Positions 1-55,490 of a stretch of 55,490 nucleotides of DNA are shown piece after piece (the first letter of the stretch is position 1; the number at the start of each line of letters is the position of its first letter). This stretch comes from Chloroflexi bacterium HGW-Chloroflexi-8 (GTDB taxonomy: Bacteria > Chloroflexota > Anaerolineae > Anaerolineales > Anaerolineaceae), in NCBI GenBank assembly GCA_002841995.1, contig PHBS01000004.1, forward strand, positions 1 through 55,490. The letters are read 5' to 3'. Both the position numbers and the translations under genes were made by a program. A model generated the notes under the pieces. It made no database searches and had not been told where the DNA came from. It saw only the letters and a list, made by a program, of their open reading frames with translations.

Positions 1-627
1 ACAGAACTTTTTATTCGTCCGGGTATGATTGTGCCGGGAGACGCCGCGGTAACCGTCAGGAATATTGCGGCTTCTGAAGCGCTCTTCCGTCTCTCCCTGG
101 TGAGCGATCTAATCCGCCAGGCACTTTTAATGCTTTTGCCGCTGATTTTATACAAAATCCTCAAACCGGTTAACAAAACCATTGCATCGCTTATGGTTAT
201 TTTCGCTCTGATCTCCGTCCCAATCTCGCTGCTAAATGAAATGAACCATTTTGCAGTCCTGATTCTATCGAGAGGCAGTAGTTATCTACCTGCATTCAAA
301 GCAGATCAACTGAATGCACTGGTGACGTTCTTTCTTGAGATGCGCAACTATGGAACATTTATCAGCCAGATTTTTTCCTTTTGGGTGCTTCTCCTTGGTT
401 ATCTGGTTTTCAAGTCGGGTTTCCTCCCCAAAATTCTGGGCATCTTGTTAATGATTGGAGGTTTGAGTTATACGGTATTGGCTGTTCTATTCTTTCTTTA
501 CCCCACCTTCAACGCGACGATATTTGGCTTGTTACCGTTTATTGCCGAGTCATTATTTTACTTGTGGCTTTTGGTCAAGGGTGTAAATGTCAAAGAATGG
601 GAAAAACGTCCTCTTGCAACTACTTAA
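1..627 (+). CDS. DUF4386 family membrane protein (5' partial)
   Basis: The reading frame is open to the left edge of the window (codons before the first ATG at 25 read TELFIRPG), and DUF4386 proteins usually have about 230 residues with a first helix before the 'IVPGDA' segment, so the true start lies upstream. Visible are about five hydrophobic segments, the family signatures 'LKPVNK' after the second helix and 'GYLVFKSGFLPKILG' near the end. These are integral inner-membrane proteins of unknown function, often found in accessory gene clusters. A second family member lies at 7907-8593 and shares both signatures, so the two are paralogues. No downstream gene is close, and the next gene is 650 bases away. 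Confidence 0.85.
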   Translation, partial: TELFIRPGMIVPGDAAVTVRNIAASEALFRLSLVSDLIRQALLMLLPLILYKILKPVNKTIASLMVIFALISVPISLLNEMNHFAVLILSRGSSYLPAFKADQLNALVTFFLEMRNYGTFISQIFSFWVLLLGYLVFKSGFLPKILGILLMIGGLSYTVLAVLFFLYPTFNATIFGLLPFIAESLFYLWLLVKGVNVKEWEKRPLATT

Positions 628-1280
628 TAGAGAACAACGCCATGTCAGGCTAAATTTGGAGGCAAATTCATAAACGCAACAGTACACATATTACAACGCT
701 TATTCAACGAGCTTCAAACCAAAAAACTAGAAATTTTTCCTGGAATTGGACGTTTTGCCAGAAATAATGGATTTGTCTGAAATTATTTTCAGGATATTAA
801 AACTAGGTTGAGGGATCAACGATCAATAAGAATGGGAAATCAAAAACTGCGACTTACTTATCCAATAGTTACGTTGCATATTGCGGGTTTGATTGCACAG
901 TATGCCCCTGCCCCAGAACGACTGTATTCAAGGCTGCCCCGTTAACAACCCCGCAGAATTCTTTCAGCAATACAAGATAACACTCTGGTCAACACCAAAG
1001 TGTCTATACAACGATACTGCGGTGAAGGTATAGTACCTGTGCATTGAGCATGTGCAATGCGCTGAAAGGACTGGCAATTAATGAAGAAGGAAAAATGACA
1101 AATTGCCACATCCAACCGGCCAAGAATCGAAGTGGAAAAGTGGAAAAGGCAAAAAGTTGATAGAAGATTGTAGCGTGCACATCCAATTACATCTTAATGA
1201 GCCGGTCAAATTTTATGTAATCGTTTGTAGGTTAGGTATTCACCTCGTGGAGACCTCACCAACTTGGAGGTAAAGGAATA
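628..1280. other. Intergenic stretch with a conserved promoter-like block
   Basis: No convincing gene is visible over 650 bases. The right part holds copy 1 of the repeated regulatory block (979-1034). The short minus-strand frame at 1004-1186 has no recognisable features and covers this block, so I do not call it a gene. Confidence 0.6.
979..1034 (+). promoter_or_regulatory. Shared operator/promoter block, copy 1
   Basis: AACACT (979-984), 7 bases, then ACACCAAAGTGTCTAT (992-1007), then 21 bases and a TATAGT box (1029-1034). The core ACAC-CAAA-GTGT is an inverted repeat. The same arrangement occurs at 6005-6059 and 7512-7566. No good -35 box is visible 17 bases before the TATA box, which would fit activator-dependent initiation. 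The next gene starts at 1281, leaving a leader of roughly 240 bases. Confidence 0.55.
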
Positions 1281-1802
1281 ATGAAAGAAACTGAACATAA
1301 CTTCTGGCTTGATGTGACCATCTTTATGGCCCTTCTGATAACAACCATAACGGGTTTCATTTTATGGCTTGTTGGCCGACACGTACTAGGGTTCTCCCGA
1401 AGTGCGTGGGTAGCAGGGCATTTATATTCGGGGGTGGTGGGTCTTTCTGGTATTATTTTGCATATTATCTGGCACTGGGGTTGGCTCAAGGCTTTGCGTG
1501 GACGCCCATTCAGAGGGATGCCAGAAAAGTTACGCGCCAATCGTGTTGTTGATAGGAGCATGTGGATCACCTTTATCGCAACCAATGTATTCGGTGCGAT
1601 AGCATGGGCGATCAACTTAGGCGATGACGTTTATATAGTGGGGGTTCCAGATCGCCTGCATGTCGTGTTTGGCGTCGTGTGGACAATCCTTACAATTATG
1701 CATCTTGTTTTGCACTGGAAGTGGATTGTAACCACTACCCGGCGCTATTTAAATGTCAATTTAAGGGGTAGAAACGATCTTCAAGGGCAAGAAAAAATCT
1801 AG
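1281..1802 (+). CDS. DUF4405 domain membrane protein, cytochrome b-like
   Basis: A 173-residue protein with four hydrophobic helices and histidines inside or next to them ('GHLYSG', 'ILHIIWHWGW', 'DRLHVVFG', 'MHLVLHWKW'). This is the layout of DUF4405, a group related to the membrane-bound cytochrome b561 fold, in which such histidines may bind haem. A strong ribosome binding site (ggaggtaaagga) lies just before the ATG. The flavodoxin-fold protein at 1923 follows after 120 bases, so a shared redox role is possible but is inference. Haem binding is not proven by sequence alone. Confidence 0.75.
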   Translation: MKETEHNFWLDVTIFMALLITTITGFILWLVGRHVLGFSRSAWVAGHLYSGVVGLSGIILHIIWHWGWLKALRGRPFRGMPEKLRANRVVDRSMWITFIATNVFGAIAWAINLGDDVYIVGVPDRLHVVFGVVWTILTIMHLVLHWKWIVTTTRRYLNVNLRGRNDLQGQEKI

Positions 1803-1922
1803 AATGACTCGCGCTAGCAAATGCTGGAAAAATATTTGCTTGCAGTGACAGTTTCTTATGTCAAATATCATTACGAAAGATTCATCAGTCACTAACTTCA
1901 AATTTAAAAAGGAGGATCAATA

Positions 1923-3302
1923 ATGAAAATTATTGTACTAAACGGAAGCCCAAAAGGCGAAGATAGCATCACATTGCAATACGTCGGATACATTCGAAAG
2001 CATTTTCCACAACACGAATACAGAATCATCCACGTATCCCACCGCATCAAAAAACTCGAGAGAGACCTGGAAGTATTTCAGGAAATCATTGATGAGGTTC
2101 GATCAGCCGATGGTATTTTGTGGTCTTTTGGATTATGGGTTCTTTGTGTTCCCGCTCAATATATGAGATTCATAGAACTGATTTCTGAGAAAGGCGTAGA
2201 AGATGCTTTCGATCACAAGTATACAGCCGTGATAACCACTTCCATCCATTTCTATGACCACACCGCCCACAATTATATGCGAGCAGTCTGTGAAGACTTG
2301 AATATGAAATACGTTGATTCCATCTCTCTGGACATCATTGACATGATGGAAGCGGAAAGAAGACGGGAGGTGACAGTTTTCGCCGAGAGTTTCTTCAAGG
2401 CAATCCAAGAGGAAACTGCAACCTCTAAGCTTTTTAACCCAATTACTTTCAGTGATTTTGTGTACCATCCGACCGAGCCTATGACGAGAATAGATACAAA
2501 TGGCAAAAAAGTATTGGTACTTACAGATACGTACTACAGCAATACCAACCTGGGAAAGATGATGGAGCGATTCAAGCAGTCTTTCGCAGGTGAGATAGAC
2601 ATAATTGACCTAAAGGAAGTGGATATACGCGGCGCTTGCCTGGGTTGTATGCGTTGTGGATATGATTACACCTGTACTTATAAAGACGGGTTTGCTGACT
2701 TCTACAACCAGCGCTTGAGAACTGCGGATATTATTGTCTTTGCTGGGGAAGTAAAAGCTCGTTATCTTTCTTCTTTGTGGAAAACGTTCTATGATCGGGC
2801 TTACTTTTGGAACCATACACCGTCCCTTGCTGGAAAACAATTGGGATATATCATTTCGGGGCCATTGAGACAAAATCCTAATCTAATCCAGATACTCGAA
2901 GCCTCGTCCACTGCACGGCAACACGCCAATCACGTGGACATCATCACCGACGAATGTGGAAACTCGGCTGAGATTGATGCTTTATTACAGGGTTTTGCAC
3001 AGTGTCTGGTCAATTTTGCTGAAAAAGGGTATGTCAAACCGCAAAACTTTCTTGGCGTAGGGGGTCACAAGGTTTTTAGAGACGATATATGGGGAAGACT
3101 TCGACCTATTTGGCAAGCAGACTACAGGTATTTCAAGAAACACAAGTTATTCGACTTTCCGCAGAAGGACTTCAAAATCAGGGTGATGACACCAATCTTG
3201 ATGTTGCTGACCAGGATTACAGGAATTAGAAAAAAGTACTACGCAAATGTGAAAGCCTTCCCCTCTGCAAGATTGAAAAAGCTTATCGAGCACGTAGATT
3301 AA
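1923..3302 (+). CDS. Double flavodoxin-fold NAD(P)H-dependent oxidoreductase
   Basis: A 459-residue cytoplasmic protein made of two FMN-reductase/flavodoxin-like domains. The first begins at residue 1 ('IIVLNGSPKG', the FMN-phosphate loop of NADPH-dependent FMN reductases). The second begins near residue 195 ('KKVLVLTDTYYSNTNLG') and includes 'GACLGCMRCGYDYTCTYKD', the cysteine-rich stretch seen in iron-sulfur flavoproteins of the WrbA/ISF type. The usual family length is about 200 residues, so this is a fusion or internal duplication. A strong AAAGGAGG site precedes the start codon. The physiological substrate cannot be told from sequence. The hydrophobic C-terminal stretch 'RVMTPILMLLTRITGI' may touch the membrane. 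Confidence 0.8.
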   Translation: MKIIVLNGSPKGEDSITLQYVGYIRKHFPQHEYRIIHVSHRIKKLERDLEVFQEIIDEVRSADGILWSFGLWVLCVPAQYMRFIELISEKGVEDAFDHKYTAVITTSIHFYDHTAHNYMRAVCEDLNMKYVDSISLDIIDMMEAERRREVTVFAESFFKAIQEETATSKLFNPITFSDFVYHPTEPMTRIDTNGKKVLVLTDTYYSNTNLGKMMERFKQSFAGEIDIIDLKEVDIRGACLGCMRCGYDYTCTYKDGFADFYNQRLRTADIIVFAGEVKARYLSSLWKTFYDRAYFWNHTPSLAGKQLGYIISGPLRQNPNLIQILEASSTARQHANHVDIITDECGNSAEIDALLQGFAQCLVNFAEKGYVKPQNFLGVGGHKVFRDDIWGRLRPIWQADYRYFKKHKLFDFPQKDFKIRVMTPILMLLTRITGIRKKYYANVKAFPSARLKKLIEHVD

Positions 3303-3352
3303 CACCCACTGTAATCGATTCACTTTAGCTTCACCGCTAACTTATTTAGAGG

Positions 3353-3547
3353 ATGAATTACATCATGTGTACGCGTGTTTCGAATCGGATTTTGGAGTTT
3401 GTTGTGGTTTGTCACCAACGATGTACTGCGTCCTACCACCCTATGGTTTTCGTGAAACTAACCACCGCAAATAAGAATATAGATGTCCAATCATTCATCG
3501 CTTTCATCAAATGGACACAAGCAAGGAAGAAGGAGTGTAAAAAATGA
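3353..3547 (+). CDS. Hypothetical small ORF, doubtful
   Basis: 64 codons that overlap the start of the CPBP gene at 3544 by ATGA, an arrangement typical of coupled translation. An AGAGG lies directly before the first ATG and 12 bases before a second in-frame ATG (3365), so initiation would be better at 3365. The peptide resembles nothing I know, has no helix pattern or domain, and could be a chance frame in the leader of the protease gene. Confidence 0.2.
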   Translation: MNYIMCTRVSNRILEFVVVCHQRCTASYHPMVFVKLTTANKNIDVQSFIAFIKWTQARKKECKK

Positions 3548-4152
3548 ATGAACGAAAGAAAACTGCATTGATTTTAGGTTTGACTTCAGGGTTAATGATC
3601 AGCCCTTTGGTTATGAGTTTTATTTGGCATCAAATCCCCCTTTTTCAAAATCTCGGCTTCGATAGGGAATCACTAGCTCCTCCAATGGCATGGATATTAG
3701 CCACGGTCACTGCGTTTGCATATGTCTACTACACAATGAAAGCGATCCCTTTTGTGTTCGCCAAACAGAAAGAAATCTCATTGTTTAAACTCCTGGGGAT
3801 TCTCTCTGCACTGGTTGGCGGCATCGTCGAAGAAGTCTTTTTTCGTCGTTGGATTATGGATATGTTGATGGCGCGAGATGTTGCCCCCATCCTGCAGGTT
3901 ATCATTTCCGGTCTTGCATTTGGATTAGCCCACACCATTTGGATTCTTGCCAGGGGCGAACTCAAGTTTACCCTTCCGGCAATTCTTTCAACATCCACGC
4001 TTGGGATTCTCCTGGCAGTCATCTATCTCGTAGGTGGACGTAACTTAGGACCCTGCATTTTTGCACATATCTTGATCAATATCATCATAGAGCCGTGGCT
4101 GATGTTGTCTTCGATCTCAGGCAAATGGCGTGCCCGACACCAACTCGAATAA
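3544..4152 (+). CDS. CPBP family intramembrane metalloprotease
   Basis: A 202-residue membrane protein with about six hydrophobic segments and the CPBP (Abi, CAAX-protease-like) motifs: EExxxR in 'GGIVEEVFFRRW', FxxxH in 'AFGLAHTIW', and a third histidine in 'CIFAHILINIIIEPW'. These residues hold the metal and catalyse cleavage in the Rce1-type fold. Family members act in bacteriocin self-immunity, signal-peptide processing or unknown tasks. An AAGGAG site lies nine bases before the ATG. It is the first of three CPBP genes in a row (3544, 4257, 5068). Its C-terminal third was copied into the chimeric gene at 14200-14658. Confidence 0.88.
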   Translation: MNERKKTALILGLTSGLMISPLVMSFIWHQIPLFQNLGFDRESLAPPMAWILATVTAFAYVYYTMKAIPFVFAKQKEISLFKLLGILSALVGGIVEEVFFRRWIMDMLMARDVAPILQVIISGLAFGLAHTIWILARGELKFTLPAILSTSTLGILLAVIYLVGGRNLGPCIFAHILINIIIEPWLMLSSISGKWRARHQLE

Positions 4153-4256
4153 TTGATGTTCCATTGCTGATAGAAGGTGCCTTATGTTTATTTCTAAAAG
4201 ACTTCTTAAAAACTGAATTGCTAATTTTTAAACTTAATAGGAAAGAATCAAAAAAA

Positions 4257-4979
4257 ATGATACAAGATCAAATCGAGAAACATTCAACTTTACGATCGGT
4301 CTTTTTGCATTTACTCCCCGGGATACTGGTCGGGTGTTTTTACTTCCTCGCTCTAAAGCCAGTTACCAAAATGGGCTATCCTTCATTTTTTGCGCTTCTT
4401 TTGGCATTCGCTATTATTCTTGTTCCCTTGGAACTAGGATTTCTTTTATTCCAGGGGAAGAAAAAAACAGGTCGGTTTACACTTCGGGGAATCATCAGTT
4501 ATCAAAAATCAATCCCGTGGTGGCAATACTTTGTATGGGTAAGCATTATTTTTGTAATCGTTGGCGTTTTAATGACCCTTTTTAAACCCATTGATTCCTT
4601 TCTGCAAAAGAATCTTTTTTTCTGGATGCCAGATGTAAATACCGGATTGGATGGTAATTATTCCAAAACAATATTGATTGTCACCTATTCGGTGTTCTTA
4701 ATAATCAACGTGTTTTTAGCTCCAATGGTTGAAGAACTGTATTTTCGAGGATATTTATTACCCAGAATGAAAGGTAAGTGCGCCTTTTTGTTCCACAGTT
4801 TTCTATTTGCGGCGATTCATGTTTTTTCACCGTGGATGATTATCGCCCGAACCATTGGATTTTTGCCAATTATCTTCGGGACAACAAAGAAGAATATCTA
4901 TGTTGGCATGGTTGTACACATGTGGTGTAATGCCACAGGTTTTGTAACCGGGATAACTTATATTTCAAAAATGGTTTGA
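4257..4979 (+). CDS. CPBP family intramembrane metalloprotease
   Basis: I place the start at the ATG at 4257, with AGGAAAG about a dozen bases upstream. An in-frame ATG at 4095 would overlap the previous gene by 58 bases and add 54 residues without domain content. The 240-residue product has about seven hydrophobic segments, EExxxR in 'VEELYFRGYLLPR', FxxxH in 'FAAIHVFSPW' and HxxxN in 'HMWCNATGF', so all catalytic positions of the CPBP fold are kept. It differs clearly in sequence from its neighbours at 3544 and 5068, so the array is not a recent tandem duplication. Confidence 0.85.
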   Translation: MIQDQIEKHSTLRSVFLHLLPGILVGCFYFLALKPVTKMGYPSFFALLLAFAIILVPLELGFLLFQGKKKTGRFTLRGIISYQKSIPWWQYFVWVSIIFVIVGVLMTLFKPIDSFLQKNLFFWMPDVNTGLDGNYSKTILIVTYSVFLIINVFLAPMVEELYFRGYLLPRMKGKCAFLFHSFLFAAIHVFSPWMIIARTIGFLPIIFGTTKKNIYVGMVVHMWCNATGFVTGITYISKMV

Positions 4980-5067
4980 TCACTGGAATTTTTCATAAGC
5001 ATTTCTTGGCAAAGTAAAAAATGATCAAATCGCTCATATACATTAGATCCATCTTTATGGGAACAAA

Positions 5068-5919
5068 ATGAAAAATTCAATTAAAGCAACTGAAGCTTAC
5101 GTCTTTTTAGGATTAACCCTTGTCTTATCCTGGTTCGTTTTCTGGGGACCTCTAGCTTTTTTTAAGGTCACCGCCATCAGTTTCGTGAGGGATGATCAAG
5201 GTCCCTGGTGGGCGATCACTTTATTTATTATCGGAGGATTTGTACCCTCCCTTTTGGCGATCTTATTGACTTGGAAAAAAGAAGGGAAAACCGGATTACG
5301 AACTTTAGGTCGGCGAATCCTTCAATTCAAGCTTGGCTGGCGTTGGTACGTTTTTATTTTCTTGATCGTAATAGTTGGAACGGCAGGACAACTGACCATT
5401 AACAATCTCCTCGGTAATACTTTCCCCGGGAGTCTATTTTTAGCACAGTTGGGTAATTTTTTACCACTGTTGATCCTTGGTCCGTTGTCAGAGGAAATCG
5501 GCTGGCGAGGATATGCCCTCGGAAGACTCCAGACGCGGTGGAATGCGTTGATTTCATCTTTAATCATTGGCGTGATTTGGGCATTGTGGCATTTACCATT
5601 GTTTTTTATGGCCGGAACCTCGCTGCATGAATTAGCGCTCCCATTCGTCGGTTTTCTGGTTGGTCTTATGGCGAATTCGGTTTTTTATACATGGCTGTAT
5701 GACAACACCAAGCACAGCCTGTGGTCAGCGATCCTGTTTCACTGGTTATATACCTATGCTGCCCAGGTGGTGTCTTCCGGAGTAACCCGCTCTCCTCTCT
5801 ATAACTGGTTAGAATGTGTACCTTATGTGCTAATCGTGCTTGTCGTACTGATCATTTGGGGGCCAAAACACCTCACTCATATTAGCAGTAAAAGGCGAAT
5901 GAGGGATGAAGGTAAATAA
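5068..5919 (+). CDS. CPBP family intramembrane metalloprotease
   Basis: A 283-residue protein with about eight hydrophobic helices. The catalytic motif EExxxR is seen in 'LSEEIGWRGYALGRLQ', the second histidine in 'IWALWHLPLFF' and the third in 'ILFHWLYTYA'. The 'EEIGWRGYALPRL' style is typical of the longer CPBP/YdiL-like proteins common in Chloroflexota and Firmicutes. It lies 88 bases after the second protease and closes the three-gene CPBP array. Substrate unknown. Confidence 0.88.
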   Translation: MKNSIKATEAYVFLGLTLVLSWFVFWGPLAFFKVTAISFVRDDQGPWWAITLFIIGGFVPSLLAILLTWKKEGKTGLRTLGRRILQFKLGWRWYVFIFLIVIVGTAGQLTINNLLGNTFPGSLFLAQLGNFLPLLILGPLSEEIGWRGYALGRLQTRWNALISSLIIGVIWALWHLPLFFMAGTSLHELALPFVGFLVGLMANSVFYTWLYDNTKHSLWSAILFHWLYTYAAQVVSSGVTRSPLYNWLECVPYVLIVLVVLIIWGPKHLTHISSKRRMRDEGK

Positions 5920-6004
5920 TCCATGAAATTGATCATCAGGATTCTTGTGAGATAAAGGATCCAGATGTTCATAGTCTTACGCAAAATTTCGATTTTCCCG
6001 AAAC

Positions 6005-6059
6005 AACACTTCAATAAACACCAAAGTGTCTATCTGTGACTATTGATGATGATTATATT
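6005..6059 (+). promoter_or_regulatory. Shared operator/promoter block, copy 2
   Basis: AACACT (6005-6010), 7 bases, ACACCAAAGTGTCTAT (6018-6033), 20 bases, TATATT (6054-6059). The sequence before it (TTTTCCCGAAACAACACTTC) is also nearly the same as before copy 3. It drives, by position, the gene at 6163 about 100 bases downstream. Confidence 0.55.
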
Positions 6060-6162
6060 AACGTTACAAGTAAAGCATTGTAAATTATCAAGGAACCTGA
6101 AGTAAAAAATATAGAAACAGCAAAGGAAACCAGGACCTTTTTAACCCTTTGGAGGTGATATT

Positions 6163-6870
6163 ATGAAAAAAAATTCAATTGCAATTCTTATCGCAATTCT
6201 TGTGAATCTGGTCATTTTTTCGTCTGCATTTGCGCAGGGAGAAGAATTAACCCTGATCCTTACGAAAGATTTTGGATCTGACGGATTCAATGGAGATATT
6301 CAGGGAACTTTTACGGTAAAAGCCAGCGGACCCGCCAACCTGGAACGGGTGCAGTTCTTCCTGGATGATACGTTATTAAATGAAGATGCTGAGCCTCCTT
6401 TTACGATCCAATTTTTAACTGACAACTACGCAACCGGTGCCCATATTTTCAGCGCAGTCGGCTTCACTACTGATGGCATGCAGATCGGCTCAAAAACGAT
6501 TAACGCAGTTTTTGTCTCGAAAGAAGAAGCATCAGCCACATCACTTAAGATAATCGTACCAATCCTGGTGGTGGTATTTGGCGCAATGGCAATTTCTAAA
6601 ATCACTACGTCGGTCGATGTGCATAAAGGAAAAAAACTGTCGGCAGGCGCTACGCGCAGTTATCCATTTGGCGGAGGAATTTGCCCAAAATGCGACCGTC
6701 CGTTCGGGTTTCAACTTCTAAGTCTTCATATGTTCGGGAGGAAATTGTCCTCCTGCCCACATTGCGGTAAGTGGAGTGTTGTGAAAGAGGCAACGATGGG
6801 TGAATTGCGTGCTGCTGAACAGGCTGAGTTGGATACTGGAAAAACCCTGATTCAGCATGTCTCCGAATAG
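6163..6870 (+). CDS. Exported Ig-like domain protein with cytoplasmic zinc ribbon
   Basis: 235 residues. An N-terminal signal peptide (about 1-24, ending 'SSAFAQG') is followed by an Ig-like beta-sandwich of the kind seen in bacterial Big/Cadherin-like domains (about 30-120, 'VQFFLDDTLLNEDAEPPFTI'). A transmembrane helix (about 128-148) and a C-terminal zinc ribbon follow, with 'CPKCDRPFGF' and 'CPHCGKW' some 25 residues apart. The topology puts the Ig domain outside and the zinc ribbon inside. The GGAGGTGAT site before the ATG is strong. The overall combination is one I do not know as a named family. Confidence 0.7.
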   Translation: MKKNSIAILIAILVNLVIFSSAFAQGEELTLILTKDFGSDGFNGDIQGTFTVKASGPANLERVQFFLDDTLLNEDAEPPFTIQFLTDNYATGAHIFSAVGFTTDGMQIGSKTINAVFVSKEEASATSLKIIVPILVVVFGAMAISKITTSVDVHKGKKLSAGATRSYPFGGGICPKCDRPFGFQLLSLHMFGRKLSSCPHCGKWSVVKEATMGELRAAEQAELDTGKTLIQHVSE

Positions 6871-6993
6871 GAAATATTTAAGATCAAGACTCCAAACTGG
6901 GATAATTTAGTTGATTTGAAATGACATTTATCTGCTTATTCAATTTGATATTGTTGTTCGCTAACAAAACGATAACTAAGGAGTAAAAAAACA

Positions 6994-7404
6994 ATGAAAC
7001 TAATCAGAATTCTCTTCATTTTGTTCATATTTTCAATCACACTGTCTGCATGCACCTCAGCAAAACTTGCTGATATCTATGATGAAAATACCGTTACCGA
7101 GCGTGCCAAAGCGGTTGTTGAGATGATTAACGCACAAGATTACGAAAAAGTGAATGCCGAGATTAGAGATGATCTTCAAGATCAGCTTACTGCAAATAAA
7201 TTAAAGGATGTGATAGGAGCAAAACTGGTTGAGGCTGGAGCTTTTATTGAATATCCATCAATATCAACTTTTGGACAAAAAAGTAAAACATCCGGTGAAA
7301 ATTATGCAACAGTCGTCCTGGTCGGAAAATATGAGAAAAGCAACGTTGTCTTTACAATCACCATGGATTCCAACCTCGATATCGTCGGTCTATATGTCAA
7401 ATAG
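6994..7404 (+). CDS. DUF3887 lipoprotein
   Basis: 136 residues. A lipoprotein signal peptide with lipobox 'LSAC' (cysteine near residue 20) anchors it in the membrane. The rest fits DUF3887, a small alpha+beta domain of the NTF2-like kind: 'RAKAVVEMINAQDYEKVNAEI' at the start and the beta strands 'GENYATVVLVGKYEKSNVVF' towards the end. Function unknown; in other bacteria the domain accompanies secreted hydrolases or envelope proteins. It follows the gene at 6163 after 120 bases and probably shares its promoter. A good GGAG site precedes it. Confidence 0.75.
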   Translation: MKLIRILFILFIFSITLSACTSAKLADIYDENTVTERAKAVVEMINAQDYEKVNAEIRDDLQDQLTANKLKDVIGAKLVEAGAFIEYPSISTFGQKSKTSGENYATVVLVGKYEKSNVVFTITMDSNLDIVGLYVK

Positions 7405-7511
7405 AAAAAGAACATGGATATGTTGTGAAAATGGTCGCTAGCACAACAATAAAAAAATTACGTGATCGTAAACGGGTTCAATCAGTAGAAATGGGTTATT
7501 TTTCCGAAAAC

Positions 7512-7566
7512 AACACTTCCCTTCACACCAAAGTGTCTATCGGTTTACCTCTGGCATAGGTATAGT
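7512..7566 (+). promoter_or_regulatory. Shared operator/promoter block, copy 3
   Basis: AACACT (7512-7517), 7 bases, ACACCAAAGTGTCTAT (7525-7540), 20 bases, TATAGT (7561-7566). It shares AGGTATAGTA followed by a GTGCA with copy 1 beyond the operator core, which suggests common descent of the whole promoter. It lies 60 bases before the gene at 7626. Confidence 0.55.
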
Positions 7567-7625
7567 AACAGTGCACAAAGCACGTAGAACAAAACATTAT
7601 TTCTGGTAGCAAAGGAAACTTACAT

Positions 7626-7910
7626 ATGTTAAATAAACCTGAGCCTCAACCTGGCACACCACACCCCGCAATTTACAGGATCAGAATCCAGGGCCAACTT
7701 GATAGTCAATGGTCAGACTGGTTCGATGAAATGACTATCACACTTGAAGAAGACGGCAACACCCTGTTGACCGGACAGGTGATCGATCAGGCTGCCTTGC
7801 ACGGGCTGCTTAAAAAAATACGCGATCTGGGATTGACATTGATTTCTATATGCCCGGGTCAACCAGATAATTCAGATAGATCTATTACTAAAAAAAGGAG
7901 TACGAAATGA
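7626..7910 (+). CDS. Conserved small protein, unknown function
   Basis: 94 residues, cytoplasmic, no signal peptide. It matches a small family I have seen in many soil bacteria next to DUF4386 or regulator genes, with the pattern 'IRIQGQLDSQWSDWFDEMTIT' then 'GQVIDQAALHGLLKKIRDLGL'. No function is known to me. Its stop codon overlaps the start of the DUF4386 gene at 7907 (ATGA), so the two are translated together. The start has the weak site AAAGGAAAC upstream. Confidence 0.75.
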   Translation: MLNKPEPQPGTPHPAIYRIRIQGQLDSQWSDWFDEMTITLEEDGNTLLTGQVIDQAALHGLLKKIRDLGLTLISICPGQPDNSDRSITKKRSTK

Positions 7911-8593
7911 ATTCAGTCACTAAAATCGCTAGAACCGCAGGGTTGCTTTACCTGCTTTACATAATCACCTCAGTGATCGCCAACCTTTTCGGGAAATTCG
8001 TGTTAGTGGAAGCACCCGTCACAATTGATCACATCCTGACCCACGCCACGCAATTCCGCATTGGTTTTGTGATCAACCTGTTCTCAGTCGTTCTTTTCCT
8101 TTTGGCAGCCTGGGCTTTATACGTACTGCTGAAACCGGTGAATAAAGATCTGGCGTTGCTTTTCCTGTTATTTAATGTTGCTGGTTTTGCGGTCTGGTTA
8201 TTCAGTTCGCTGTGCCTGTTTGGCAGTTTGGTGATCCTGAACGGAACAGAAGCCATCAAAGCCTTCCAGCCGGATCAACTGCAAGCGCTGGCAGTGTTTT
8301 TCTTCGGTTTATATAAAACCGGGGTCTTTATTACACAGGTGCCATTTGGGGTCTGGCTCTTTCCGCTTGGTTATCTGGTCCTTAAATCGGGATTCCTGCC
8401 AAAGATCCTCGGCATGCTGTTGATCGCGGATGGTATTTGTCAATTCATTTATGTCTGCCAGCGTTTGATCCTCCCTGATCTCTCAGTCATCGCATATCCA
8501 TGCATGGTGATCAGTTTCATTGCAGAAGTCTCCCTGGCATTGTGGCTATCCATCAAAGCTATTAAACCACAGTTGTTGGTAAATCCTGAATAA
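7907..8593 (+). CDS. DUF4386 family membrane protein
   Basis: 228 residues and complete: six hydrophobic segments, start 'ARTAGLLYLLYIITSVIANLF', then 'LLKPVNKDLALLFLLFNVAG' and the family end motif 'GYLVLKSGFLPKILGMLL'. It is translationally coupled (ATGA overlap) to the small protein at 7626, a pairing also seen in other genomes. It is a paralogue of the partial gene at the left edge of the window. Molecular function unknown. Confidence 0.88.
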   Translation: MNSVTKIARTAGLLYLLYIITSVIANLFGKFVLVEAPVTIDHILTHATQFRIGFVINLFSVVLFLLAAWALYVLLKPVNKDLALLFLLFNVAGFAVWLFSSLCLFGSLVILNGTEAIKAFQPDQLQALAVFFFGLYKTGVFITQVPFGVWLFPLGYLVLKSGFLPKILGMLLIADGICQFIYVCQRLILPDLSVIAYPCMVISFIAEVSLALWLSIKAIKPQLLVNPE

Positions 8594-8607
8594 CAAAAAG
8601 AGATAAG

Positions 8608-9075
8608 ATGAAAAACAAAAAAGGAATTTTGAAAAAGGTGTTGGTAATGACCGTTGTTGGAGGTCTGGCATTCTGGCTGGCTAACTTCGCGATCTCGCGA
8701 ACAGCTATCGCCGCGGATTACAGGGTTGCCATGTCCATTTCTTATTATCCAATGTTGCTGGAGTCCCTGATCGGCGGCTTGATTATTGGTTTGTGGGTCA
8801 GTTATCCATTGCTTCGATTTTACAATCGTATCCCGGTCAAAGATCCGATACTTAAATCTGTTCTCCTGAGTTCAATTGCATTGGTTATCGTCACGATCGT
8901 GCTCGGTGGTCCATCAAGTTTCTTTGCTACAAATAATGTTTTGCGTTACTTCATTATTGGTACGGTATTTAACGTGATTCGCATCACCGCCCTTGGCATT
9001 GCGATTGGTTATGTGTGCAAAATACAGTATACGGAAATCAAATCATCTGTAGTCGCAGCCAACCCTGTCAGTTGA
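8608..9075 (+). CDS. Hypothetical four-helix membrane protein (tandem copy 1)
   Basis: 155 residues with four hydrophobic segments. It is similar along its length to the next gene: 'FWLANFAISRTAIAADYRVAMSIS' against 'FWITDFIIVVSPISAEYKAAFSIS' (first 20 residues aligned), then 'LIGGLIIG' against 'LIGGLVIA', and 'NRIP' against 'DRIP'. The two are therefore an old tandem duplication. No named family is recognised. It starts 14 bases after the DUF4386 gene, within one likely operon 7626-10526. Confidence 0.65.
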   Translation: MKNKKGILKKVLVMTVVGGLAFWLANFAISRTAIAADYRVAMSISYYPMLLESLIGGLIIGLWVSYPLLRFYNRIPVKDPILKSVLLSSIALVIVTIVLGGPSSFFATNNVLRYFIIGTVFNVIRITALGIAIGYVCKIQYTEIKSSVVAANPVS

Positions 9076-9090
9076 AATAAGGAACCAATT

Positions 9091-9552
9091 ATGCAAAACA
9101 GTGTCACAAGTAAAAGAAAAGTACAGGCTACCAGCCAATTCTCCAAAAGACTTCTCTTGTTGGCGGCTGCAGGTGGAGCGGCATTCTGGATTACAGACTT
9201 CATAATCGTGGTTTCCCCCATTTCCGCCGAATATAAAGCTGCCTTCTCGATCTCATCACTGCCGGTAGCTCTGGTTGGGGCATTGATTGGCGGACTGGTG
9301 ATCGCATTTTGCATCAGTTTTTTCCTGTGTCGTGTCTTTGACAGAATTCCCGGCAGAAATACCATCCAAAAGGCATTGATCCTCAGTTTTAGTGCCATGG
9401 CAATTATCGAAATCTTCTCGGCATTTGCAGACCCGGCTCATGCCTCCACCTACTTGCTGCTCGACACAGGGATGAATGTGCCAAGATTTCTCGCGCTTGG
9501 ATGGACGATTGGATTTGTGTTTGATAAGCAAAAAAGGATGGTTGTAATATGA
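9091..9552 (+). CDS. Hypothetical four-helix membrane protein (tandem copy 2)
   Basis: 153 residues, four hydrophobic segments, paralogue of the gene at 8608. The N-terminus carries a basic stretch (KRKVQATSQFSKR) that should stay in the cytoplasm. The stop codon overlaps the ATG of the oxidoreductase at 9549 (ATGA), so it is coupled to that gene. Function unknown. Confidence 0.65.
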   Translation: MQNSVTSKRKVQATSQFSKRLLLLAAAGGAAFWITDFIIVVSPISAEYKAAFSISSLPVALVGALIGGLVIAFCISFFLCRVFDRIPGRNTIQKALILSFSAMAIIEIFSAFADPAHASTYLLLDTGMNVPRFLALGWTIGFVFDKQKRMVVI

Positions 9553-10526
9553 AAGCAATTATTTGCCCCAGGTATGGTTCCCCAAATGTTCTTCAGCTCC
9601 GGGAAGTGGAGAAACCTTCTCCTTTAGAGGATGAGGTGCTGATCAAAATTCACGCTGCCTCCCTCAATTCGCGTGATCTTCGCATACTGAGAGCTAATCC
9701 AATCATAATGCGGTTCATGCCCGGAGGTCTCTTCCGCCCAAAAATCAAGATCCTTGGGGCTGATTTCGCCGGAGTCGTTGAAGCGGTTGGGCAGAGCGTC
9801 AGCGAATTTCAACCGGGTGATGAGGTTTACGGGTACATGCCCAGCGAAACCCGACGCGGCACGCTGACAGATTATGTGTGCGCGAGTGAAAAACTGGTCG
9901 CGCTCAAGCCTTCCAACCTGACATTTGAACAGGCGGCAGCTGTACCTTTGGCTGCAACGACCGCCCTGCAAGGATTGCGTAACAGGGGCAATATCCAACC
10001 CGGACAAAAGGTGCTGATTTACGGGGCGTCGGGTGGCGTTGGCACATTTGCAGTGCAGATCGCCAAATCATTTGGAGCAGAAGTGACGGCGGTGTGCAGC
10101 ACGCGGAATCTGGAAATGGTGTACTCGCTGGGAGCCGACCATGTCATCGATTATAAGGTGGAAGATTTCACACAAAGCGGGATTCAATACGACCTGATCC
10201 TGGCTATAAACGGATATCATCCGCTTTCTGATTATTTGCGTGCATTAAAGCCTGAAGGAACCTATGTCGTTGCCGGAGGTTCCATGCGCCAACTGATCCA
10301 AGCAGGAACCCGCAAAAAGCAAGTTGATAAAAATGGCAGACAGAAAATCCATGCTTTATCTCTCGAACAGAACCAACAGGATCTGGTCTTCTTAAAAGGG
10401 CTCCTTGAAAGTGGAAAGGTGATACCGATTATTGATGTCTGCTACCCATTGAATCGGATTGCTGACGCAATGCGGTATTTCGAACAAGAACATCCCAGAG
10501 GAAAAGTCGTCATAAGGTTGGTTTGA
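9549..10526 (+). CDS. Zinc-free MDR family NAD(P)-dependent oxidoreductase
   Basis: 325 residues of the medium-chain dehydrogenase/reductase superfamily, quinone-oxidoreductase-like branch. The N-terminal GroES-like domain holds 'GADFAGVVEAVG' and 'FQPGDEVYG'. The Rossmann domain starts near residue 150 with 'LIYGASGGVGTFAVQIAKSFGA', where the GxGGVG-type loop binds NAD(P)H. The catalytic and structural zinc cysteine clusters of alcohol dehydrogenases are missing, which fits reduction of quinones or enones. It is the last gene of the 7626-10526 operon and overlaps its predecessor by four bases. Confidence 0.85.
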   Translation: MKAIICPRYGSPNVLQLREVEKPSPLEDEVLIKIHAASLNSRDLRILRANPIIMRFMPGGLFRPKIKILGADFAGVVEAVGQSVSEFQPGDEVYGYMPSETRRGTLTDYVCASEKLVALKPSNLTFEQAAAVPLAATTALQGLRNRGNIQPGQKVLIYGASGGVGTFAVQIAKSFGAEVTAVCSTRNLEMVYSLGADHVIDYKVEDFTQSGIQYDLILAINGYHPLSDYLRALKPEGTYVVAGGSMRQLIQAGTRKKQVDKNGRQKIHALSLEQNQQDLVFLKGLLESGKVIPIIDVCYPLNRIADAMRYFEQEHPRGKVVIRLV

Positions 10527-10651
10527 TCATCTTTGGTGATCGCCAGTTAATTGGTGATCATGTATGGCATTATCTTTTCCCAAACTAAGTCATGGAAAAT
10601 CTAAAAAAAATTGAGTTTTCAATATCTAGAACAACTGAAAGAAGGAAGTAA

Positions 10652-11296
10652 ATGAAAAAAATCATTGCATTCACAATCATAATGATGTTATTAACTGCCT
10701 GTACAGCGTTCAAGGCCCAGACACTTGAACCTGCTGCTACGGACATCCCTCAGGTGAATATGCCGAATCCTGCCTCGGTCTATTGCGAGCAGAAAGGCAA
10801 CAAACATGAGATTCAAACGGCCTCCGATGGTAGCCAATCTGGCATATGTATTTTCCCGGATGGCAGCTCCTGTGACGAGTGGGCATATTTCAAGGGTGAA
10901 TGTGGTCTCGCACCACAAAATAATCCAACACCTGCTATGACCGCTGAGGTGACCTCAGAAGTAAGTGACGATGGACCAGGAACAGGTAACAACTCTGGAG
11001 GAAATGCCTCCGGCGGGTATATGGCACCTGGTACCACAGAACAATTAGCAGACTGGTGGGGCGTTATCAAGAGCACTAAGGCTGGTGCACAATATGATGA
11101 TTATTTCGAGCGGCAGGATTTGGGTCAGAATTATATCTACTTTGGCATCGATTCTTTAGACCCGGAGGTAATAACCCAGATCGAAGCAATGCGTGACAGC
11201 GGCAAGATCGTACATCTTTACGGCATCTTATTCAGTAATGTCCCTGACTACAACGGCTCACAGATTCTGGTGGATCGCATTGAGGTCGAAGGGTAA
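10652..11296 (+). CDS. DUF333 lipoprotein with C-terminal extra domain
   Basis: 214 residues. Lipobox 'LTAC' near residue 16. A DUF333 domain (about 34-78) shows the family signature 'NPASVYCEQKG' ... 'GICIFPDGSSCDEWAYFKGEC'. A Thr/Gly/Asn-rich linker leads to a second domain (about 130-214) of 'ADWWGVIKST' and 'QDLGQNYIYFGID' type ending 'VPDYNGSQILVDRIEVEG'. It is an envelope lipoprotein of unknown role. Pieces of a paralogue occur at 14200-14440 (head), 15868-15933 (tail) and about 18725-18752 (tail end), so this gene family has been broken and reused in the region. Confidence 0.8.
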   Translation: MKKIIAFTIIMMLLTACTAFKAQTLEPAATDIPQVNMPNPASVYCEQKGNKHEIQTASDGSQSGICIFPDGSSCDEWAYFKGECGLAPQNNPTPAMTAEVTSEVSDDGPGTGNNSGGNASGGYMAPGTTEQLADWWGVIKSTKAGAQYDDYFERQDLGQNYIYFGIDSLDPEVITQIEAMRDSGKIVHLYGILFSNVPDYNGSQILVDRIEVEG

Positions 11297-11343
11297 CGAT
11301 AATCCCGAAGTATCGTATCTTCGGATCGTAAAAAGGAGAAAGC

Positions 11344-12594
11344 ATGTTTCGAAAAGTTAAATACAAGGTTGGTTTTTTAGCAATACTCCTGGTATTGGTA
11401 TGTGCCTGTCAACCCAAGCCGGTGGAAACGCCTGTGCCCAGTCCCTCACAACCAGCCTCACTGCCTACCCTTACCATGCTCAGTCCAACCGCTGTGGCGC
11501 CCAAACCAACCCTAAGCGCGCCGAGTCCAACACCTGAAGTGCCGTTTACATTTGTTGATAGCGGGCAGGATCTTGGCCAGGGCGATGGTGCATCTGTCGT
11601 CGTTGGAGATGTGGATGGCGATGGGGATATTGATGCTCTGATCAGCAATACGGATAAGAAAAGCATGTTGCTGTTGAATGACGGTACGGGGAAATTCACG
11701 CTGAGTGATCAGGAATTCAACCCCAGCAGCGGTGCATCCTTCGGCGATCTGGACGGTAATAAATCTTTAGACCTCTTTATTACGGAAGAGACAAGCAACG
11801 AGGTTTGGTTGAATGATGGCAAAGGAAATTTCAGCACCAGCAATCAAAAACTGGCCAGTCCTGAAAGTACTTCAGTAACACTGGGCGATTTGGATGGAGA
11901 CGGAGACCTGGATGCTTTTGTCACCAATTGGAATGGTTATCCCGATCAGGTATTTTTGAACGATGGCAACGGAAATTTCACCGATAGTGGCCAAAAACTT
12001 GGATCCTGGTTTGGCACAGCCGTGTCACTTGGGGATGTCGACCAGGATGGTGATCTGGATGCATTGGTCGCCAATAACGGTGAGCAATCAGACAACGCTC
12101 CGGTTTTATGGTTGAATGACGGTACCGGCATTTTCACAGACAGCACTCAAAGGCTAGGATTCACGAATGCTTATGCCGCGGTTCTGGGTGATCTGGATGC
12201 AGATGGCGACCTGGACGCATTCATCGCAAATTCAAGCCACAATGGCGCGCATCCAGCCGACAAAGTCTGGATAAATGATGGCAAAGGTGTATTCTCCGAT
12301 AGCGGTCAAAAACTGGGTCTTTTCTACAGTATGACCGCTGCATTGGGAGATCTGGATGGTGACGGTGACCTGGATGTGGTAACAGGTTGCTGGAAAACTG
12401 GTCCTAAAATTTACTTGAATGACGGTAAAGGCAATTTCACAGACAGCAAAATTAACCTGGATTCATACAACAGTTCAGGAGTGGCGATTGCCAATATGGA
12501 TGGAGACGGTCATTTGGATATGATCGTTTCCACCAACCTGTGGAAATTGGGTGATGGAGTCCATAAACTCTGGCTGAACCAGCCGTATCAATAG
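11344..12594 (+). CDS. FG-GAP/VCBS repeat lipoprotein
   Basis: 416 residues. Lipobox 'VCAC' near residue 20, then a Pro/Ser/Thr-rich stalk (about 25-68) and seven FG-GAP/VCBS blades. Each blade carries a calcium-binding loop such as 'DVDGDGDID', 'DLDGDGDLD' or 'DVDQDGDLD', and the motifs 'LNDGTGKF' or 'LNDGKGNF' recur between blades. This predicts a surface-anchored seven-bladed beta-propeller. One loop (second blade, 'DLDGNKSLD') is altered. Such proteins usually bind ligands or other surface proteins. An AAAAAGGAGAAA site precedes the ATG; the same leader pattern precedes tldD at 15982. Confidence 0.88.
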   Translation: MFRKVKYKVGFLAILLVLVCACQPKPVETPVPSPSQPASLPTLTMLSPTAVAPKPTLSAPSPTPEVPFTFVDSGQDLGQGDGASVVVGDVDGDGDIDALISNTDKKSMLLLNDGTGKFTLSDQEFNPSSGASFGDLDGNKSLDLFITEETSNEVWLNDGKGNFSTSNQKLASPESTSVTLGDLDGDGDLDAFVTNWNGYPDQVFLNDGNGNFTDSGQKLGSWFGTAVSLGDVDQDGDLDALVANNGEQSDNAPVLWLNDGTGIFTDSTQRLGFTNAYAAVLGDLDADGDLDAFIANSSHNGAHPADKVWINDGKGVFSDSGQKLGLFYSMTAALGDLDGDGDLDVVTGCWKTGPKIYLNDGKGNFTDSKINLDSYNSSGVAIANMDGDGHLDMIVSTNLWKLGDGVHKLWLNQPYQ

Positions 12595-12730
12595 AAAAGC
12601 GCTTCCAATTTGAATAGGAATCCAGAAGGAAATTCAAAATCAAAAACGGATTAGAAAAAAATTTCCGATGAGGTTGGGCCTCATGTTTCAAAGTGATCAG
12701 CGTTCGTAAGCTCATGGGGTCCAGTTCCAA

Positions 12731-13189
12731 ATGCTCTCCTGTAATTATCTAAAGATCTGGAGTTTTGATTTGAATATATTAGTAAAGATATTAACGGCAA
12801 TCGGCAGTATTGCATCAATCGCTTTTGGCACATGGCATTTTTTTGTCCCCAGATTATGGAAGTGGTATTCCTACATCGATCCCAATGCAACAGAGCTGAT
12901 AGTCGCCATTAGAGCAATTAATGTATTCTTTTCTTTATCGTTGATTTTGTTTGGGATCCTGAATATCTTTTTTCTATTCGGAAACCTTGCAAACCGATTT
13001 GCAGTCATAGCCCTGCTTGCAGCAACTTGCATTTTGTGGCTGACAAGGTTGGTGTTTCAACTGATTTATCCACAAGGATCGATCAACCCACTTCTCCAAT
13101 ACGGGATGTTATCTGGTTTCATTATCATCAATCTTTGTTATTTGATTTCACTCTTTATTGTGGTGTCACAGAAAAATCCTGTATTTTAA
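12731..13189 (+). CDS. Hypothetical four-helix membrane protein
   Basis: Up to 152 residues with four hydrophobic segments ('GSIASIAFGTWHFFVP', 'FFSLSLILFGILNIFFLFG', 'VIALLAATCILWLTRLVF', 'SGFIIINLCYLISLFIVV'). The ATG at 12731 lacks a good ribosome site, whereas an in-frame TTG at 12770 has CTGGAG close upstream, so the protein may start at residue 14. No family recognised; the 'GTWHFFVP' opening is seen in other small uncharacterised membrane proteins. Confidence 0.6.
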   Translation: MLSCNYLKIWSFDLNILVKILTAIGSIASIAFGTWHFFVPRLWKWYSYIDPNATELIVAIRAINVFFSLSLILFGILNIFFLFGNLANRFAVIALLAATCILWLTRLVFQLIYPQGSINPLLQYGMLSGFIIINLCYLISLFIVVSQKNPVF

Positions 13190-13303
13190 CTTTATGCAGA
13201 TTTCGTCAACGCAAATCCCTTTCCAACGTGATTTTGGCATCTTTCGGAAATAGTAAAACCGGATCAGAAAGCAAGTAAACAGGAAAACTGAAGGGAAATT
13301 TAT

Positions 13304-13975
13304 ATGGAAAATAAACTTCTACTAATAGGCGCTATTGGAGCTTTTTTTCTGGCAACTGCCGCCACCATGGTATCGGATATGCATGGAATCGGGGATTGGT
13401 TTATTTCTTCTCTCCAGGCAAGAAAGTTCGCTTTGAATCCAGCGTCTATTTATGGTACACCATACACAATCGCTGGTTATTTCGGCGAACCTTTGTTGAT
13501 TCTCTCGATTGCTATGTTGAATATTGGTCTTTATGGAATCTGGCTGAAGTATCATAAGTCGATTGCGATGATTGCTTTGATCATAGGCATCCTGTATATT
13601 CTGGAAAGAGTATTTTGGAGTTACGTCACCACCAACTTTGCCCACAACTTACAGATCCATCCAACAATCAATGATTACAATGTGCTAAAGCAAGCCGGTT
13701 TTTTGAAAGGACTTGGTGCCTTATTTGGCGGTTTGGTCGGCGGATTTGGTTTCTCCATTTCCCTGACAATCTTATTCTTCAGTATGCGCAATCCTTTTGG
13801 CATCGCTGGTGGTTTGATTGTCATCGCAGCCATGTTGATTGGCATGCCTGCAAAAATTTATTTCATGAATCATGTAAATTCTGCGGTATTAACCACCTTC
13901 ATCATCAGCATGGTCATTAAAAACTTCGGAATAGTATTTATGGGCGTGGGCTTATTAAAAGAATCCATGAAGTGA
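13304..13975 (+). CDS. Hypothetical polytopic membrane protein
   Basis: 223 residues with six or seven hydrophobic segments, glycine-rich in the centre ('LGALFGGLVGGFGFSISLTILFF'). No motif links it to a named family; its size and helix spacing recall DUF4386 but the signature segments are missing. It lies 115 bases after the gene at 12731 and the two may be transcribed together. An AAGGGAAA site lies before the ATG. Confidence 0.6.
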   Translation: MENKLLLIGAIGAFFLATAATMVSDMHGIGDWFISSLQARKFALNPASIYGTPYTIAGYFGEPLLILSIAMLNIGLYGIWLKYHKSIAMIALIIGILYILERVFWSYVTTNFAHNLQIHPTINDYNVLKQAGFLKGLGALFGGLVGGFGFSISLTILFFSMRNPFGIAGGLIVIAAMLIGMPAKIYFMNHVNSAVLTTFIISMVIKNFGIVFMGVGLLKESMK

Positions 13976-14199
13976 ATAATGGGTGTTGTACAGGAGAATT
14001 TTAATCAATCTCGAACAGAACATATGAAAAACAAAAAACAATGATCAGATTTTTGAGGAGAATGGGAATGATTAACCATTTTTTAGTAGTGGCTCTGTTG
14101 TGAAAGTTAAAAAAACCTTATTGAATTTCTGGAACGTGATGTCCACAAGTAAAGTCTGAAGAATAACAAATTAGTGTTCAAAAAATTCCAGAGGGAAAA

Positions 14200-14658
14200 A
14201 TGAAAACGACAAAAAGCACAATGATCGTAATCGTAATTGCAATTCTCATATTAACTGCATGCGATTCTAAAAAGGTACAACCAACCGGTACCAATGAAAT
14301 CCCAAACCCTGCTTCTGTCTTCTGTAAAGAAAATGGTGACACCCTGGAAATGAGACAGGCAACGAATGAAAGTGTTGCTGGTTTCTGTATCTTCCCTGAT
14401 GGAAGTGGATGTGGTGAATGGGCTTATTTTAGGGGCGACTTCAAGTTTGCGATACCGGCGATCCTCTCGACATCCGTTCTGGGGTTTCTTCTGGCAATCA
14501 TCTATCTCGTAGGCGGGCGCAACTTAGGACCATGTATTTTTGCGCCCGCAAAGATAAATCTTGTCATCGAACCATGGTTGATGTTATCTTCAGTCTCAGG
14601 TAAATGGCATCGTAGCTCCAATACCAGCGGACAGAGGCTCGTATATGCAGTTAGGTGA
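14200..14658 (+). pseudogene. Chimera: DUF333 lipoprotein head fused to CPBP protease tail
   Basis: 152 codons, open and with a good GAGGG site, but made of two unrelated parts. Residues 1-83 are a lipoprotein signal (lipobox 'LTAC') and DUF333 domain ('NPASVFCKENGD' ... 'GFCIFPDGSGCGEWAYFRG') like the gene at 10652. Residues 84-135 ('DFKFAIPAILSTSVLG', 'IIYLVGGRNLGPCIFA') match the end of the CPBP protease at 3544 ('ELKFTLPAILSTSTLG', 'VIYLVGGRNLGPCIFA'). The joint lies at AGGGGCGA, which resembles both parents. The protease histidine of 'FAHILIN' has become 'FAPAKIN' and the EExxxR part is absent, so no protease activity is expected. The last DUF333 cysteine (GEC) is also lost. Confidence 0.75.
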
Positions 14659-14661
14659 AAA

Positions 14662-15786
14662 ATGACCAAGAAGAAGATTATTCAACCTTCAATCAAAATA
14701 TACGTGCGAAAGGTAATACGAATTATGCTAGCAATACCTGTTTTTTTACTTGTTTGCGCATTTATGGTTGGGGACATACTTCTGGCGTTCAGCCCCGGAA
14801 AACCCCACCCTTTCCTGGATGAAAATGGAAGCCCGCTGGCTGGCGGCATTTCAGAAAAAATCTTTATTAACATCAACGGTGTGGAACAAGGAATGTTTAT
14901 TAAGAGTAAAGATTTATCACATCCAGTTCTACTTTACCTTCATGGAGGTATGCCCGATTATTTCCTTACACAGAATTATCCAACAGGTCTGGATGACTAT
15001 TTCACTGTGATTTGGTGGGAACAGCGTGGATCAGGAATCTCCTACTCATCCACCATACCATCAGAGACGATGACGTTGGAACAGATGATATCCGACACTT
15101 TGGAGGTGACGAATTATCTGCGAAACCGCTTTGGAAAAGAAAAGATTTACCTTATGGGGCATTCGGGGGGAACCTTTATTGGCATCCAGGCTGCTGCAAA
15201 GGCGCCGGAGTTGTATTATGCCTACATCGGTGTCGCTCAGATGACCTATCAGCTCAAATCTGAAAGACTGGCATATGAATACATGCTAAAGGTTTTCAAA
15301 GAGAACGGAAACGATGAAATGGTACGAAAACTTAAAGCCTCACCTGTCACCATGACAGGCGGAACACCAGACGCCTATCTTAAAATACGTGACACGGCCA
15401 TGCATAGCCTTGGCATTGGCACAACGCATGACATGCATTCGGTTATCACTGGAATATTTCTGCCCTCTTTGATGTGCAAAGATTACACACTAAAAGAAAA
15501 AGTAAATATGTGGCTAGGTAAATCTCATTCCGGCGTTAGTGTTTTGTGGAATGAAATGCTATCAACAAATCTAACCACACAAGTAACAGAGCTTGAGATT
15601 CCAGTCTATTTCTTTGAAGGTATATACGATTACACAGTATCTTACACTTTGGCAAAGGACTATTTTGAGACGCTACAGGCGCCAATAAAGGGGTTTTACA
15701 CGTTTGAGCAGTCGGCTCACAGCCCAATATTTGAAGAACCTGATAAAGTGCGACAGATAATACTGGAGGATGTGTTGGTACGTTGA
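14662..15786 (+). CDS. Alpha/beta hydrolase, proline-iminopeptidase-like
   Basis: 374 residues. An N-terminal membrane anchor (about 17-43) is followed by an alpha/beta-hydrolase fold: oxyanion loop 'LYLHGGMPD', strand end 'WWEQRGSGISY' (the 'DQRGxGxS' motif of prolyl iminopeptidases), nucleophile elbow 'GHSGG' and the likely catalytic acid and histidine in 'GIYDYTVSY' and 'QSAHSPIFEEP'. It probably cleaves small esters or peptides at the outer face of the membrane. It starts three bases after the chimeric gene and may be read with it. It sits between the head and the tail of a DUF333 gene, as if inserted there. Confidence 0.85.
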   Translation: MTKKKIIQPSIKIYVRKVIRIMLAIPVFLLVCAFMVGDILLAFSPGKPHPFLDENGSPLAGGISEKIFININGVEQGMFIKSKDLSHPVLLYLHGGMPDYFLTQNYPTGLDDYFTVIWWEQRGSGISYSSTIPSETMTLEQMISDTLEVTNYLRNRFGKEKIYLMGHSGGTFIGIQAAAKAPELYYAYIGVAQMTYQLKSERLAYEYMLKVFKENGNDEMVRKLKASPVTMTGGTPDAYLKIRDTAMHSLGIGTTHDMHSVITGIFLPSLMCKDYTLKEKVNMWLGKSHSGVSVLWNEMLSTNLTTQVTELEIPVYFFEGIYDYTVSYTLAKDYFETLQAPIKGFYTFEQSAHSPIFEEPDKVRQIILEDVLVR

Positions 15787-15826
15787 TTTACATGATCAAA
15801 GATGTGTAAGCACAGATCGAAGGGTT

Positions 15827-15852
15827 GTTGGACAGTAGTAAATTTGTCCAAC
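15827..15852. repeat. Short inverted repeat after the hydrolase gene
   Basis: GTTGGACA and TGTCCAAC form a perfect 8-bp stem around a 10-base loop, 40 bases after the hydrolase stop codon. No T-run follows, so it is at best a weak terminator. Confidence 0.4.
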
Positions 15853-15867
15853 TGTGAAACACTATAA

Positions 15868-15933
15868 TTAATAATGTACCTGATTACAATGGTACGCAGA
15901 TTCGTCCAGACCGCATCGTGGTTGAAGAGTAAT
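15868..15933 (+). pseudogene. Tail fragment of a DUF333 lipoprotein gene
   Basis: Read in frame this gives 'NNVPDYNGTQIRPDRIVVEE' and a stop, matching the end of the lipoprotein at 10652 ('SNVPDYNGSQILVDRIEVEG'). The bases after the stop also match the leader downstream of that gene up to the AAAAAGGAGAAA ribosome site. No head is attached; the matching head is in the chimera at 14200. It contains the 17-bp sequence that recurs after tldE. Confidence 0.75.
15911..15927 (+). repeat. 17-bp direct repeat, left copy, flanking tldD-tldE
   Basis: CCGCATCGTGGTTGAAG, within the DUF333 tail; identical copy at 18731-18747 on the other side of the tldD-tldE pair. Confidence 0.8.
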
Positions 15934-15981
15934 TATCATCCCTAAGTCTCGGATCATCTGGGATAGCAAAAAGGAGAAACC

Positions 15982-17352
15982 ATGCGAGATAAAATTGAGG
16001 AAGCACTGAAGCGAAGCAAGGCTGATTACACCGAGATCCGCATCGAGGACAAGGAGACCAATCGGGTCGCTTTCCGCGGTCAGGATCTCGAGACCGCCAA
16101 CGCCAACATCGACAAGGGCGGCATGATCCGCTGCCTGATCCGGAACAAGGGCTGGGGAGTGGTCACTTTCAACGACCTTGATGACCTGAACGCCATGGTG
16201 GACCAGGCGTACCAGTGCGCCCGGGTGGGCACCGTTCCCGATCCGATCGATCTGACTCCGGCGGAACCGGTCGAGAGCGTAACGACAGCCATGCTGGGTC
16301 GTGACTTCCGCGACGTTCCTCTGTCCGAGAAGAAAGCCCTGGCTGAACACTACAACCAGATCCTGCTCGGGCACAACGACCGGATCGTCGACACTCAGTC
16401 AATCTACTCGGACATCTTCACCCACCTCATATTGGCCAACTCTGAAGGCACCTATATCGAACAGGACAAGCCCTCCGTGGTGATCGGTGCTTTTGCCACC
16501 GCCCGTGATGGGGATAACGTCCAGCAGGCGGACGAGGTCTTCTCCAGCACCCGGGGCTACGAACATGTCCTCGACAAGGATGAAATGGTCCGTAAGGCAG
16601 CTGTTCGTGCCGTCGAACTGCTGGGCGCCAGTTCGGTTCAAGCCGGACAATATCCGGTCATCATTGACCAGATGCTGGCTGGTGTCTTTATCCACGAGGC
16701 CTTCGGACACTTATCCGAAGCGGATTTCGTCTACGAGAATCCCAAGGCACGAGAGATGATGACCCTCGGCCGCTGCTTCGGAAAAAGCATCCTCAACGTC
16801 TACGACGACGGCTCCATCCCCAATGTGCGAGGCACAACGCTGTACGACGACGAGGGAACTCCTGCTCGCCGCAACTGGCTCATTAAGGATGGCATGTTGG
16901 TTGGGCGATTGCATTCCAGACAAACCGCGGCAAAGATGGGCGAAGCAGCCACCGGCAACGCGCGCGCCGTCAACTACCGCTTCGCCCCCATCGTGCGCAT
17001 GACCAATACCGCCATCGATAATGGGACGGCCACTTTCGAGGACATGATCAAAGATATCAAGCTCGGCATCTACGCCTGCGATGCTTATGGCGGCGAGACT
17101 CAACTGGAAAATTTCTCCTTCAGCTCCGGCTACGCCTATATGATCCGCGACGGCAGGATCGCTGAGATGGTCAAGGATGTTATCCTCGCCGGGAACCTTT
17201 TCACCACGCTTGGGAACATCGACTTGATCGGCAATGATTTCAAGTGGCTGAACACAGGCGGTGGATGCGGGAAGGCTGGCCAGTTTCCCCTACCGGTTGG
17301 CATGTGTGCGCCGCACATCCGTATTCAAAACGTAATTATCGGTGGACAGTAG
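15982..17352 (+). CDS. tldD: TldD/PmbA family metalloprotease, TldD subunit
   Basis: 456 residues. The zinc motif HExxxH is intact in 'FIHEAFGHLSEAD' (H238, E239, H243) and the conserved cysteine region 'TGGGCGKAGQFPLPVG' follows near residue 430, as in TldD. With TldE it forms a heterodimer that degrades unfolded or modified peptides; in other bacteria this pair processes microcin B17 and the antitoxin CcdA. The gene is clearly richer in G+C than its neighbours (35 of 60 bases in 16021-16080 against 27 of 60 in 15061-15120, counted by hand). The leader resembles that of the gene at 11344. The next gene overlaps or directly follows. Confidence 0.93.
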   Translation: MRDKIEEALKRSKADYTEIRIEDKETNRVAFRGQDLETANANIDKGGMIRCLIRNKGWGVVTFNDLDDLNAMVDQAYQCARVGTVPDPIDLTPAEPVESVTTAMLGRDFRDVPLSEKKALAEHYNQILLGHNDRIVDTQSIYSDIFTHLILANSEGTYIEQDKPSVVIGAFATARDGDNVQQADEVFSSTRGYEHVLDKDEMVRKAAVRAVELLGASSVQAGQYPVIIDQMLAGVFIHEAFGHLSEADFVYENPKAREMMTLGRCFGKSILNVYDDGSIPNVRGTTLYDDEGTPARRNWLIKDGMLVGRLHSRQTAAKMGEAATGNARAVNYRFAPIVRMTNTAIDNGTATFEDMIKDIKLGIYACDAYGGETQLENFSFSSGYAYMIRDGRIAEMVKDVILAGNLFTTLGNIDLIGNDFKWLNTGGGCGKAGQFPLPVGMCAPHIRIQNVIIGGQ

Positions 17353-17383
17353 GACTGATTTGCATATCACATGGAGGGATGAA

Positions 17384-18697
17384 ATGGATATCTTAACTAT
17401 TCTCAAAAAACAGGCTGAGCAGGTCGAAGTGTTCAGTCTGGAGAGCGAAAAGACGACTGTCGAGTATGAGGCCAACCAGCTCAAGACCTGCACCGTCACT
17501 AGTACCAAAGGCACCGCCGCGCGTGTCATCCATAAGGGGCGGCTCGGTTTCTCCGCCTCTACCGATCGGATGGCTATGGACAAGCTGGCAGCCAACGTCC
17601 TCGACTCGGCTGCTTACGGCGACCAAACGTCGTTCTCTTTTTCCGATCCAATACCGGCCGTCCCAGTCAAGACCTACGACAAAACCATTGCCGAATTACC
17701 CATCGATCGCCTGGTCGAAATCGGCAAGGAGATCCTCGACCTGATCCTACCGGTTGATCCCAGCGTCCGCTGTAACCTATCGCTGGCGCGAGGTTTGGTC
17801 TCAACAAATATCCGCAACCAAAAGGGACTTAGTGTTTCATTCCAGACCTCTCCACTCACGCTCAGCATCAAGCTTGATCGCATGGAAGACAATGACGTGC
17901 TCATCCGCTATGAGCAGTTCGGCACGATGGTCTGGGAGAAGGATTATCTAGCCTTCGCCCGCCGGCTGGCGGAACAACTCAAACTTGCCCGCAAACTGAC
18001 CACGATCAAACCAGGCAGGATGCCCGTGCTGTTCTCCCCTGCCGGCGCACAGGCATTGATCCTGCCACTTGGAGAAGCTTTGAACGGTAAGGAAGTCTAC
18101 AGGGGGACCTCGCCGATCAAGAACAAGGTCGGCGAGAAGCTCTTCGATAATAAGATCACCTTAGTGGATGATGGAACGATGGATGGTTGCTACGGCAGCG
18201 CATCTTATGACGACGAGGGCGTGCCGCATCGCCGCAATGTGCTCATCGAGAAAGGTGTGCTCAAGGGTTTCGTCTATGACTTGAAAACAGCGGCCCAAGC
18301 CGGTGTCGAATCGACGGGGAACGCAGTTCGCAGCCTGTTCACGCAACCCGACGTGTCATTCGGCAATGTCATCCTCCAGCCAGGTTTGACCCCCTTGAAA
18401 GACATCATCGCCTCCATCGAAGAAGGCATCCTGGTTGAGTCTCTTCTCGGGTTGGGAATGGGCAACATAATCTCGGGTGCGTTCTCCAATCCACTAGATC
18501 TGGCTTTCAAGATCGAGAAAGGAGAGATCGTCGGGCGAGTCAAGGACTTGTCCATCGCTGGCAATGTCTACGATCTGCTCAAAGACGTAGCCGCGGTTAG
18601 CCAGGAAGCACAGTGGAATTACAACTTCTTCTACACCCCCTACGTCTGTGCCCCATATGTTTTGATCCCCGAGATGAACGTGGCTGGGAAGAGTTAG
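17384..18697 (+). CDS. pmbA: TldD/PmbA family protein, TldE (PmbA) subunit
   Basis: 437 residues when started at the ATG at 17384, which has a perfect GGAGG seven bases upstream. An in-frame ATG at 17342 would overlap tldD by 11 bases and has no ribosome site. The protein aligns in order with TldD ('DDGTMDGCYGSASYDDEGVPHRR' region; 'STGNAVRS'; 'IAGNVYDLLKDVAAVS') but lacks HExxxH, as expected for the non-catalytic partner that shapes the chamber. It is GC-rich like tldD. It is the last + strand gene of the window. Confidence 0.92.
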   Translation: MDILTILKKQAEQVEVFSLESEKTTVEYEANQLKTCTVTSTKGTAARVIHKGRLGFSASTDRMAMDKLAANVLDSAAYGDQTSFSFSDPIPAVPVKTYDKTIAELPIDRLVEIGKEILDLILPVDPSVRCNLSLARGLVSTNIRNQKGLSVSFQTSPLTLSIKLDRMEDNDVLIRYEQFGTMVWEKDYLAFARRLAEQLKLARKLTTIKPGRMPVLFSPAGAQALILPLGEALNGKEVYRGTSPIKNKVGEKLFDNKITLVDDGTMDGCYGSASYDDEGVPHRRNVLIEKGVLKGFVYDLKTAAQAGVESTGNAVRSLFTQPDVSFGNVILQPGLTPLKDIIASIEEGILVESLLGLGMGNIISGAFSNPLDLAFKIEKGEIVGRVKDLSIAGNVYDLLKDVAAVSQEAQWNYNFFYTPYVCAPYVLIPEMNVAGKS

Positions 18698-18730
18698 AAA
18701 CGAAAACAATAGTTCATAGATCCAGCCTAG

Positions 18731-18747
18731 CCGCATCGTGGTTGAAG
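18731..18747 (+). repeat. 17-bp direct repeat, right copy, flanking tldD-tldE
   Basis: Identical to 15911-15927. In frame it reads 'SRIVVEV' and a TGA, the very end of a DUF333 lipoprotein, so the sequence right of tldE is again a DUF333 tail. Confidence 0.75.
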
Positions 18748-18815
18748 TGTGAACAACAATTGATATGCATTTTCGGACTCATAGTTTATGAAGTGGTTAA
18801 TCCATACACAGATCG

Positions 18816-18887
18816 TACCGAAGAGTGGATTTGAACCCCTGACCACCAGGTTACGAGCCTGTATCCTGAAACCGAGGGCCTAACGGT
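18816..18887 (-). pseudogene. Decayed tRNA-like sequence, anticodon loop CTCGTAA (Thr CGU)
   Basis: On the - strand 72 bases can be folded into a cloverleaf with arms of normal length: acceptor 7 (4 of 7 pairs), D stem 4 (3 pairs), anticodon stem ACAGG/CCTGG (4 of 5), loop CTCGTAA, variable loop of 5, T stem AGGGG/CCACT (4 of 5) and T loop TTCAAAT. The many mismatches in the acceptor stem and the lack of CCA argue for a relic rather than a working tRNA. Confidence 0.4.
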
Positions 18888-19028
18888 AATTACTTGAACA
18901 GTTCTTTATTGTGAGATTATGCATCCATATTCTTTATAAGGAGCCTGCTGTAAAGATCTTTTCTGCGGCCCAGCACAAGGGAACTGAAATTATTCCTTCC
19001 CCTTTTCGACAATTATTATGGCTGGAAT

Positions 19029-19060
19029 CTCAAACCCTATCCATATCGATAGGGTTTGAG
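19029..19060. repeat. 13-bp perfect hairpin
   Basis: CTCAAACCCTATC (19029-19041) and its exact complement (19048-19060) around a 6-base loop. No T-run directly follows. A shorter hairpin with the same CCTAT/ATAGG core precedes repeat B at 28033-28056. Confidence 0.65.
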
Positions 19061-19187
19061 GTTAAAAACCTACCGAAATCGGTATATTGCAATGAACTCG
19101 CTGGAATGATAATCTTGATCTATCTCAAGAAGAGAACCGTTTTCTAATCAATAAAATACTTCTCTTCTCAATTAAATAGTTCAAGGA

Positions 19188-19450
19188 ATCAACGCATGTT
19201 TAAACCAAAAACGACCATTTCTGGTCGTCTGGATGATAGTAGCGGGGAGTGGACAGTGTACCCCCTTGGGTATTCGAACGCACGACCTCCAGGTTATGAG
19301 TAATGCTCCTGAATCCGTGCCATTTGTGCGGCGGGTTCTGCAAATCAGCTAACCTGACGAACGTTGGTTCTTGCTTGCCCGGCACGCTGCGGTAGCTAAT
19401 CGATGTTCGTATAGTATCTGTTCTACATGGGTTCGTCAGGTGATTTCACT
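19188..19450. repeat. Non-coding repeat A, tRNA-like remnant
   Basis: Shares with repeat B (28106-28594) a series of blocks in the same order: 26 identical bases (19188-19213 / 28106-28131), 36 bases with one mismatch (19244-19279 / 28162-28197), CCTGAATCCGTGCCA (19308 / 28264), GCGGCGGGT with following TGCAAA (19329 / 28311), TGCCCGGCACGC (19376 / 28400) and GTCAGGTGATTT (19435 / 28579). On the - strand the centre reads CTCATAACCTGGAGGTC and GTTCGAATACCC, like the anticodon and T arms of a tRNA-Met, but it does not fold into a full cloverleaf. Confidence 0.7.
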
Positions 19451-19507
19451 CTTGTAAAACATAATCTCAAAAAGAAAATTGATTATAAAAGTTATTTGTA
19501 ATAATGA

Positions 19508-19536
19508 CGGGCAATCCCCCAAAAAAGGATTGCCCG
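19508..19536 (-). terminator. Hairpin after the ABC permease gene
   Basis: CGGGCAATCC and GGATTGCCCG form a perfect 10-bp GC-rich stem nine bases beyond the stop codon of the permease gene (19545). The following - strand sequence is AT-rich but has no clean T-run; the loop contains six T. Likely terminator. Confidence 0.65.
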
Positions 19537-19544
19537 CCATTTTA

Positions 19545-22325
19545 TTATAGTTCTCGTAGAGCTTCGACCACCTTAATTCTAGCCAATCTCCGCGAACTGA
19601 GTAAAGTACTTAGAGTCATTCCAATCACGATAAAAGCTGTCATGGATAACAATTCAATTACAGGCCAAGCCAATCCCTTGGCAGGAATTGTAAATACCAC
19701 CCCCAACAGCATCACCAGCAGCCGGGCGAGGCCAACACCAATGATCGAACCGATCACCAGACTCAAGCCTCCGATCGTAAGCGCTTCTGCAAAAATGAAG
19801 CGGCGTAGTTGTTTCAAATTGGCTCCCAATGCACGCATGGCTCCAAATTCTCGTTGGCGTTCATTGATCATCGCTAACAAGAAGATCGCCAGGCCAACTG
19901 AGACAACCAAAAGCGTATAAAACCGCTCCATTGCTCCCAACCCACCCAAATTCATCGAGGTTAATGAGCTTTGATCGACCTTGACCACCGATTCGGTACT
20001 CTGCACACGGACAGGCATGACATTTTTATACTGCGCTTCCAAAGAATTGGTTACACTGGCGATTGTCGCTGGGGTACCATCCGTCTTGATCAAGAAATAG
20101 TCCATGGCTGGATTTCCGGAACTTTGGGTCATGAAGGCTCGATTTAGAATGAAATCCGAATCTTGTGCGGATGTCGGGAAATAGGTGAACAAGCCTACTG
20201 TTAATGCTTTTACATCGGTGTATTGTTTGGTAGTACGGTTGTAAAGACGTAGCAGCACAGGGTCACCTACCAGGATGTTGTACTTTTCAGCTTGTTCCAC
20301 TGAAATGATCACCCCATTAGGTGTATTCGCGAGAGCATCCAATACCTGCTGAGCTGAACCTGGTGCGTAATTCGTAGTGCGGTTGCGCATCGCATCAATC
20401 GTTTTGGACGATGATCCGTCCACAAAGAAACTGTCAGGGAGGTAGGCTACTTTACTGAAGGAAGCCACATCGATCCCATATACGGTATTCTTTTCTGAGC
20501 CGACCAAGGCTTGTGGATCACGAGCAACCCCGGAAATACCAGTGACACCGGAAACTTGAAGCTGGGTAGCAAAATCAGGCAGTTGAGGTGTATTGAGGGC
20601 CGGAGTAAAGCGTATATCGGACCCAACTATATATTGAGAATCCAGTTGTTTTTCCTGGGTGTAGGTTTGCTGGAAAAACGCCAGACTGATGCCGAATGAA
20701 AGGGTCAGAGCTATAACTGTCGTGGCGGCGCTGATGCGGGCTGTACGGCGGGCGACGGATTTCCCTGCAATTTCACCGATATCTCCAAACATCCGGCGAA
20801 ACAAGGATGCCAAAGGACGAGAGGCAGTTGCCAAACCTCCTTCAACCAGACGCAGAGTTAACAGCGTCAATCCGATCCAGGCAAAGAAAGGAGAAAGGAA
20901 GATATAAAAAGAGAGGGAAATCGCAGCACCTTCATTACCGGTAGGTTTGAAACCGCCGTTGAGTTGGGTGACAGCCAATACTACGGCTGCGGCAACCAGG
21001 AGGATCACATCGAGATAAGTGCGCTTCCAAAAAGGCGGCTGTTCCACCCTCCTAACAGTACGGCGTTCCTGGGTTATTTCGCTTTGAAGGGTCCCAAAAG
21101 TAGGTAAGAATGCTGCCAAAAACGTAAGCATCAACCCGGCGAGAAGTGCGATTCCGGCTGAACTGGCAAACATCCCCCAATCAAAACTCGCCGAAAAAGG
21201 ATTGATCCCGGCAGTTACTCGAGATCCGGCACTTATCAGTAAGATCAGTAAGCCAAATAACAACCCAAGAACTGAACCACCCACTGCCAGGAACAAAGAT
21301 GTCACGGCTAGAATGGATGTAATCTGTTTTGGCGTAGCCCCGCGGGTACGCAGCAAACCAATTTCACGACGCTGTGCATCTGCAAATAGTTCTGCGGCGA
21401 ATTTGGCTAGGTAAGCAGCTAGAGCAACACCTGGCAAACCCAAGAAAATAAAAAGTATTTTTGCTGAGAGTACGTCCGCTTTTGCAGTCTTGAATGCGCC
21501 CGATAGATTATCTACCGCCTTGATCTGTCCTGGGAACTGGCGCTCCAACTGACGGCGCAAGCTGTCCGTTTGCAATGCAGCTTTGGTTGGATCTGAAGGG
21601 AGCATGGACCGGTCGATCTTGATATGGACTTGTTGGTCAAGCAGGATTGCACCAACAGGCAAGGTGGTCGGTGGGTTTGCGACCAAGGGAACCAGTTTGG
21701 ATTCCAAATTTGCGCGGAACCAGTTAATATCTACGAACGCTACATCAGCGACAATGGCATTTTCGTTTTCAGTGGCTGTTGCAAACAAGGCATCGGCGTT
21801 ATCCATGTTGACGATTCCGCTGACAGGAAGTGTAACAACCTGGTCGATACCGGCAAAAGTGAATTGAACTTGATCACCCCCTTTCAAATTTTGGGCAATT
21901 GCCATCGCTTCGCTGATGAGCACACCATTGGGATCGAGCGATCCTTCGCTTAGCCGAAGTACATCGAAGGCCTGCAGGTAAGTTGGAGAGATTGCAAACA
22001 TGCGACCGGATGGGGAGGCTTGCGTTCCTCCAAGTTTGACTGCCGATAGAAAATCCGCAGTAGTCACAGGTTCGACCGCAGAGATCCCCCTCTGGTTGGA
22101 GAAATTGGTTACCACATCAGCCATGTTCACATCTGGCGATGTGGCATGAGCTACCAGGTCGATTTGGACCGGAGCTAATGCCGTGGCTGTCATCTGGCGA
22201 GTCGTTACATCCACAAAAAACAAAATTCCAGCGAACAACCCGACTGCTAACGCCAAACCGAATAGGTAAGTCGCTGTACGGCGCGGATTACGGGTCACTA
22301 ATTTCCATGCATAGGTAAAGTTCAT
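19545..22325 (-). CDS. FtsX/MacB-like ABC transporter permease
   Basis: 926 residues. A first helix ('TYLFGLALAVGLFAGILFF', about 19-37) is followed by a large outer domain (about 40-290), a first FtsX core with three or four helices (about 295-425), further helices near 435-480, a second outer domain (about 530-790) and a second FtsX core ('LLVVSVGLAIFLLAMINERQREFGAMRALGA' zone and two more helices). The double FtsX layout is that of large permeases exporting lipoproteins or peptides, or sensing antimicrobial peptides, rather than of nutrient importers. It is preceded by two ATPase genes on the same strand, overlapping the nearer one by four bases. Confidence 0.9.
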   Translation of the reverse strand: MNFTYAWKLVTRNPRRTATYLFGLALAVGLFAGILFFVDVTTRQMTATALAPVQIDLVAHATSPDVNMADVVTNFSNQRGISAVEPVTTADFLSAVKLGGTQASPSGRMFAISPTYLQAFDVLRLSEGSLDPNGVLISEAMAIAQNLKGGDQVQFTFAGIDQVVTLPVSGIVNMDNADALFATATENENAIVADVAFVDINWFRANLESKLVPLVANPPTTLPVGAILLDQQVHIKIDRSMLPSDPTKAALQTDSLRRQLERQFPGQIKAVDNLSGAFKTAKADVLSAKILFIFLGLPGVALAAYLAKFAAELFADAQRREIGLLRTRGATPKQITSILAVTSLFLAVGGSVLGLLFGLLILLISAGSRVTAGINPFSASFDWGMFASSAGIALLAGLMLTFLAAFLPTFGTLQSEITQERRTVRRVEQPPFWKRTYLDVILLVAAAVVLAVTQLNGGFKPTGNEGAAISLSFYIFLSPFFAWIGLTLLTLRLVEGGLATASRPLASLFRRMFGDIGEIAGKSVARRTARISAATTVIALTLSFGISLAFFQQTYTQEKQLDSQYIVGSDIRFTPALNTPQLPDFATQLQVSGVTGISGVARDPQALVGSEKNTVYGIDVASFSKVAYLPDSFFVDGSSSKTIDAMRNRTTNYAPGSAQQVLDALANTPNGVIISVEQAEKYNILVGDPVLLRLYNRTTKQYTDVKALTVGLFTYFPTSAQDSDFILNRAFMTQSSGNPAMDYFLIKTDGTPATIASVTNSLEAQYKNVMPVRVQSTESVVKVDQSSLTSMNLGGLGAMERFYTLLVVSVGLAIFLLAMINERQREFGAMRALGANLKQLRRFIFAEALTIGGLSLVIGSIIGVGLARLLVMLLGVVFTIPAKGLAWPVIELLSMTAFIVIGMTLSTLLSSRRLARIKVVEALREL

Positions 22326-23032
22326 AATAGTCCCTCAACTTCAAAGTTTGACTCACTCACTATTTGACCATCTCGTAAAGATAATTTTCGATCAGCCTGA
22401 TCGGCTACCTCAGGATCATGAGTGACCATCACGAGTGTCAAGCCCTGATCACGGGTTAATCGGATTAATATATTGATAATTTCAGCACTAGTTGCACTAT
22501 CCAAATTTCCAGTTGGTTCATCTGCAAGCAGGATCAGCGGATCATTTACCAATGCACGGGCGATTCCCACGCGCTGTTGCTGACCACCTGATAATTCATC
22601 AGGAAGATGGTCTGCTTTTTCAGCTAATCCGATTTGATTCAGGAGTTCATCAGCTCTAATTTTACGTTCTGAGAGGGATTTGCCTCCCAGAAGTGAGGGA
22701 AATTCAATATTTTCACGAGCAGTCAAAACTGGAAATAAATCGTGCCGTTGGAAGATGAATCCCATCTTCTGTCTGCGCAATGAGGCTAATTGTTCTTCAC
22801 TGAAATCAGCCAGGTTTTGTCCATCCAGTAACACTTTGCCTTTTGTAGGTTGATCAAGCCCGCCTAGTAGATTTAGTAAGGTGGATTTTCCACAGCCACT
22901 TGGGCCGACAATCGCGACAAACTCACCTTTCTGGATGGAAATATCTACCCCGCCTAAGGCAACCACGGCATCTCGGCTCACACGGTATTCCCGACGCAGT
23001 CCAATTGTCTCTAAAACATTTGTGTTTATCAT
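22322..23032 (-). CDS. ABC transporter ATPase, MacB/LolD type
   Basis: 236 residues with all ATPase motifs: Walker A 'GPSGCGKST', Q-loop 'FIFQRHDLFP', signature 'LSGGQQQR', Walker B 'LILLADEPT' and the switch histidine in 'VMVTHDP'. It belongs to the LolD/MacB group that serves FtsX-like permeases. It overlaps the permease gene by four bases and the previous ATPase gene by one, so the three form one operon. Two different ATPases with one double permease suggest a heterodimeric motor. Confidence 0.93.
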   Translation of the reverse strand: MINTNVLETIGLRREYRVSRDAVVALGGVDISIQKGEFVAIVGPSGCGKSTLLNLLGGLDQPTKGKVLLDGQNLADFSEEQLASLRRQKMGFIFQRHDLFPVLTARENIEFPSLLGGKSLSERKIRADELLNQIGLAEKADHLPDELSGGQQQRVGIARALVNDPLILLADEPTGNLDSATSAEIINILIRLTRDQGLTLVMVTHDPEVADQADRKLSLRDGQIVSESNFEVEGLL

Positions 23033-23724
23033 TACGAAATACTCCTGACTGTCCCGGTAGACTCGGTTAATTGTCCATCAGTGATATGAACCTGGCGATT
23101 TGCTCTGGCAGCAACCACTTTATTGTGAGTCACGACAATTAAAGTTAATTTGTGTTCAGAATTTAATCCCGCCAAAAGTTCCATCACCTGGTCTGCGGTT
23201 GCCGTATCCAATTCGCCGGTCAATTCATCCGCTAAAAGCAAATTGGGGCGATTTGCCAGAGCAACTGCAATAGCCACCCGCTGTCGTTCACCACCAGAGA
23301 GCATTCCTGGTTTATGGTTAGCTCGATTTTGTAAACCAACTTCAAATAATAAGGTACGGGCTTCGTGTGCACAGTTTTTCCGACCGGCTAATTGAATTGG
23401 CAGCATGATATTTTCTAGAGCGGTGAGAAATGGAACCAGGTTATCTGTTTGAAACACAACCCCTATTTGTCGTCTACGAAAAACCGTCCGTTCGCTTTCA
23501 CTCATTTTGGCAATATATGAACCATTGATCAAAACCCGACCGGCGCTGGGTATGGATATACCACCCATGATGTGCAGAAGGGTGCTTTTTCCTGCCCCTG
23601 ACCGACCAGTAATGGCGACAAATTCTCCGGGTTGCACTGTTAAACTTGCTCCACGCAGTGCCACCGTTTCAATGTCACCCTCTTTGTAAATTTTATAAAG
23701 TTCTTGCAACTGTAAAGTATCCAT
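23032..23724 (-). CDS. ABC transporter ATPase, MacB/LolD type
   Basis: 230 residues with Walker A 'GRSGAGKSTLLH', Q-loop 'VVFQTDNLVP', signature 'LSGGERQR', Walker B 'LLLADELTG' and 'VVTHNK'. The residue after the Walker B glutamate is Leu where most relatives have Pro ('DEPT'). The Walker B Asp and Glu are kept, so activity is expected. It is the first gene of the ABC operon and lies 64 bases after the lipoprotein, behind a terminator, so it probably has its own promoter. Confidence 0.92.
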   Translation of the reverse strand: MDTLQLQELYKIYKEGDIETVALRGASLTVQPGEFVAITGRSGAGKSTLLHIMGGISIPSAGRVLINGSYIAKMSESERTVFRRRQIGVVFQTDNLVPFLTALENIMLPIQLAGRKNCAHEARTLLFEVGLQNRANHKPGMLSGGERQRVAIAVALANRPNLLLADELTGELDTATADQVMELLAGLNSEHKLTLIVVTHNKVVAARANRQVHITDGQLTESTGTVRSIS

Positions 23725-23743
23725 GAGACAAATCCTTTGGGTT

Positions 23744-23777
23744 AAAAAAAGATCTGTGGGTTTTGAACCACAGATCT
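23744..23777 (-). terminator. Rho-independent terminator of the lipoprotein gene
   Basis: On the - strand a perfect 10-bp stem (AGATCTGTGG/CCACAGATCT, loop of 8) is followed by seven T. It lies 10 bases after the stop of the gene at 23788 and before the ABC operon. Confidence 0.88.
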
Positions 23778-23787
23778 CAAAACCGGA

Positions 23788-24363
23788 TTATTTAGTTAAT
23801 TTGAACGTCAACGGGATATCGCGCACGCCTTCACGGTCATAGTGATTATCAGGACCCACGACGGTTAGAATGGCAATCCGCCCATCAGCCAGGGGCATAT
23901 AATAGCGCTCATTGTGGGCGGTAAAAGTTTTTCCGGTCACCACAGAGGTGCCATCAGCAGTAAAGTCGAGGATAATGGCATTCTTAACTTCGGTGGATGC
24001 TTTCAAGTCGATCTGTTTAAAGCCAGGAAAAACAGTAGTGACAGCTGTTATATCGCTTTGAGCATAGGTCATTGCATCTGATCCGGTTGCAGGTGTGACA
24101 AACTCGAGCGTCATCCAGTCATCACCACCAACGAATTTGACACCACTTGTAAATGACGTATCCTGAGACCAGGTACCTGGGTGACCGATGGCAAAACCCT
24201 GAGCTGCTTCTGAGAAGGTCACAAGCGAGGCTTCGACGCCGCCTTCACCGCCTTCGTTAACGGGTGCAATTGTAGAAGTGGTTTTGGGAATAGATGCACA
24301 GGCTGTCAATACAATTGACGCCAATAAAACAACAACGATAAAACGATTTAAACGATTGAACAT
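23788..24363 (-). CDS. Lipoprotein, PsbP/DUF1795-like
   Basis: 191 residues. Lipobox 'LTAC' (cysteine near 22), a short Ser/Thr/Gly linker, and one globular domain from about 55 on with 'AAQGFAIGHPGTWSQDT', typical of the start of PsbP-like and DUF1795 domains, and ending 'REGVRDIPLTFKLTK'. It is an outer-face protein of unknown role. The promoter region holds three ATGAAG boxes with an 11-bp period (24412-24439), so it is probably controlled by the nearby OmpR-type regulator. A terminator follows. Confidence 0.7.
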   Translation of the reverse strand: MFNRLNRFIVVVLLASIVLTACASIPKTTSTIAPVNEGGEGGVEASLVTFSEAAQGFAIGHPGTWSQDTSFTSGVKFVGGDDWMTLEFVTPATGSDAMTYAQSDITAVTTVFPGFKQIDLKASTEVKNAIILDFTADGTSVVTGKTFTAHNERYYMPLADGRIAILTVVGPDNHYDREGVRDIPLTFKLTK

Positions 24364-24411
24364 GATTGAAACTCCTTTTTTCGATTATTACAATCATGTT
24401 AATCCCTGCTG

Positions 24412-24439
24412 ATGAAGTGTTTATGAAGTCAAGATGAAG
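24412..24439 (-). promoter_or_regulatory. Predicted response-regulator site before the lipoprotein gene
   Basis: ATGAAG at 24412, 24423 and 24434 (CTTCAT on the coding strand), exact 11-bp period, as in tandem sites of OmpR/PhoB-type regulators; a fourth ATGAAG at 24448 is out of phase. The same boxes lie at 27253-27280 and 27921-27937. Confidence 0.65.
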
Positions 24440-24445
24440 CACTCT

Positions 24446-25114
24446 TCATGAAGTGGCATTTCGTAAATTAGAATTTTGTTGCCACAAATCCCACAAAATA
24501 CAAAGAGCCAACCACAGCCCGCCGGCCGCCCATCCTGCCAGCACATCCGTTAAGTAGTGAACTCCCAAATATAACCGGCTAAAGCCGATCAAAGCACAAA
24601 TCGCCAAAGCGCCTGCAACAATAAACGCCTTCCATTTTTTACTTTTTACATAACTCAAAACAAGGTAAGCGACCACACCATAGAATACAAGTGAAATCAT
24701 CGAATGGCCGGATGGAAAACTAAATCCTGTCTCGGCCATGTATGCCCCTGGGATCGCAGGACGTGTACGTTGAAATATATTCTTCAATGCCAGATTCAAT
24801 AACGCACCTCCCGCCACAGCAGAAAACAGGAGGAGTAATTTCCTCCAGTTCTTTTTCTTGACCAACCAGAATCCAATTAACCCAGTAGCTGCTGAGATAA
24901 TCAATGCATTGCCAAGAAAAGTAACCAAAGCAAAAATATGATCACCGGGAAGAGTAGTACGAGCTGCAAGCCAAGTTCCGAAAATGGGATCCAGCGTCGA
25001 TAAGGTCTCCCGATTAACAAGATCTTCCGCCAGCGCGGCAAATACCATCCCTGCCACCAATATGAAAATGATCACAAATCCAATCTTAAAAATTGCGGAT
25101 TTTTCTATCTTCAT
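24446..25114 (-). CDS. PAP2 superfamily membrane phosphatase
   Basis: 222 residues with about six helices and the three PAP2 motifs: K-x6-RP in 'LKNIFQRTRP', PSGH in 'FSFPSGHSMIS' and SR-x5-H-x3-D in 'FSRLYLGVHYLTDVLAG'. The histidines carry out phosphate transfer. Such enzymes remove phosphate from undecaprenyl pyrophosphate or phosphatidic acid-like lipids on the outer side of the membrane. It overlaps the kinase gene by four bases, so it is the last gene of the pepSY-regulator-kinase operon. A role in lipid-carrier recycling during envelope stress is an inference. Confidence 0.92.
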   Translation of the reverse strand: MKIEKSAIFKIGFVIIFILVAGMVFAALAEDLVNRETLSTLDPIFGTWLAARTTLPGDHIFALVTFLGNALIISAATGLIGFWLVKKKNWRKLLLLFSAVAGGALLNLALKNIFQRTRPAIPGAYMAETGFSFPSGHSMISLVFYGVVAYLVLSYVKSKKWKAFIVAGALAICALIGFSRLYLGVHYLTDVLAGWAAGGLWLALCILWDLWQQNSNLRNATS

Positions 25115-26511
25115 TTTTCTTCGTCAATTCCAGTAAAATTGATATGGAAAGTTGTACCCTTTCGAATTTGACTAGATACCGCAATCGTTCCTTTGTGTGC
25201 TTTCACGATCTCTTGAACGATCGATAACCCTAACCCAAAACCTTGGGTGGTACGCGATTCATCCACTCGATAAAACCGATCAAAAATATGCGTCAGGTGT
25301 TCTTGGTCTATCCCCCGACCCGTATCAGAAATGGATATTTCGATACTATTTTTATCGTTCTTATTGGCGTCTGTAACAATTTCACCATGTTCCGTGTATT
25401 TGATAGCGTTATCCAATAAATTGACAAATGCCCTGATCAAAGCATCACTGTTTCCAAAAAGATAAAGACCGCGCTGGATATTCTGTTTGAGCATTAACCC
25501 CTTGGATTCAGCCAATGGCCGTAATGATTCATTCAGATCGACGAGTAAGTGTGAAAGATCCACTTTTTCATAAGAGGTAATCGGACGAGAATCACCACGG
25601 GCGATATAGAGTAAATCCTCGGTCAATGCTCTCAGGCGGCCTGTTTCTTCCAGCAGATCATCCATGGCTCTTTCGTACTCTTCGGGAGATCGTGGTTTAC
25701 CACGAGTAACACTCAAGATCGCTTGCATGGCAGCCAGCGGAGTGCGCAACTCGTGCGAGGCATCTGAAGTAAATTGGTGTTCACGATTAAATCCCTCTTC
25801 CAGACGTGAGAGCATGTTATCAAAAGTTGTGGCCAGACGTCCAATTTCATCATCATTTCCCTGCAGGTTAAGACGAGCTGATAGATCTTCGGTGGAAATT
25901 CTTTGTGCTGTTTGAGTGATTTGATCAATTGGGGATAGAGCTCGCGCCGCCAGAAAATAACCACTGAACGCTGAAACGATCAGAAGCACAGGGATACTAA
26001 TTAACAACGCTAATAGAAGGCGATCCAAAGTCTCATGAAGTGTCGCCAGACTTTGCATCACTTGAATAATTCCAACAATGTTCTGATTTTCAATAATTGG
26101 GGCTGTATAAACCCTAACTGATTTCGAATCATTTAAATTAATTGTGCCAAAACCGGAAATTTTATTGGACGCGTTTTGGATGCTGGTATGATCAATAATC
26201 AGGTTACGGTACGGTCCTACGGATTGAAGCAAGTCTCCGTTCGTTGATAGAATTCGTACTGTAAATCCTTTTTCACGAAGATCAGCAGTTGAACTTTCAG
26301 GCAAGCTATCTGAAAAATTTACCTTACCATTTTCAATATTGACTGCAGCAATTGCTTGGGATGTACTGAACTTTATTGAATCATCTATTGAAATAGATAA
26401 TCCCTGCCACATACTGATATAAACAAAAGTCCCAAAAAGGATTAGGACGATCAGCATCATCACGGTGGTCCAAAGCGCAAAACGTACCCGTAAAGTTCTA
26501 AATCGTTTCAT
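25111..26511 (-). CDS. Two-component sensor histidine kinase
   Basis: I start it at the ATG at 26511 ('MKRFRTLRVRF'), overlapping the regulator gene by 14 bases; an ATG 39 bases upstream is possible. Counting from that longer start, the order is helix (about 26-46), outer sensor domain (47-176), second helix (178-200), HAMP (200-252), HisKA with the phospho-acceptor histidine in 'SDASHELRTPLAAM' (about 266), and HATPase_c with N box 'NLLDNAIKYTE', 'DTGRGID' and 'GFGLGLSIV'. It senses an unknown outer-face or membrane signal and phosphorylates the regulator at 26498. The pairing with PepSY, PAP2 and a double ABC permease points to envelope stress. Confidence 0.93.
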   Translation of the reverse strand: MKRFRTLRVRFALWTTVMMLIVLILFGTFVYISMWQGLSISIDDSIKFSTSQAIAAVNIENGKVNFSDSLPESSTADLREKGFTVRILSTNGDLLQSVGPYRNLIIDHTSIQNASNKISGFGTINLNDSKSVRVYTAPIIENQNIVGIIQVMQSLATLHETLDRLLLALLISIPVLLIVSAFSGYFLAARALSPIDQITQTAQRISTEDLSARLNLQGNDDEIGRLATTFDNMLSRLEEGFNREHQFTSDASHELRTPLAAMQAILSVTRGKPRSPEEYERAMDDLLEETGRLRALTEDLLYIARGDSRPITSYEKVDLSHLLVDLNESLRPLAESKGLMLKQNIQRGLYLFGNSDALIRAFVNLLDNAIKYTEHGEIVTDANKNDKNSIEISISDTGRGIDQEHLTHIFDRFYRVDESRTTQGFGLGLSIVQEIVKAHKGTIAVSSQIRKGTTFHINFTGIDEEK

Positions 26512-27193
26512 CCGAATCGCTTTCAGCGGATATTCTGTAGCCTGAACCACGAATTGTATGGAGGAGCTTTAATTCAAAAGGATCGTCGATCTTGCGCCGC
26601 AAATTACGGATGTAAACATCCACCACATTCGATTGGTTGAATACATCGTAGTTCCATACATGTTCTGCAATTTGGGTTCGACTAAGAACCCGTTCGGGTT
26701 CACGCATTAAACATTCCAACACCGCGAATTCTTTACTGGCTAACGATATGAGTTTTCCTCCCCGTTTAACCCTTTGAGTGAGCGTATCGAGAGTCAGATC
26801 GGCAATTTGCAGAATTGTCTCTTTTGGTGATTCATTGGACCGACGAGACAATGCGCGGAGCCTGGCCAGCAGTTCCTTCACGGCGAATGGCTTAACCAAA
26901 TAGTCATCCGCACCTGCGTCCAAACCCGCAACCCGGTCGTCTATCGAATCGCGTGCGGTCAACATCAAGATTGGGACACGGGATCCTTTTTTGCGTAACT
27001 CCCGACAAACACTGATTCCATCCAACTCAGGTAAAAGAATATCAAGAATGATTAGGTCAAATTCAATGGAGGCTGCCCAATCAAGAGCTTCTTGTCCGGT
27101 ATAGGCAGTATCCACCGCATAACCCTGTTCTTCCAATCCACGTTTGACATAGGCTGATATTTTTCGTTCGTCTTCCACTAATAAAATTCTCAT
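26498..27193 (-). CDS. OmpR/PhoB family response regulator
   Basis: 231 residues. Receiver domain 1-115 with acidic pocket 'EDE' near residue 8, phospho-acceptor D51 in 'DLIILDILLPELDG', T/S switch in 'LMLTAR' and K101 in 'YLVKPF'. The winged-helix DNA-binding domain (about 125-225) ends 'IRGSGYRI', typical of OmpR. Predicted binding sites (ATGAAG, 11-bp period) lie before this gene, before the PepSY gene and before the lipoprotein, so autoregulation is likely. Overlap with the kinase gene shows co-translation. Confidence 0.94.
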   Translation of the reverse strand: MRILLVEDERKISAYVKRGLEEQGYAVDTAYTGQEALDWAASIEFDLIILDILLPELDGISVCRELRKKGSRVPILMLTARDSIDDRVAGLDAGADDYLVKPFAVKELLARLRALSRRSNESPKETILQIADLTLDTLTQRVKRGGKLISLASKEFAVLECLMREPERVLSRTQIAEHVWNYDVFNQSNVVDVYIRNLRRKIDDPFELKLLHTIRGSGYRISAESDSDETI

Positions 27194-27252
27194 TGATTCT
27201 CCACCAGGAAAGAGCGTTGATTATTCCTTCAAGACAAGCATAGCACAACCAG

Positions 27253-27280
27253 ATGAAGTTTGGATGAAGAAAAGATGAAA
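27253..27280 (-). promoter_or_regulatory. Predicted response-regulator site before the regulator gene
   Basis: ATGAAG at 27253 and 27264 and ATGAAA at 27275, exact 11-bp period, 60-90 bases before the start of the OmpR-type regulator. Confidence 0.65.
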
Positions 27281-27296
27281 ACTATCATTAAATAAA

Positions 27297-27327
27297 ATAC
27301 TCCCCCAGCAGAAACCGGAGGAGTAAG
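27297..27327 (-). terminator. Likely terminator of the PepSY gene
   Basis: On the - strand TACTCC and GGAGTA, extended by further G-C pairs, form a stem of 6-9 bp followed by TTTTATTT. It lies about 30 bases after the stop of the PepSY gene, so part of the transcription may end before the regulator. Confidence 0.6.
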
Positions 27328-27355
27328 TAACGCCATTGATAACGATAAGGTTTAG

Positions 27356-27838
27356 TTAATTTCCTCCTTCAAATTGGCCATCACCGACCTGATCTACACC
27401 GAGAACGACGCCACTCATGGCATCCACTTTTACATCGCTGCCATTTAGATCCACGCTATAGACCAACTTGCCATTTTCGTCATCCAGAGTTGCAGTTCCA
27501 GAAGCGGTGGTATTTAAGTATGTTTGGGCTGCCTGAATGGCTGCATCCGATGTGATGGCAGGGGTACTTGATGGAACCTCATCAATACCATCACTTCCTT
27601 CGGTCACAGCAGCTCCGCTACCATCAGCAATGCCATCCTCAACTTGCTCTCCCACCTGTTCCTCAACATTGTCAGTATCCGAGCCGGCTACCTGTTCGCT
27701 GTCAGGTGCTTCAGTGACCTGTGCTTGAGGGACAGGTTGAGTGCCATTCCGGGCATGGACTTTGGTACTTACAAATCCCGTGACCCCGATTACCATCATT
27801 GCAATCATGGCTAATGCCAAAAACTTGTTGATTTTCAT
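27356..27838 (-). CDS. Secreted PepSY domain protein
   Basis: 160 residues. Signal peptide about 1-30 ('GFVSTKVHA'), an acidic Gln/Asp/Glu/Gly-rich linker (31-95), and one PepSY domain (about 97-150): 'DAAIQAAQTYLNTTASG' for the helix and 'GKLVYSVDLNGSDVKVDAMSGVVL' region for the strands. PepSY domains inhibit or regulate peptidases, and such genes often sit beside two-component systems. Two ATGAAG boxes with an 11-bp period (27921-27937) lie upstream. Confidence 0.85.
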   Translation of the reverse strand: MKINKFLALAMIAMMVIGVTGFVSTKVHARNGTQPVPQAQVTEAPDSEQVAGSDTDNVEEQVGEQVEDGIADGSGAAVTEGSDGIDEVPSSTPAITSDAAIQAAQTYLNTTASGTATLDDENGKLVYSVDLNGSDVKVDAMSGVVLGVDQVGDGQFEGGN

Positions 27839-27920
27839 GTTTACTCCTTTGTTTGACTTGGCTAACGGACTTTTTTACTATGGTTTTCGTCCGTTGTTAG
27901 TCTAAATATAACCGTGACAA

Positions 27921-27937
27921 ATGAAGTAACCATGAAG
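27921..27937 (-). promoter_or_regulatory. Predicted response-regulator site before the PepSY gene
   Basis: ATGAAG at 27921 and 27932, 11-bp period. Between it and the gene an inverted repeat AACGGAC ... GTCCGTT (27864-27896 zone) could be a further operator. Confidence 0.55.
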
Positions 27938-28105
27938 CAGTAATTAAGGCTTCTTCAACAATAAAGGGTGCTGAATTAAAAAATGTGTTTTTCGTTTCTT
28001 CATATATCAATTTTGATATTAACATCACATATCAACCTATCGAAAATAATAGGTTGTAAGTGTTTAGATACTCAGTTATCCTTTGATTTACTTATTAATC
28101 AAAAA

Positions 28106-28594
28106 ATCAACGCATGTTTAAACCAAAAACGCCCCAAATAGGGTGCTTGGTAAATAATAGAGGGGAGTGGACAGTGTACCCACTTGGGTATTCGAACCAC
28201 TACCCTATCGGGCACTATGTAACCTCCGGGTTACATAGTGCCCGGTAGGGTATGAACAAAGATCCTGAATCCGTGCCACACTTGTGCCCCTGAGCAAAGC
28301 GGAGTGGGTGTGCGGCGGGTATTGCAAAACAGCAACACCCCCAAAAGGGGGCAAGCCAAACGACTCTGGTCAATGCTTCCACAAGTGGATTCATCGAGAT
28401 GCCCGGCACGCAGCAGTCCCACAAGTGGATGATAGAGCTAACTGATTTGAGTATTGTAGCTGTAGTACAAGGGTTCGTTAAGAAACTTTTTATTGTTGAA
28501 GCTGCCATCTGCATTGGCAGTTATTGTGGTTAATTCACCTATATTCCTCGACACCGCTCGCCAAGACAGATGTGCAATGGTCAGGTGATTTGAC
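28106..28594. repeat. Non-coding repeat B, tRNA-like remnant with inserted hairpins
   Basis: Same block order as repeat A (19188-19450) but longer by about 230 bases because of inserted sequence: the long inverted repeat at 28201-28252, a 24-base insert after TTGTGC, a CCCCC-AAAA-GGGGG hairpin (28336-28350) and two copies of CACAAGTGGAT (about 28380 and 28419). Together A and B bracket the 9-kb block 19545-27838. Confidence 0.7.
28201..28252. repeat. 24-bp near-perfect inverted repeat
   Basis: The left arm starts TACCCTATCGGGCACTATG and the right arm is its complement with one mismatch (23 of 24 pairs) around a 4-base TCCG loop. It splits the tRNA-like part of repeat B between the T-arm and anticodon-arm remnants. 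Confidence 0.8.
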
Positions 28595-28847
28595 TTTATT
28601 ACTTATGGCGAATGCACCATTGAATCTAAAGTACTAGACCTTAATTTTGTAAATTCCATTTGACTTTACTTTGAATGAAACGCTTTATGGTAAATTGAAT
28701 CAGTATGCAAACCCAGAAACACCAATAATCTCATACCCATATCATTAATAGGGGCCTGAAGAACCATTAGGGTTAAATAATGGAGGTTCTTGCGCTGCTA
28801 AAACTGAGAACCGTTTTACCCAACCGGAGTTTCATCCAAAACTGCCG

Positions 28848-29390
28848 TTAGCTCATGGTAGTTGCAATAATAGCAGCCGACGCGGAGCTATCCATGCACA
28901 TCATCACGGTCAAATACCACCCCAACGATACCATCCAAGGCATTTCAGGGATATTTTTTGCGATGGGATGAATCACTGTCGCCGAGGACATGTGTAGAAA
29001 TCCGCCAATTTTACTGTAACTAATCAAAGGCTCCCCCGACTCCATCGTAAACTCATAATGGGTCGACCAAAAGTTGGTGTTGGCTGGATACTTTCTTCCA
29101 TCAGGAAATTGAAGTGTTCCCCCACCCTTCCAGGTATTGTTTTCGAAAAAGGCGAGGTCTGTCTCTGATTCATTCGCACGAATCGTAGCTTTTGTTTGGA
29201 AGAATCCCACTCGTTTAAATGTCCAAGTACCCTCAGCACATGTTGCGGTGGCAAAGGATCCAAATGAACTTCGAAACCGCAGGGTTGCGATTACTTCATC
29301 ACCTGCGCGCAATTCGTATTCCATCCTTGATCCGTTAGGCTGGACCCATTTCAACTCTTGCCCAACAAATTCAGCTGTCCTTTTCACCAT
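28848..29390 (-). CDS. LURP1/tubby-like domain protein
   Basis: 180 residues. Beta-rich, with repeated strand pairs such as 'ELRAGDEVIATLRFRSSFGSFATA', 'GTWTFKRVGFFQTKATIR' and 'LQFPDGRKYPANTNFWSTHYEF', the pattern of the LURP-one/tubby-like beta-barrel, with 'EPLISYSKIG' next. The C-terminus (about 150-175) is hydrophobic ('LGWYLTVMMCMD') and may be the barrel's central helix or a membrane anchor. Such proteins bind phospholipids in other organisms; here the role is unknown. The domain call rests on pattern only. A good AAAGGAGG site precedes the start. Confidence 0.6.
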   Translation of the reverse strand: MVKRTAEFVGQELKWVQPNGSRMEYELRAGDEVIATLRFRSSFGSFATATCAEGTWTFKRVGFFQTKATIRANESETDLAFFENNTWKGGGTLQFPDGRKYPANTNFWSTHYEFTMESGEPLISYSKIGGFLHMSSATVIHPIAKNIPEMPWMVSLGWYLTVMMCMDSSASAAIIATTMS

Positions 29391-29484
29391 TAACCTCCTT
29401 TGACCTTTTTTATTAGTATAGTATGGTGGATTTAACGTGTAATTAACGCCCTATTCTTTTATTGTTAAATCCCTTCATTCGGGA

Positions 29485-30210
29485 TTACAAAGCCACCAGG
29501 AATAACCCGGTAAAAATGATCACATCCTGTAAGAAATGGATGAACCAAGCCCAGAAGAGCCCATTTGTCTCTTGAATCGACTTTGCCAGCAGCCACCCCA
29601 GGAATCCGGCCATCAGCGAGCCAATAATACCACCCGGAACGCCAAAATAGTGTGGGATGGCAAAAAGCAGCGCAGAAGCTATAGGGATGATCCATGCTGG
29701 AGCCTGACCATGCATGGCAGTGACCAGACTGAGCCTGGTAATGGCTTCTTCGGTAAACGCATTCATCATCGAGAAGAGAAGAATAAAAGGCAAATAACGT
29801 ATATTCTCACTTTGGAGAGTTTGTCCCCTAGCCACGTTCAAGTAGATGAAGATGCCAGTTACTATCGACACAATGATCGCAAAATTAACCCCAACTATTT
29901 TCCATGTATCGGTATTTTTAATGCCCAACCATCTAACATGACCTGCCGGTGCGTTAAGCGTTCCGACTTTGTAGAAAATCTTCGTATTCTTTTTTGAAAA
30001 AAGAACCGTGACGAAAAGAATGAATATTGCAATTGCCAGGGTTACGAATTGATATTTGAGCTTTTGATCGATAAAGTCATTACCAACAATGGGTCCAGCA
30101 ATCAGTTTGGACACCGCATCTGCCACGAAAGGGCCAAAATAGAGCAAGCTTAATGTCCCAACCACGATGAAAGGGAGTGCCAGATATTGTGATTTCGAAG
30201 TTGACAGCAT
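29485..30210 (-). CDS. CPBP family intramembrane metalloprotease
   Basis: 241 residues with seven or eight helices. EExxxR in 'NAFTEEAITRLSLV', FxxxH in 'LLFAIPHYFGVPGG' and the third histidine in 'WFIHFLQDVIIF' keep the CPBP active site. It is the fourth CPBP gene in the window and sits directly after a PadR-type regulator gene on the same strand (41 bases apart), so the regulator probably controls it. Confidence 0.85.
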   Translation of the reverse strand: MLSTSKSQYLALPFIVVGTLSLLYFGPFVADAVSKLIAGPIVGNDFIDQKLKYQFVTLAIAIFILFVTVLFSKKNTKIFYKVGTLNAPAGHVRWLGIKNTDTWKIVGVNFAIIVSIVTGIFIYLNVARGQTLQSENIRYLPFILLFSMMNAFTEEAITRLSLVTAMHGQAPAWIIPIASALLFAIPHYFGVPGGIIGSLMAGFLGWLLAKSIQETNGLFWAWFIHFLQDVIIFTGLFLVAL

Positions 30211-30251
30211 GGATTATCTATCTTTCGTTTAATTAATTACAAAGTGATGTT

Positions 30252-30806
30252 TCACGATAGTTCGCTTTCAACCAACTGGATCGCTTCTTCCAACCAGGCG
30301 ATACTGGTGCGGGTCTGCTCGGCGCCGAAGCGGCGGATCAATTCCCAGAATATCCCTTCTCGCTTTTGCCCGGTTACACGAATCGTATCCTGAATAAATC
30401 CCGCGACTTCCACTTCCACACGACTCAAATAAGCGCGCCGAAGCTCGAGCTGCAATCGTAGTTGGGAAAGGATCACCTGTTTGTTTAACGCGCCGGCAAA
30501 AAATAGATGCAGCAACACCGGATCTTTATCGGGGAGCACTTCATCCAGCGGTTCAGAGAGCCATTGCAATAAAACGGCTCGCCCCTGGTTGGTAATATTG
30601 TAAATTTTCTTATCCGGCTTTCCAGCTTGAGGCTCACATATCACAGTCAACAGGCCGTCTTTTTCCATCTTCTTTAGCTGAGGGTATATCTGGCTTAGTT
30701 CTGCATGCCAGAACATCTGGGTCGATGTATCCAGTAGTTTTTTTAAGTCATACCCGGTCATCGGACCATAATTGAGAAAACCGAGCAAAGCGTATTGAAG
30801 GGTCAT
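30252..30806 (-). CDS. PadR family transcriptional regulator
   Basis: 184 residues. N-terminal winged helix (about 1-85): 'LLGFLNYGPMTGYDLKKLLD', 'IYPQLKKMEKDGLLT' and 'KKIYNITNQGRAVLLQWL' are the classic PadR pattern. The C-terminal helical Vir_act_alpha_C-type domain (90-180) makes the dimer. PadR proteins repress nearby transporters or detoxification genes until a ligand or phenolic compound binds; here the likely target is the CPBP gene just downstream. A perfect 20-bp AT palindrome lies about 110 bases upstream. Confidence 0.9.
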   Translation of the reverse strand: MTLQYALLGFLNYGPMTGYDLKKLLDTSTQMFWHAELSQIYPQLKKMEKDGLLTVICEPQAGKPDKKIYNITNQGRAVLLQWLSEPLDEVLPDKDPVLLHLFFAGALNKQVILSQLRLQLELRRAYLSRVEVEVAGFIQDTIRVTGQKREGIFWELIRRFGAEQTRTSIAWLEEAIQLVESELS

Positions 30807-32168
30807 CGCTGTTTCACCTAATTACTTTCCATAAATATCAACCACAGGGTTTTTGGAGAAGATCGATTGTTTTTTTTATTCTTCTTACCTTAAAACTTCT
30901 TATATAGAATAATTATATATAAATATTTATATATGTCAAGGAAATGCCATTTTCGATAAAGCCCTTGGGTTGGAAGTTATTAAATAAAAATACCCTCGAT
31001 CTCTGGAAAGTGCTTAGGATTTCAAACAAATGGTTCGTATAACCGGTCAAAATTTATACCTGTAATCGATCATACCCGCTTGCTCACCGTCATTGCGTAT
31101 CTTGCGAATTACATATTTACCTTGCCACGGGAAAAGTGAAAGCAGCCGAATTTAGAAATGTGGTGAGGTATCTTAGGGTCGATGATTACATGGAAGGGTA
31201 ATTCCCATTAAAACAAAATAGCAGCCTTTGCCAACTTCTTTTATCCTTCTAGATGAAGTGCTTTTTGAATAAATTAACGGAACAAGGATCTTATCAACTG
31301 ATCACAAGGCTTTGAGTCTATTTCTTGAGATCGTGTGTATAACGAGACAATTTATACAAGCTAGGCTTGTAATTGGCAAGATCAGTTAGCATTCTCTTAA
31401 AAATATGTGATACCAGGTCGTCTGCAATTTTGGCATTGTTGACCCGATAAAGAACATATTTGTAAACGAGCGAGAAGAAGTAGTCATAAAGCGGGGCGGA
31501 AGCTGTGGATCTGCTGTTGCTGTGGTTATCAGAGCCGACTCATCGACAGGTTGTTTTATGTTTAAAGCGATCCTATTCATGCAGTCTCCAGTGAAATCCC
31601 GGGTTTCTACAAGTAAGTTCTTTTCTTCAGAACATTGTATTACCTGAAATTGTAATGAATTCAAGTTCGAAAGATGGGTGGAAGACCCACGAAAAAATGA
31701 TTTCCATTTAGCAGGCAAGGTATGCTCCGTGGATTATGTAAATGCACCCAGACAACTATTGAAATGAGCCATTGTAATAGACAAACACCCCAATGATCAA
31801 ATCCGTTTTGAACGACGACAATATTGCCATCCGGTTAATGGATAACCTAGAAATGGGGGTTAAACTAGAGACGGCTTGAGGCTAGAACTTCTTCGATTTC
31901 TTTTATAGAAAGGGTTCATTTCTATTTGGTGGCCAACCCAGCAGTAATTCGAATTATGGGAATTTGTAGATGGTTAATTCTGTAATTAGCCTCTATTCGG
32001 TTCTGTTCTTCCATATAAATAGTTTAGAATAAATAGTTTAGACTTTTTGCAATGTATAAAAGACGTGATCAGAATTTTGTATTTCCAATCTTTTACACAT
32101 TAGGGTTAAAAGTTATATTGGAGCACAATAAATGAACTCATCTTCATCAGCTCTAAACGCAGATAATT
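30807..32168. other. Long intergenic stretch without recognisable genes
   Basis: About 1.36 kb. Near the PadR gene it holds an AT palindrome (30914-30936 zone). The 110-codon - strand frame at 31386-31718 has no domain, no ribosome site of note and no helix pattern; I do not accept it. The rest looks like decayed sequence without a clear origin and marks the border to the AT-rich polysaccharide cluster. Confidence 0.55.
30914..30935. promoter_or_regulatory. Perfect AT palindrome, candidate PadR operator
   Basis: ATATATAAATATTTATATAT is its own complement over 20 bases and lies about 110 bases before the start of the PadR gene. PadR sites are AT-rich dyads, so autoregulation is possible; it could also simply be an AT-rich promoter. 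Confidence 0.4.
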
Positions 32169-33860
32169 TTATGGATTTAAATTTATGATCACCGGCTCCA
32201 ACGTTAATCTTATCGAAATACTGTTGTTAATTAATCCATCCAAATCCCCAGAACCGCCATCTGTAATCGATTGGTTTACCACACCACCTTCGGGACCAGG
32301 GCGATAGACCAATTGAATATTAGTTTTTCCAGAAATCGTCATGTTGGAATTTGCATTCTCATCCACTGTATTGTACCAGGCGATAATTTTCGTTCCTTCA
32401 CAAGGATTAGTGAATTCATAGGCTTCATTACCCGATCCTATATTAATTGTTCTAACGAACCCATACCCATCCAGCTCATTGGTTAAGGTTTGATAAGCAT
32501 AATATGCAGGTTTGGGATTATTATTATCATCCAGTAATCCCTGATAATCATTCGTTGTGACACTCCTCACGATTTTTAATGCATACCAGGTAACATTTTC
32601 TGTTCCCAAAGATAATGCCTGAGCATATACTTTGAAAACGTAACGTGCCTGATTATTCAAATCATAATTCTCCGGATTCTGGTCGACTGGAATAGTTTCT
32701 TCAGTAGTTCCATGATGACCAACTTCACTGATCCATAATGGTTTATCGATACCATAACACGTTTTCATACGGTTAATTAAGTGCGATCCTTTGGCAATCA
32801 CACCCGTCCCATATGTAGAATATGTAAGCCCAATTCCATCACTCACAGGTCCACAAGTAGGCAAGTTTCCTATCGTCCAGCGCTCCCATTCCGGAGCAAA
32901 ATCCTTAAAAAAGTGAAAATTCCAGGCATCAATAGAATTTACGCCATTTCCCTCTGCTGCAAAATCATCAATGAAATACCGATAAAATTTCCCGTCAGGC
33001 GCTTCGCCTACGCCATAAAACCAATCATAAGCTAGTCCGCCCATAATAATTTTTGCGGATGGATCCAGAGATTTAATTAACTGTGCAGCTCCATTTGCGA
33101 GTTCCCCATATCCCGTTCCATTGCGTCCATATGTAACTAAACCACCGCCGCAGCGATAGCCGGGCATCGCATCCGGTTCATTTAATATTTCCCAAACATG
33201 AATATTATAAGGTGCTGTTTTATACCGTCCAACGAGTTCTGATATAAAGTTGTAATAATCACTATTATCACTAATAACATTGGAACAAGCATCATTAGTA
33301 CCAATCTCTCCTGTACCATTCGGATTTACTGCTGCCCAGGCAGGAGGATTTGCGATCGTGGCAATCATCTTTACACCCGTCGATGACACGAGAGAAAGTT
33401 TTTCGTCATACCACGCCCAATTGTGAATTCCTTTATTCTGTTCAATTTGTGCCCAATCGATATAAACTCTCGCCCAACCAGCACCACTATCTGCTAAATA
33501 CGTTACCAAAGTTGAAAAAATTTCATCAAGCTCTTTGATTTGTTCTTCCTTTAATTGATCTATCTCAGCTCGGGTTAATTTGGTCATTAAGGCCGTGGTA
33601 GTCAAATCACTTAACCCGGCAATCTGCACAGAAAATGGAGAATCATAAGGGGATTTACAAAAATTATTAAATATCAGAGGTAGGAATATATTCTGATCCA
33701 GGACAGTTAGATCCGGAATTCCGAATGGATTGGTTTGATTCGTGCCAATCTGGTCTCTTTCACCAGGATCCTGTAAATCTGCAATAACGGAGTTACTTCC
33801 GATAAAGCCAAATAGTAAGAAAGCTACCAAAATTGATATTATTAATTTAATCTTTTGCAT
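32169..33860 (-). CDS. Secreted clan-A glycoside hydrolase-like protein
   Basis: 563 residues from the ATG at 33860, which has GGAG eight bases upstream and opens a clean signal peptide ('MQKIKLIISILVAFLLFGF'); a longer frame adds 29 residues without function. After an 'IFLPLIFNNF' segment, frequent in secreted Chloroflexota proteins, a TIM-barrel glycosidase domain runs from about 80 to 440. The acid/base is likely the Glu in 'WEILNEPDAMPG' and the nucleophile the Glu in 'PLWISEVGHHG'. A C-terminal beta domain (450-563) follows. It resembles GH39/GH5-type enzymes. As part of a polysaccharide cluster it may trim or release the polymer, like PslG. Confidence 0.8.
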   Translation of the reverse strand: MQKIKLIISILVAFLLFGFIGSNSVIADLQDPGERDQIGTNQTNPFGIPDLTVLDQNIFLPLIFNNFCKSPYDSPFSVQIAGLSDLTTTALMTKLTRAEIDQLKEEQIKELDEIFSTLVTYLADSGAGWARVYIDWAQIEQNKGIHNWAWYDEKLSLVSSTGVKMIATIANPPAWAAVNPNGTGEIGTNDACSNVISDNSDYYNFISELVGRYKTAPYNIHVWEILNEPDAMPGYRCGGGLVTYGRNGTGYGELANGAAQLIKSLDPSAKIIMGGLAYDWFYGVGEAPDGKFYRYFIDDFAAEGNGVNSIDAWNFHFFKDFAPEWERWTIGNLPTCGPVSDGIGLTYSTYGTGVIAKGSHLINRMKTCYGIDKPLWISEVGHHGTTEETIPVDQNPENYDLNNQARYVFKVYAQALSLGTENVTWYALKIVRSVTTNDYQGLLDDNNNPKPAYYAYQTLTNELDGYGFVRTINIGSGNEAYEFTNPCEGTKIIAWYNTVDENANSNMTISGKTNIQLVYRPGPEGGVVNQSITDGGSGDLDGLINNSISIRLTLEPVIINLNP

Positions 33861-34055
33861 AAATTTACTCCACACCAACAAAACATGAACAGAATTCTTT
33901 TGATCAGTATTATCTACCAATTTTATCAGGTTTAATCGATCAAACAATTAATCACTAATATATGATCATGATTCGTATTAATTCAGCGATCGAATGATTT
34001 ATAAATAACCATGATTGTCAAATCTAAAATCAAATGTTTGATAGAAGGATAAACT

Positions 34056-35660
34056 TCAAAAAGCGCCTTTACCCGAAAATATAACCCATAATGACCTGAG
34101 GATGATCAATAAATCTTTTTTTAAAGAAATTTTATTCAGATATTCTAATTCCAGGGATAATCTTTCGTCAAAGTCTAACTCTCCGCGTCCATTAATTTGC
34201 ATCGGACCGGTTAGACCTGGTTTTACCGCCAAACGTTTTCGTTGTTCATCTGTATATTTTTCTACTACCCATAATTCTTCTGGACGTGGTCCTACTAAAC
34301 TCATCTCCCCTTTGAGGACATTCCAAAATTGGGGAATTTCATCAATGCTCCATTTGCGAAGAATTTTTCCCACTTTCGTAACACGTGGATCGTTTCTAAT
34401 TTTATAAACAGGTCCACTCAGATGATTTAACGGCAATACCTGGTCTAATTTTTCTTCGGCGTCGATAACCATTGTTCTTAATTTAAAAATCCGAAAAGGC
34501 TTTCCATTAACCCCAGCCCGTTTTTGAGAAAAGAAAATAGGACCGGATGAATCAATTCGAATTGCTATTATCGCAAAAAGTAAAATTGGAGCCGATACTA
34601 TTAATCCAAATAATCCTCCCAAAACATCCATTAATCGTTTGGCAAAATAGCTGATTATTCGTTTTCTTTCTTTTTTTACTTGAAATCTGGGAGGTAGTAT
34701 AAAACCCTTCAATAAACCAATGCCTAAAGCCATCGCCCGAACACTAATCATGATGGGATAAATTAATCCTATTCTGGTGTTATTATTTAAAATATATTTC
34801 AAAAATGAAATATCAACTGCAAAAAACAATCCAATAGAGATTAAAACAGCCCAAATGAAAGAGGGATAAAATGGGACAATTATGAATGCACAAAATATTA
34901 TTGCCAAAAATAAGATTTGCCATCGTTGGGAGGGTGATGTATGTGAATCGGAAACCATCTTCTCTGGAAGCCAGCGCAACATAACTGCTTTCCAAAAACC
35001 GATACCAAATTTTCTTTGCCAATATTCCTTTATAGTTTCATCATGCAAATGCTGAACTACAGCTTTTGGTTCAAAAACCATATGATAACCCTTTCGCGAT
35101 AAGCGGAAAGACAACTCCTGATCCTCAACCGAAGCTCGGATAAACGTAGCATCAAAACCCCCATTTGCTAAAAAAACATCCCTTTTATATGCAGCAGAGT
35201 AAGTATCAATAAAATCAATATAAGTTTGTTTTTTCATGCGTTCGTATTTATATTCATACTCAAGTTGTACAAAATTCGAAATACGATTGGTTTGCTTTGT
35301 GCAATAAATTCCCTTCACCCCGATAATATCAGATTGGATAAATGGGTCTGTCATCGCTTCTAACCAATTATGAGTTGGAATACAATCTGAATCAGTAAAG
35401 ATTAAGATTTTCCCATTTGCCTGTTTAGCGCCGCTATTTCGTGCAACCGAAGGACCACTATGTTCAATACTAATGATTTGAACATTATTAAATTTCTTAA
35501 CTTGCTCCTCTGTGTTATCAAAAGAGCCATCATTTACAACAATGATCTCATAATATCTTCTGTCGAGGCTTTGATTTTCAACTGCCTCTAAACATCTGGA
35601 AATTATTTTTTCATTGTTATATGAAGGTATGATTACAGAGGCTAACAACTCTTTTTCCAT
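34056..35660 (-). CDS. GT2 glycosyltransferase fused to initiating sugar-phosphate transferase
   Basis: 534 residues. Residues 1-235 are a GT2 domain ('[23 protein letters not shown]' zone, DxD-like 'FTDSDC', '[12 protein letters not shown]'). Two or more helices (248-320) follow. Residues 335-534 are a bacterial sugar transferase of the WcaJ/WbaP/PglC type: '[17 protein letters not shown]' re-entrant helix, '[20 protein letters not shown]', '[18 protein letters not shown]' and 'LVGPRPEE', then '[14 protein letters not shown]'. The second half moves a sugar-1-phosphate to undecaprenyl phosphate, the first step of the glycan. Joining it to a GT2 would let one protein add sugars one and two. 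Fusion is continuous with no frame break. Confidence 0.9.
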
Positions 35661-35669
35661 TAAGAAACC

Positions 35670-37148
35670 TTAGTTATCCTTTACATTTATTGTTTGTTTT
35701 AAGGATGGGCGAAATAAATACTTCAGAAAAGATCGAAATGCGAGTAAAACGCGCCTTCTTTCTTGTGGCTTTGTAATAACCTGCCACGCTTTCTTTAAAA
35801 TGTAATTTGGGCGAAGGTAAAATGACTTCCTAGCATCATCGCACCAATTGACAATTTCTTTGGTCGAAAGATTTGGATGTTTAACTATTGTTCTATGTAA
35901 CCCATCCTCAGTGAGCCAATTTTTAAAATCCTTGGTCTCCATATAATTATTTGAATATGCCCATTCATAAGCTTCTGTGCCAGGGTAAATCATTATAGGA
36001 AAAAATTGTGCAGTATCCGGGTTAAGTTTTTTCGCGAGATTTAATGTTTTATTTAGAGTTTCTTTAGTTTCACCTGGATTTCCTGCCATAAAACAACCGT
36101 GAACCATTACGCCTGCTTTTCGGGCGTCTTCTCGAAATTGATAAAATTGGTCAAGTGTAATCTTCTTCTTAATGTTATCCAGTATTTCTTGATCTCCACT
36201 TTCAAACCCAACACAAACAAGACGCAACCCCGCTTTTTTAAGACTATGTAATGTTTCATAACTAATATCAGCTCTGGAATTGGCTGTGAAAGGCAATTTA
36301 TTTCCACGTCTAATCAGTTCTTCAGATAGTTTTAAAGATCTCCTTTGATCAACTGTAAGGGTATCATCTTCAATAAATACTTCTTTAACTTGAGGTAGCT
36401 CTCTGCTGATAAAATCAAATTCATCTGCAACATTCTCGACACTTCGTTTACGATAACCATGGCCAGTGATCGTTTGAGGCCATACGCAATACGTACATTG
36501 ATAAGGGCAGCCTCGACCTGTAATAATCGCTACTTCTGGATATTGGGTTATTGAATAAAAATAATTTTCTACATTTAGGTGTCGTTTATATACTTCGCTT
36601 ACAAAAGGTAGTTCATCCACATCCCGAATTAATTCTCTATCCTGATTGGAAATAACATCACCATTTTGTCTGTAGGTTAATCCGCTGACATCTCTTAAAC
36701 TAGAACCTTCCTTAAGCGCTAATGCTAAATCTCTTACCGTGTAATCGTATTCACCTCTGGCAACTGCATCGATTGATTCATCCATTAATAGACTTTCTTC
36801 TGGTAAAGCAGTAACATGTGGACCAACTAATAAAATAAAGGTCTTATTGAACATTTTGTGTTTTAAAGCGTTTGCAACCATCACATCATTTACGATACTA
36901 GGTGTACTTGTATCAATAACAATTAACTCGGGTAAAAATTTTTCACATAAATCTTCCACATAAGTGAGGTCATATCCGGCTGCTGGCGCATCGATCAATT
37001 TAACATTAAACCCATTCTTTTCTAACACCCCTGTTGCATAAGCGAGCCAGATGGGATAATACATAACGCCACTTTTAATTACAGCTGGGCTTCTTTGAGA
37101 GCGAGAATATTTCGGATAATATGGTGGATTTAACATTAATACGTTCAT
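35670..37148 (-). CDS. B12-binding-domain radical SAM protein
   Basis: 492 residues. N-terminal B12-binding-like domain (about 1-135, 'MNVLMLNPPYYPKYSRSQRS', 'VIDTSTPSIVNDV', 'LLVGPHVTALPEE') without an obvious DxHxxG, so cobalamin may be bound base-off or not at all. The radical SAM domain starts with the cluster cysteines C214, C218 and C221 in 'GRGCPYQCTYCVWPQ'. Family members include methylases and the hopanoid protein HpnJ, to which the 'YPIWLAYATGVLE' and 'LIDAPA' segments are similar. It probably modifies a sugar or a lipid carrier of the surface polymer; the reaction is unknown. It follows a GT4 gene in the same operon. Confidence 0.85.
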   Translation of the reverse strand: MNVLMLNPPYYPKYSRSQRSPAVIKSGVMYYPIWLAYATGVLEKNGFNVKLIDAPAAGYDLTYVEDLCEKFLPELIVIDTSTPSIVNDVMVANALKHKMFNKTFILLVGPHVTALPEESLLMDESIDAVARGEYDYTVRDLALALKEGSSLRDVSGLTYRQNGDVISNQDRELIRDVDELPFVSEVYKRHLNVENYFYSITQYPEVAIITGRGCPYQCTYCVWPQTITGHGYRKRSVENVADEFDFISRELPQVKEVFIEDDTLTVDQRRSLKLSEELIRRGNKLPFTANSRADISYETLHSLKKAGLRLVCVGFESGDQEILDNIKKKITLDQFYQFREDARKAGVMVHGCFMAGNPGETKETLNKTLNLAKKLNPDTAQFFPIMIYPGTEAYEWAYSNNYMETKDFKNWLTEDGLHRTIVKHPNLSTKEIVNWCDDARKSFYLRPNYILKKAWQVITKPQERRRVLLAFRSFLKYLFRPSLKQTINVKDN

Positions 37149-37174
37149 AACATCACCTTTCTATTACCAATAAA

Positions 37175-38308
37175 TCAGATAAACATATCGAGATAAACCT
37201 GTTCGATACTTGACATCATTTTATTTATGGAAAAATTCATTTCTGCTTTTAACCTGCCTGCTTTTCCGTACTCCGCAGCCAAATCCGGATTTTTCAAAAG
37301 AAATATCACTTTTTGTGACCAATCTGCAACATCGGCATATTGTGATATAAATCCTGTTTTTTCATTTTCAACAATTTCTGCACATCCATTCACATCCGTA
37401 ACGACAACGGGTTTGCCCCACGCCATTGCTTCAATAATCGAATAGGGAGTACCCTCCCAAGCAGATGTCAAAGTAATAATATCTGCAGATTTTAATAACT
37501 CAGTCACATTCTCTTGGTATCCGATAACGCTAACCTTATCTCGCAATTCCAGCTCGGATATTTTCTCTTCAACTTCGTTTTGAAGTGAACCATTTCCAAC
37601 CATTAAGAATTTTGCTCTTGGATAAGCTTCTAAAATTATTTTGGCACCTTCAATAAATTTTACTGGATCCTTTTGAGGACTTAATCGTCCTATCTGCAAA
37701 ATAACAGATGATTCTTTTTTAAAATTTTGGGTTCTTTCATGACCCATATTATGGGTTAAGTCTATACCATTATAAATCGTTTTAATTTTGTTTGCAGGAA
37801 TCCCCCACTGAATTAATCTTTCACGATCCCTTTCATTAACAGATATCATTTTAGTTGTAATTTTAGATAATAAGAACTCAAATAGTTTATATAATCCGAA
37901 TATTTTTTTATTTCTAACATCAATTGTCTGAGGTGTATATACAATTTTTTTGACACCTGCCAATTTTGCTAATATCCTGGCCACAAAACTTGCTTCCTGG
38001 CTATGAACATGAACAATTTTGATATCATATTTCTTGATCGTCGTTACAAACTTTTTCATTGAAGCTAGTGGCCAAAATATTTTCTTCATCGGTAATGGAA
38101 TAATTTTAAGTCCGTGAAAATTATACTTTTCTATATATTGCTCAAAATTTTTGGGTAAAACTAAGAATGGAGTAAATTTTGAACGGTCTAAATGCATAAT
38201 AATTGAGGCAACATGAGTCGATTGTCCGGATGGGAATGGTTCATAATATACATACAATATATTTATCTTAGGTTCACCCACTATAACCCCTTTTATTGAA
38301 AGAACCAC
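37175..38308 (-). CDS. GT4 family glycosyltransferase
   Basis: 377 residues of the GT-B fold. N-terminal acceptor domain with 'YYEPFPSGQSTHVASIIMHLD'-type loop and 'IVHVHSQEASFVARIL'; C-terminal nucleotide-sugar domain with 'ILQIGRLSPQKDP', 'FLMVGNGSL' and the E-x7-E donor motif 'SAWEGTPYSIIEAMAWGKPVV' region. Cytoplasmic or membrane-edge enzyme that adds one sugar to the lipid-linked repeat. The gene overlaps its upstream neighbour by 16 bases. An internal ATG near the 'KINILYVYYEP' part could be the real start, since the first 14 residues are not conserved in the family. Confidence 0.9.
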   Translation of the reverse strand: MVLSIKGVIVGEPKINILYVYYEPFPSGQSTHVASIIMHLDRSKFTPFLVLPKNFEQYIEKYNFHGLKIIPLPMKKIFWPLASMKKFVTTIKKYDIKIVHVHSQEASFVARILAKLAGVKKIVYTPQTIDVRNKKIFGLYKLFEFLLSKITTKMISVNERDRERLIQWGIPANKIKTIYNGIDLTHNMGHERTQNFKKESSVILQIGRLSPQKDPVKFIEGAKIILEAYPRAKFLMVGNGSLQNEVEEKISELELRDKVSVIGYQENVTELLKSADIITLTSAWEGTPYSIIEAMAWGKPVVVTDVNGCAEIVENEKTGFISQYADVADWSQKVIFLLKNPDLAAEYGKAGRLKAEMNFSINKMMSSIEQVYLDMFI

Positions 38309-39264
38309 ATTTGAATGTTTGCATTCTGAATTCTTTTTTGATTTATTATTTGTCTTTTTTGAATAACTTTTGGCACTAATCGAAAGACATCATACAATCC
38401 CAACAACACTCGCGGATAAAAAAAGAGCAAATAAAAGTTTCGTAATGAATCAACCAATAATATTAATGGCAAATACAGCCAGATATCTTTAAATCGGTCG
38501 TTTTTAATGATCAAAAGATATCGATTTTTTAAGGCTAACCTGGTTCCAACATTCCGCAAATCATCATTCGACTGTTTATGCAAAGTATCTCCCCAACCAC
38601 GCACATGGGTAGCAATTGCAGAAGGTACAAAAATACAGCGCCAACCTAAAATTTTAGCCCGCCAGGATATGTCTACATCTTCATAATAAGCAAAAAAATC
38701 CTCATCTAGAAATTCTCCATTAATCGAGATTTCTTCGACCATCTCTTTACGATATAAAGCTGCCGCACCACAAGCACCAAATACTTCTGTTTTAGCATCA
38801 TATTGCCCCTCATCCTTTTCGTTTTGCCCGCGATCATATGGCTTTCGCAAATAATTCAGAAACAATCCGGTTGAATCGATAAGAGATGGATTGTTTGCAC
38901 GCATCAATTTTGGCGCTGCACACCAAACCCTCTCATCCATATCTATCCACTTCACCATTTGATCGATAAAATCTGGTGCAGTTACCACATCCGGATTAAG
39001 TGACAAAACGAATTCGCCTTTTGCCAAAGTCATTCCATAATTAAACGCTTTCGAAAAACCCATATTTTCTTCGAATACCTTAATCTTAATATCTGGATGT
39101 TTTTCCTGGATCCAATCTACTGATCCATCGCTAGAAGCATTATCGATTACAAAAATCTCGATCGGTGAATAAGTTTGATTTTTAAGTGCTTCAAGGCAGC
39201 TTGGTAGAAATAATCTATGATTCCAATTTACTATAATTATGGAAACAAGCTTTTTTACGATCAT
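38293..39264 (-). CDS. GT2 family glycosyltransferase, rhamnosyltransferase-like
   Basis: 323 residues. 'VSIIIVNWNHRLFLPSCLEAL' start, 'VIDNASSDGSVDWI' for nucleotide binding, 'LSLNPDVVTAPDF' for the DxD-like site and 'FFAYYEDVDISWRAKILGW' for the ED-rich acceptor motif. This is the WbbL-like group of rhamnosyl- or similar transferases. A hydrophobic segment near the C-terminus ('LYLPLILLVDSLRNFYLLFF') likely touches the membrane. Gap of 13 bases to the ligase gene upstream. Confidence 0.9.
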   Translation of the reverse strand: MIVKKLVSIIIVNWNHRLFLPSCLEALKNQTYSPIEIFVIDNASSDGSVDWIQEKHPDIKIKVFEENMGFSKAFNYGMTLAKGEFVLSLNPDVVTAPDFIDQMVKWIDMDERVWCAAPKLMRANNPSLIDSTGLFLNYLRKPYDRGQNEKDEGQYDAKTEVFGACGAAALYRKEMVEEISINGEFLDEDFFAYYEDVDISWRAKILGWRCIFVPSAIATHVRGWGDTLHKQSNDDLRNVGTRLALKNRYLLIIKNDRFKDIWLYLPLILLVDSLRNFYLLFFYPRVLLGLYDVFRLVPKVIQKRQIINQKRIQNANIQMWFFQ

Positions 39265-39277
39265 TTAGTATCCACGC

Positions 39278-41203
39278 TTAATTGGTTTGTGTCGTTTGTG
39301 TTTTTTTAGGCCGATTATTCAAATAAACCAAAATTCCAACTAACAGCCAAAAATAAGCGTTGACTTGCTTTACCTCCAGATTTTGATAGACAAGTCCATC
39401 AATAAAAACCACGGCAAAACTTGAAACAAGTGCTAAAATAAATTTTTTGTCGAAATTATTATCATTATCCTGGTATATACCAACCAACGATCGAACGATT
39501 TCGAGCCATAAATACAAATAAATTAGTAATCCCGGAATTCCCAACTCTACTATTGATTTTAGCAATTGACTCTCGGTTACAAAAGCAGATTCAGGAAATG
39601 TTCTGAGTGCAGCTGTTCCTGTAGTCCCCAAACCCATTCCCCATATTGGAGATTTTTTCCAGGCATCTAATCCCAGATTCCAGGCTGCAAGGCGGTCGCG
39701 ATTGGTCTCATCAGTCCCCCAATTAAAAATCGAACGAATGTGGGTAATAATCGGATTCGCACCTTGGTTGATATTATTGACATTCTGTAAATTTTCTATC
39801 TGACCAAGTTCCAACTCTCCCCATCCAGCCCAATCAAAATTGTTGTTGGCATTTGGTCCGGATTGAGTAATCAAATGCAAAAGCACCTTCTCGTTCTTCC
39901 ATTCAGAAAGATCAACTAAATAATTTCGCCATCTACGATCACTTGGGTTTGATTTGGGGTTAATATAACGCACAAAAACAAACTTATCTTTTGATGAATC
40001 ATTAACACCCTGCAAATATATCTTAAAAGTAACCCCATCACCATTTTCCGTTGACCACACCTCTTTAGCCATCGCAATTGAAAATTTTAGTACACTCGAC
40101 TGATTAATTTCTAACGGAAAGGTTATCTCATCTTGCACTTCTTCCGAAATTGGATGCATGTATAAAATGGATCTTGAATCATTTTGTTTCATAATCGGAT
40201 CCGGCAAATTCCAATTTTGGATCTCAAAATTGCTCTTATTTGGATCAAAATCAATCAACGGCTGGGCGCTTTGTAACACAATTTTTTTATACTCAGATGC
40301 GTTTAATTCAAAAGTTAATTTCTCTGTTTGCAACTGCGTAGAAGCACGATTCCCCAAAACAATGATTATTACAATCCCTAATAAAATTAAAGCACCAACA
40401 AACGAAAAAGTCCACATCCTGCCTTTTTCTCGCAAAAATAATATTGCGACGGGGACAAACGCAATCGCTAAGGCTACCCAAATACCGCGACTAAAAGTAA
40501 AGATGATACAAGTAAACATTAATATAGAAGCCAATCCATAAAATAATCTATGGAACATTTTCTTACTGGTAAACAAAAAAGCTATGGAAAAAGGCAATAT
40601 TAAAGCCAATGTATTCGCCAAAGTTGTTGGAGAATCCAGAACAAAATACACCCTACGAATATGAGTTCCATAAATATACATATCCGGGAACCCCTGTCGA
40701 ATTGTCAACTCGGTTGAAGGCCAAAGTGCAATATTAAAAATAAATTCAATTATTCCGCCCAGAGAAATAATTGTTCCTGCTGCAACGACCACAAATAGAT
40801 ATTTTTTTAATGTTGATGGATTATTTTCCAAAATTATAAATACTACATAAAATATTGGTAGATACATGATTGAGATATACAGTCCCCACCAACCAACCAC
40901 GCCTGAACCATCGATCAGGAATCGAAATAAAATAAACCCGAGATAAACACCAATCGCCAAACCTAATCGCTTTTTGGGCAGCACCATTCTTCCGGAAAAT
41001 ATCATGTATAAAATGGAAAGTAAAACTAATAAAGCAAGAAGAATCTCTTTCCAGTATGTTCCTATCGGGTCCGGGACCATCTTTTTTATAACCAGATGAA
41101 ATGGTATCAATGCCATAAAAACAAACAGACCGAAAATAAGGGTATTCTCCAAAATTCTTGAGGTTTGATCTCTGTTTTGAAGTTTACGGATTAACGATTT
41201 CAT
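39278..41203 (-). CDS. O-antigen ligase/polymerase-like protein with inserted DWAGWG module
   Basis: 641 residues. Helices fill 20-285, with a long outer loop and further helices near 555-630; 'TFSRGIWVALAIAF' and 'IWGMGLGTTG' recall Wzy_C/WaaL proteins. Residues about 296-467 form an extra module between two helices, in the place of the large outer loop: 'YMHP', 'EVWSTENGDGVTFKIYL', 'YINPKSNPSDRRW', 'DLSEW', 'TQSGPNANNNFDWAGWG'. The same module is seen at 44420, 45301 and 54821. Linking or polymerising lipid-bound repeats is the probable role; the module may hold the glycan. It overlaps the MurJ-like gene by four bases (ATGA). Confidence 0.85.
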   Translation of the reverse strand: MKSLIRKLQNRDQTSRILENTLIFGLFVFMALIPFHLVIKKMVPDPIGTYWKEILLALLVLLSILYMIFSGRMVLPKKRLGLAIGVYLGFILFRFLIDGSGVVGWWGLYISIMYLPIFYVVFIILENNPSTLKKYLFVVVAAGTIISLGGIIEFIFNIALWPSTELTIRQGFPDMYIYGTHIRRVYFVLDSPTTLANTLALILPFSIAFLFTSKKMFHRLFYGLASILMFTCIIFTFSRGIWVALAIAFVPVAILFLREKGRMWTFSFVGALILLGIVIIIVLGNRASTQLQTEKLTFELNASEYKKIVLQSAQPLIDFDPNKSNFEIQNWNLPDPIMKQNDSRSILYMHPISEEVQDEITFPLEINQSSVLKFSIAMAKEVWSTENGDGVTFKIYLQGVNDSSKDKFVFVRYINPKSNPSDRRWRNYLVDLSEWKNEKVLLHLITQSGPNANNNFDWAGWGELELGQIENLQNVNNINQGANPIITHIRSIFNWGTDETNRDRLAAWNLGLDAWKKSPIWGMGLGTTGTAALRTFPESAFVTESQLLKSIVELGIPGLLIYLYLWLEIVRSLVGIYQDNDNNFDKKFILALVSSFAVVFIDGLVYQNLEVKQVNAYFWLLVGILVYLNNRPKKTQTTQTN

Positions 41204-42744
41204 TGAGACATTCCTTTTAAAATTTTGTGTTTTAATAATTTATTGATGACCAACAAAACAAATAAGTAACTGATTACGAAAATTGATCCATACAATATTA
41301 GAAAAAATATATTTTGCTCCCTATTCCAAATCATTTCTCCCCAAAGGATAACTACCATCGCGAATACTGAAGCAAATATTACCGTGCCAAACTCTTTAAC
41401 ATCAACCAGATTAATTTTGAATGCAAATTGTCTCCTGGCGATTATTACTAATAAGACGAATTGCACTAACAAACCGAGAACAGCAGATAAAGCTATGCCA
41501 TTATACCCGATATTTTTTACTAAAATAAAGTTAGCTGCTAATCGGATGAAGGTTTGAACCAGATTAACATAAAATACAACTGACCCTTTTTGCCAGGCAT
41601 ATACAGTTCGCCAAAGCGGTTGGCAGAGAGAATCAACAAATACTGATATCGTATAATAAATTAGCGTATTTCCAACCAAATTAGTTGTATTACTACCAAA
41701 AGCACCATGTTCAAACAACAATTTTGTGACCGGTAAGCGAAATAAGATTAACCCAAAACTAACCGGTAGTGAAAACATAAAAACCAATTTGAGCGCCTTA
41801 ACCAGGTATTGATTCGCTTTTTCAAACAGTGACTCGCTTAACTTTTCGGAAATATCAGGAAAAATCACCATTGAGACGGCTAAACCACTCAGTTGCCCAA
41901 TTGTAAGCGCAAGATGATATGCAAAACTTAATATTGAAGCATTGCCTTCCCCGGTTGAGGTTGCCATCGCCCGATCAATAAAAAGAATTGTATGGTGAGT
42001 TAAATACCCGGCGGCTATCCAGATCGTTAATTTATAGACTTTAGAAAAGTTGCCATTGAAAGTAGATTCTTGCCAGTGATTAAAAATTCCAGATGGTAAG
42101 AGCTTTAAAAATAATGGTAATTGCAATAAAAAGGCTGCCAACGCCCCTAAAGTAACCCCCCATCCAGCTCGAACTAACGCATCCTTATCAGGAAACATGA
42201 ACAAACAAATAATAAAAACTACATTATATACAGCGGTCATTAATATCGGGCGAGCAAACTTTCGAAAAATTTGAAGAAAAGCACCCATTAAAGAAGCTAA
42301 TCCCATAAAGAAAATTCCTGGAAGCATCAAATTAAATAATTGACCTGCCTGAATGTGCTCAAATTTTTCAAAACCGGGGGAAAGCCATCTGATAAACACA
42401 GAAGAAGCAACAAAATTTATAAAAACCAATACCAAAATAATGATGACAAAAAAAATAAATATCTTCTTCGCAAAAGACCAGGCTGTTTCTTCACCAAATT
42501 TCTGCCGTAGACGAATAAAAAAAGGAATAATCACCGGCGTTAATATTATCGGTAAAGCAATAAATACAAACTCTGGTATGGCATAAGAAACCAGGAAGAT
42601 ATCAGTTGTTTTTCCTGCCCCTAACACATAGGCGATCGATGTCTGTCGTAAATAGCCTGTCAAAGTGCTGAAAATCAGACTAATAAAAACAACCAGATAA
42701 TTTTGATATGTCCGAAAGAAGTTTACGATTTTGTTGTAGTACAT
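41200..42744 (-). CDS. MurJ/MviN-type lipid-linked glycan flippase
   Basis: 514 residues with about 14 helices. The MviN/MurJ pattern is clear: 'FSTLTGYLRQTSIAYVLGAG' at the start, 'IRWLSPGF' in the first third, 'LTIGQLSGLAVSMVIFPDIS' and 'LFEHGAFG' in the middle. Unlike Wzx it carries the charged MurJ-like positions (R in 'YLRQ', 'LFRLPVTKLLFEHG'). It turns lipid-bound precursors to the outer side. A true MurJ for peptidoglycan is possible, but its place in a glycan operon suggests a polysaccharide-specific relative. A second flippase of the Wzx kind is at 50727. Confidence 0.85.
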   Translation of the reverse strand: MYYNKIVNFFRTYQNYLVVFISLIFSTLTGYLRQTSIAYVLGAGKTTDIFLVSYAIPEFVFIALPIILTPVIIPFFIRLRQKFGEETAWSFAKKIFIFFVIIILVLVFINFVASSVFIRWLSPGFEKFEHIQAGQLFNLMLPGIFFMGLASLMGAFLQIFRKFARPILMTAVYNVVFIICLFMFPDKDALVRAGWGVTLGALAAFLLQLPLFLKLLPSGIFNHWQESTFNGNFSKVYKLTIWIAAGYLTHHTILFIDRAMATSTGEGNASILSFAYHLALTIGQLSGLAVSMVIFPDISEKLSESLFEKANQYLVKALKLVFMFSLPVSFGLILFRLPVTKLLFEHGAFGSNTTNLVGNTLIYYTISVFVDSLCQPLWRTVYAWQKGSVVFYVNLVQTFIRLAANFILVKNIGYNGIALSAVLGLLVQFVLLVIIARRQFAFKINLVDVKEFGTVIFASVFAMVVILWGEMIWNREQNIFFLILYGSIFVISYLFVLLVINKLLKHKILKGMSQ

Positions 42745-42879
42745 AAGTTTAATTAATTTTTGAAGGATTAAATCTTTATAAAAGGGTTAATAAAACGGTT
42801 TCGATTAAACACATTATTACCTCAAAAATGTAATTGTAACACCCGGAATGAGCTATTCAGAAACTTTAGCTATCAAAAA

Positions 42880-44406
42880 TTACTTGGACTGAATGTTTTT
42901 AAAAAATACTGAAGTACGCTTCACAGTTTGAAAGTGGGGTTGATTTTCACCCCTCAATATCGGTGTGACGACAACAAGATAATTTCCAGCACGAGAAATC
43001 ACATTTTTTGGAATTACAACCATTTGCCTCCCAAAACTCCCAATATTAATTTCACTCGAAAATAAGATATCCATTCCCCCAACCATACGAGCATAAGCCA
43101 AATATGAAGATTTAGGAGAAAAATCTGCATTAACAAGCCCATAATGCGCTTCCATAGCCTGATTCTCACCGGTTTGGTTTATATAGTAATCACGTAGGCT
43201 CCACCAAAGCACTGTTTCGACTTTAGGAAATTGCACATACTTCTCAAACATAATTAACATGCTATCTGATTGACCCTTTTCATCCAACCACATCAAATTA
43301 TCAGGTTGTGGCGTCTCATTCAGATTATTTGATGATGGTACCGAGCCAAAACCGGTTTCAGTAACCCAAATTTTCTTTCCATCATCGCCAAAACGGTCCA
43401 TTACCCGGGAAATCGCATCGATCCGGTATTGCAACCAGTCATTAATTTCTTCTGGTGTTAAATTTACCGGCGGGTATATATGGATATTCAACGTATCAAA
43501 ATACGGTCTTGCCCCATCCCCTGCGTCTCCATCCCCATTTGGGTCATACAAACGCTCAACTGCAGTAACCAGATCCGCTTCACCCTGCCGCCAATACACA
43601 TCTGCTAAGCCTCCATTTAGAACATTGCAAGACGGATCTGCAGCATGAGCCCCTTCAAAACCAGCCCGCATCAGCTGAATATATGCTTCAAGTTCCCCAA
43701 TCCAAAAATTTCCAGGTAAAGGATCTTTACCTTGTGGCTGTACATTCGGTTCATTCCAAATCACCCAGTCACTGATTCCATATCCGTCTTTGACATAGGT
43801 TGATTGACCGAAAGGTTTATATCGATTTACGACTTGAAAAACAAAATCCCGGTATTGTTTTTCATCCACTGGCGGAATGCTCTTGTAATCCAGCGGTGCA
43901 AAGGAAGTCGGCGATGCCCATTGGGGTGTAAAGAGCAGCATCGGTACAATCGTTAAACCATATTGTTTTGCCAAACGGACTGCATCATCCGGACCACTCC
44001 AATCATATTTGCCCTGCTCTTTTTCAATTTTTCCCCATTCAAAATCCATACCAATATACCTTGCACCAGTTGCAGCCACAAGTGCCATTTCCGTTTCCCG
44101 ATCCTCCTTCGCTAACCACAGGGTTTGCACACCGGCTAACCCAAAAAAACCTTCTTTCCCTTTATATTGGGTTTGCTCTGCAGCCGGACCTAAAATCTTC
44201 AGCTCAATAAATTCATCATTAAACGAAGAGGTAGGTTCAAGCCACACAGTCCCTTCTTCACCCAAGATCAGCGAGATTTGATCAATATTCACCTGAGTAA
44301 TTTGTGATTGACCGGTTTTTTTAAATCGATGCCCCGCATCAGCCACGGTTAACAAAACTACCAACAGAACGATCATAACGAAAAAAATCCGTATTATATT
44401 TCGCAT
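42880..44406 (-). CDS. Membrane-anchored clan-A glycoside hydrolase, PslG/GH39-like
   Basis: 508 residues from the ATG at 44406; a GTG at 44418 is also possible, while longer frames run into the upstream gene. An N-terminal helix (about 5-25) is an anchor or signal. A TIM barrel follows (about 90-440): 'WGKIEKEQGKYDW' strand, acid/base Glu in 'WVIWNEPNVQP', nucleophile Glu in 'KIWVTETGFGSVP', 'LWWSLRDYY' near the end. The layout is like PslG and GH39 enzymes found in exopolysaccharide operons, where they cut polymer in the periplasm. It directly follows the gene at 44420 (13 bases). Confidence 0.85.
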   Translation of the reverse strand: MRNIIRIFFVMIVLLVVLLTVADAGHRFKKTGQSQITQVNIDQISLILGEEGTVWLEPTSSFNDEFIELKILGPAAEQTQYKGKEGFFGLAGVQTLWLAKEDRETEMALVAATGARYIGMDFEWGKIEKEQGKYDWSGPDDAVRLAKQYGLTIVPMLLFTPQWASPTSFAPLDYKSIPPVDEKQYRDFVFQVVNRYKPFGQSTYVKDGYGISDWVIWNEPNVQPQGKDPLPGNFWIGELEAYIQLMRAGFEGAHAADPSCNVLNGGLADVYWRQGEADLVTAVERLYDPNGDGDAGDGARPYFDTLNIHIYPPVNLTPEEINDWLQYRIDAISRVMDRFGDDGKKIWVTETGFGSVPSSNNLNETPQPDNLMWLDEKGQSDSMLIMFEKYVQFPKVETVLWWSLRDYYINQTGENQAMEAHYGLVNADFSPKSSYLAYARMVGGMDILFSSEINIGSFGRQMVVIPKNVISRAGNYLVVVTPILRGENQPHFQTVKRTSVFFKNIQSK

Positions 44407-44419
44407 CCTTTTGCTCACA

Positions 44420-45181
44420 TTACCTGGTCCAAGCAGGCTGCTCAATGCGTGGATTTGCCCAACCGGACCAATCAAATCGTGTATCTCCCGCTGGACCACT
44501 GTTAACAGAAAAAATTACTCGCACTAATTGCCCTGAAAAACCGGATAAATCAACCATAACTGGTATCCAGGTTTGATCCTGTTGGTGATGCTTTGGGTCC
44601 ACATAACGGCTGTATAACAAATGTATTCCCGAATCATTTTCCAGATAAATCAAAAAAGTAACGCCGTCTCCTTCCGAAGACCATGATTCGGGTGCCAATG
44701 CCAGGTCACTCACCAAAACCGAGTCTGATGGAATCTTGATTGGATATACAAGCGTTGTTGTTCCACTGGTTGAAGGGTGAACAAACAACACTTGCTTTTG
44801 AATACCGTCAATCTCCCAGTTTTCAACTTTCACTAAGGTCTCATCCACCAAACGCATGGTAACCGCCCGATTCGCAACAAAATCATAACTCATTTTTTGC
44901 GGAAACAAATTCGGGTGCAGCACATATATCAGTCCAGCCAAATAAATTGCCAAACCCAAAAGTTGGGCGATAAATTTCAATATCTTTCGGAATTCAAAAT
45001 TTTGATTATTATTCCCCAGAGTACGGCTTACCAATTCCAACCACAACATGACAACCATGGCAGTTAGTAACCCCGCAGCCACAGCCAGGCTTGAATCCGG
45101 ACCAATCACCCATCGAACCCCAAAAAATGATATTAGAAAAGCAACACCAAGTTTTGTTAACCATTTCTTTTTTTCATTCAT
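44420..45181 (-). CDS. Small membrane protein with DWAGWG module
   Basis: 253 residues. Helices at about 10-30, 32-50 and 68-90 are followed by an outer module (about 97-250) with 'YDFVANRAV', 'LFVHPSTS', 'ESWSSEGDGVTFLIYL', 'YVDPKHHQQDQTW', 'DLSGFSG', 'NSGPAGDTRFDWSGWANP'. All conserved positions of the module in the ligase at 39278 and the giant protein at 45301 are present, with Ser for Ala in DWSGW. No catalytic domain is attached, so this protein may be a stand-alone presenter or partner of the polymerases. It sits upstream of the hydrolase gene in the same operon. Confidence 0.75.
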   Translation of the reverse strand: MNEKKKWLTKLGVAFLISFFGVRWVIGPDSSLAVAAGLLTAMVVMLWLELVSRTLGNNNQNFEFRKILKFIAQLLGLAIYLAGLIYVLHPNLFPQKMSYDFVANRAVTMRLVDETLVKVENWEIDGIQKQVLFVHPSTSGTTTLVYPIKIPSDSVLVSDLALAPESWSSEGDGVTFLIYLENDSGIHLLYSRYVDPKHHQQDQTWIPVMVDLSGFSGQLVRVIFSVNSGPAGDTRFDWSGWANPRIEQPAWTR

Positions 45182-45231
45182 AATTCAAACCTATCATCAA
45201 AATTATTTATTGAAAAAGATAAAGGATCTCT

Positions 45232-45268
45232 AAAAAAAGCAGGCATCCGAATTAAGAATACCTGCTTT
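45232..45268 (-). terminator. Rho-independent terminator after the giant ligase gene
   Basis: AAAGCAGG and CCTGCTTT pair (8 bp, 17-base loop); on the - strand seven T follow. It lies about 30 bases after the stop codon of the gene at 45301, which is therefore in a different unit from 45181-41200. Confidence 0.8.
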
Positions 45269-45300
45269 TGATCAATTGTTCCAGTATGAACACAACTAGA

Positions 45301-48300
45301 TCAAGGTACGCTACTTGAATGATCATCAATAATTATAGCGGGATCTCCCCAACCAGCCCAATCAAAACGGTCGTCGTTGTTAGGGCCAGATGTGGTCGTA
45401 AACTTCAATTTAATGCCTTTCCCTTGATATGCACTTAAATTAATTTTTTCCAATCGCCAATCACGATCTTCAATATTTTGCTTTGGGTCCATATATGTTG
45501 AAAAGATTTCTTGGCTGTTAATTCCATCTTCAAGAATAATAACGAAATTTACGCCATCACCGGCCTGATTCCAGACCTCTGGTGATAATCCTGTCCAAAA
45601 ATTTAAATACAGCTTTTCCCCTGTTTTAAGGACGGGTAAATTAATCTCATATTCAGAAAATGAATCCGGATGCATAAAAATAGTAGTTTTTCGATCTCCG
45701 TTAATTTGAAAATAAGTTGCCTTTATAAAGCCCTTATATACGGTATCTGACAAATTTGCCTTTGCTAAATTAGAAACAAAATCATAAACGGTATCTCGAA
45801 AAATGTTGCCTTCCACTTTTTGAGCCAATGCAAAATAAGGAACCGCCTCAGAGAAATTTCCTGATTTTAAATAATAATTACCCATCGCAAGTTGAGCTTC
45901 GCCCCAACCAGGTGTTCGTGCCACAGCCTCCTGATAAGCTGCCAAGGCATCAGAATAATTTTCTTTCGATTCATACAATCTTCCTAAAGCGAGTAAAGGT
46001 AACGATTCATATGGATCTAAATTTGCTGCTAAAAAGAATTCTTTTTCAGCATCTTCAGTCATATTTAATAAAAGGTAAGTTTCACCAAGAAAATAATGTG
46101 GTGCACTTTCGTTCTTTCGCGACTCAGTTGCCAAAAAATAATTTTCTACCGCTTTCTCTGGTTGGTTACGCAATCGGGCAATATGCCCAAGCATAATTTT
46201 ATGAATAAAATCCGAACCAACCGAATCAATATGAATTTCTATTTGTTTTTCATTCTCACCAGATTTTGCAATACAAGTAGCAACAAACCACAAACGCGAA
46301 TCATATGGACGGACCCAATTTTTGACCAGCGCATCATAAGCTTTCCAACAATTACCGGTTTTTTCTATAGAAGTCCCATCTATTGAATCATCATTCGCCA
46401 AAGCCAAAAAATCCTCCGGGGTTGCCCTGATTTTTGATATCCATTCTAATGCCTGTCTGGCTTTTTCAGATTCACCCAAAGCAGAGTATACCTGTTGCCA
46501 TGCATCTAAAATATCAACATTAAACGACATCAAGTGGAACGAATCTGATGAAGCAATCGCTGTCGTCAAAGAAAGTGTCTCCGCCGCTTTATCAGGTTCT
46601 TGGAGGTTTAGTTGCACAAGGGATAATAATCTTTTCGAATCGATGTTTTTTGGACTGACATCTACCGCTTTTTCCAGCCAGAGTTGTGCTTCATCAAAAC
46701 GATTCTGTTCAGAATAAATAAGCGCCATACCACGATAGCCATAAGCACTATTTGGGCGAACGGTTTGATAATTTAAATATGCATCTTCTGCACGGTCATA
46801 TAATCCGCTCAAACGTGCCGCTTCTGCCCCGGCTGCCAAAATCAAATGAGCCTCAGGATCGTTTTCGTTTTTTCCAGCCAGATAGTGAGTATTAAGAACA
46901 TCAAACACACTATCAATATTTAAATAATCTCCACCATTAATTGATTGATTGAACTGCCTCGCAGTAATATTCGATTTTTCCAAATGAGACATCAAGCGAA
47001 TATTCAAATCGGTAGCCAAGGATTCACGGTAATAAACCGGATCTAGGACGACAGCGAATGTTCCATCGGCTAGCTGTATTTTTAACCAATACAATTCTCC
47101 GGCTAAATCCGGGTGATATTCGAATGATTTTGCAAATAATTCATATGCTTCGGACCATCTTCCTTGGTTTGCTCGTAACAACCCCAGATTCGCATGAAGT
47201 CCTGGCGTCCACCCTTCCAGTGGGTCGTTAGCAATTGCCTCTTCAAAATATGCGTTGGTAGATTCCAAATCACCCTGTAACCACGCCAGCCATCCCGCCT
47301 GGGTCAAATAAGGTGAATATCCACGCTTAAGGGATATTGCCTTTTCAATGTTTTCTGTGGCTTGTTTAGTTTGCCCAATTTCAAGATCAACTTTAGACAG
47401 CATCCATCGATAATGAGCCGAAAGTGGATTCACTACGGAAGCTATTTGAAAATTCTTAGCTGCATCCTGCCAGCGGTGTTCCTGAAAAGCCAAAAATCCA
47501 GAACTATATTGATTGCTGGCGAGCGCTGACAAGATACACACAAATATCACTAATAACGATATAACCCGTAAAAAAATCTTTTTTTCAAAAAAATGCAGGG
47601 TTTTGAAAATCACAGGTTGTTCGCTGTTTGAAAAACATGAAATCCCTAATAAGAGCCCGATTATTGCCCAAATTGGAAAACTAAAAAATGGAGGTGTCTC
47701 ACGGGTGACATCCAGCATGCCCCAGGCTAACTCTCCCGCAATTCCTGCCAAACAGGCTGCTGCTAAAACTCGCTGTTGAGGATTCCCCTGCTTCCAGGTT
47801 TTCATACCAATCATAACTATTGTGAACAACATACCCAACAGACCAATCAACCCAACCAGACCAGTGAATGCTGTGATCTCCAAAAAGATATTATGCCCAT
47901 GAAGTTTAAGCAGGCCAGTATGGAATCGGATCACATAAAGCGGGTCATCCAAAATATCTTGTGATTCGCTTACCAACTTTGCATTTTCCGAAAATTTTGT
48001 ATAAAGGTACTCATTGTCTGGCCCACCGCCTAACAAAGGATAATTTCGAATGGCATTGATAGCCCCAGTCCAGTGAGCGAATCTCCCATTAAAAGAGTAA
48101 ACATTAATTGTTGTTGCAACGCGAATACTTATAAACAACATTCCCGCAACGATAATAATAATGGACGCAATCAGTGTTATGCGAGTAATAGGCGTTGAAG
48201 TAATTCGTATCCACGTAGTTTTGATTTGCTTCCAAAACAAAAGATTGGCAAAAACAAAAACAGCAACAAGGAACGCAAAAAAACCTTCAAATGAACGTGA

Positions 48301-49326
48301 AACAAAAATAATAAAAAGAATCAAAATTTCAAGTAGAATCAATCCCCATTTTTGAAGTTGTCTCAATCGCCCATTGGATTGTTCAATAAATAAGAGAGCC
48401 ATCCCAAATGGAGCAGTAATAAGTAACGAACGTGCTATTAAATTCGCCCCCCCCATTTCGGTCGGATGCAAACGATACGATAATGCCATTCCATAACCAA
48501 AAGCCAAAGAAATATTAAATATTTTAATCAACGCCAAAAGAATTGGTAATCCAGCTCCAAAAGCCAGAATGATCCAGGATATCGCTTTCCATTCAGACCA
48601 GGTTTGCACAAAATGTGCTGTGCAGGCTGCCAAACAGATCATTAATATCATGGCGAGCACATAAGAGATGCTTTGTCCAGGCACAGGCGAAACCAACGTA
48701 GTCAATACCAGTTCAGCAACAAAAAAAACAACCCACTTCCAATAATTAACTTCATTAAGAGCTACACGCAATGCATCTTTCTTTTGACTTAATAAATAAA
48801 TTATTAAAAAACCAGTCAAAACAACATTAATCGACCCTACTTCTGGAACCGCAGAAACCCGAAAAAAAATGACTGAGCTGTAAAAACCTGCAGCAGCTAA
48901 AGCTGCACCACCCGATGCCCATTTTTCATTGGTGAGCGAGAACCATGTAAGTGCGAAAGAAAAGCCACAACCGATCACTAGATATATCAACATCAAAGCA
49001 GGCAACGAGTGTAATGAAGCCAATCCGGATGGTAGTTTGTTTGCAGTGATGACCTGGGTAATAGCTGTAGCTACAAGCGCAACCAATGTTAATGTCGTTG
49101 GGATCTGATTGAAGATTTTGTAAACTGAGTGCCCACTCTTCCAAACAAGAAAGAAGGGCACCAGAGTGCTGATAATTACGACAGAAAAGACCGCATAAGC
49201 GTACGGAGCAAGCAACGAAGAAAATGAAGATATGACCGATATAACAATTAACAGGATTACGATTATCCCTTTATATCCTGTTTCTTTGCTAGGGAATTTT
49301 CCCTCCATATAATCTGTTTCCTTCAA
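45301..49326 (-). CDS. Giant O-antigen ligase/polymerase-TPR-DWAGWG protein
   Basis: 1341 residues. Residues 20-620 hold about 14 helices with the Wzy_C/WaaL outer-loop traits 'HPTEMGGANLIARSL' and 'YPLLGGGPDNEYL', 'KLHGHNIFLEITAFTGLVG'. Residues about 640-1170 are tetratricopeptide repeats ('FQIASVVNPLSAHYRWMLS', 'LEKAVDVSPKNIDSKRLL', 'AANLDPYESLPLLALGRLYE'), on the outer side. The end (about 1178-1341) is the recurrent module: 'FMHPDSF', 'EVWNQAGDGVNFVIIL', 'YMDPKQNIEDRDW', 'NLSAYQG', 'TTSGPNNDDRFDWAGWGDP'. Ligase-TPR fusions are known (PF04932 plus TPR), but the added module is unusual. Probable role: linking or polymerising the surface glycan. Confidence 0.85.
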   Translation of the reverse strand: MKETDYMEGKFPSKETGYKGIIVILLIVISVISSFSSLLAPYAYAVFSVVIISTLVPFFLVWKSGHSVYKIFNQIPTTLTLVALVATAITQVITANKLPSGLASLHSLPALMLIYLVIGCGFSFALTWFSLTNEKWASGGAALAAAGFYSSVIFFRVSAVPEVGSINVVLTGFLIIYLLSQKKDALRVALNEVNYWKWVVFFVAELVLTTLVSPVPGQSISYVLAMILMICLAACTAHFVQTWSEWKAISWIILAFGAGLPILLALIKIFNISLAFGYGMALSYRLHPTEMGGANLIARSLLITAPFGMALLFIEQSNGRLRQLQKWGLILLEILILFIIFVSRSFEGFFAFLVAVFVFANLLFWKQIKTTWIRITSTPITRITLIASIIIIVAGMLFISIRVATTINVYSFNGRFAHWTGAINAIRNYPLLGGGPDNEYLYTKFSENAKLVSESQDILDDPLYVIRFHTGLLKLHGHNIFLEITAFTGLVGLIGLLGMLFTIVMIGMKTWKQGNPQQRVLAAACLAGIAGELAWGMLDVTRETPPFFSFPIWAIIGLLLGISCFSNSEQPVIFKTLHFFEKKIFLRVISLLVIFVCILSALASNQYSSGFLAFQEHRWQDAAKNFQIASVVNPLSAHYRWMLSKVDLEIGQTKQATENIEKAISLKRGYSPYLTQAGWLAWLQGDLESTNAYFEEAIANDPLEGWTPGLHANLGLLRANQGRWSEAYELFAKSFEYHPDLAGELYWLKIQLADGTFAVVLDPVYYRESLATDLNIRLMSHLEKSNITARQFNQSINGGDYLNIDSVFDVLNTHYLAGKNENDPEAHLILAAGAEAARLSGLYDRAEDAYLNYQTVRPNSAYGYRGMALIYSEQNRFDEAQLWLEKAVDVSPKNIDSKRLLSLVQLNLQEPDKAAETLSLTTAIASSDSFHLMSFNVDILDAWQQVYSALGESEKARQALEWISKIRATPEDFLALANDDSIDGTSIEKTGNCWKAYDALVKNWVRPYDSRLWFVATCIAKSGENEKQIEIHIDSVGSDFIHKIMLGHIARLRNQPEKAVENYFLATESRKNESAPHYFLGETYLLLNMTEDAEKEFFLAANLDPYESLPLLALGRLYESKENYSDALAAYQEAVARTPGWGEAQLAMGNYYLKSGNFSEAVPYFALAQKVEGNIFRDTVYDFVSNLAKANLSDTVYKGFIKATYFQINGDRKTTIFMHPDSFSEYEINLPVLKTGEKLYLNFWTGLSPEVWNQAGDGVNFVIILEDGINSQEIFSTYMDPKQNIEDRDWRLEKINLSAYQGKGIKLKFTTTSGPNNDDRFDWAGWGDPAIIIDDHSSSVP

Positions 49327-49484
49327 TTAGCAATTATTTTTGATAATGTTTCATCAATGAAAACCTGTCGACACAAAATGCACAAGAAAAAAATTTAACC
49401 AATCTGGTATCCAATCTTACGCTTAACACAAACATTTCTATCCTGGAAGCAGACCAACGAGTAATCCAAGATTAATACTTGGTC

Positions 49485-50525
49485 TCAAGTTTTTTGCATT
49501 AAGTGTCGGCTGTAAACATCCAGTAATTTTTTAGCAACAATACGCGTATCGAAATATTCCATTATCCACTTTCTAGCCTTTTCACCAATTTTTTGTCCTT
49601 CTACAGGATTATTGAGCAAAAAAAGCATTTGATCTCGAGCTTCTTCTGGAGTATTGGCAATTAGGACTGGAGGAAATTCCAGATACATATTAGCATATTT
49701 AAAATTACAGATCACTGGTTTTCCACATGCCATTCCTTCCAGTTCTGAAACAGTCAAAATTCCAGTTCCAATCTGTCCCAAAATAAAAGTTGAATCCTGA
49801 ATTGTTGAAATCATTTTTTTATGTGGAGTTCTCGACAATAAGACCAATCTTGAATCACCTTCGTATTTATTAAGAAATTCCTTTACTTCTTCCATTGCAT
49901 TTCCATAATTGAACATTTTTACCTTGATTTTTGGGTACTCATTCCAAACCAACTCAATTGATTTTAAAACCTCTCCAATACCTTTGAAACGATCTATTTT
50001 ATTAATGTTAAACAAAACGGGAGTGTCCTGGAATTCAAAATCGGTTCGCGGAATAAATTGTTCAGTATCAATTGGATTGGGAAAGAAAATGGCATCCGGA
50101 CGAATCTTTTCGACCAATGGCTTTAAATCAGGAGTGGTATAAAAAACAGATTCCGCCTTTTCAATACCACTTCGAATGATCTTTCCTAAAATCGGCCAAT
50201 GAATATGAATCCGAACATCGGTGCCATGAATATGCAGGAAAAACGGAAATCCAAAAAAAAGTGGTAAGTAAGCATGCGTTCCGTAATGAATATGAATTAA
50301 ATTAATCTTTTCATTCTTTATGTATTGTTTAAACCGAAATATTTCAATAACTCGAAGAATGGTCGAAATTACGTACTGCAGAATTTTTGGAAATTTCTCA
50401 TTTTTATAATTCAATAACCGGTAAAGTTTTGCGTTTACACCGATATCGCAAAGACCAGAGACCAGATTGGCACCAACGGACGCGACATCATTTACATGGA
50501 CAATTCTTAGCTCTCTCAATTCCAT
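49485..50525 (-). CDS. GT4 family glycosyltransferase
   Basis: 346 residues of the GT-B fold: 'RIVHVNDVASVGANLVSGL' at the start, 'NLIHIHYGTHAYLPLFF' in the acceptor domain, 'VLFNINKIDRFKGIGEVLKSI' and the donor site 'ILTVSELEGMACGKPVIC' with the E-x7-E-like glutamates. The 'HIHGTDVRIHIHWP' segment is typical of transferases for unusual sugars. It is separated by about 160 bases from the giant protein gene and by 200 bases from the flippase gene, so it may have its own promoter. Confidence 0.88.
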   Translation of the reverse strand: MELRELRIVHVNDVASVGANLVSGLCDIGVNAKLYRLLNYKNEKFPKILQYVISTILRVIEIFRFKQYIKNEKINLIHIHYGTHAYLPLFFGFPFFLHIHGTDVRIHIHWPILGKIIRSGIEKAESVFYTTPDLKPLVEKIRPDAIFFPNPIDTEQFIPRTDFEFQDTPVLFNINKIDRFKGIGEVLKSIELVWNEYPKIKVKMFNYGNAMEEVKEFLNKYEGDSRLVLLSRTPHKKMISTIQDSTFILGQIGTGILTVSELEGMACGKPVICNFKYANMYLEFPPVLIANTPEEARDQMLFLLNNPVEGQKIGEKARKWIMEYFDTRIVAKKLLDVYSRHLMQKT

Positions 50526-50726
50526 AGTAGGCCTTCACCTTAATAATCAATCCATCAAAAACCACAAATTTTCAAGCAACACCTGAGAAATAATTGCCCG
50601 GTCAAATTTTTTTACTTTATCATTCAGATGAAGTGAAGTAGATCAAATTTTCAAAATGATTAAGTTGTGCCTTAATTATAACTTGGGGCATTTGTGAGAA
50701 CATTCTTAATAACCGAATAGAAACAA

Positions 50727-52256
50727 TTATCGCTTAAATCTGCGGGGAATAATGGTAAGGAGAAATTTCTTATCCTCCAAATTTAAGATAAACAAATAGA
50801 TAATAATCACGCATACAATACCGGTAATTGAGCCTATACTTATCATTTCAAGCCAATTCCGTATAGCATACTGCGTTGTGATGAACCAGGATATTGATCC
50901 TACTAAAGTTGGTACCAAGATCCCAGGAAAAAGTGCTTTTAAGTATATTTTCCAAGAATAGTTTTGAATATAAGCAGTATATATTGATGTAAACAAAGAA
51001 TAAATCAGAGTCAGAACAATCGCGCCTGCTGCAGCAATCCCATAAGCTCCCATATTAAGAAATTTTATAAAAAATATTGCTAAAAGTATATTTACAACTC
51101 CCATTACTAATGTTACCAATCCTGGGATCTTTACTTTATTTAATGTTATCTGAATTCCAATTAGTGGTAAAACTGCAAGATTAATTGGTAAGTGGAAGAC
51201 AATGATTGCCAATAACAATCCAAGACGTCCAAAATCCGCTCCTAACCACAATTCAAGAAATGGCTTTCCAAATCCACAAATCAAACCAACAAGAAAACCG
51301 ATCGCAATTCCCATTAATCTGACAGCCAGTAAAGATAAACTAGTGATGCTTTTCAAATCATTCACCGCATATTTGGCTAACACTATCGGTGTTAAAACAC
51401 CTGCAACGGTTCCTGCAACTCCCCGAAGTAATGCAGAAAATTGTATTAATGTACCATATTCACCAGCAACTTTTGGCCCTAACATAATATTAGCAACGAC
51501 AAGATCAATATATAGAATTAACAAAGTCCCGATTTGGCTAATAACCATCCATCCACCCATATTGGTGAGTTCGCGAATTCTTGATAGATCAAATTTTCTG
51601 GGGGAAATTTTTAGTTCTGGCGTCAATCGTTTCCAAATATATATATCTCCAAATAATCCAAACAACGATGAAATAAAAATTCCTAAACCAACAATCCAGA
51701 TACTAGGAACGATTAATCTAAATAAAATAACAACGACTAGAACCCTAATGATGTTTGTTGGAATAATAACCGCATTCCGCAAGTCAAATCTGCTTTTTGC
51801 CCATGTCGAAATCGAGAAACTACTTCCTATCGTTGTTACAAAAAATGAAGACATAACAAAGAAAAACAAAATCTGAGTAGCGATTTCCTGGCCTGATGGA
51901 ATATCAAAAATTTTTGGAACAAAAAAAACAAACCCTATTAAGAAAGGTATTGAAATTAATGAAATAATTAATATTCCAAATAAAGCAGTATTAAACGTTT
52001 TATTTGCACTGTCAATAGAATTTTTTTGAAGGTCAATTGTTAAATATCTGCCAACTGCTCCATTTAATGCCATTGTTATCAAACTCATGTAAATCGTTAC
52101 AGAATATGCAAGGGGGTAAAGCCCATAAGATTCAACGCCAAGATGAATAATCAGATAAGGTGTAAGCCATAATCCAATAAGTAGGTTTATTCCATATGCA
52201 ATAACGTTCGTGGATACATTTATGCCAAATTGACTTTGGTTTTTAGAATTTAACAA
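50727..52256 (-). CDS. Wzx-like polysaccharide flippase
   Basis: 509 residues with 12-14 helices, the PST/MATE fold of O-unit flippases. Start 'QFGINVSTNVIAYGINLLIGLWLTPYLIIHLGVESYGLYPLAYS' zone (the 'G.E.YG' turn after helix 1-2), then 'GAVGRYLTIDLQK' typical of this group, and 'GPKVAGEYGTLIQFSALLRG' in the middle. It carries the lipid-linked repeat across the inner membrane. Together with the MurJ-like protein it makes two flippases in one cluster. AT-rich like the genes around it. Confidence 0.88.
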   Translation of the reverse strand: MLNSKNQSQFGINVSTNVIAYGINLLIGLWLTPYLIIHLGVESYGLYPLAYSVTIYMSLITMALNGAVGRYLTIDLQKNSIDSANKTFNTALFGILIISLISIPFLIGFVFFVPKIFDIPSGQEIATQILFFFVMSSFFVTTIGSSFSISTWAKSRFDLRNAVIIPTNIIRVLVVVILFRLIVPSIWIVGLGIFISSLFGLFGDIYIWKRLTPELKISPRKFDLSRIRELTNMGGWMVISQIGTLLILYIDLVVANIMLGPKVAGEYGTLIQFSALLRGVAGTVAGVLTPIVLAKYAVNDLKSITSLSLLAVRLMGIAIGFLVGLICGFGKPFLELWLGADFGRLGLLLAIIVFHLPINLAVLPLIGIQITLNKVKIPGLVTLVMGVVNILLAIFFIKFLNMGAYGIAAAGAIVLTLIYSLFTSIYTAYIQNYSWKIYLKALFPGILVPTLVGSISWFITTQYAIRNWLEMISIGSITGIVCVIIIYLFILNLEDKKFLLTIIPRRFKR

Positions 52257-52545
52257 TTTTATTTTGCCTAAATTAATGAATTAATGCAGTTTACCAACAT
52301 TATAAAAGATTATCATAAAAAGATATTTATATCCACATATGTGTTTATTAAATGAGTAGCTAAAACAAAATGTTGTGTTTAACAGAGAATAATTTTTGAA
52401 TAAATTGCACCTAAATAAAAAATCCAATTATCATTTAGCCTCCAATTGATAACTAGAGTAAACAATATATTTAAAAGTAAAAAAGATACCTTTCCGCCAC
52501 AATTATTAATACAAGATATATTAAAAAATTTTTCGTATAAAAATG
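52257..52545. other. AT-rich intergenic stretch
   Basis: 290 bases, very AT-rich, no gene seen; it lies between the Wzx-like gene and the truncated glycosyltransferase and probably contains the promoter of the Wzx-like gene. Confidence 0.5.
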
Positions 52546-53517
52546 CTAGAGTGAAGAATTCAGAGTTTTATATAGAAGAAGTGAAGTATTTTCTCCTCTA
52601 AAAATAGAGGAAGAATTAATAGCATTTTGACCTAATTCTTTACATAAGGAAGAATTGTTTAGTTTCCGTAACACGTGGGAGAGATTTTCAATTGAAGGAT
52701 CAGATGAAACTAAACCACAACTGTTATTGATTATAAACTTAGCCAAGAAATAATTCTCTGGACAATGAGCTAAGATAGGTCTACCTGACGATAAATATTC
52801 CATCATTTTTGTAGGAAAAATAGTTGACAACTCATCTTTATGGATGGTGGATTCATCTGGCCAATCTAATGCCACAATTAAAATTTGTTGCTTGTTTAAA
52901 TGTGATAAAAATTCTGAGACTTCTGGGATGAATTTTATTTGCTTTTTGCTTTTAACAATATTTTTTCTTAGTAAGTAATAATAATTAGTTATTGTCGAAA
53001 TATTAAAATCGTAACCTTCATTAGCTAATGCCTGTGAGGCTCTTCTCAAAGAATTAAAATTTATACCGTAAATACTACCACAATAAAATGCTTGACGATT
53101 ATTTATTTCCTCAAAACTAGTGTTTTGTGCACCATTATAAATATGTCTTAATATTATAGAAGAGGTTTTATATTTTTCATTAAAGAGATCTCGCAGTCCA
53201 TCACTAATAACAAAAATATTCTTTGTTTTTCGAAATATTTGTTGTTGTAATTCCAAAGCAGAATTTTCTAAATATGAATTAAATAATCCTTCATAAAGAG
53301 CATCATGAAAGTATATTGAGTTGGGAATTCCTAATTGATTGCTGACATCAAAACTAGACTTTAAATGGAAAAATTCAGGATAAATCGAAAGTATTTGCGA
53401 TGGTTTGACGTGGTTTATTATTTTTTTTAACCGATTGTTTGCAAGTGGTATTTGTACTTTTTGAAAAAATTGATTAATCTTAACTGGGAGCTTTAGATCT
53501 GAGTAAATTGAATACAA
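52546..53517 (-). CDS. Glycosyltransferase, GT-B type, lacking its N-terminus by frameshift
   Basis: 324 codons; the only start in this frame is a TTG at 53517 without a clear ribosome site. The protein holds the middle and C-terminal half of a GT-B glycosyltransferase ('NKQQILIVALDWPDE', 'STIFPTKMMEYLSSGRPILAH' as donor site). The missing N-terminal part is found just upstream in another frame (53557-53684). Adding a single A to the eight-A run at 53549-53556 joins both into one protein of about 380 residues. Either the run is a sequencing error, a phase-variable tract, or the gene is broken. Confidence 0.75.
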   Translation of the reverse strand: MYSIYSDLKLPVKINQFFQKVQIPLANNRLKKIINHVKPSQILSIYPEFFHLKSSFDVSNQLGIPNSIYFHDALYEGLFNSYLENSALELQQQIFRKTKNIFVISDGLRDLFNEKYKTSSIILRHIYNGAQNTSFEEINNRQAFYCGSIYGINFNSLRRASQALANEGYDFNISTITNYYYLLRKNIVKSKKQIKFIPEVSEFLSHLNKQQILIVALDWPDESTIHKDELSTIFPTKMMEYLSSGRPILAHCPENYFLAKFIINNSCGLVSSDPSIENLSHVLRKLNNSSLCKELGQNAINSSSIFRGENTSLLLYKTLNSSL

Positions 53518-53520
53518 ATT

Positions 53521-53684
53521 TAAATTTTGATTACCTTTGAATTTGTTATTTTTTTTGTTACAACATGGTAACTTTGTGGATCAAAATTTCTTAATAAATT
53601 ACCCATTACTACACTCGATCCACCTCGAGCTGGAGGAAAATTAGCCGAAATTATTAATAGAGTCCCATTTTGTAATATTCTCAT
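53521..53684 (-). pseudogene. N-terminal fragment of the frameshifted glycosyltransferase
   Basis: From the ATG at 53684 the - strand reads 'MRILQNGTLLIISANFPP', then 'ARGGSSVVMGNLLRNFDPQS' and 'YHVVTKK', the classic glycine-rich first loop of GT4 enzymes, before running to a stop after the A8 tract at 53549-53556. With one extra A the frame continues 'NNKFKGNQNLNLYSIYSDLK' into the gene at 52546. I read both as one gene. Confidence 0.7.
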
Positions 53685-54243
53685 TTGTGCTTCAGGGAAA
53701 AATCATCCTTCTCTAATACTCTCTAAAGGTTTAACAGCATTAAAATCATTTTCTTCCATCGATTTAATTACTACCGACCATGCACTAATAATTACATTCA
53801 ACCCTATTTTTATTCCCTATAATACCATTAAACGTGTACCAATCAATGCCAATCAACACGTAATTTTTAATGATCATTTATTATGATAATGTTCGACCCT
53901 ATATTTATTAGTCTTGCATTCCTGGATATAGAATAAAATTCGTTATCACGAGTACAATTGCCTATAGCAATTAAACCAATAATGGCAATTTCAATTCTTT
54001 CTCCGAAAAAATAAAATCAATGAAAAACGAATACAAGCTCTGATCAACCTCTCCCTTTGGGGGTAATTTTACGACTAATAAAGTATAGAGCAAGATTTTG
54101 GTTATTAAGATTAATTGTTCTGTTGATTACCACTCGTCATGATTAATACACTACAAATTTAAAAATTAGTTCGTATCAAGACAGCATCCACATATTTTAT
54201 ATACAAACTAGACTAATATCGCCATTAGGAGATGGACTTGAAG
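53685..54243. other. Stretch with possible coding relic
   Basis: On the - strand 53696-53800 reads 'NVIISAWSVVIKSMEEND' and 'FNAVKPLESIREG' before a stop, which resembles a decayed glycosyltransferase C-terminus, in a frame closed by stops on both sides. The rest shows no gene. Low confidence for the relic itself. Confidence 0.3.
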
Positions 54244-54260
54244 GTCGAATGAAATTCGAC
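54244..54260. repeat. End hairpin of the IS200/IS605-like element
   Basis: GTCGAAT-GAA-ATTCGAC, perfect 7-bp stem with a 3-base loop, just after the tnpA relic on the - strand. IS200/IS605 elements have such imperfect or perfect hairpins at their ends instead of inverted repeats. Confidence 0.55.
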
Positions 54261-54299
54261 TAAAGCCATACTTCTTCACTGAAGTTTTGATCCCAGCAT

Positions 54300-54640
54300 A
54301 GAAGACTTTTTGTCCTTGTTTTTCGATATACTCTGTGATAATCACATCCGTCAAATTCCCTTTGCTTGACGCAAAATACCATCGCGTCCATAGTTGCTGC
54401 CCCTCAATACACATTCTTCAACTTCCCAAACTATTGCAAAATTCAGCCGACTACTTAGTCCCTTCAACCTATGCACCAGTTCACTTACCTCCATGTTTGG
54501 CGGTATTGATACTAACGGAAGCCAATTATCTTTCGCCACATGTCCTATTTCTATGTAAAGTCCAAACTCGAAAACGTCTGTTGGATCAAGTCTCGGATTC
54601 TTAATCCGTTTACCCCGTGCAATAATAGCCTTCGGTACTT
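54300..54640 (-). pseudogene. tnpA: Decayed IS200/IS605 family transposase TnpA
   Basis: Two overlapping - strand frames (about 54640-54351 and 54414-54310) together resemble TnpA. The first gives 'LPLVSIPPNMEVSELVHRLK' and 'GLSSRLNF', matching the region behind the active site ('HLLISIPPK.SVSE.VKRLKG.SSR'). The second gives 'LWTRWYFASSKGNLTDVIIT' and 'EYIEKQ', matching the tyrosine-helix end. The HUH motif (usually 'DHVHLL') is replaced by 'GHVAKDNWLPLV', and a frameshift lies near 54380. The element, about 510 bases between its hairpins, is dead. No tnpB is present. Confidence 0.75.
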
Positions 54641-54734
54641 GGTTATCCTTATGATGCTATATTTTAGGTTGTACACCGAGTGTATTGTTTTACTATATCT
54701 TATACCTTTATTATATCGTCTGGTGGTAAAACTG

Positions 54735-54750
54735 CCTGCCTAAAGGCAGG
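54735..54750. repeat. End hairpin of the IS200/IS605-like element
   Basis: CCTGCC-TAAA-GGCAGG, perfect 6-bp stem, followed by GGATTTTTGACCC, typical for an end of IS200/IS605 elements. It lies upstream of the tnpA relic. Confidence 0.55.
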
Positions 54751-54820
54751 GATTTTTGACCCTATTTACAGGCAATAAGTCAGAATCCTTGTCATTAATA
54801 CAGGTTGGACGCTTAGGATA

Positions 54821-55490
54821 TTAACCATCATCGACTTCTCGTAAATCATTTTTCACTTCAATTTTAAGGAGTGGCTCACCCCATCCTGCCCAATCAAAAC
54901 GATTGTTGTGGTTAGGGCCAGATTTAGTTTCAAAAACTAATTTGACATGTTCACCGCTATAAGTACTTAAATCAAGTTTGAAATCAAACCAATTTTTATC
55001 AGCATTTATGTTTTTTGGGTCAATATATTGATCAAAAATCCTAAATTGCTGAGCATTTTTTGTTATCGAAACAATGAATTCAACGCCATCACCTTTGCCT
55101 GGCTCCCAAACAGCAGAATCAAGAGCGATTGAAAAATCAAGATAGCTGTTTTGTGGAACATTAATAAAATAAACCAACTGAGAATCTGGATGTTGAAAGA
55201 GAACCCCACGTGCTTCTCTTTTAATTATAAAAGATGTCCGTTTTACAAAATTAAGTTGACCCAAAACAATTGTTGCTTCATCCAAGTTTTCCAAAAAATC
55301 ATATGTAATATCTGGAGATTTTGGTCTTGTGTAGTTTGGGCCATCATTTACATATTCAATGAGAACAGAAGGATCAACTGGAATTAACCGCTGGAGTTCA
55401 TTAATATAACGTTCTTTGTTCGGGAAAAATTCTTCCAATGTCTTTAGAAGATTTATTCTTTCAAAGAAATCCTCAGTACCTCTAATTTTC
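54821..55490 (-). CDS. C-terminal part of a protein with DWAGWG module (5' partial)
   Basis: The frame is open to the right edge of the window; the codons before the TTG at 55438 read 'IRGTEDFFERINLLKT', so the gene starts outside. The last 180 residues are the recurrent module: 'YDFLENL', 'FQHPDSQ', 'AVWEPGKGDGVEFIVSI', 'YIDPKNINADKNW', 'DLSTYSG', 'TKSGPNHNNRFDWAGWGEP'. The part before it ('NKERYINELQRLIPVDPSVL') does not show TPR or helices. By analogy the missing N-terminal part may be another membrane ligase or glycosyltransferase. It is the fourth copy of the module in the cluster. Confidence 0.75.
   Translation of the reverse strand, partial: KIRGTEDFFERINLLKTLEEFFPNKERYINELQRLIPVDPSVLIEYVNDGPNYTRPKSPDITYDFLENLDEATIVLGQLNFVKRTSFIIKREARGVLFQHPDSQLVYFINVPQNSYLDFSIALDSAVWEPGKGDGVEFIVSITKNAQQFRIFDQYIDPKNINADKNWFDFKLDLSTYSGEHVKLVFETKSGPNHNNRFDWAGWGEPLLKIEVKNDLREVDDG

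Follow-up and report, generated by a model that had tools for sequence, protein, structure and literature searches.

A putative carbohydrate-binding-like beta-sandwich module recurring on envelope-glycan membrane proteins of Chloroflexota

A module of about 160 residues is common to four proteins encoded in the window analyzed here (the 55,490-nucleotide stretch of contig PHBS01000004.1 from Chloroflexi bacterium HGW-Chloroflexi-8), and its relatives occur across Chloroflexota. The module appears to be a hitherto undescribed beta-sandwich resembling carbohydrate-binding modules (CBMs) that is carried, mostly on the outer face, by envelope-glycan membrane proteins and holds glycan, a reading to which we assign a probability somewhat above one half (approximately 0.56). 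The accessible parts of the published literature yielded no description of this module.

The four module-bearing open reading frames (ORFs) are all present on the minus strand at the positions given in the original prediction, which was made from the sequence alone (Table 1). The window is the whole contig, and the protein at its edge, of which 222 residues are seen, ends with it. The module copies, delimited with a profile built from the four of them, show 33-40% identity, with pairwise BLASTP E-values of 4e-24 to 4e-36; judged from these alignments, the similarity far exceeds chance, and 27 columns are invariant. Thus, the idea of one module in four proteins, with a defined order of conserved motifs, is borne out. 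A profile search of the organism's own genome (93% complete) at E<=0.01 identifies these four copies only.

Table 1. Module copies, host proteins and neighboring genes in the window
Feature	Coordinates	Strand	Match or remark
GT2/Bac_transf fusion, radical SAM-B12 protein, GT4-like gene, GT2 gene	34056..39264	-	same cluster
O-antigen-ligase-like (Wzy_C) membrane protein, 641 aa, host of copy 1	39278..41203	-	Pfam Wzy_C 6e-16
Module copy 1	39791..40267	-	inserted in the Wzy_C domain of its host
MurJ-like flippase adjoining the ligase	41200..42744	-	Pfam MurJ 4e-60
Glycoside-hydrolase-like protein	42880..44499	-	GH10 and GH42 matches below cut-off
253-aa host of copy 2	44420..45181	-	
Module copy 2	44438..44896	-	behind three predicted TM helices
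1341-aa protein, Wzy_C (334-496), TPRs and module	45301..49326	-	
Module copy 3	45316..45801	-	C-end of the ligase-TPR giant; copy modeled by AlphaFold
GT4-like transferase and Polysacc_synt flippase	49485..52256	-	
Partial host of copy 4, 222 residues seen	54821..55489	-	
Module copy 4	54848..55318	-	in protein cut by the contig end

Scans of the contig hosts and of 48 module copies against Pfam and NCBIfam detect no model at its cut-off over the module, in agreement with the original view that it has no named family. The second half of the module gives weak matches to the InhA-like MAM (PF20773) and choice-of-anchor J (NF038128) models, with E-values of 0.0074 and 0.0056, respectively, at best among the 48 copies; neither reaches its curated cut-off, and membership in these families was rejected. 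A PDB sequence search with one module copy gives a sole, unrelated match (E 1.5), and PDB sequence searches with four and with 48 rows find Immune inhibitor A at 0.0089 and 0.015, respectively. The AlphaFold model of the copy 3 module, obtained from 8 sequences with a pLDDT of 88.8 and pTM of 0.86, is a beta-sandwich. A Foldseek search of the PDB started with this model identifies the porphyran CBM 8xmz as the first match (E 1.3e-6), and the best 50 of the 207 matches at E<=0.001 include CBM61 (2xom, TMt 0.62), CBM22, CBM4, CBM6 and CBM27 along with Eph ligand-binding and MAM domains, the fit of these 50 being middling (query TM 0.41-0.55). Given this middling fit and the presence of the protein-binding Eph and MAM domains, the fold is no proof of sugar binding. 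The predicted structure is nevertheless of the beta-sandwich or jelly-roll kind that is expected of a CBM, so that the initial guess of a jelly-roll, followed up by structure prediction and fold comparison on copy 3, holds at the level of the model.

By Pfam score, two of the contig hosts belong to the Wzy_C/O-antigen ligase family (PF04932) of ligases and polymerases: the 641-aa and 1341-aa proteins score 59.0 and 48.2 bits, respectively, against a cut-off of 31.7. In the 641-aa protein, which has 9 predicted transmembrane segments (TMs) before the module and 2 after it, the module is inserted between profile positions 60 and 64. Profile positions 1-60 match residues 224-281, positions 64-149 match residues 473-563, and about 190 residues, the module included, separate the two parts; scanned alone, the N-terminal part scores 30.5 bits against the same cut-off. 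Wzy_C likewise matches in two stretches, the second one behind the module, in the sequences labeled L042, L043 and L135. In known WaaL and Wzy enzymes, the catalytic site is borne by an extracytoplasmic loop, and we take the insertion to mark the start of the presumed equivalent of this loop. The 641-aa protein has no match among solved structures, and an AlphaFold model of the whole ligase, obtained from two sequences, has a pLDDT of 40.2. The outer-face location originally proposed for all copies fits the hydropathy and charge counts for the copies of the ligase, the small 253-aa protein and the giant, which may thus face outward.

The gene order around the module ligase is kept in L042 and L043 and partly in L008, and the MurJ-like gene adjoins this ligase in all three. 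The order of the group at 34056..39264, in which the GT4-like ORF (37175-38308) was named from its sequence and the other three were scanned, is conserved in L042 and, as far as the radical SAM gene, in L043. The glycoside-hydrolase-like protein has a relative in L043 (53% identity over 424 aa), encoded beside MurJ and the module ligase; among the module hosts, the 253-aa protein has a 292-aa relative in L041 (54% identity over 192 aa), and the 1341-aa protein has one in L008 (57% identity over 1333 aa).

The module family is present in 57 of the 396 genomes sampled from the class and in 43 of the 400 sampled from the phylum, the own genome included in both cases, and therefore is not specific to this cluster. 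A pattern scan of species genomes gave 49 stretches with 2 confirmed relatives, both from Anaerolineales MAGs, and a tblastn search of plasmids with one module copy found nothing. Among the 47 class-level host proteins (E<=0.001), there are 16 matches to TPR_14, 8 to PMT_2, 5 to Wzy_C, 2 to YfhO and 1 to DUF2142; the 24 phylum-level proteins at the same threshold include 5 PTPS_related, 3 PMT_2, 2 YfhO, 1 Wzy_C and 1 GT2. A good part of the hosts thus match membrane families of glycan assembly, and the others are TPR proteins or carry no label; comparison of the unlabeled host types with solved structures gave nothing useful. TMs are predicted outside the module in 72 of the 85 host ORFs (six or more in 47), and 7 of the 13 ORFs lacking predicted TMs represent a distant soluble branch. 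Glycan families are modestly enriched beside the hosts (about 14/92 versus at least 2/92).

Mapping of host protein types on the module tree takes 8 changes, which is the minimum, compared to at least 36 in 500 shuffles; the grouping of the modules reflects the type of host protein much more than the genome of origin. For genomes with several copies, slight clustering by genome is seen as well (22 changes, below all 500 shuffles, with the least at 23). The four contig copies do not group together: three of them pair with modules carried by hosts of their own type in other bacteria, and no supported partner is seen for the edge copy. The tree gives no support to a recent duplication of the contig copies inside this genome, and this possibility was rejected. 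The original notion of a common tag of glycan-assembly proteins survives in part, in that many hosts match the respective membrane families, but the modest enrichment of glycan neighbors and the 13 hosts lacking predicted TMs weaken it, and a tag common to one cluster is disfavored by the ungrouped copies and by the dominance of host type over genome.

Given that the predicted fold is similar to those of sugar-binding modules and that the module recurs on several kinds of membrane proteins, it is probably a glycan-holding attachment, which would bind the acceptor or the growing chain near the active site. The insertion at the start of the presumed catalytic loop of the ligase suggests that the module there would keep the polymer where transfer takes place; at the end of the giant and behind the helices of the small protein, it would link the polymer to other components of the same machinery. 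Because relatedness among the modules tracks the host type more closely than the genome, each appears tuned to the step of its host. Conservation is higher in the loops at one of the inferred ends of the sandwich (1.97 vs 1.39 bits for the 75 core copies), but a one-ended conserved site was rejected as not significant, with 26 of 134 circular shifts doing as well (30 of 134 for all 82 copies).

By analogy, the best reading is that the module would work like the CBMs of EmbC and GT136. The available text of PMC3044687 describes a beta-sandwich CBM-like domain at the C-terminus of EmbC, a GT-C arabinosyltransferase, that is, on a multi-spanning glycan enzyme as in the present case; its DALI neighbors, similarly to the matches of the module, are mostly CBMs, and Trp substitutions in it reduce acceptor binding and LAM extension. 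However, the hosts and the phylum differ, no arabinosyltransferase model is among the Pfam matches of the module, homology to EmbC-type CBMs is not detected in Pfam at E<=0.1 or in the PDB at E<=10, and the module, unlike the EmbC CBM, additionally occurs on TPR proteins and as an insert in a Wzy_C domain. According to the accessible part of PMC11127046, the C-terminal CBM of the GT-C protein ORF12 (GT136) binds its O-polysaccharide, and this CBM and that of the O-antigen transporter Wzt exemplify modules through which an assembly or export protein binds its own polysaccharide; they are described there as immunoglobulin-like CBMs on single enzymes, whereas the module is one family on several host types. 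In the same text, the GT136 CBM is dispensable under the conditions tested, which counts against the glycan-holding reading. TPR domains of synthase systems are treated in PMC12220298, as far as its available part goes.

The presence of the module on four different proteins of one contig could also reflect docking or oligomerization, whereby contacts among the modules, or with a shared partner protein, would join the ligase, the TPR giant and the small protein into one complex. Protein-binding Eph and MAM domains among the structural matches are compatible with this possibility, as are the TPRs, which usually bind proteins, in 16 of the 47 hosts. In the same vein, two or more copies are listed in 16 of the 43 phylum-sample genomes, but one copy in the remaining 27 and in 49 of the 57 class-sample genomes, with at most 8 or 9 candidates scored per genome and incomplete genomes among them, so that a module partner would be missing in most genomes. 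Because, in addition, the contig copies are ungrouped and three of them go with modules of their host type elsewhere, we consider docking rather unlikely. The insertion within the ligase loop might instead suggest a purely structural role as a lid or spacer: lacking a specific ligand, the rigid sandwich would give the extracytoplasmic loop its shape or set how far the TPRs are from the membrane; much of the strongest conservation is indeed hydrophobic or Gly/Pro and could be structural. This explanation is quite improbable given that the same domain is found also at C-ends, in tandem (L009) and behind few helices, and that polar loop residues are kept across hosts (His47 in 85%, Asp85 in 95% and Asp150 in 95% of the 75 core copies).

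Finally, the distant sequence resemblance to NPCBM/NEW2 (PF08305), seen as a weak profile match, raises the question whether the module is a divergent member of this known lectin-like family, which has a discoidin-like lectin fold (PMC8195603, available text); NPCBM-like and other lectin domains also serve, in another setting, as extracellular parts of Lipocone proteins (PMC12419801, available text). A clear relationship links the soluble branch to the module (hhalign probability 99.0, E 5.2e-18), 6 of the 10 rows of the alignment with this branch match NPCBM at E<=0.1 (best 1.9e-4), and one NPCBM domain (L090) shows GDGV-x-F and DWA-x-W-x-DP motifs resembling those of the module. However, none of the 48 modules exceeds the NPCBM cut-off and two match at E<=0.1 (best 0.01), the module profile aligns with nine NPCBM domains with a probability of 31.5 (E 5e-4), and the soluble branch aligns with them with a probability of 4.9; a search of the own genome with PF08305 gives no match at E<=1e-5. 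Membership in this family is therefore very improbable.

A broader version of the glycan-holding interpretation, which we offer tentatively and regard as unlikely, is that the module represents an ancient domain for reading glycans in the envelope assembly of Chloroflexota, which was installed on several scaffolds and became specialized with its hosts, recognition and transfer forming one unit in the ligase. If so, the scaffolds would be Wzy_C ligases, GT-C-like families and TPR proteins, and the descendants would serve the same class of polymer at different steps. A recognition domain inside Wzy_C would bear on the choice of chain and acceptor by polymerases and ligases. To our knowledge, the envelope glycans of Chloroflexota have been little studied, and many of the hosts are labeled merely as membrane proteins; the recurring module may provide a handle to find such proteins.

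All four module-bearing open reading frames (ORFs) proposed from the window are present (see the table), and the segment of about 160 residues with the DWAGWG motif that they share aligns by BLASTP at 33–40% pairwise identity (E 4e-24 to 4e-36), with 27 invariant columns in the four-copy alignment. A search of the genome of origin (3.95 Mb, 93% complete) with the four-copy profile identified no fifth copy at E<=0.01. The edge protein could not be extended because the window is a complete contig.

Coordinates of module-bearing proteins and other genes, in the window or in stretches of other genomes
Feature	Source	Position	Strand	Length	Remark
Wzy_C ligase with module	window	39278-41203	-	641 aa	
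Small protein with module	window	44420-45181	-	253 aa	
Giant ligase-TPR protein with module	window	45301-49326	-	1341 aa	
Edge protein with module	window	54821-55489	-		
GH-like protein	window	32169-33947			over GH42 cut-off; matched by GH-like protein of L042
GH-like protein	window	42880-44499			below all cut-offs; listed ORF overlaps 253-aa module gene
Radical SAM protein with B12-binding domain	window	35670-37148			
Polysacc_synt flippase	window	50727-52256			
GT2 domain fused to module-bearing Wzy_C ligase	L135	2831-6001		1057 aa	
Membrane protein	L009	326-3121		932 aa	two tandem module copies at end
Soluble-branch protein	L083	5173-5826			
Module matches across two overlapping frames	L131	3581-5097			as if gene split
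Module matches across two overlapping frames	L137	6380-7661			as if gene split

An AlphaFold model of the module, built from eight sequences (the four window copies and two each from L008 and L009), consists of ten strands (mean pLDDT 88.8, pTM 0.86), and in a low-confidence model of the whole ligase, nine strands and a short helix of the module copy follow one another in the same order. At E<=0.001, a Foldseek search of PDB structures gives 207 matches, headed by a porphyran-binding CBM (8xmz). The best 50 of these include CBM61, CBM22, CBM4, CBM6 and CBM27, but also many Eph ligand-binding domains and MAM-domain chains (astacin LAST-MAM, meprin beta), with query TM-scores of 0.41–0.55, so that the module as modelled shares the broad fold of these proteins and has no close relative among those 50. 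Among viral structure models, most named matches belong to phage tail proteins or lyases; one CenC-like, one F5/8 type C and one galactose-binding protein are also present. The jelly-roll, CBM-like character suggested in the original prediction is supported by these results as far as the predicted fold is concerned; the Eph and MAM matches leave the carbohydrate-binding part less specific.

As anticipated, no named family accounts for the module: over the module, all Pfam and NCBIfam models stay below cut-off, both in the window proteins and across 48 copies. The nearest of these matches in the 48 copies are choice-of-anchor J (4 of 48 modules, best 0.0056), InhA-like MAM (3 of 48, best 0.0074) and NPCBM (2 of 48, best 0.01); a PDB sequence search finds Immune inhibitor A (0.0089 with the 4-row query, 0.015 with the 48-row query). 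Compared with nine NPCBM domains of the class, the module profile scores prob 31.5 and E 5e-4. Of the 10 rows of an alignment containing the soluble branch (distant module relatives on proteins without predicted TMs), 6 match NPCBM at E<=0.1, the best at 1.9e-4, but the profile of that alignment compared with the same nine domains scores prob 4.9. Given the 48 copies below cut-off and the weak profile scores, the module was not assigned to NPCBM; a deep kinship of the two is plausible from these sequence comparisons. NPCBM domains identified in the class (L145–L152) lie in long open frames of 833–1094 aa.

In the 641-aa ligase, the module lies between two parts of the Wzy_C domain, profile positions 1–60 corresponding to residues 224–281 and positions 64–149 to residues 473–563; the N-terminal part scanned alone scores 30.5 bits, slightly below the 31.7 cut-off. 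The ligases of L042, L043 and L135 likewise show two Wzy_C stretches each, the second behind the module. Nine TM helices are predicted before the module and two after it, and the positive-inside count (20 vs 13) is consistent with the N-terminus lying inside and the loop outside, as would be expected if this copy occupies the proposed place on the outer face. The loop is presumably the catalytic-site loop of WaaL/Wzy enzymes.

Among 47 class-level hosts, matches at E<=0.001 are to TPR_14 (16; the commonest TPR model), PMT_2 (8), Wzy_C (5) and YfhO (2), and one host (L046) matches both DUF2142 and PMT_2; the 24 phylum-level hosts include PTPS_related (5), PMT_2 (3), YfhO (2), Wzy_C (1) and GT2 (1). 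With modules masked, the 85 host ORFs, which contain 86 copies at E<=1e-4 and include fragments and weak matches, form 25 groups without mutual BLASTP matches at E<=1e-5. The largest comprises 17 ORFs including YfhO matches, followed by 16 one-TM TPR proteins (5 of 5 singly scanned members are TPR), 11 ORFs of an unlabelled type with mostly 5–9 TMs, and 7 ORFs with PMT_2 in a singly scanned member. PMT_2, DUF2142, YfhO and PTPS_related may have the GT-C fold in common, and truly unrelated scaffolds may therefore be few. TMs outside the module are predicted in 72 of 85 ORFs (six or more in 47); of the 13 others, three are cut by the stretch end and seven, of about 215 aa, are the soluble branch, which matches the module with hhalign prob 99.0. 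These seven (L083, L059, L084–L087 and L089; about 200–220 aa) combine a conserved N-terminal part with the distant module relative, and some alignment rows show a weak NPCBM match. A study of B. subtilis reports that YfhO is required for lipoteichoic acid glycosylation (PMC5836110), which fits the YfhO-type hosts.

A tree of 82 module copies, in which 26 forks are open, does not bring the four window copies together, which speaks against a tag of one cluster. The giant's module pairs with that of the L008 giant and the small protein's with the L041 module (both starred); the ligase module groups with those of L008, L043 and L042 (sets of three and four starred), and no supported partner emerges for the edge copy. 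Over the tree (68 rows, host clusters of two or more), 8 changes of host type are needed, as few as 9 types permit, against at least 36 changes in 500 shuffles (mean 43.8); with the YfhO cluster split (ten types, 69 rows), there are 9 changes. Weakly supported branching separates the L135 module from the other four ligase modules; with this and the open forks, the minimal count of 8 may depend in part on poorly supported branching. Genome changes number 22 (33 rows, 14 genomes; minimum 13), below all 500 shuffles (at least 23, mean 26.6), which indicates that copies also cluster slightly by genome.

The module was found in none of 7 same-genus genomes and in 3 of 60 relatives in all (one at E 9e-4), and, own genome included, in 57 of 396 genomes of the class and 43 of 400 of the phylum (48-row profile). 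Two named relatives are MAGs from Anaerolineales, within Chloroflexota. The highest listing in one genome is nine copies (phylum search), with at most 8 or 9 candidates scored per genome in both searches. None of the 60 relatives yielded a match to the 641-aa ligase at E<=1e-10, and the glycan cluster therefore looks accessory. L042 and L043 share the gene order GH-like, MurJ, module ligase, GT2, GT4-like and radical SAM-B12, followed in L042 by a protein matching the Bac_transf part of the window fusion; in L008, a giant (57% identity over 1333 aa to that of the window), MurJ and the ligase adjoin. The radical SAM protein has the top identity of the shared genes (59% L042, 65% L043). The window assembly cluster contains two glycoside-hydrolase-like proteins, and the best plasmid-collection matches of its Polysacc_synt flippase are from Methanosarcina (36% over full length), suggesting a possible exchange with archaea. 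Host neighbours were sampled nearest on each side (92 of 180, at 51 of 56 loci, five soluble-branch loci excluded) from a set already stripped of neighbours >700 aa and loci <9 kb. Among the 25 of 90 families listed, they include GT1 (6), Polysacc_synt (3), Bac_transf (2), GT2 (2) and epimerase (1), that is, at least about 14 of 92 if every match is a different protein. Controls (92 of 126 proteins from 20 stretches, chosen within genomes having module matches) include at least 2 GT1 among the 25 of 149 families listed, where one-member families are mostly hidden. These counts suggest a modest enrichment of glycan genes beside hosts.

Two characterized systems suggest a mechanism: the C-terminal CBM of EmbC binds acceptor analogues, and Trp substitutions in it inhibit LAM extension (PMC3044687); the CBM of the GT136 protein ORF12 binds its own O-polysaccharide, yet was dispensable under test (PMC11127046). 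By analogy, the module would hold glycan near outer-face enzymes. A CBM-like module holding glycan beside these enzymes is the explanation we favor, at somewhat better than even odds (about 0.56), a confidence slightly lowered because the tree also clusters slightly by genome. The module is a real CBM-like domain family without a description in the libraries and literature searched. Domains of this kind are already known; the family, its host range and its place inside the Wzy_C domain look new. In Chloroflexota it is carried by membrane proteins, some of glycan assembly and some of other kinds.
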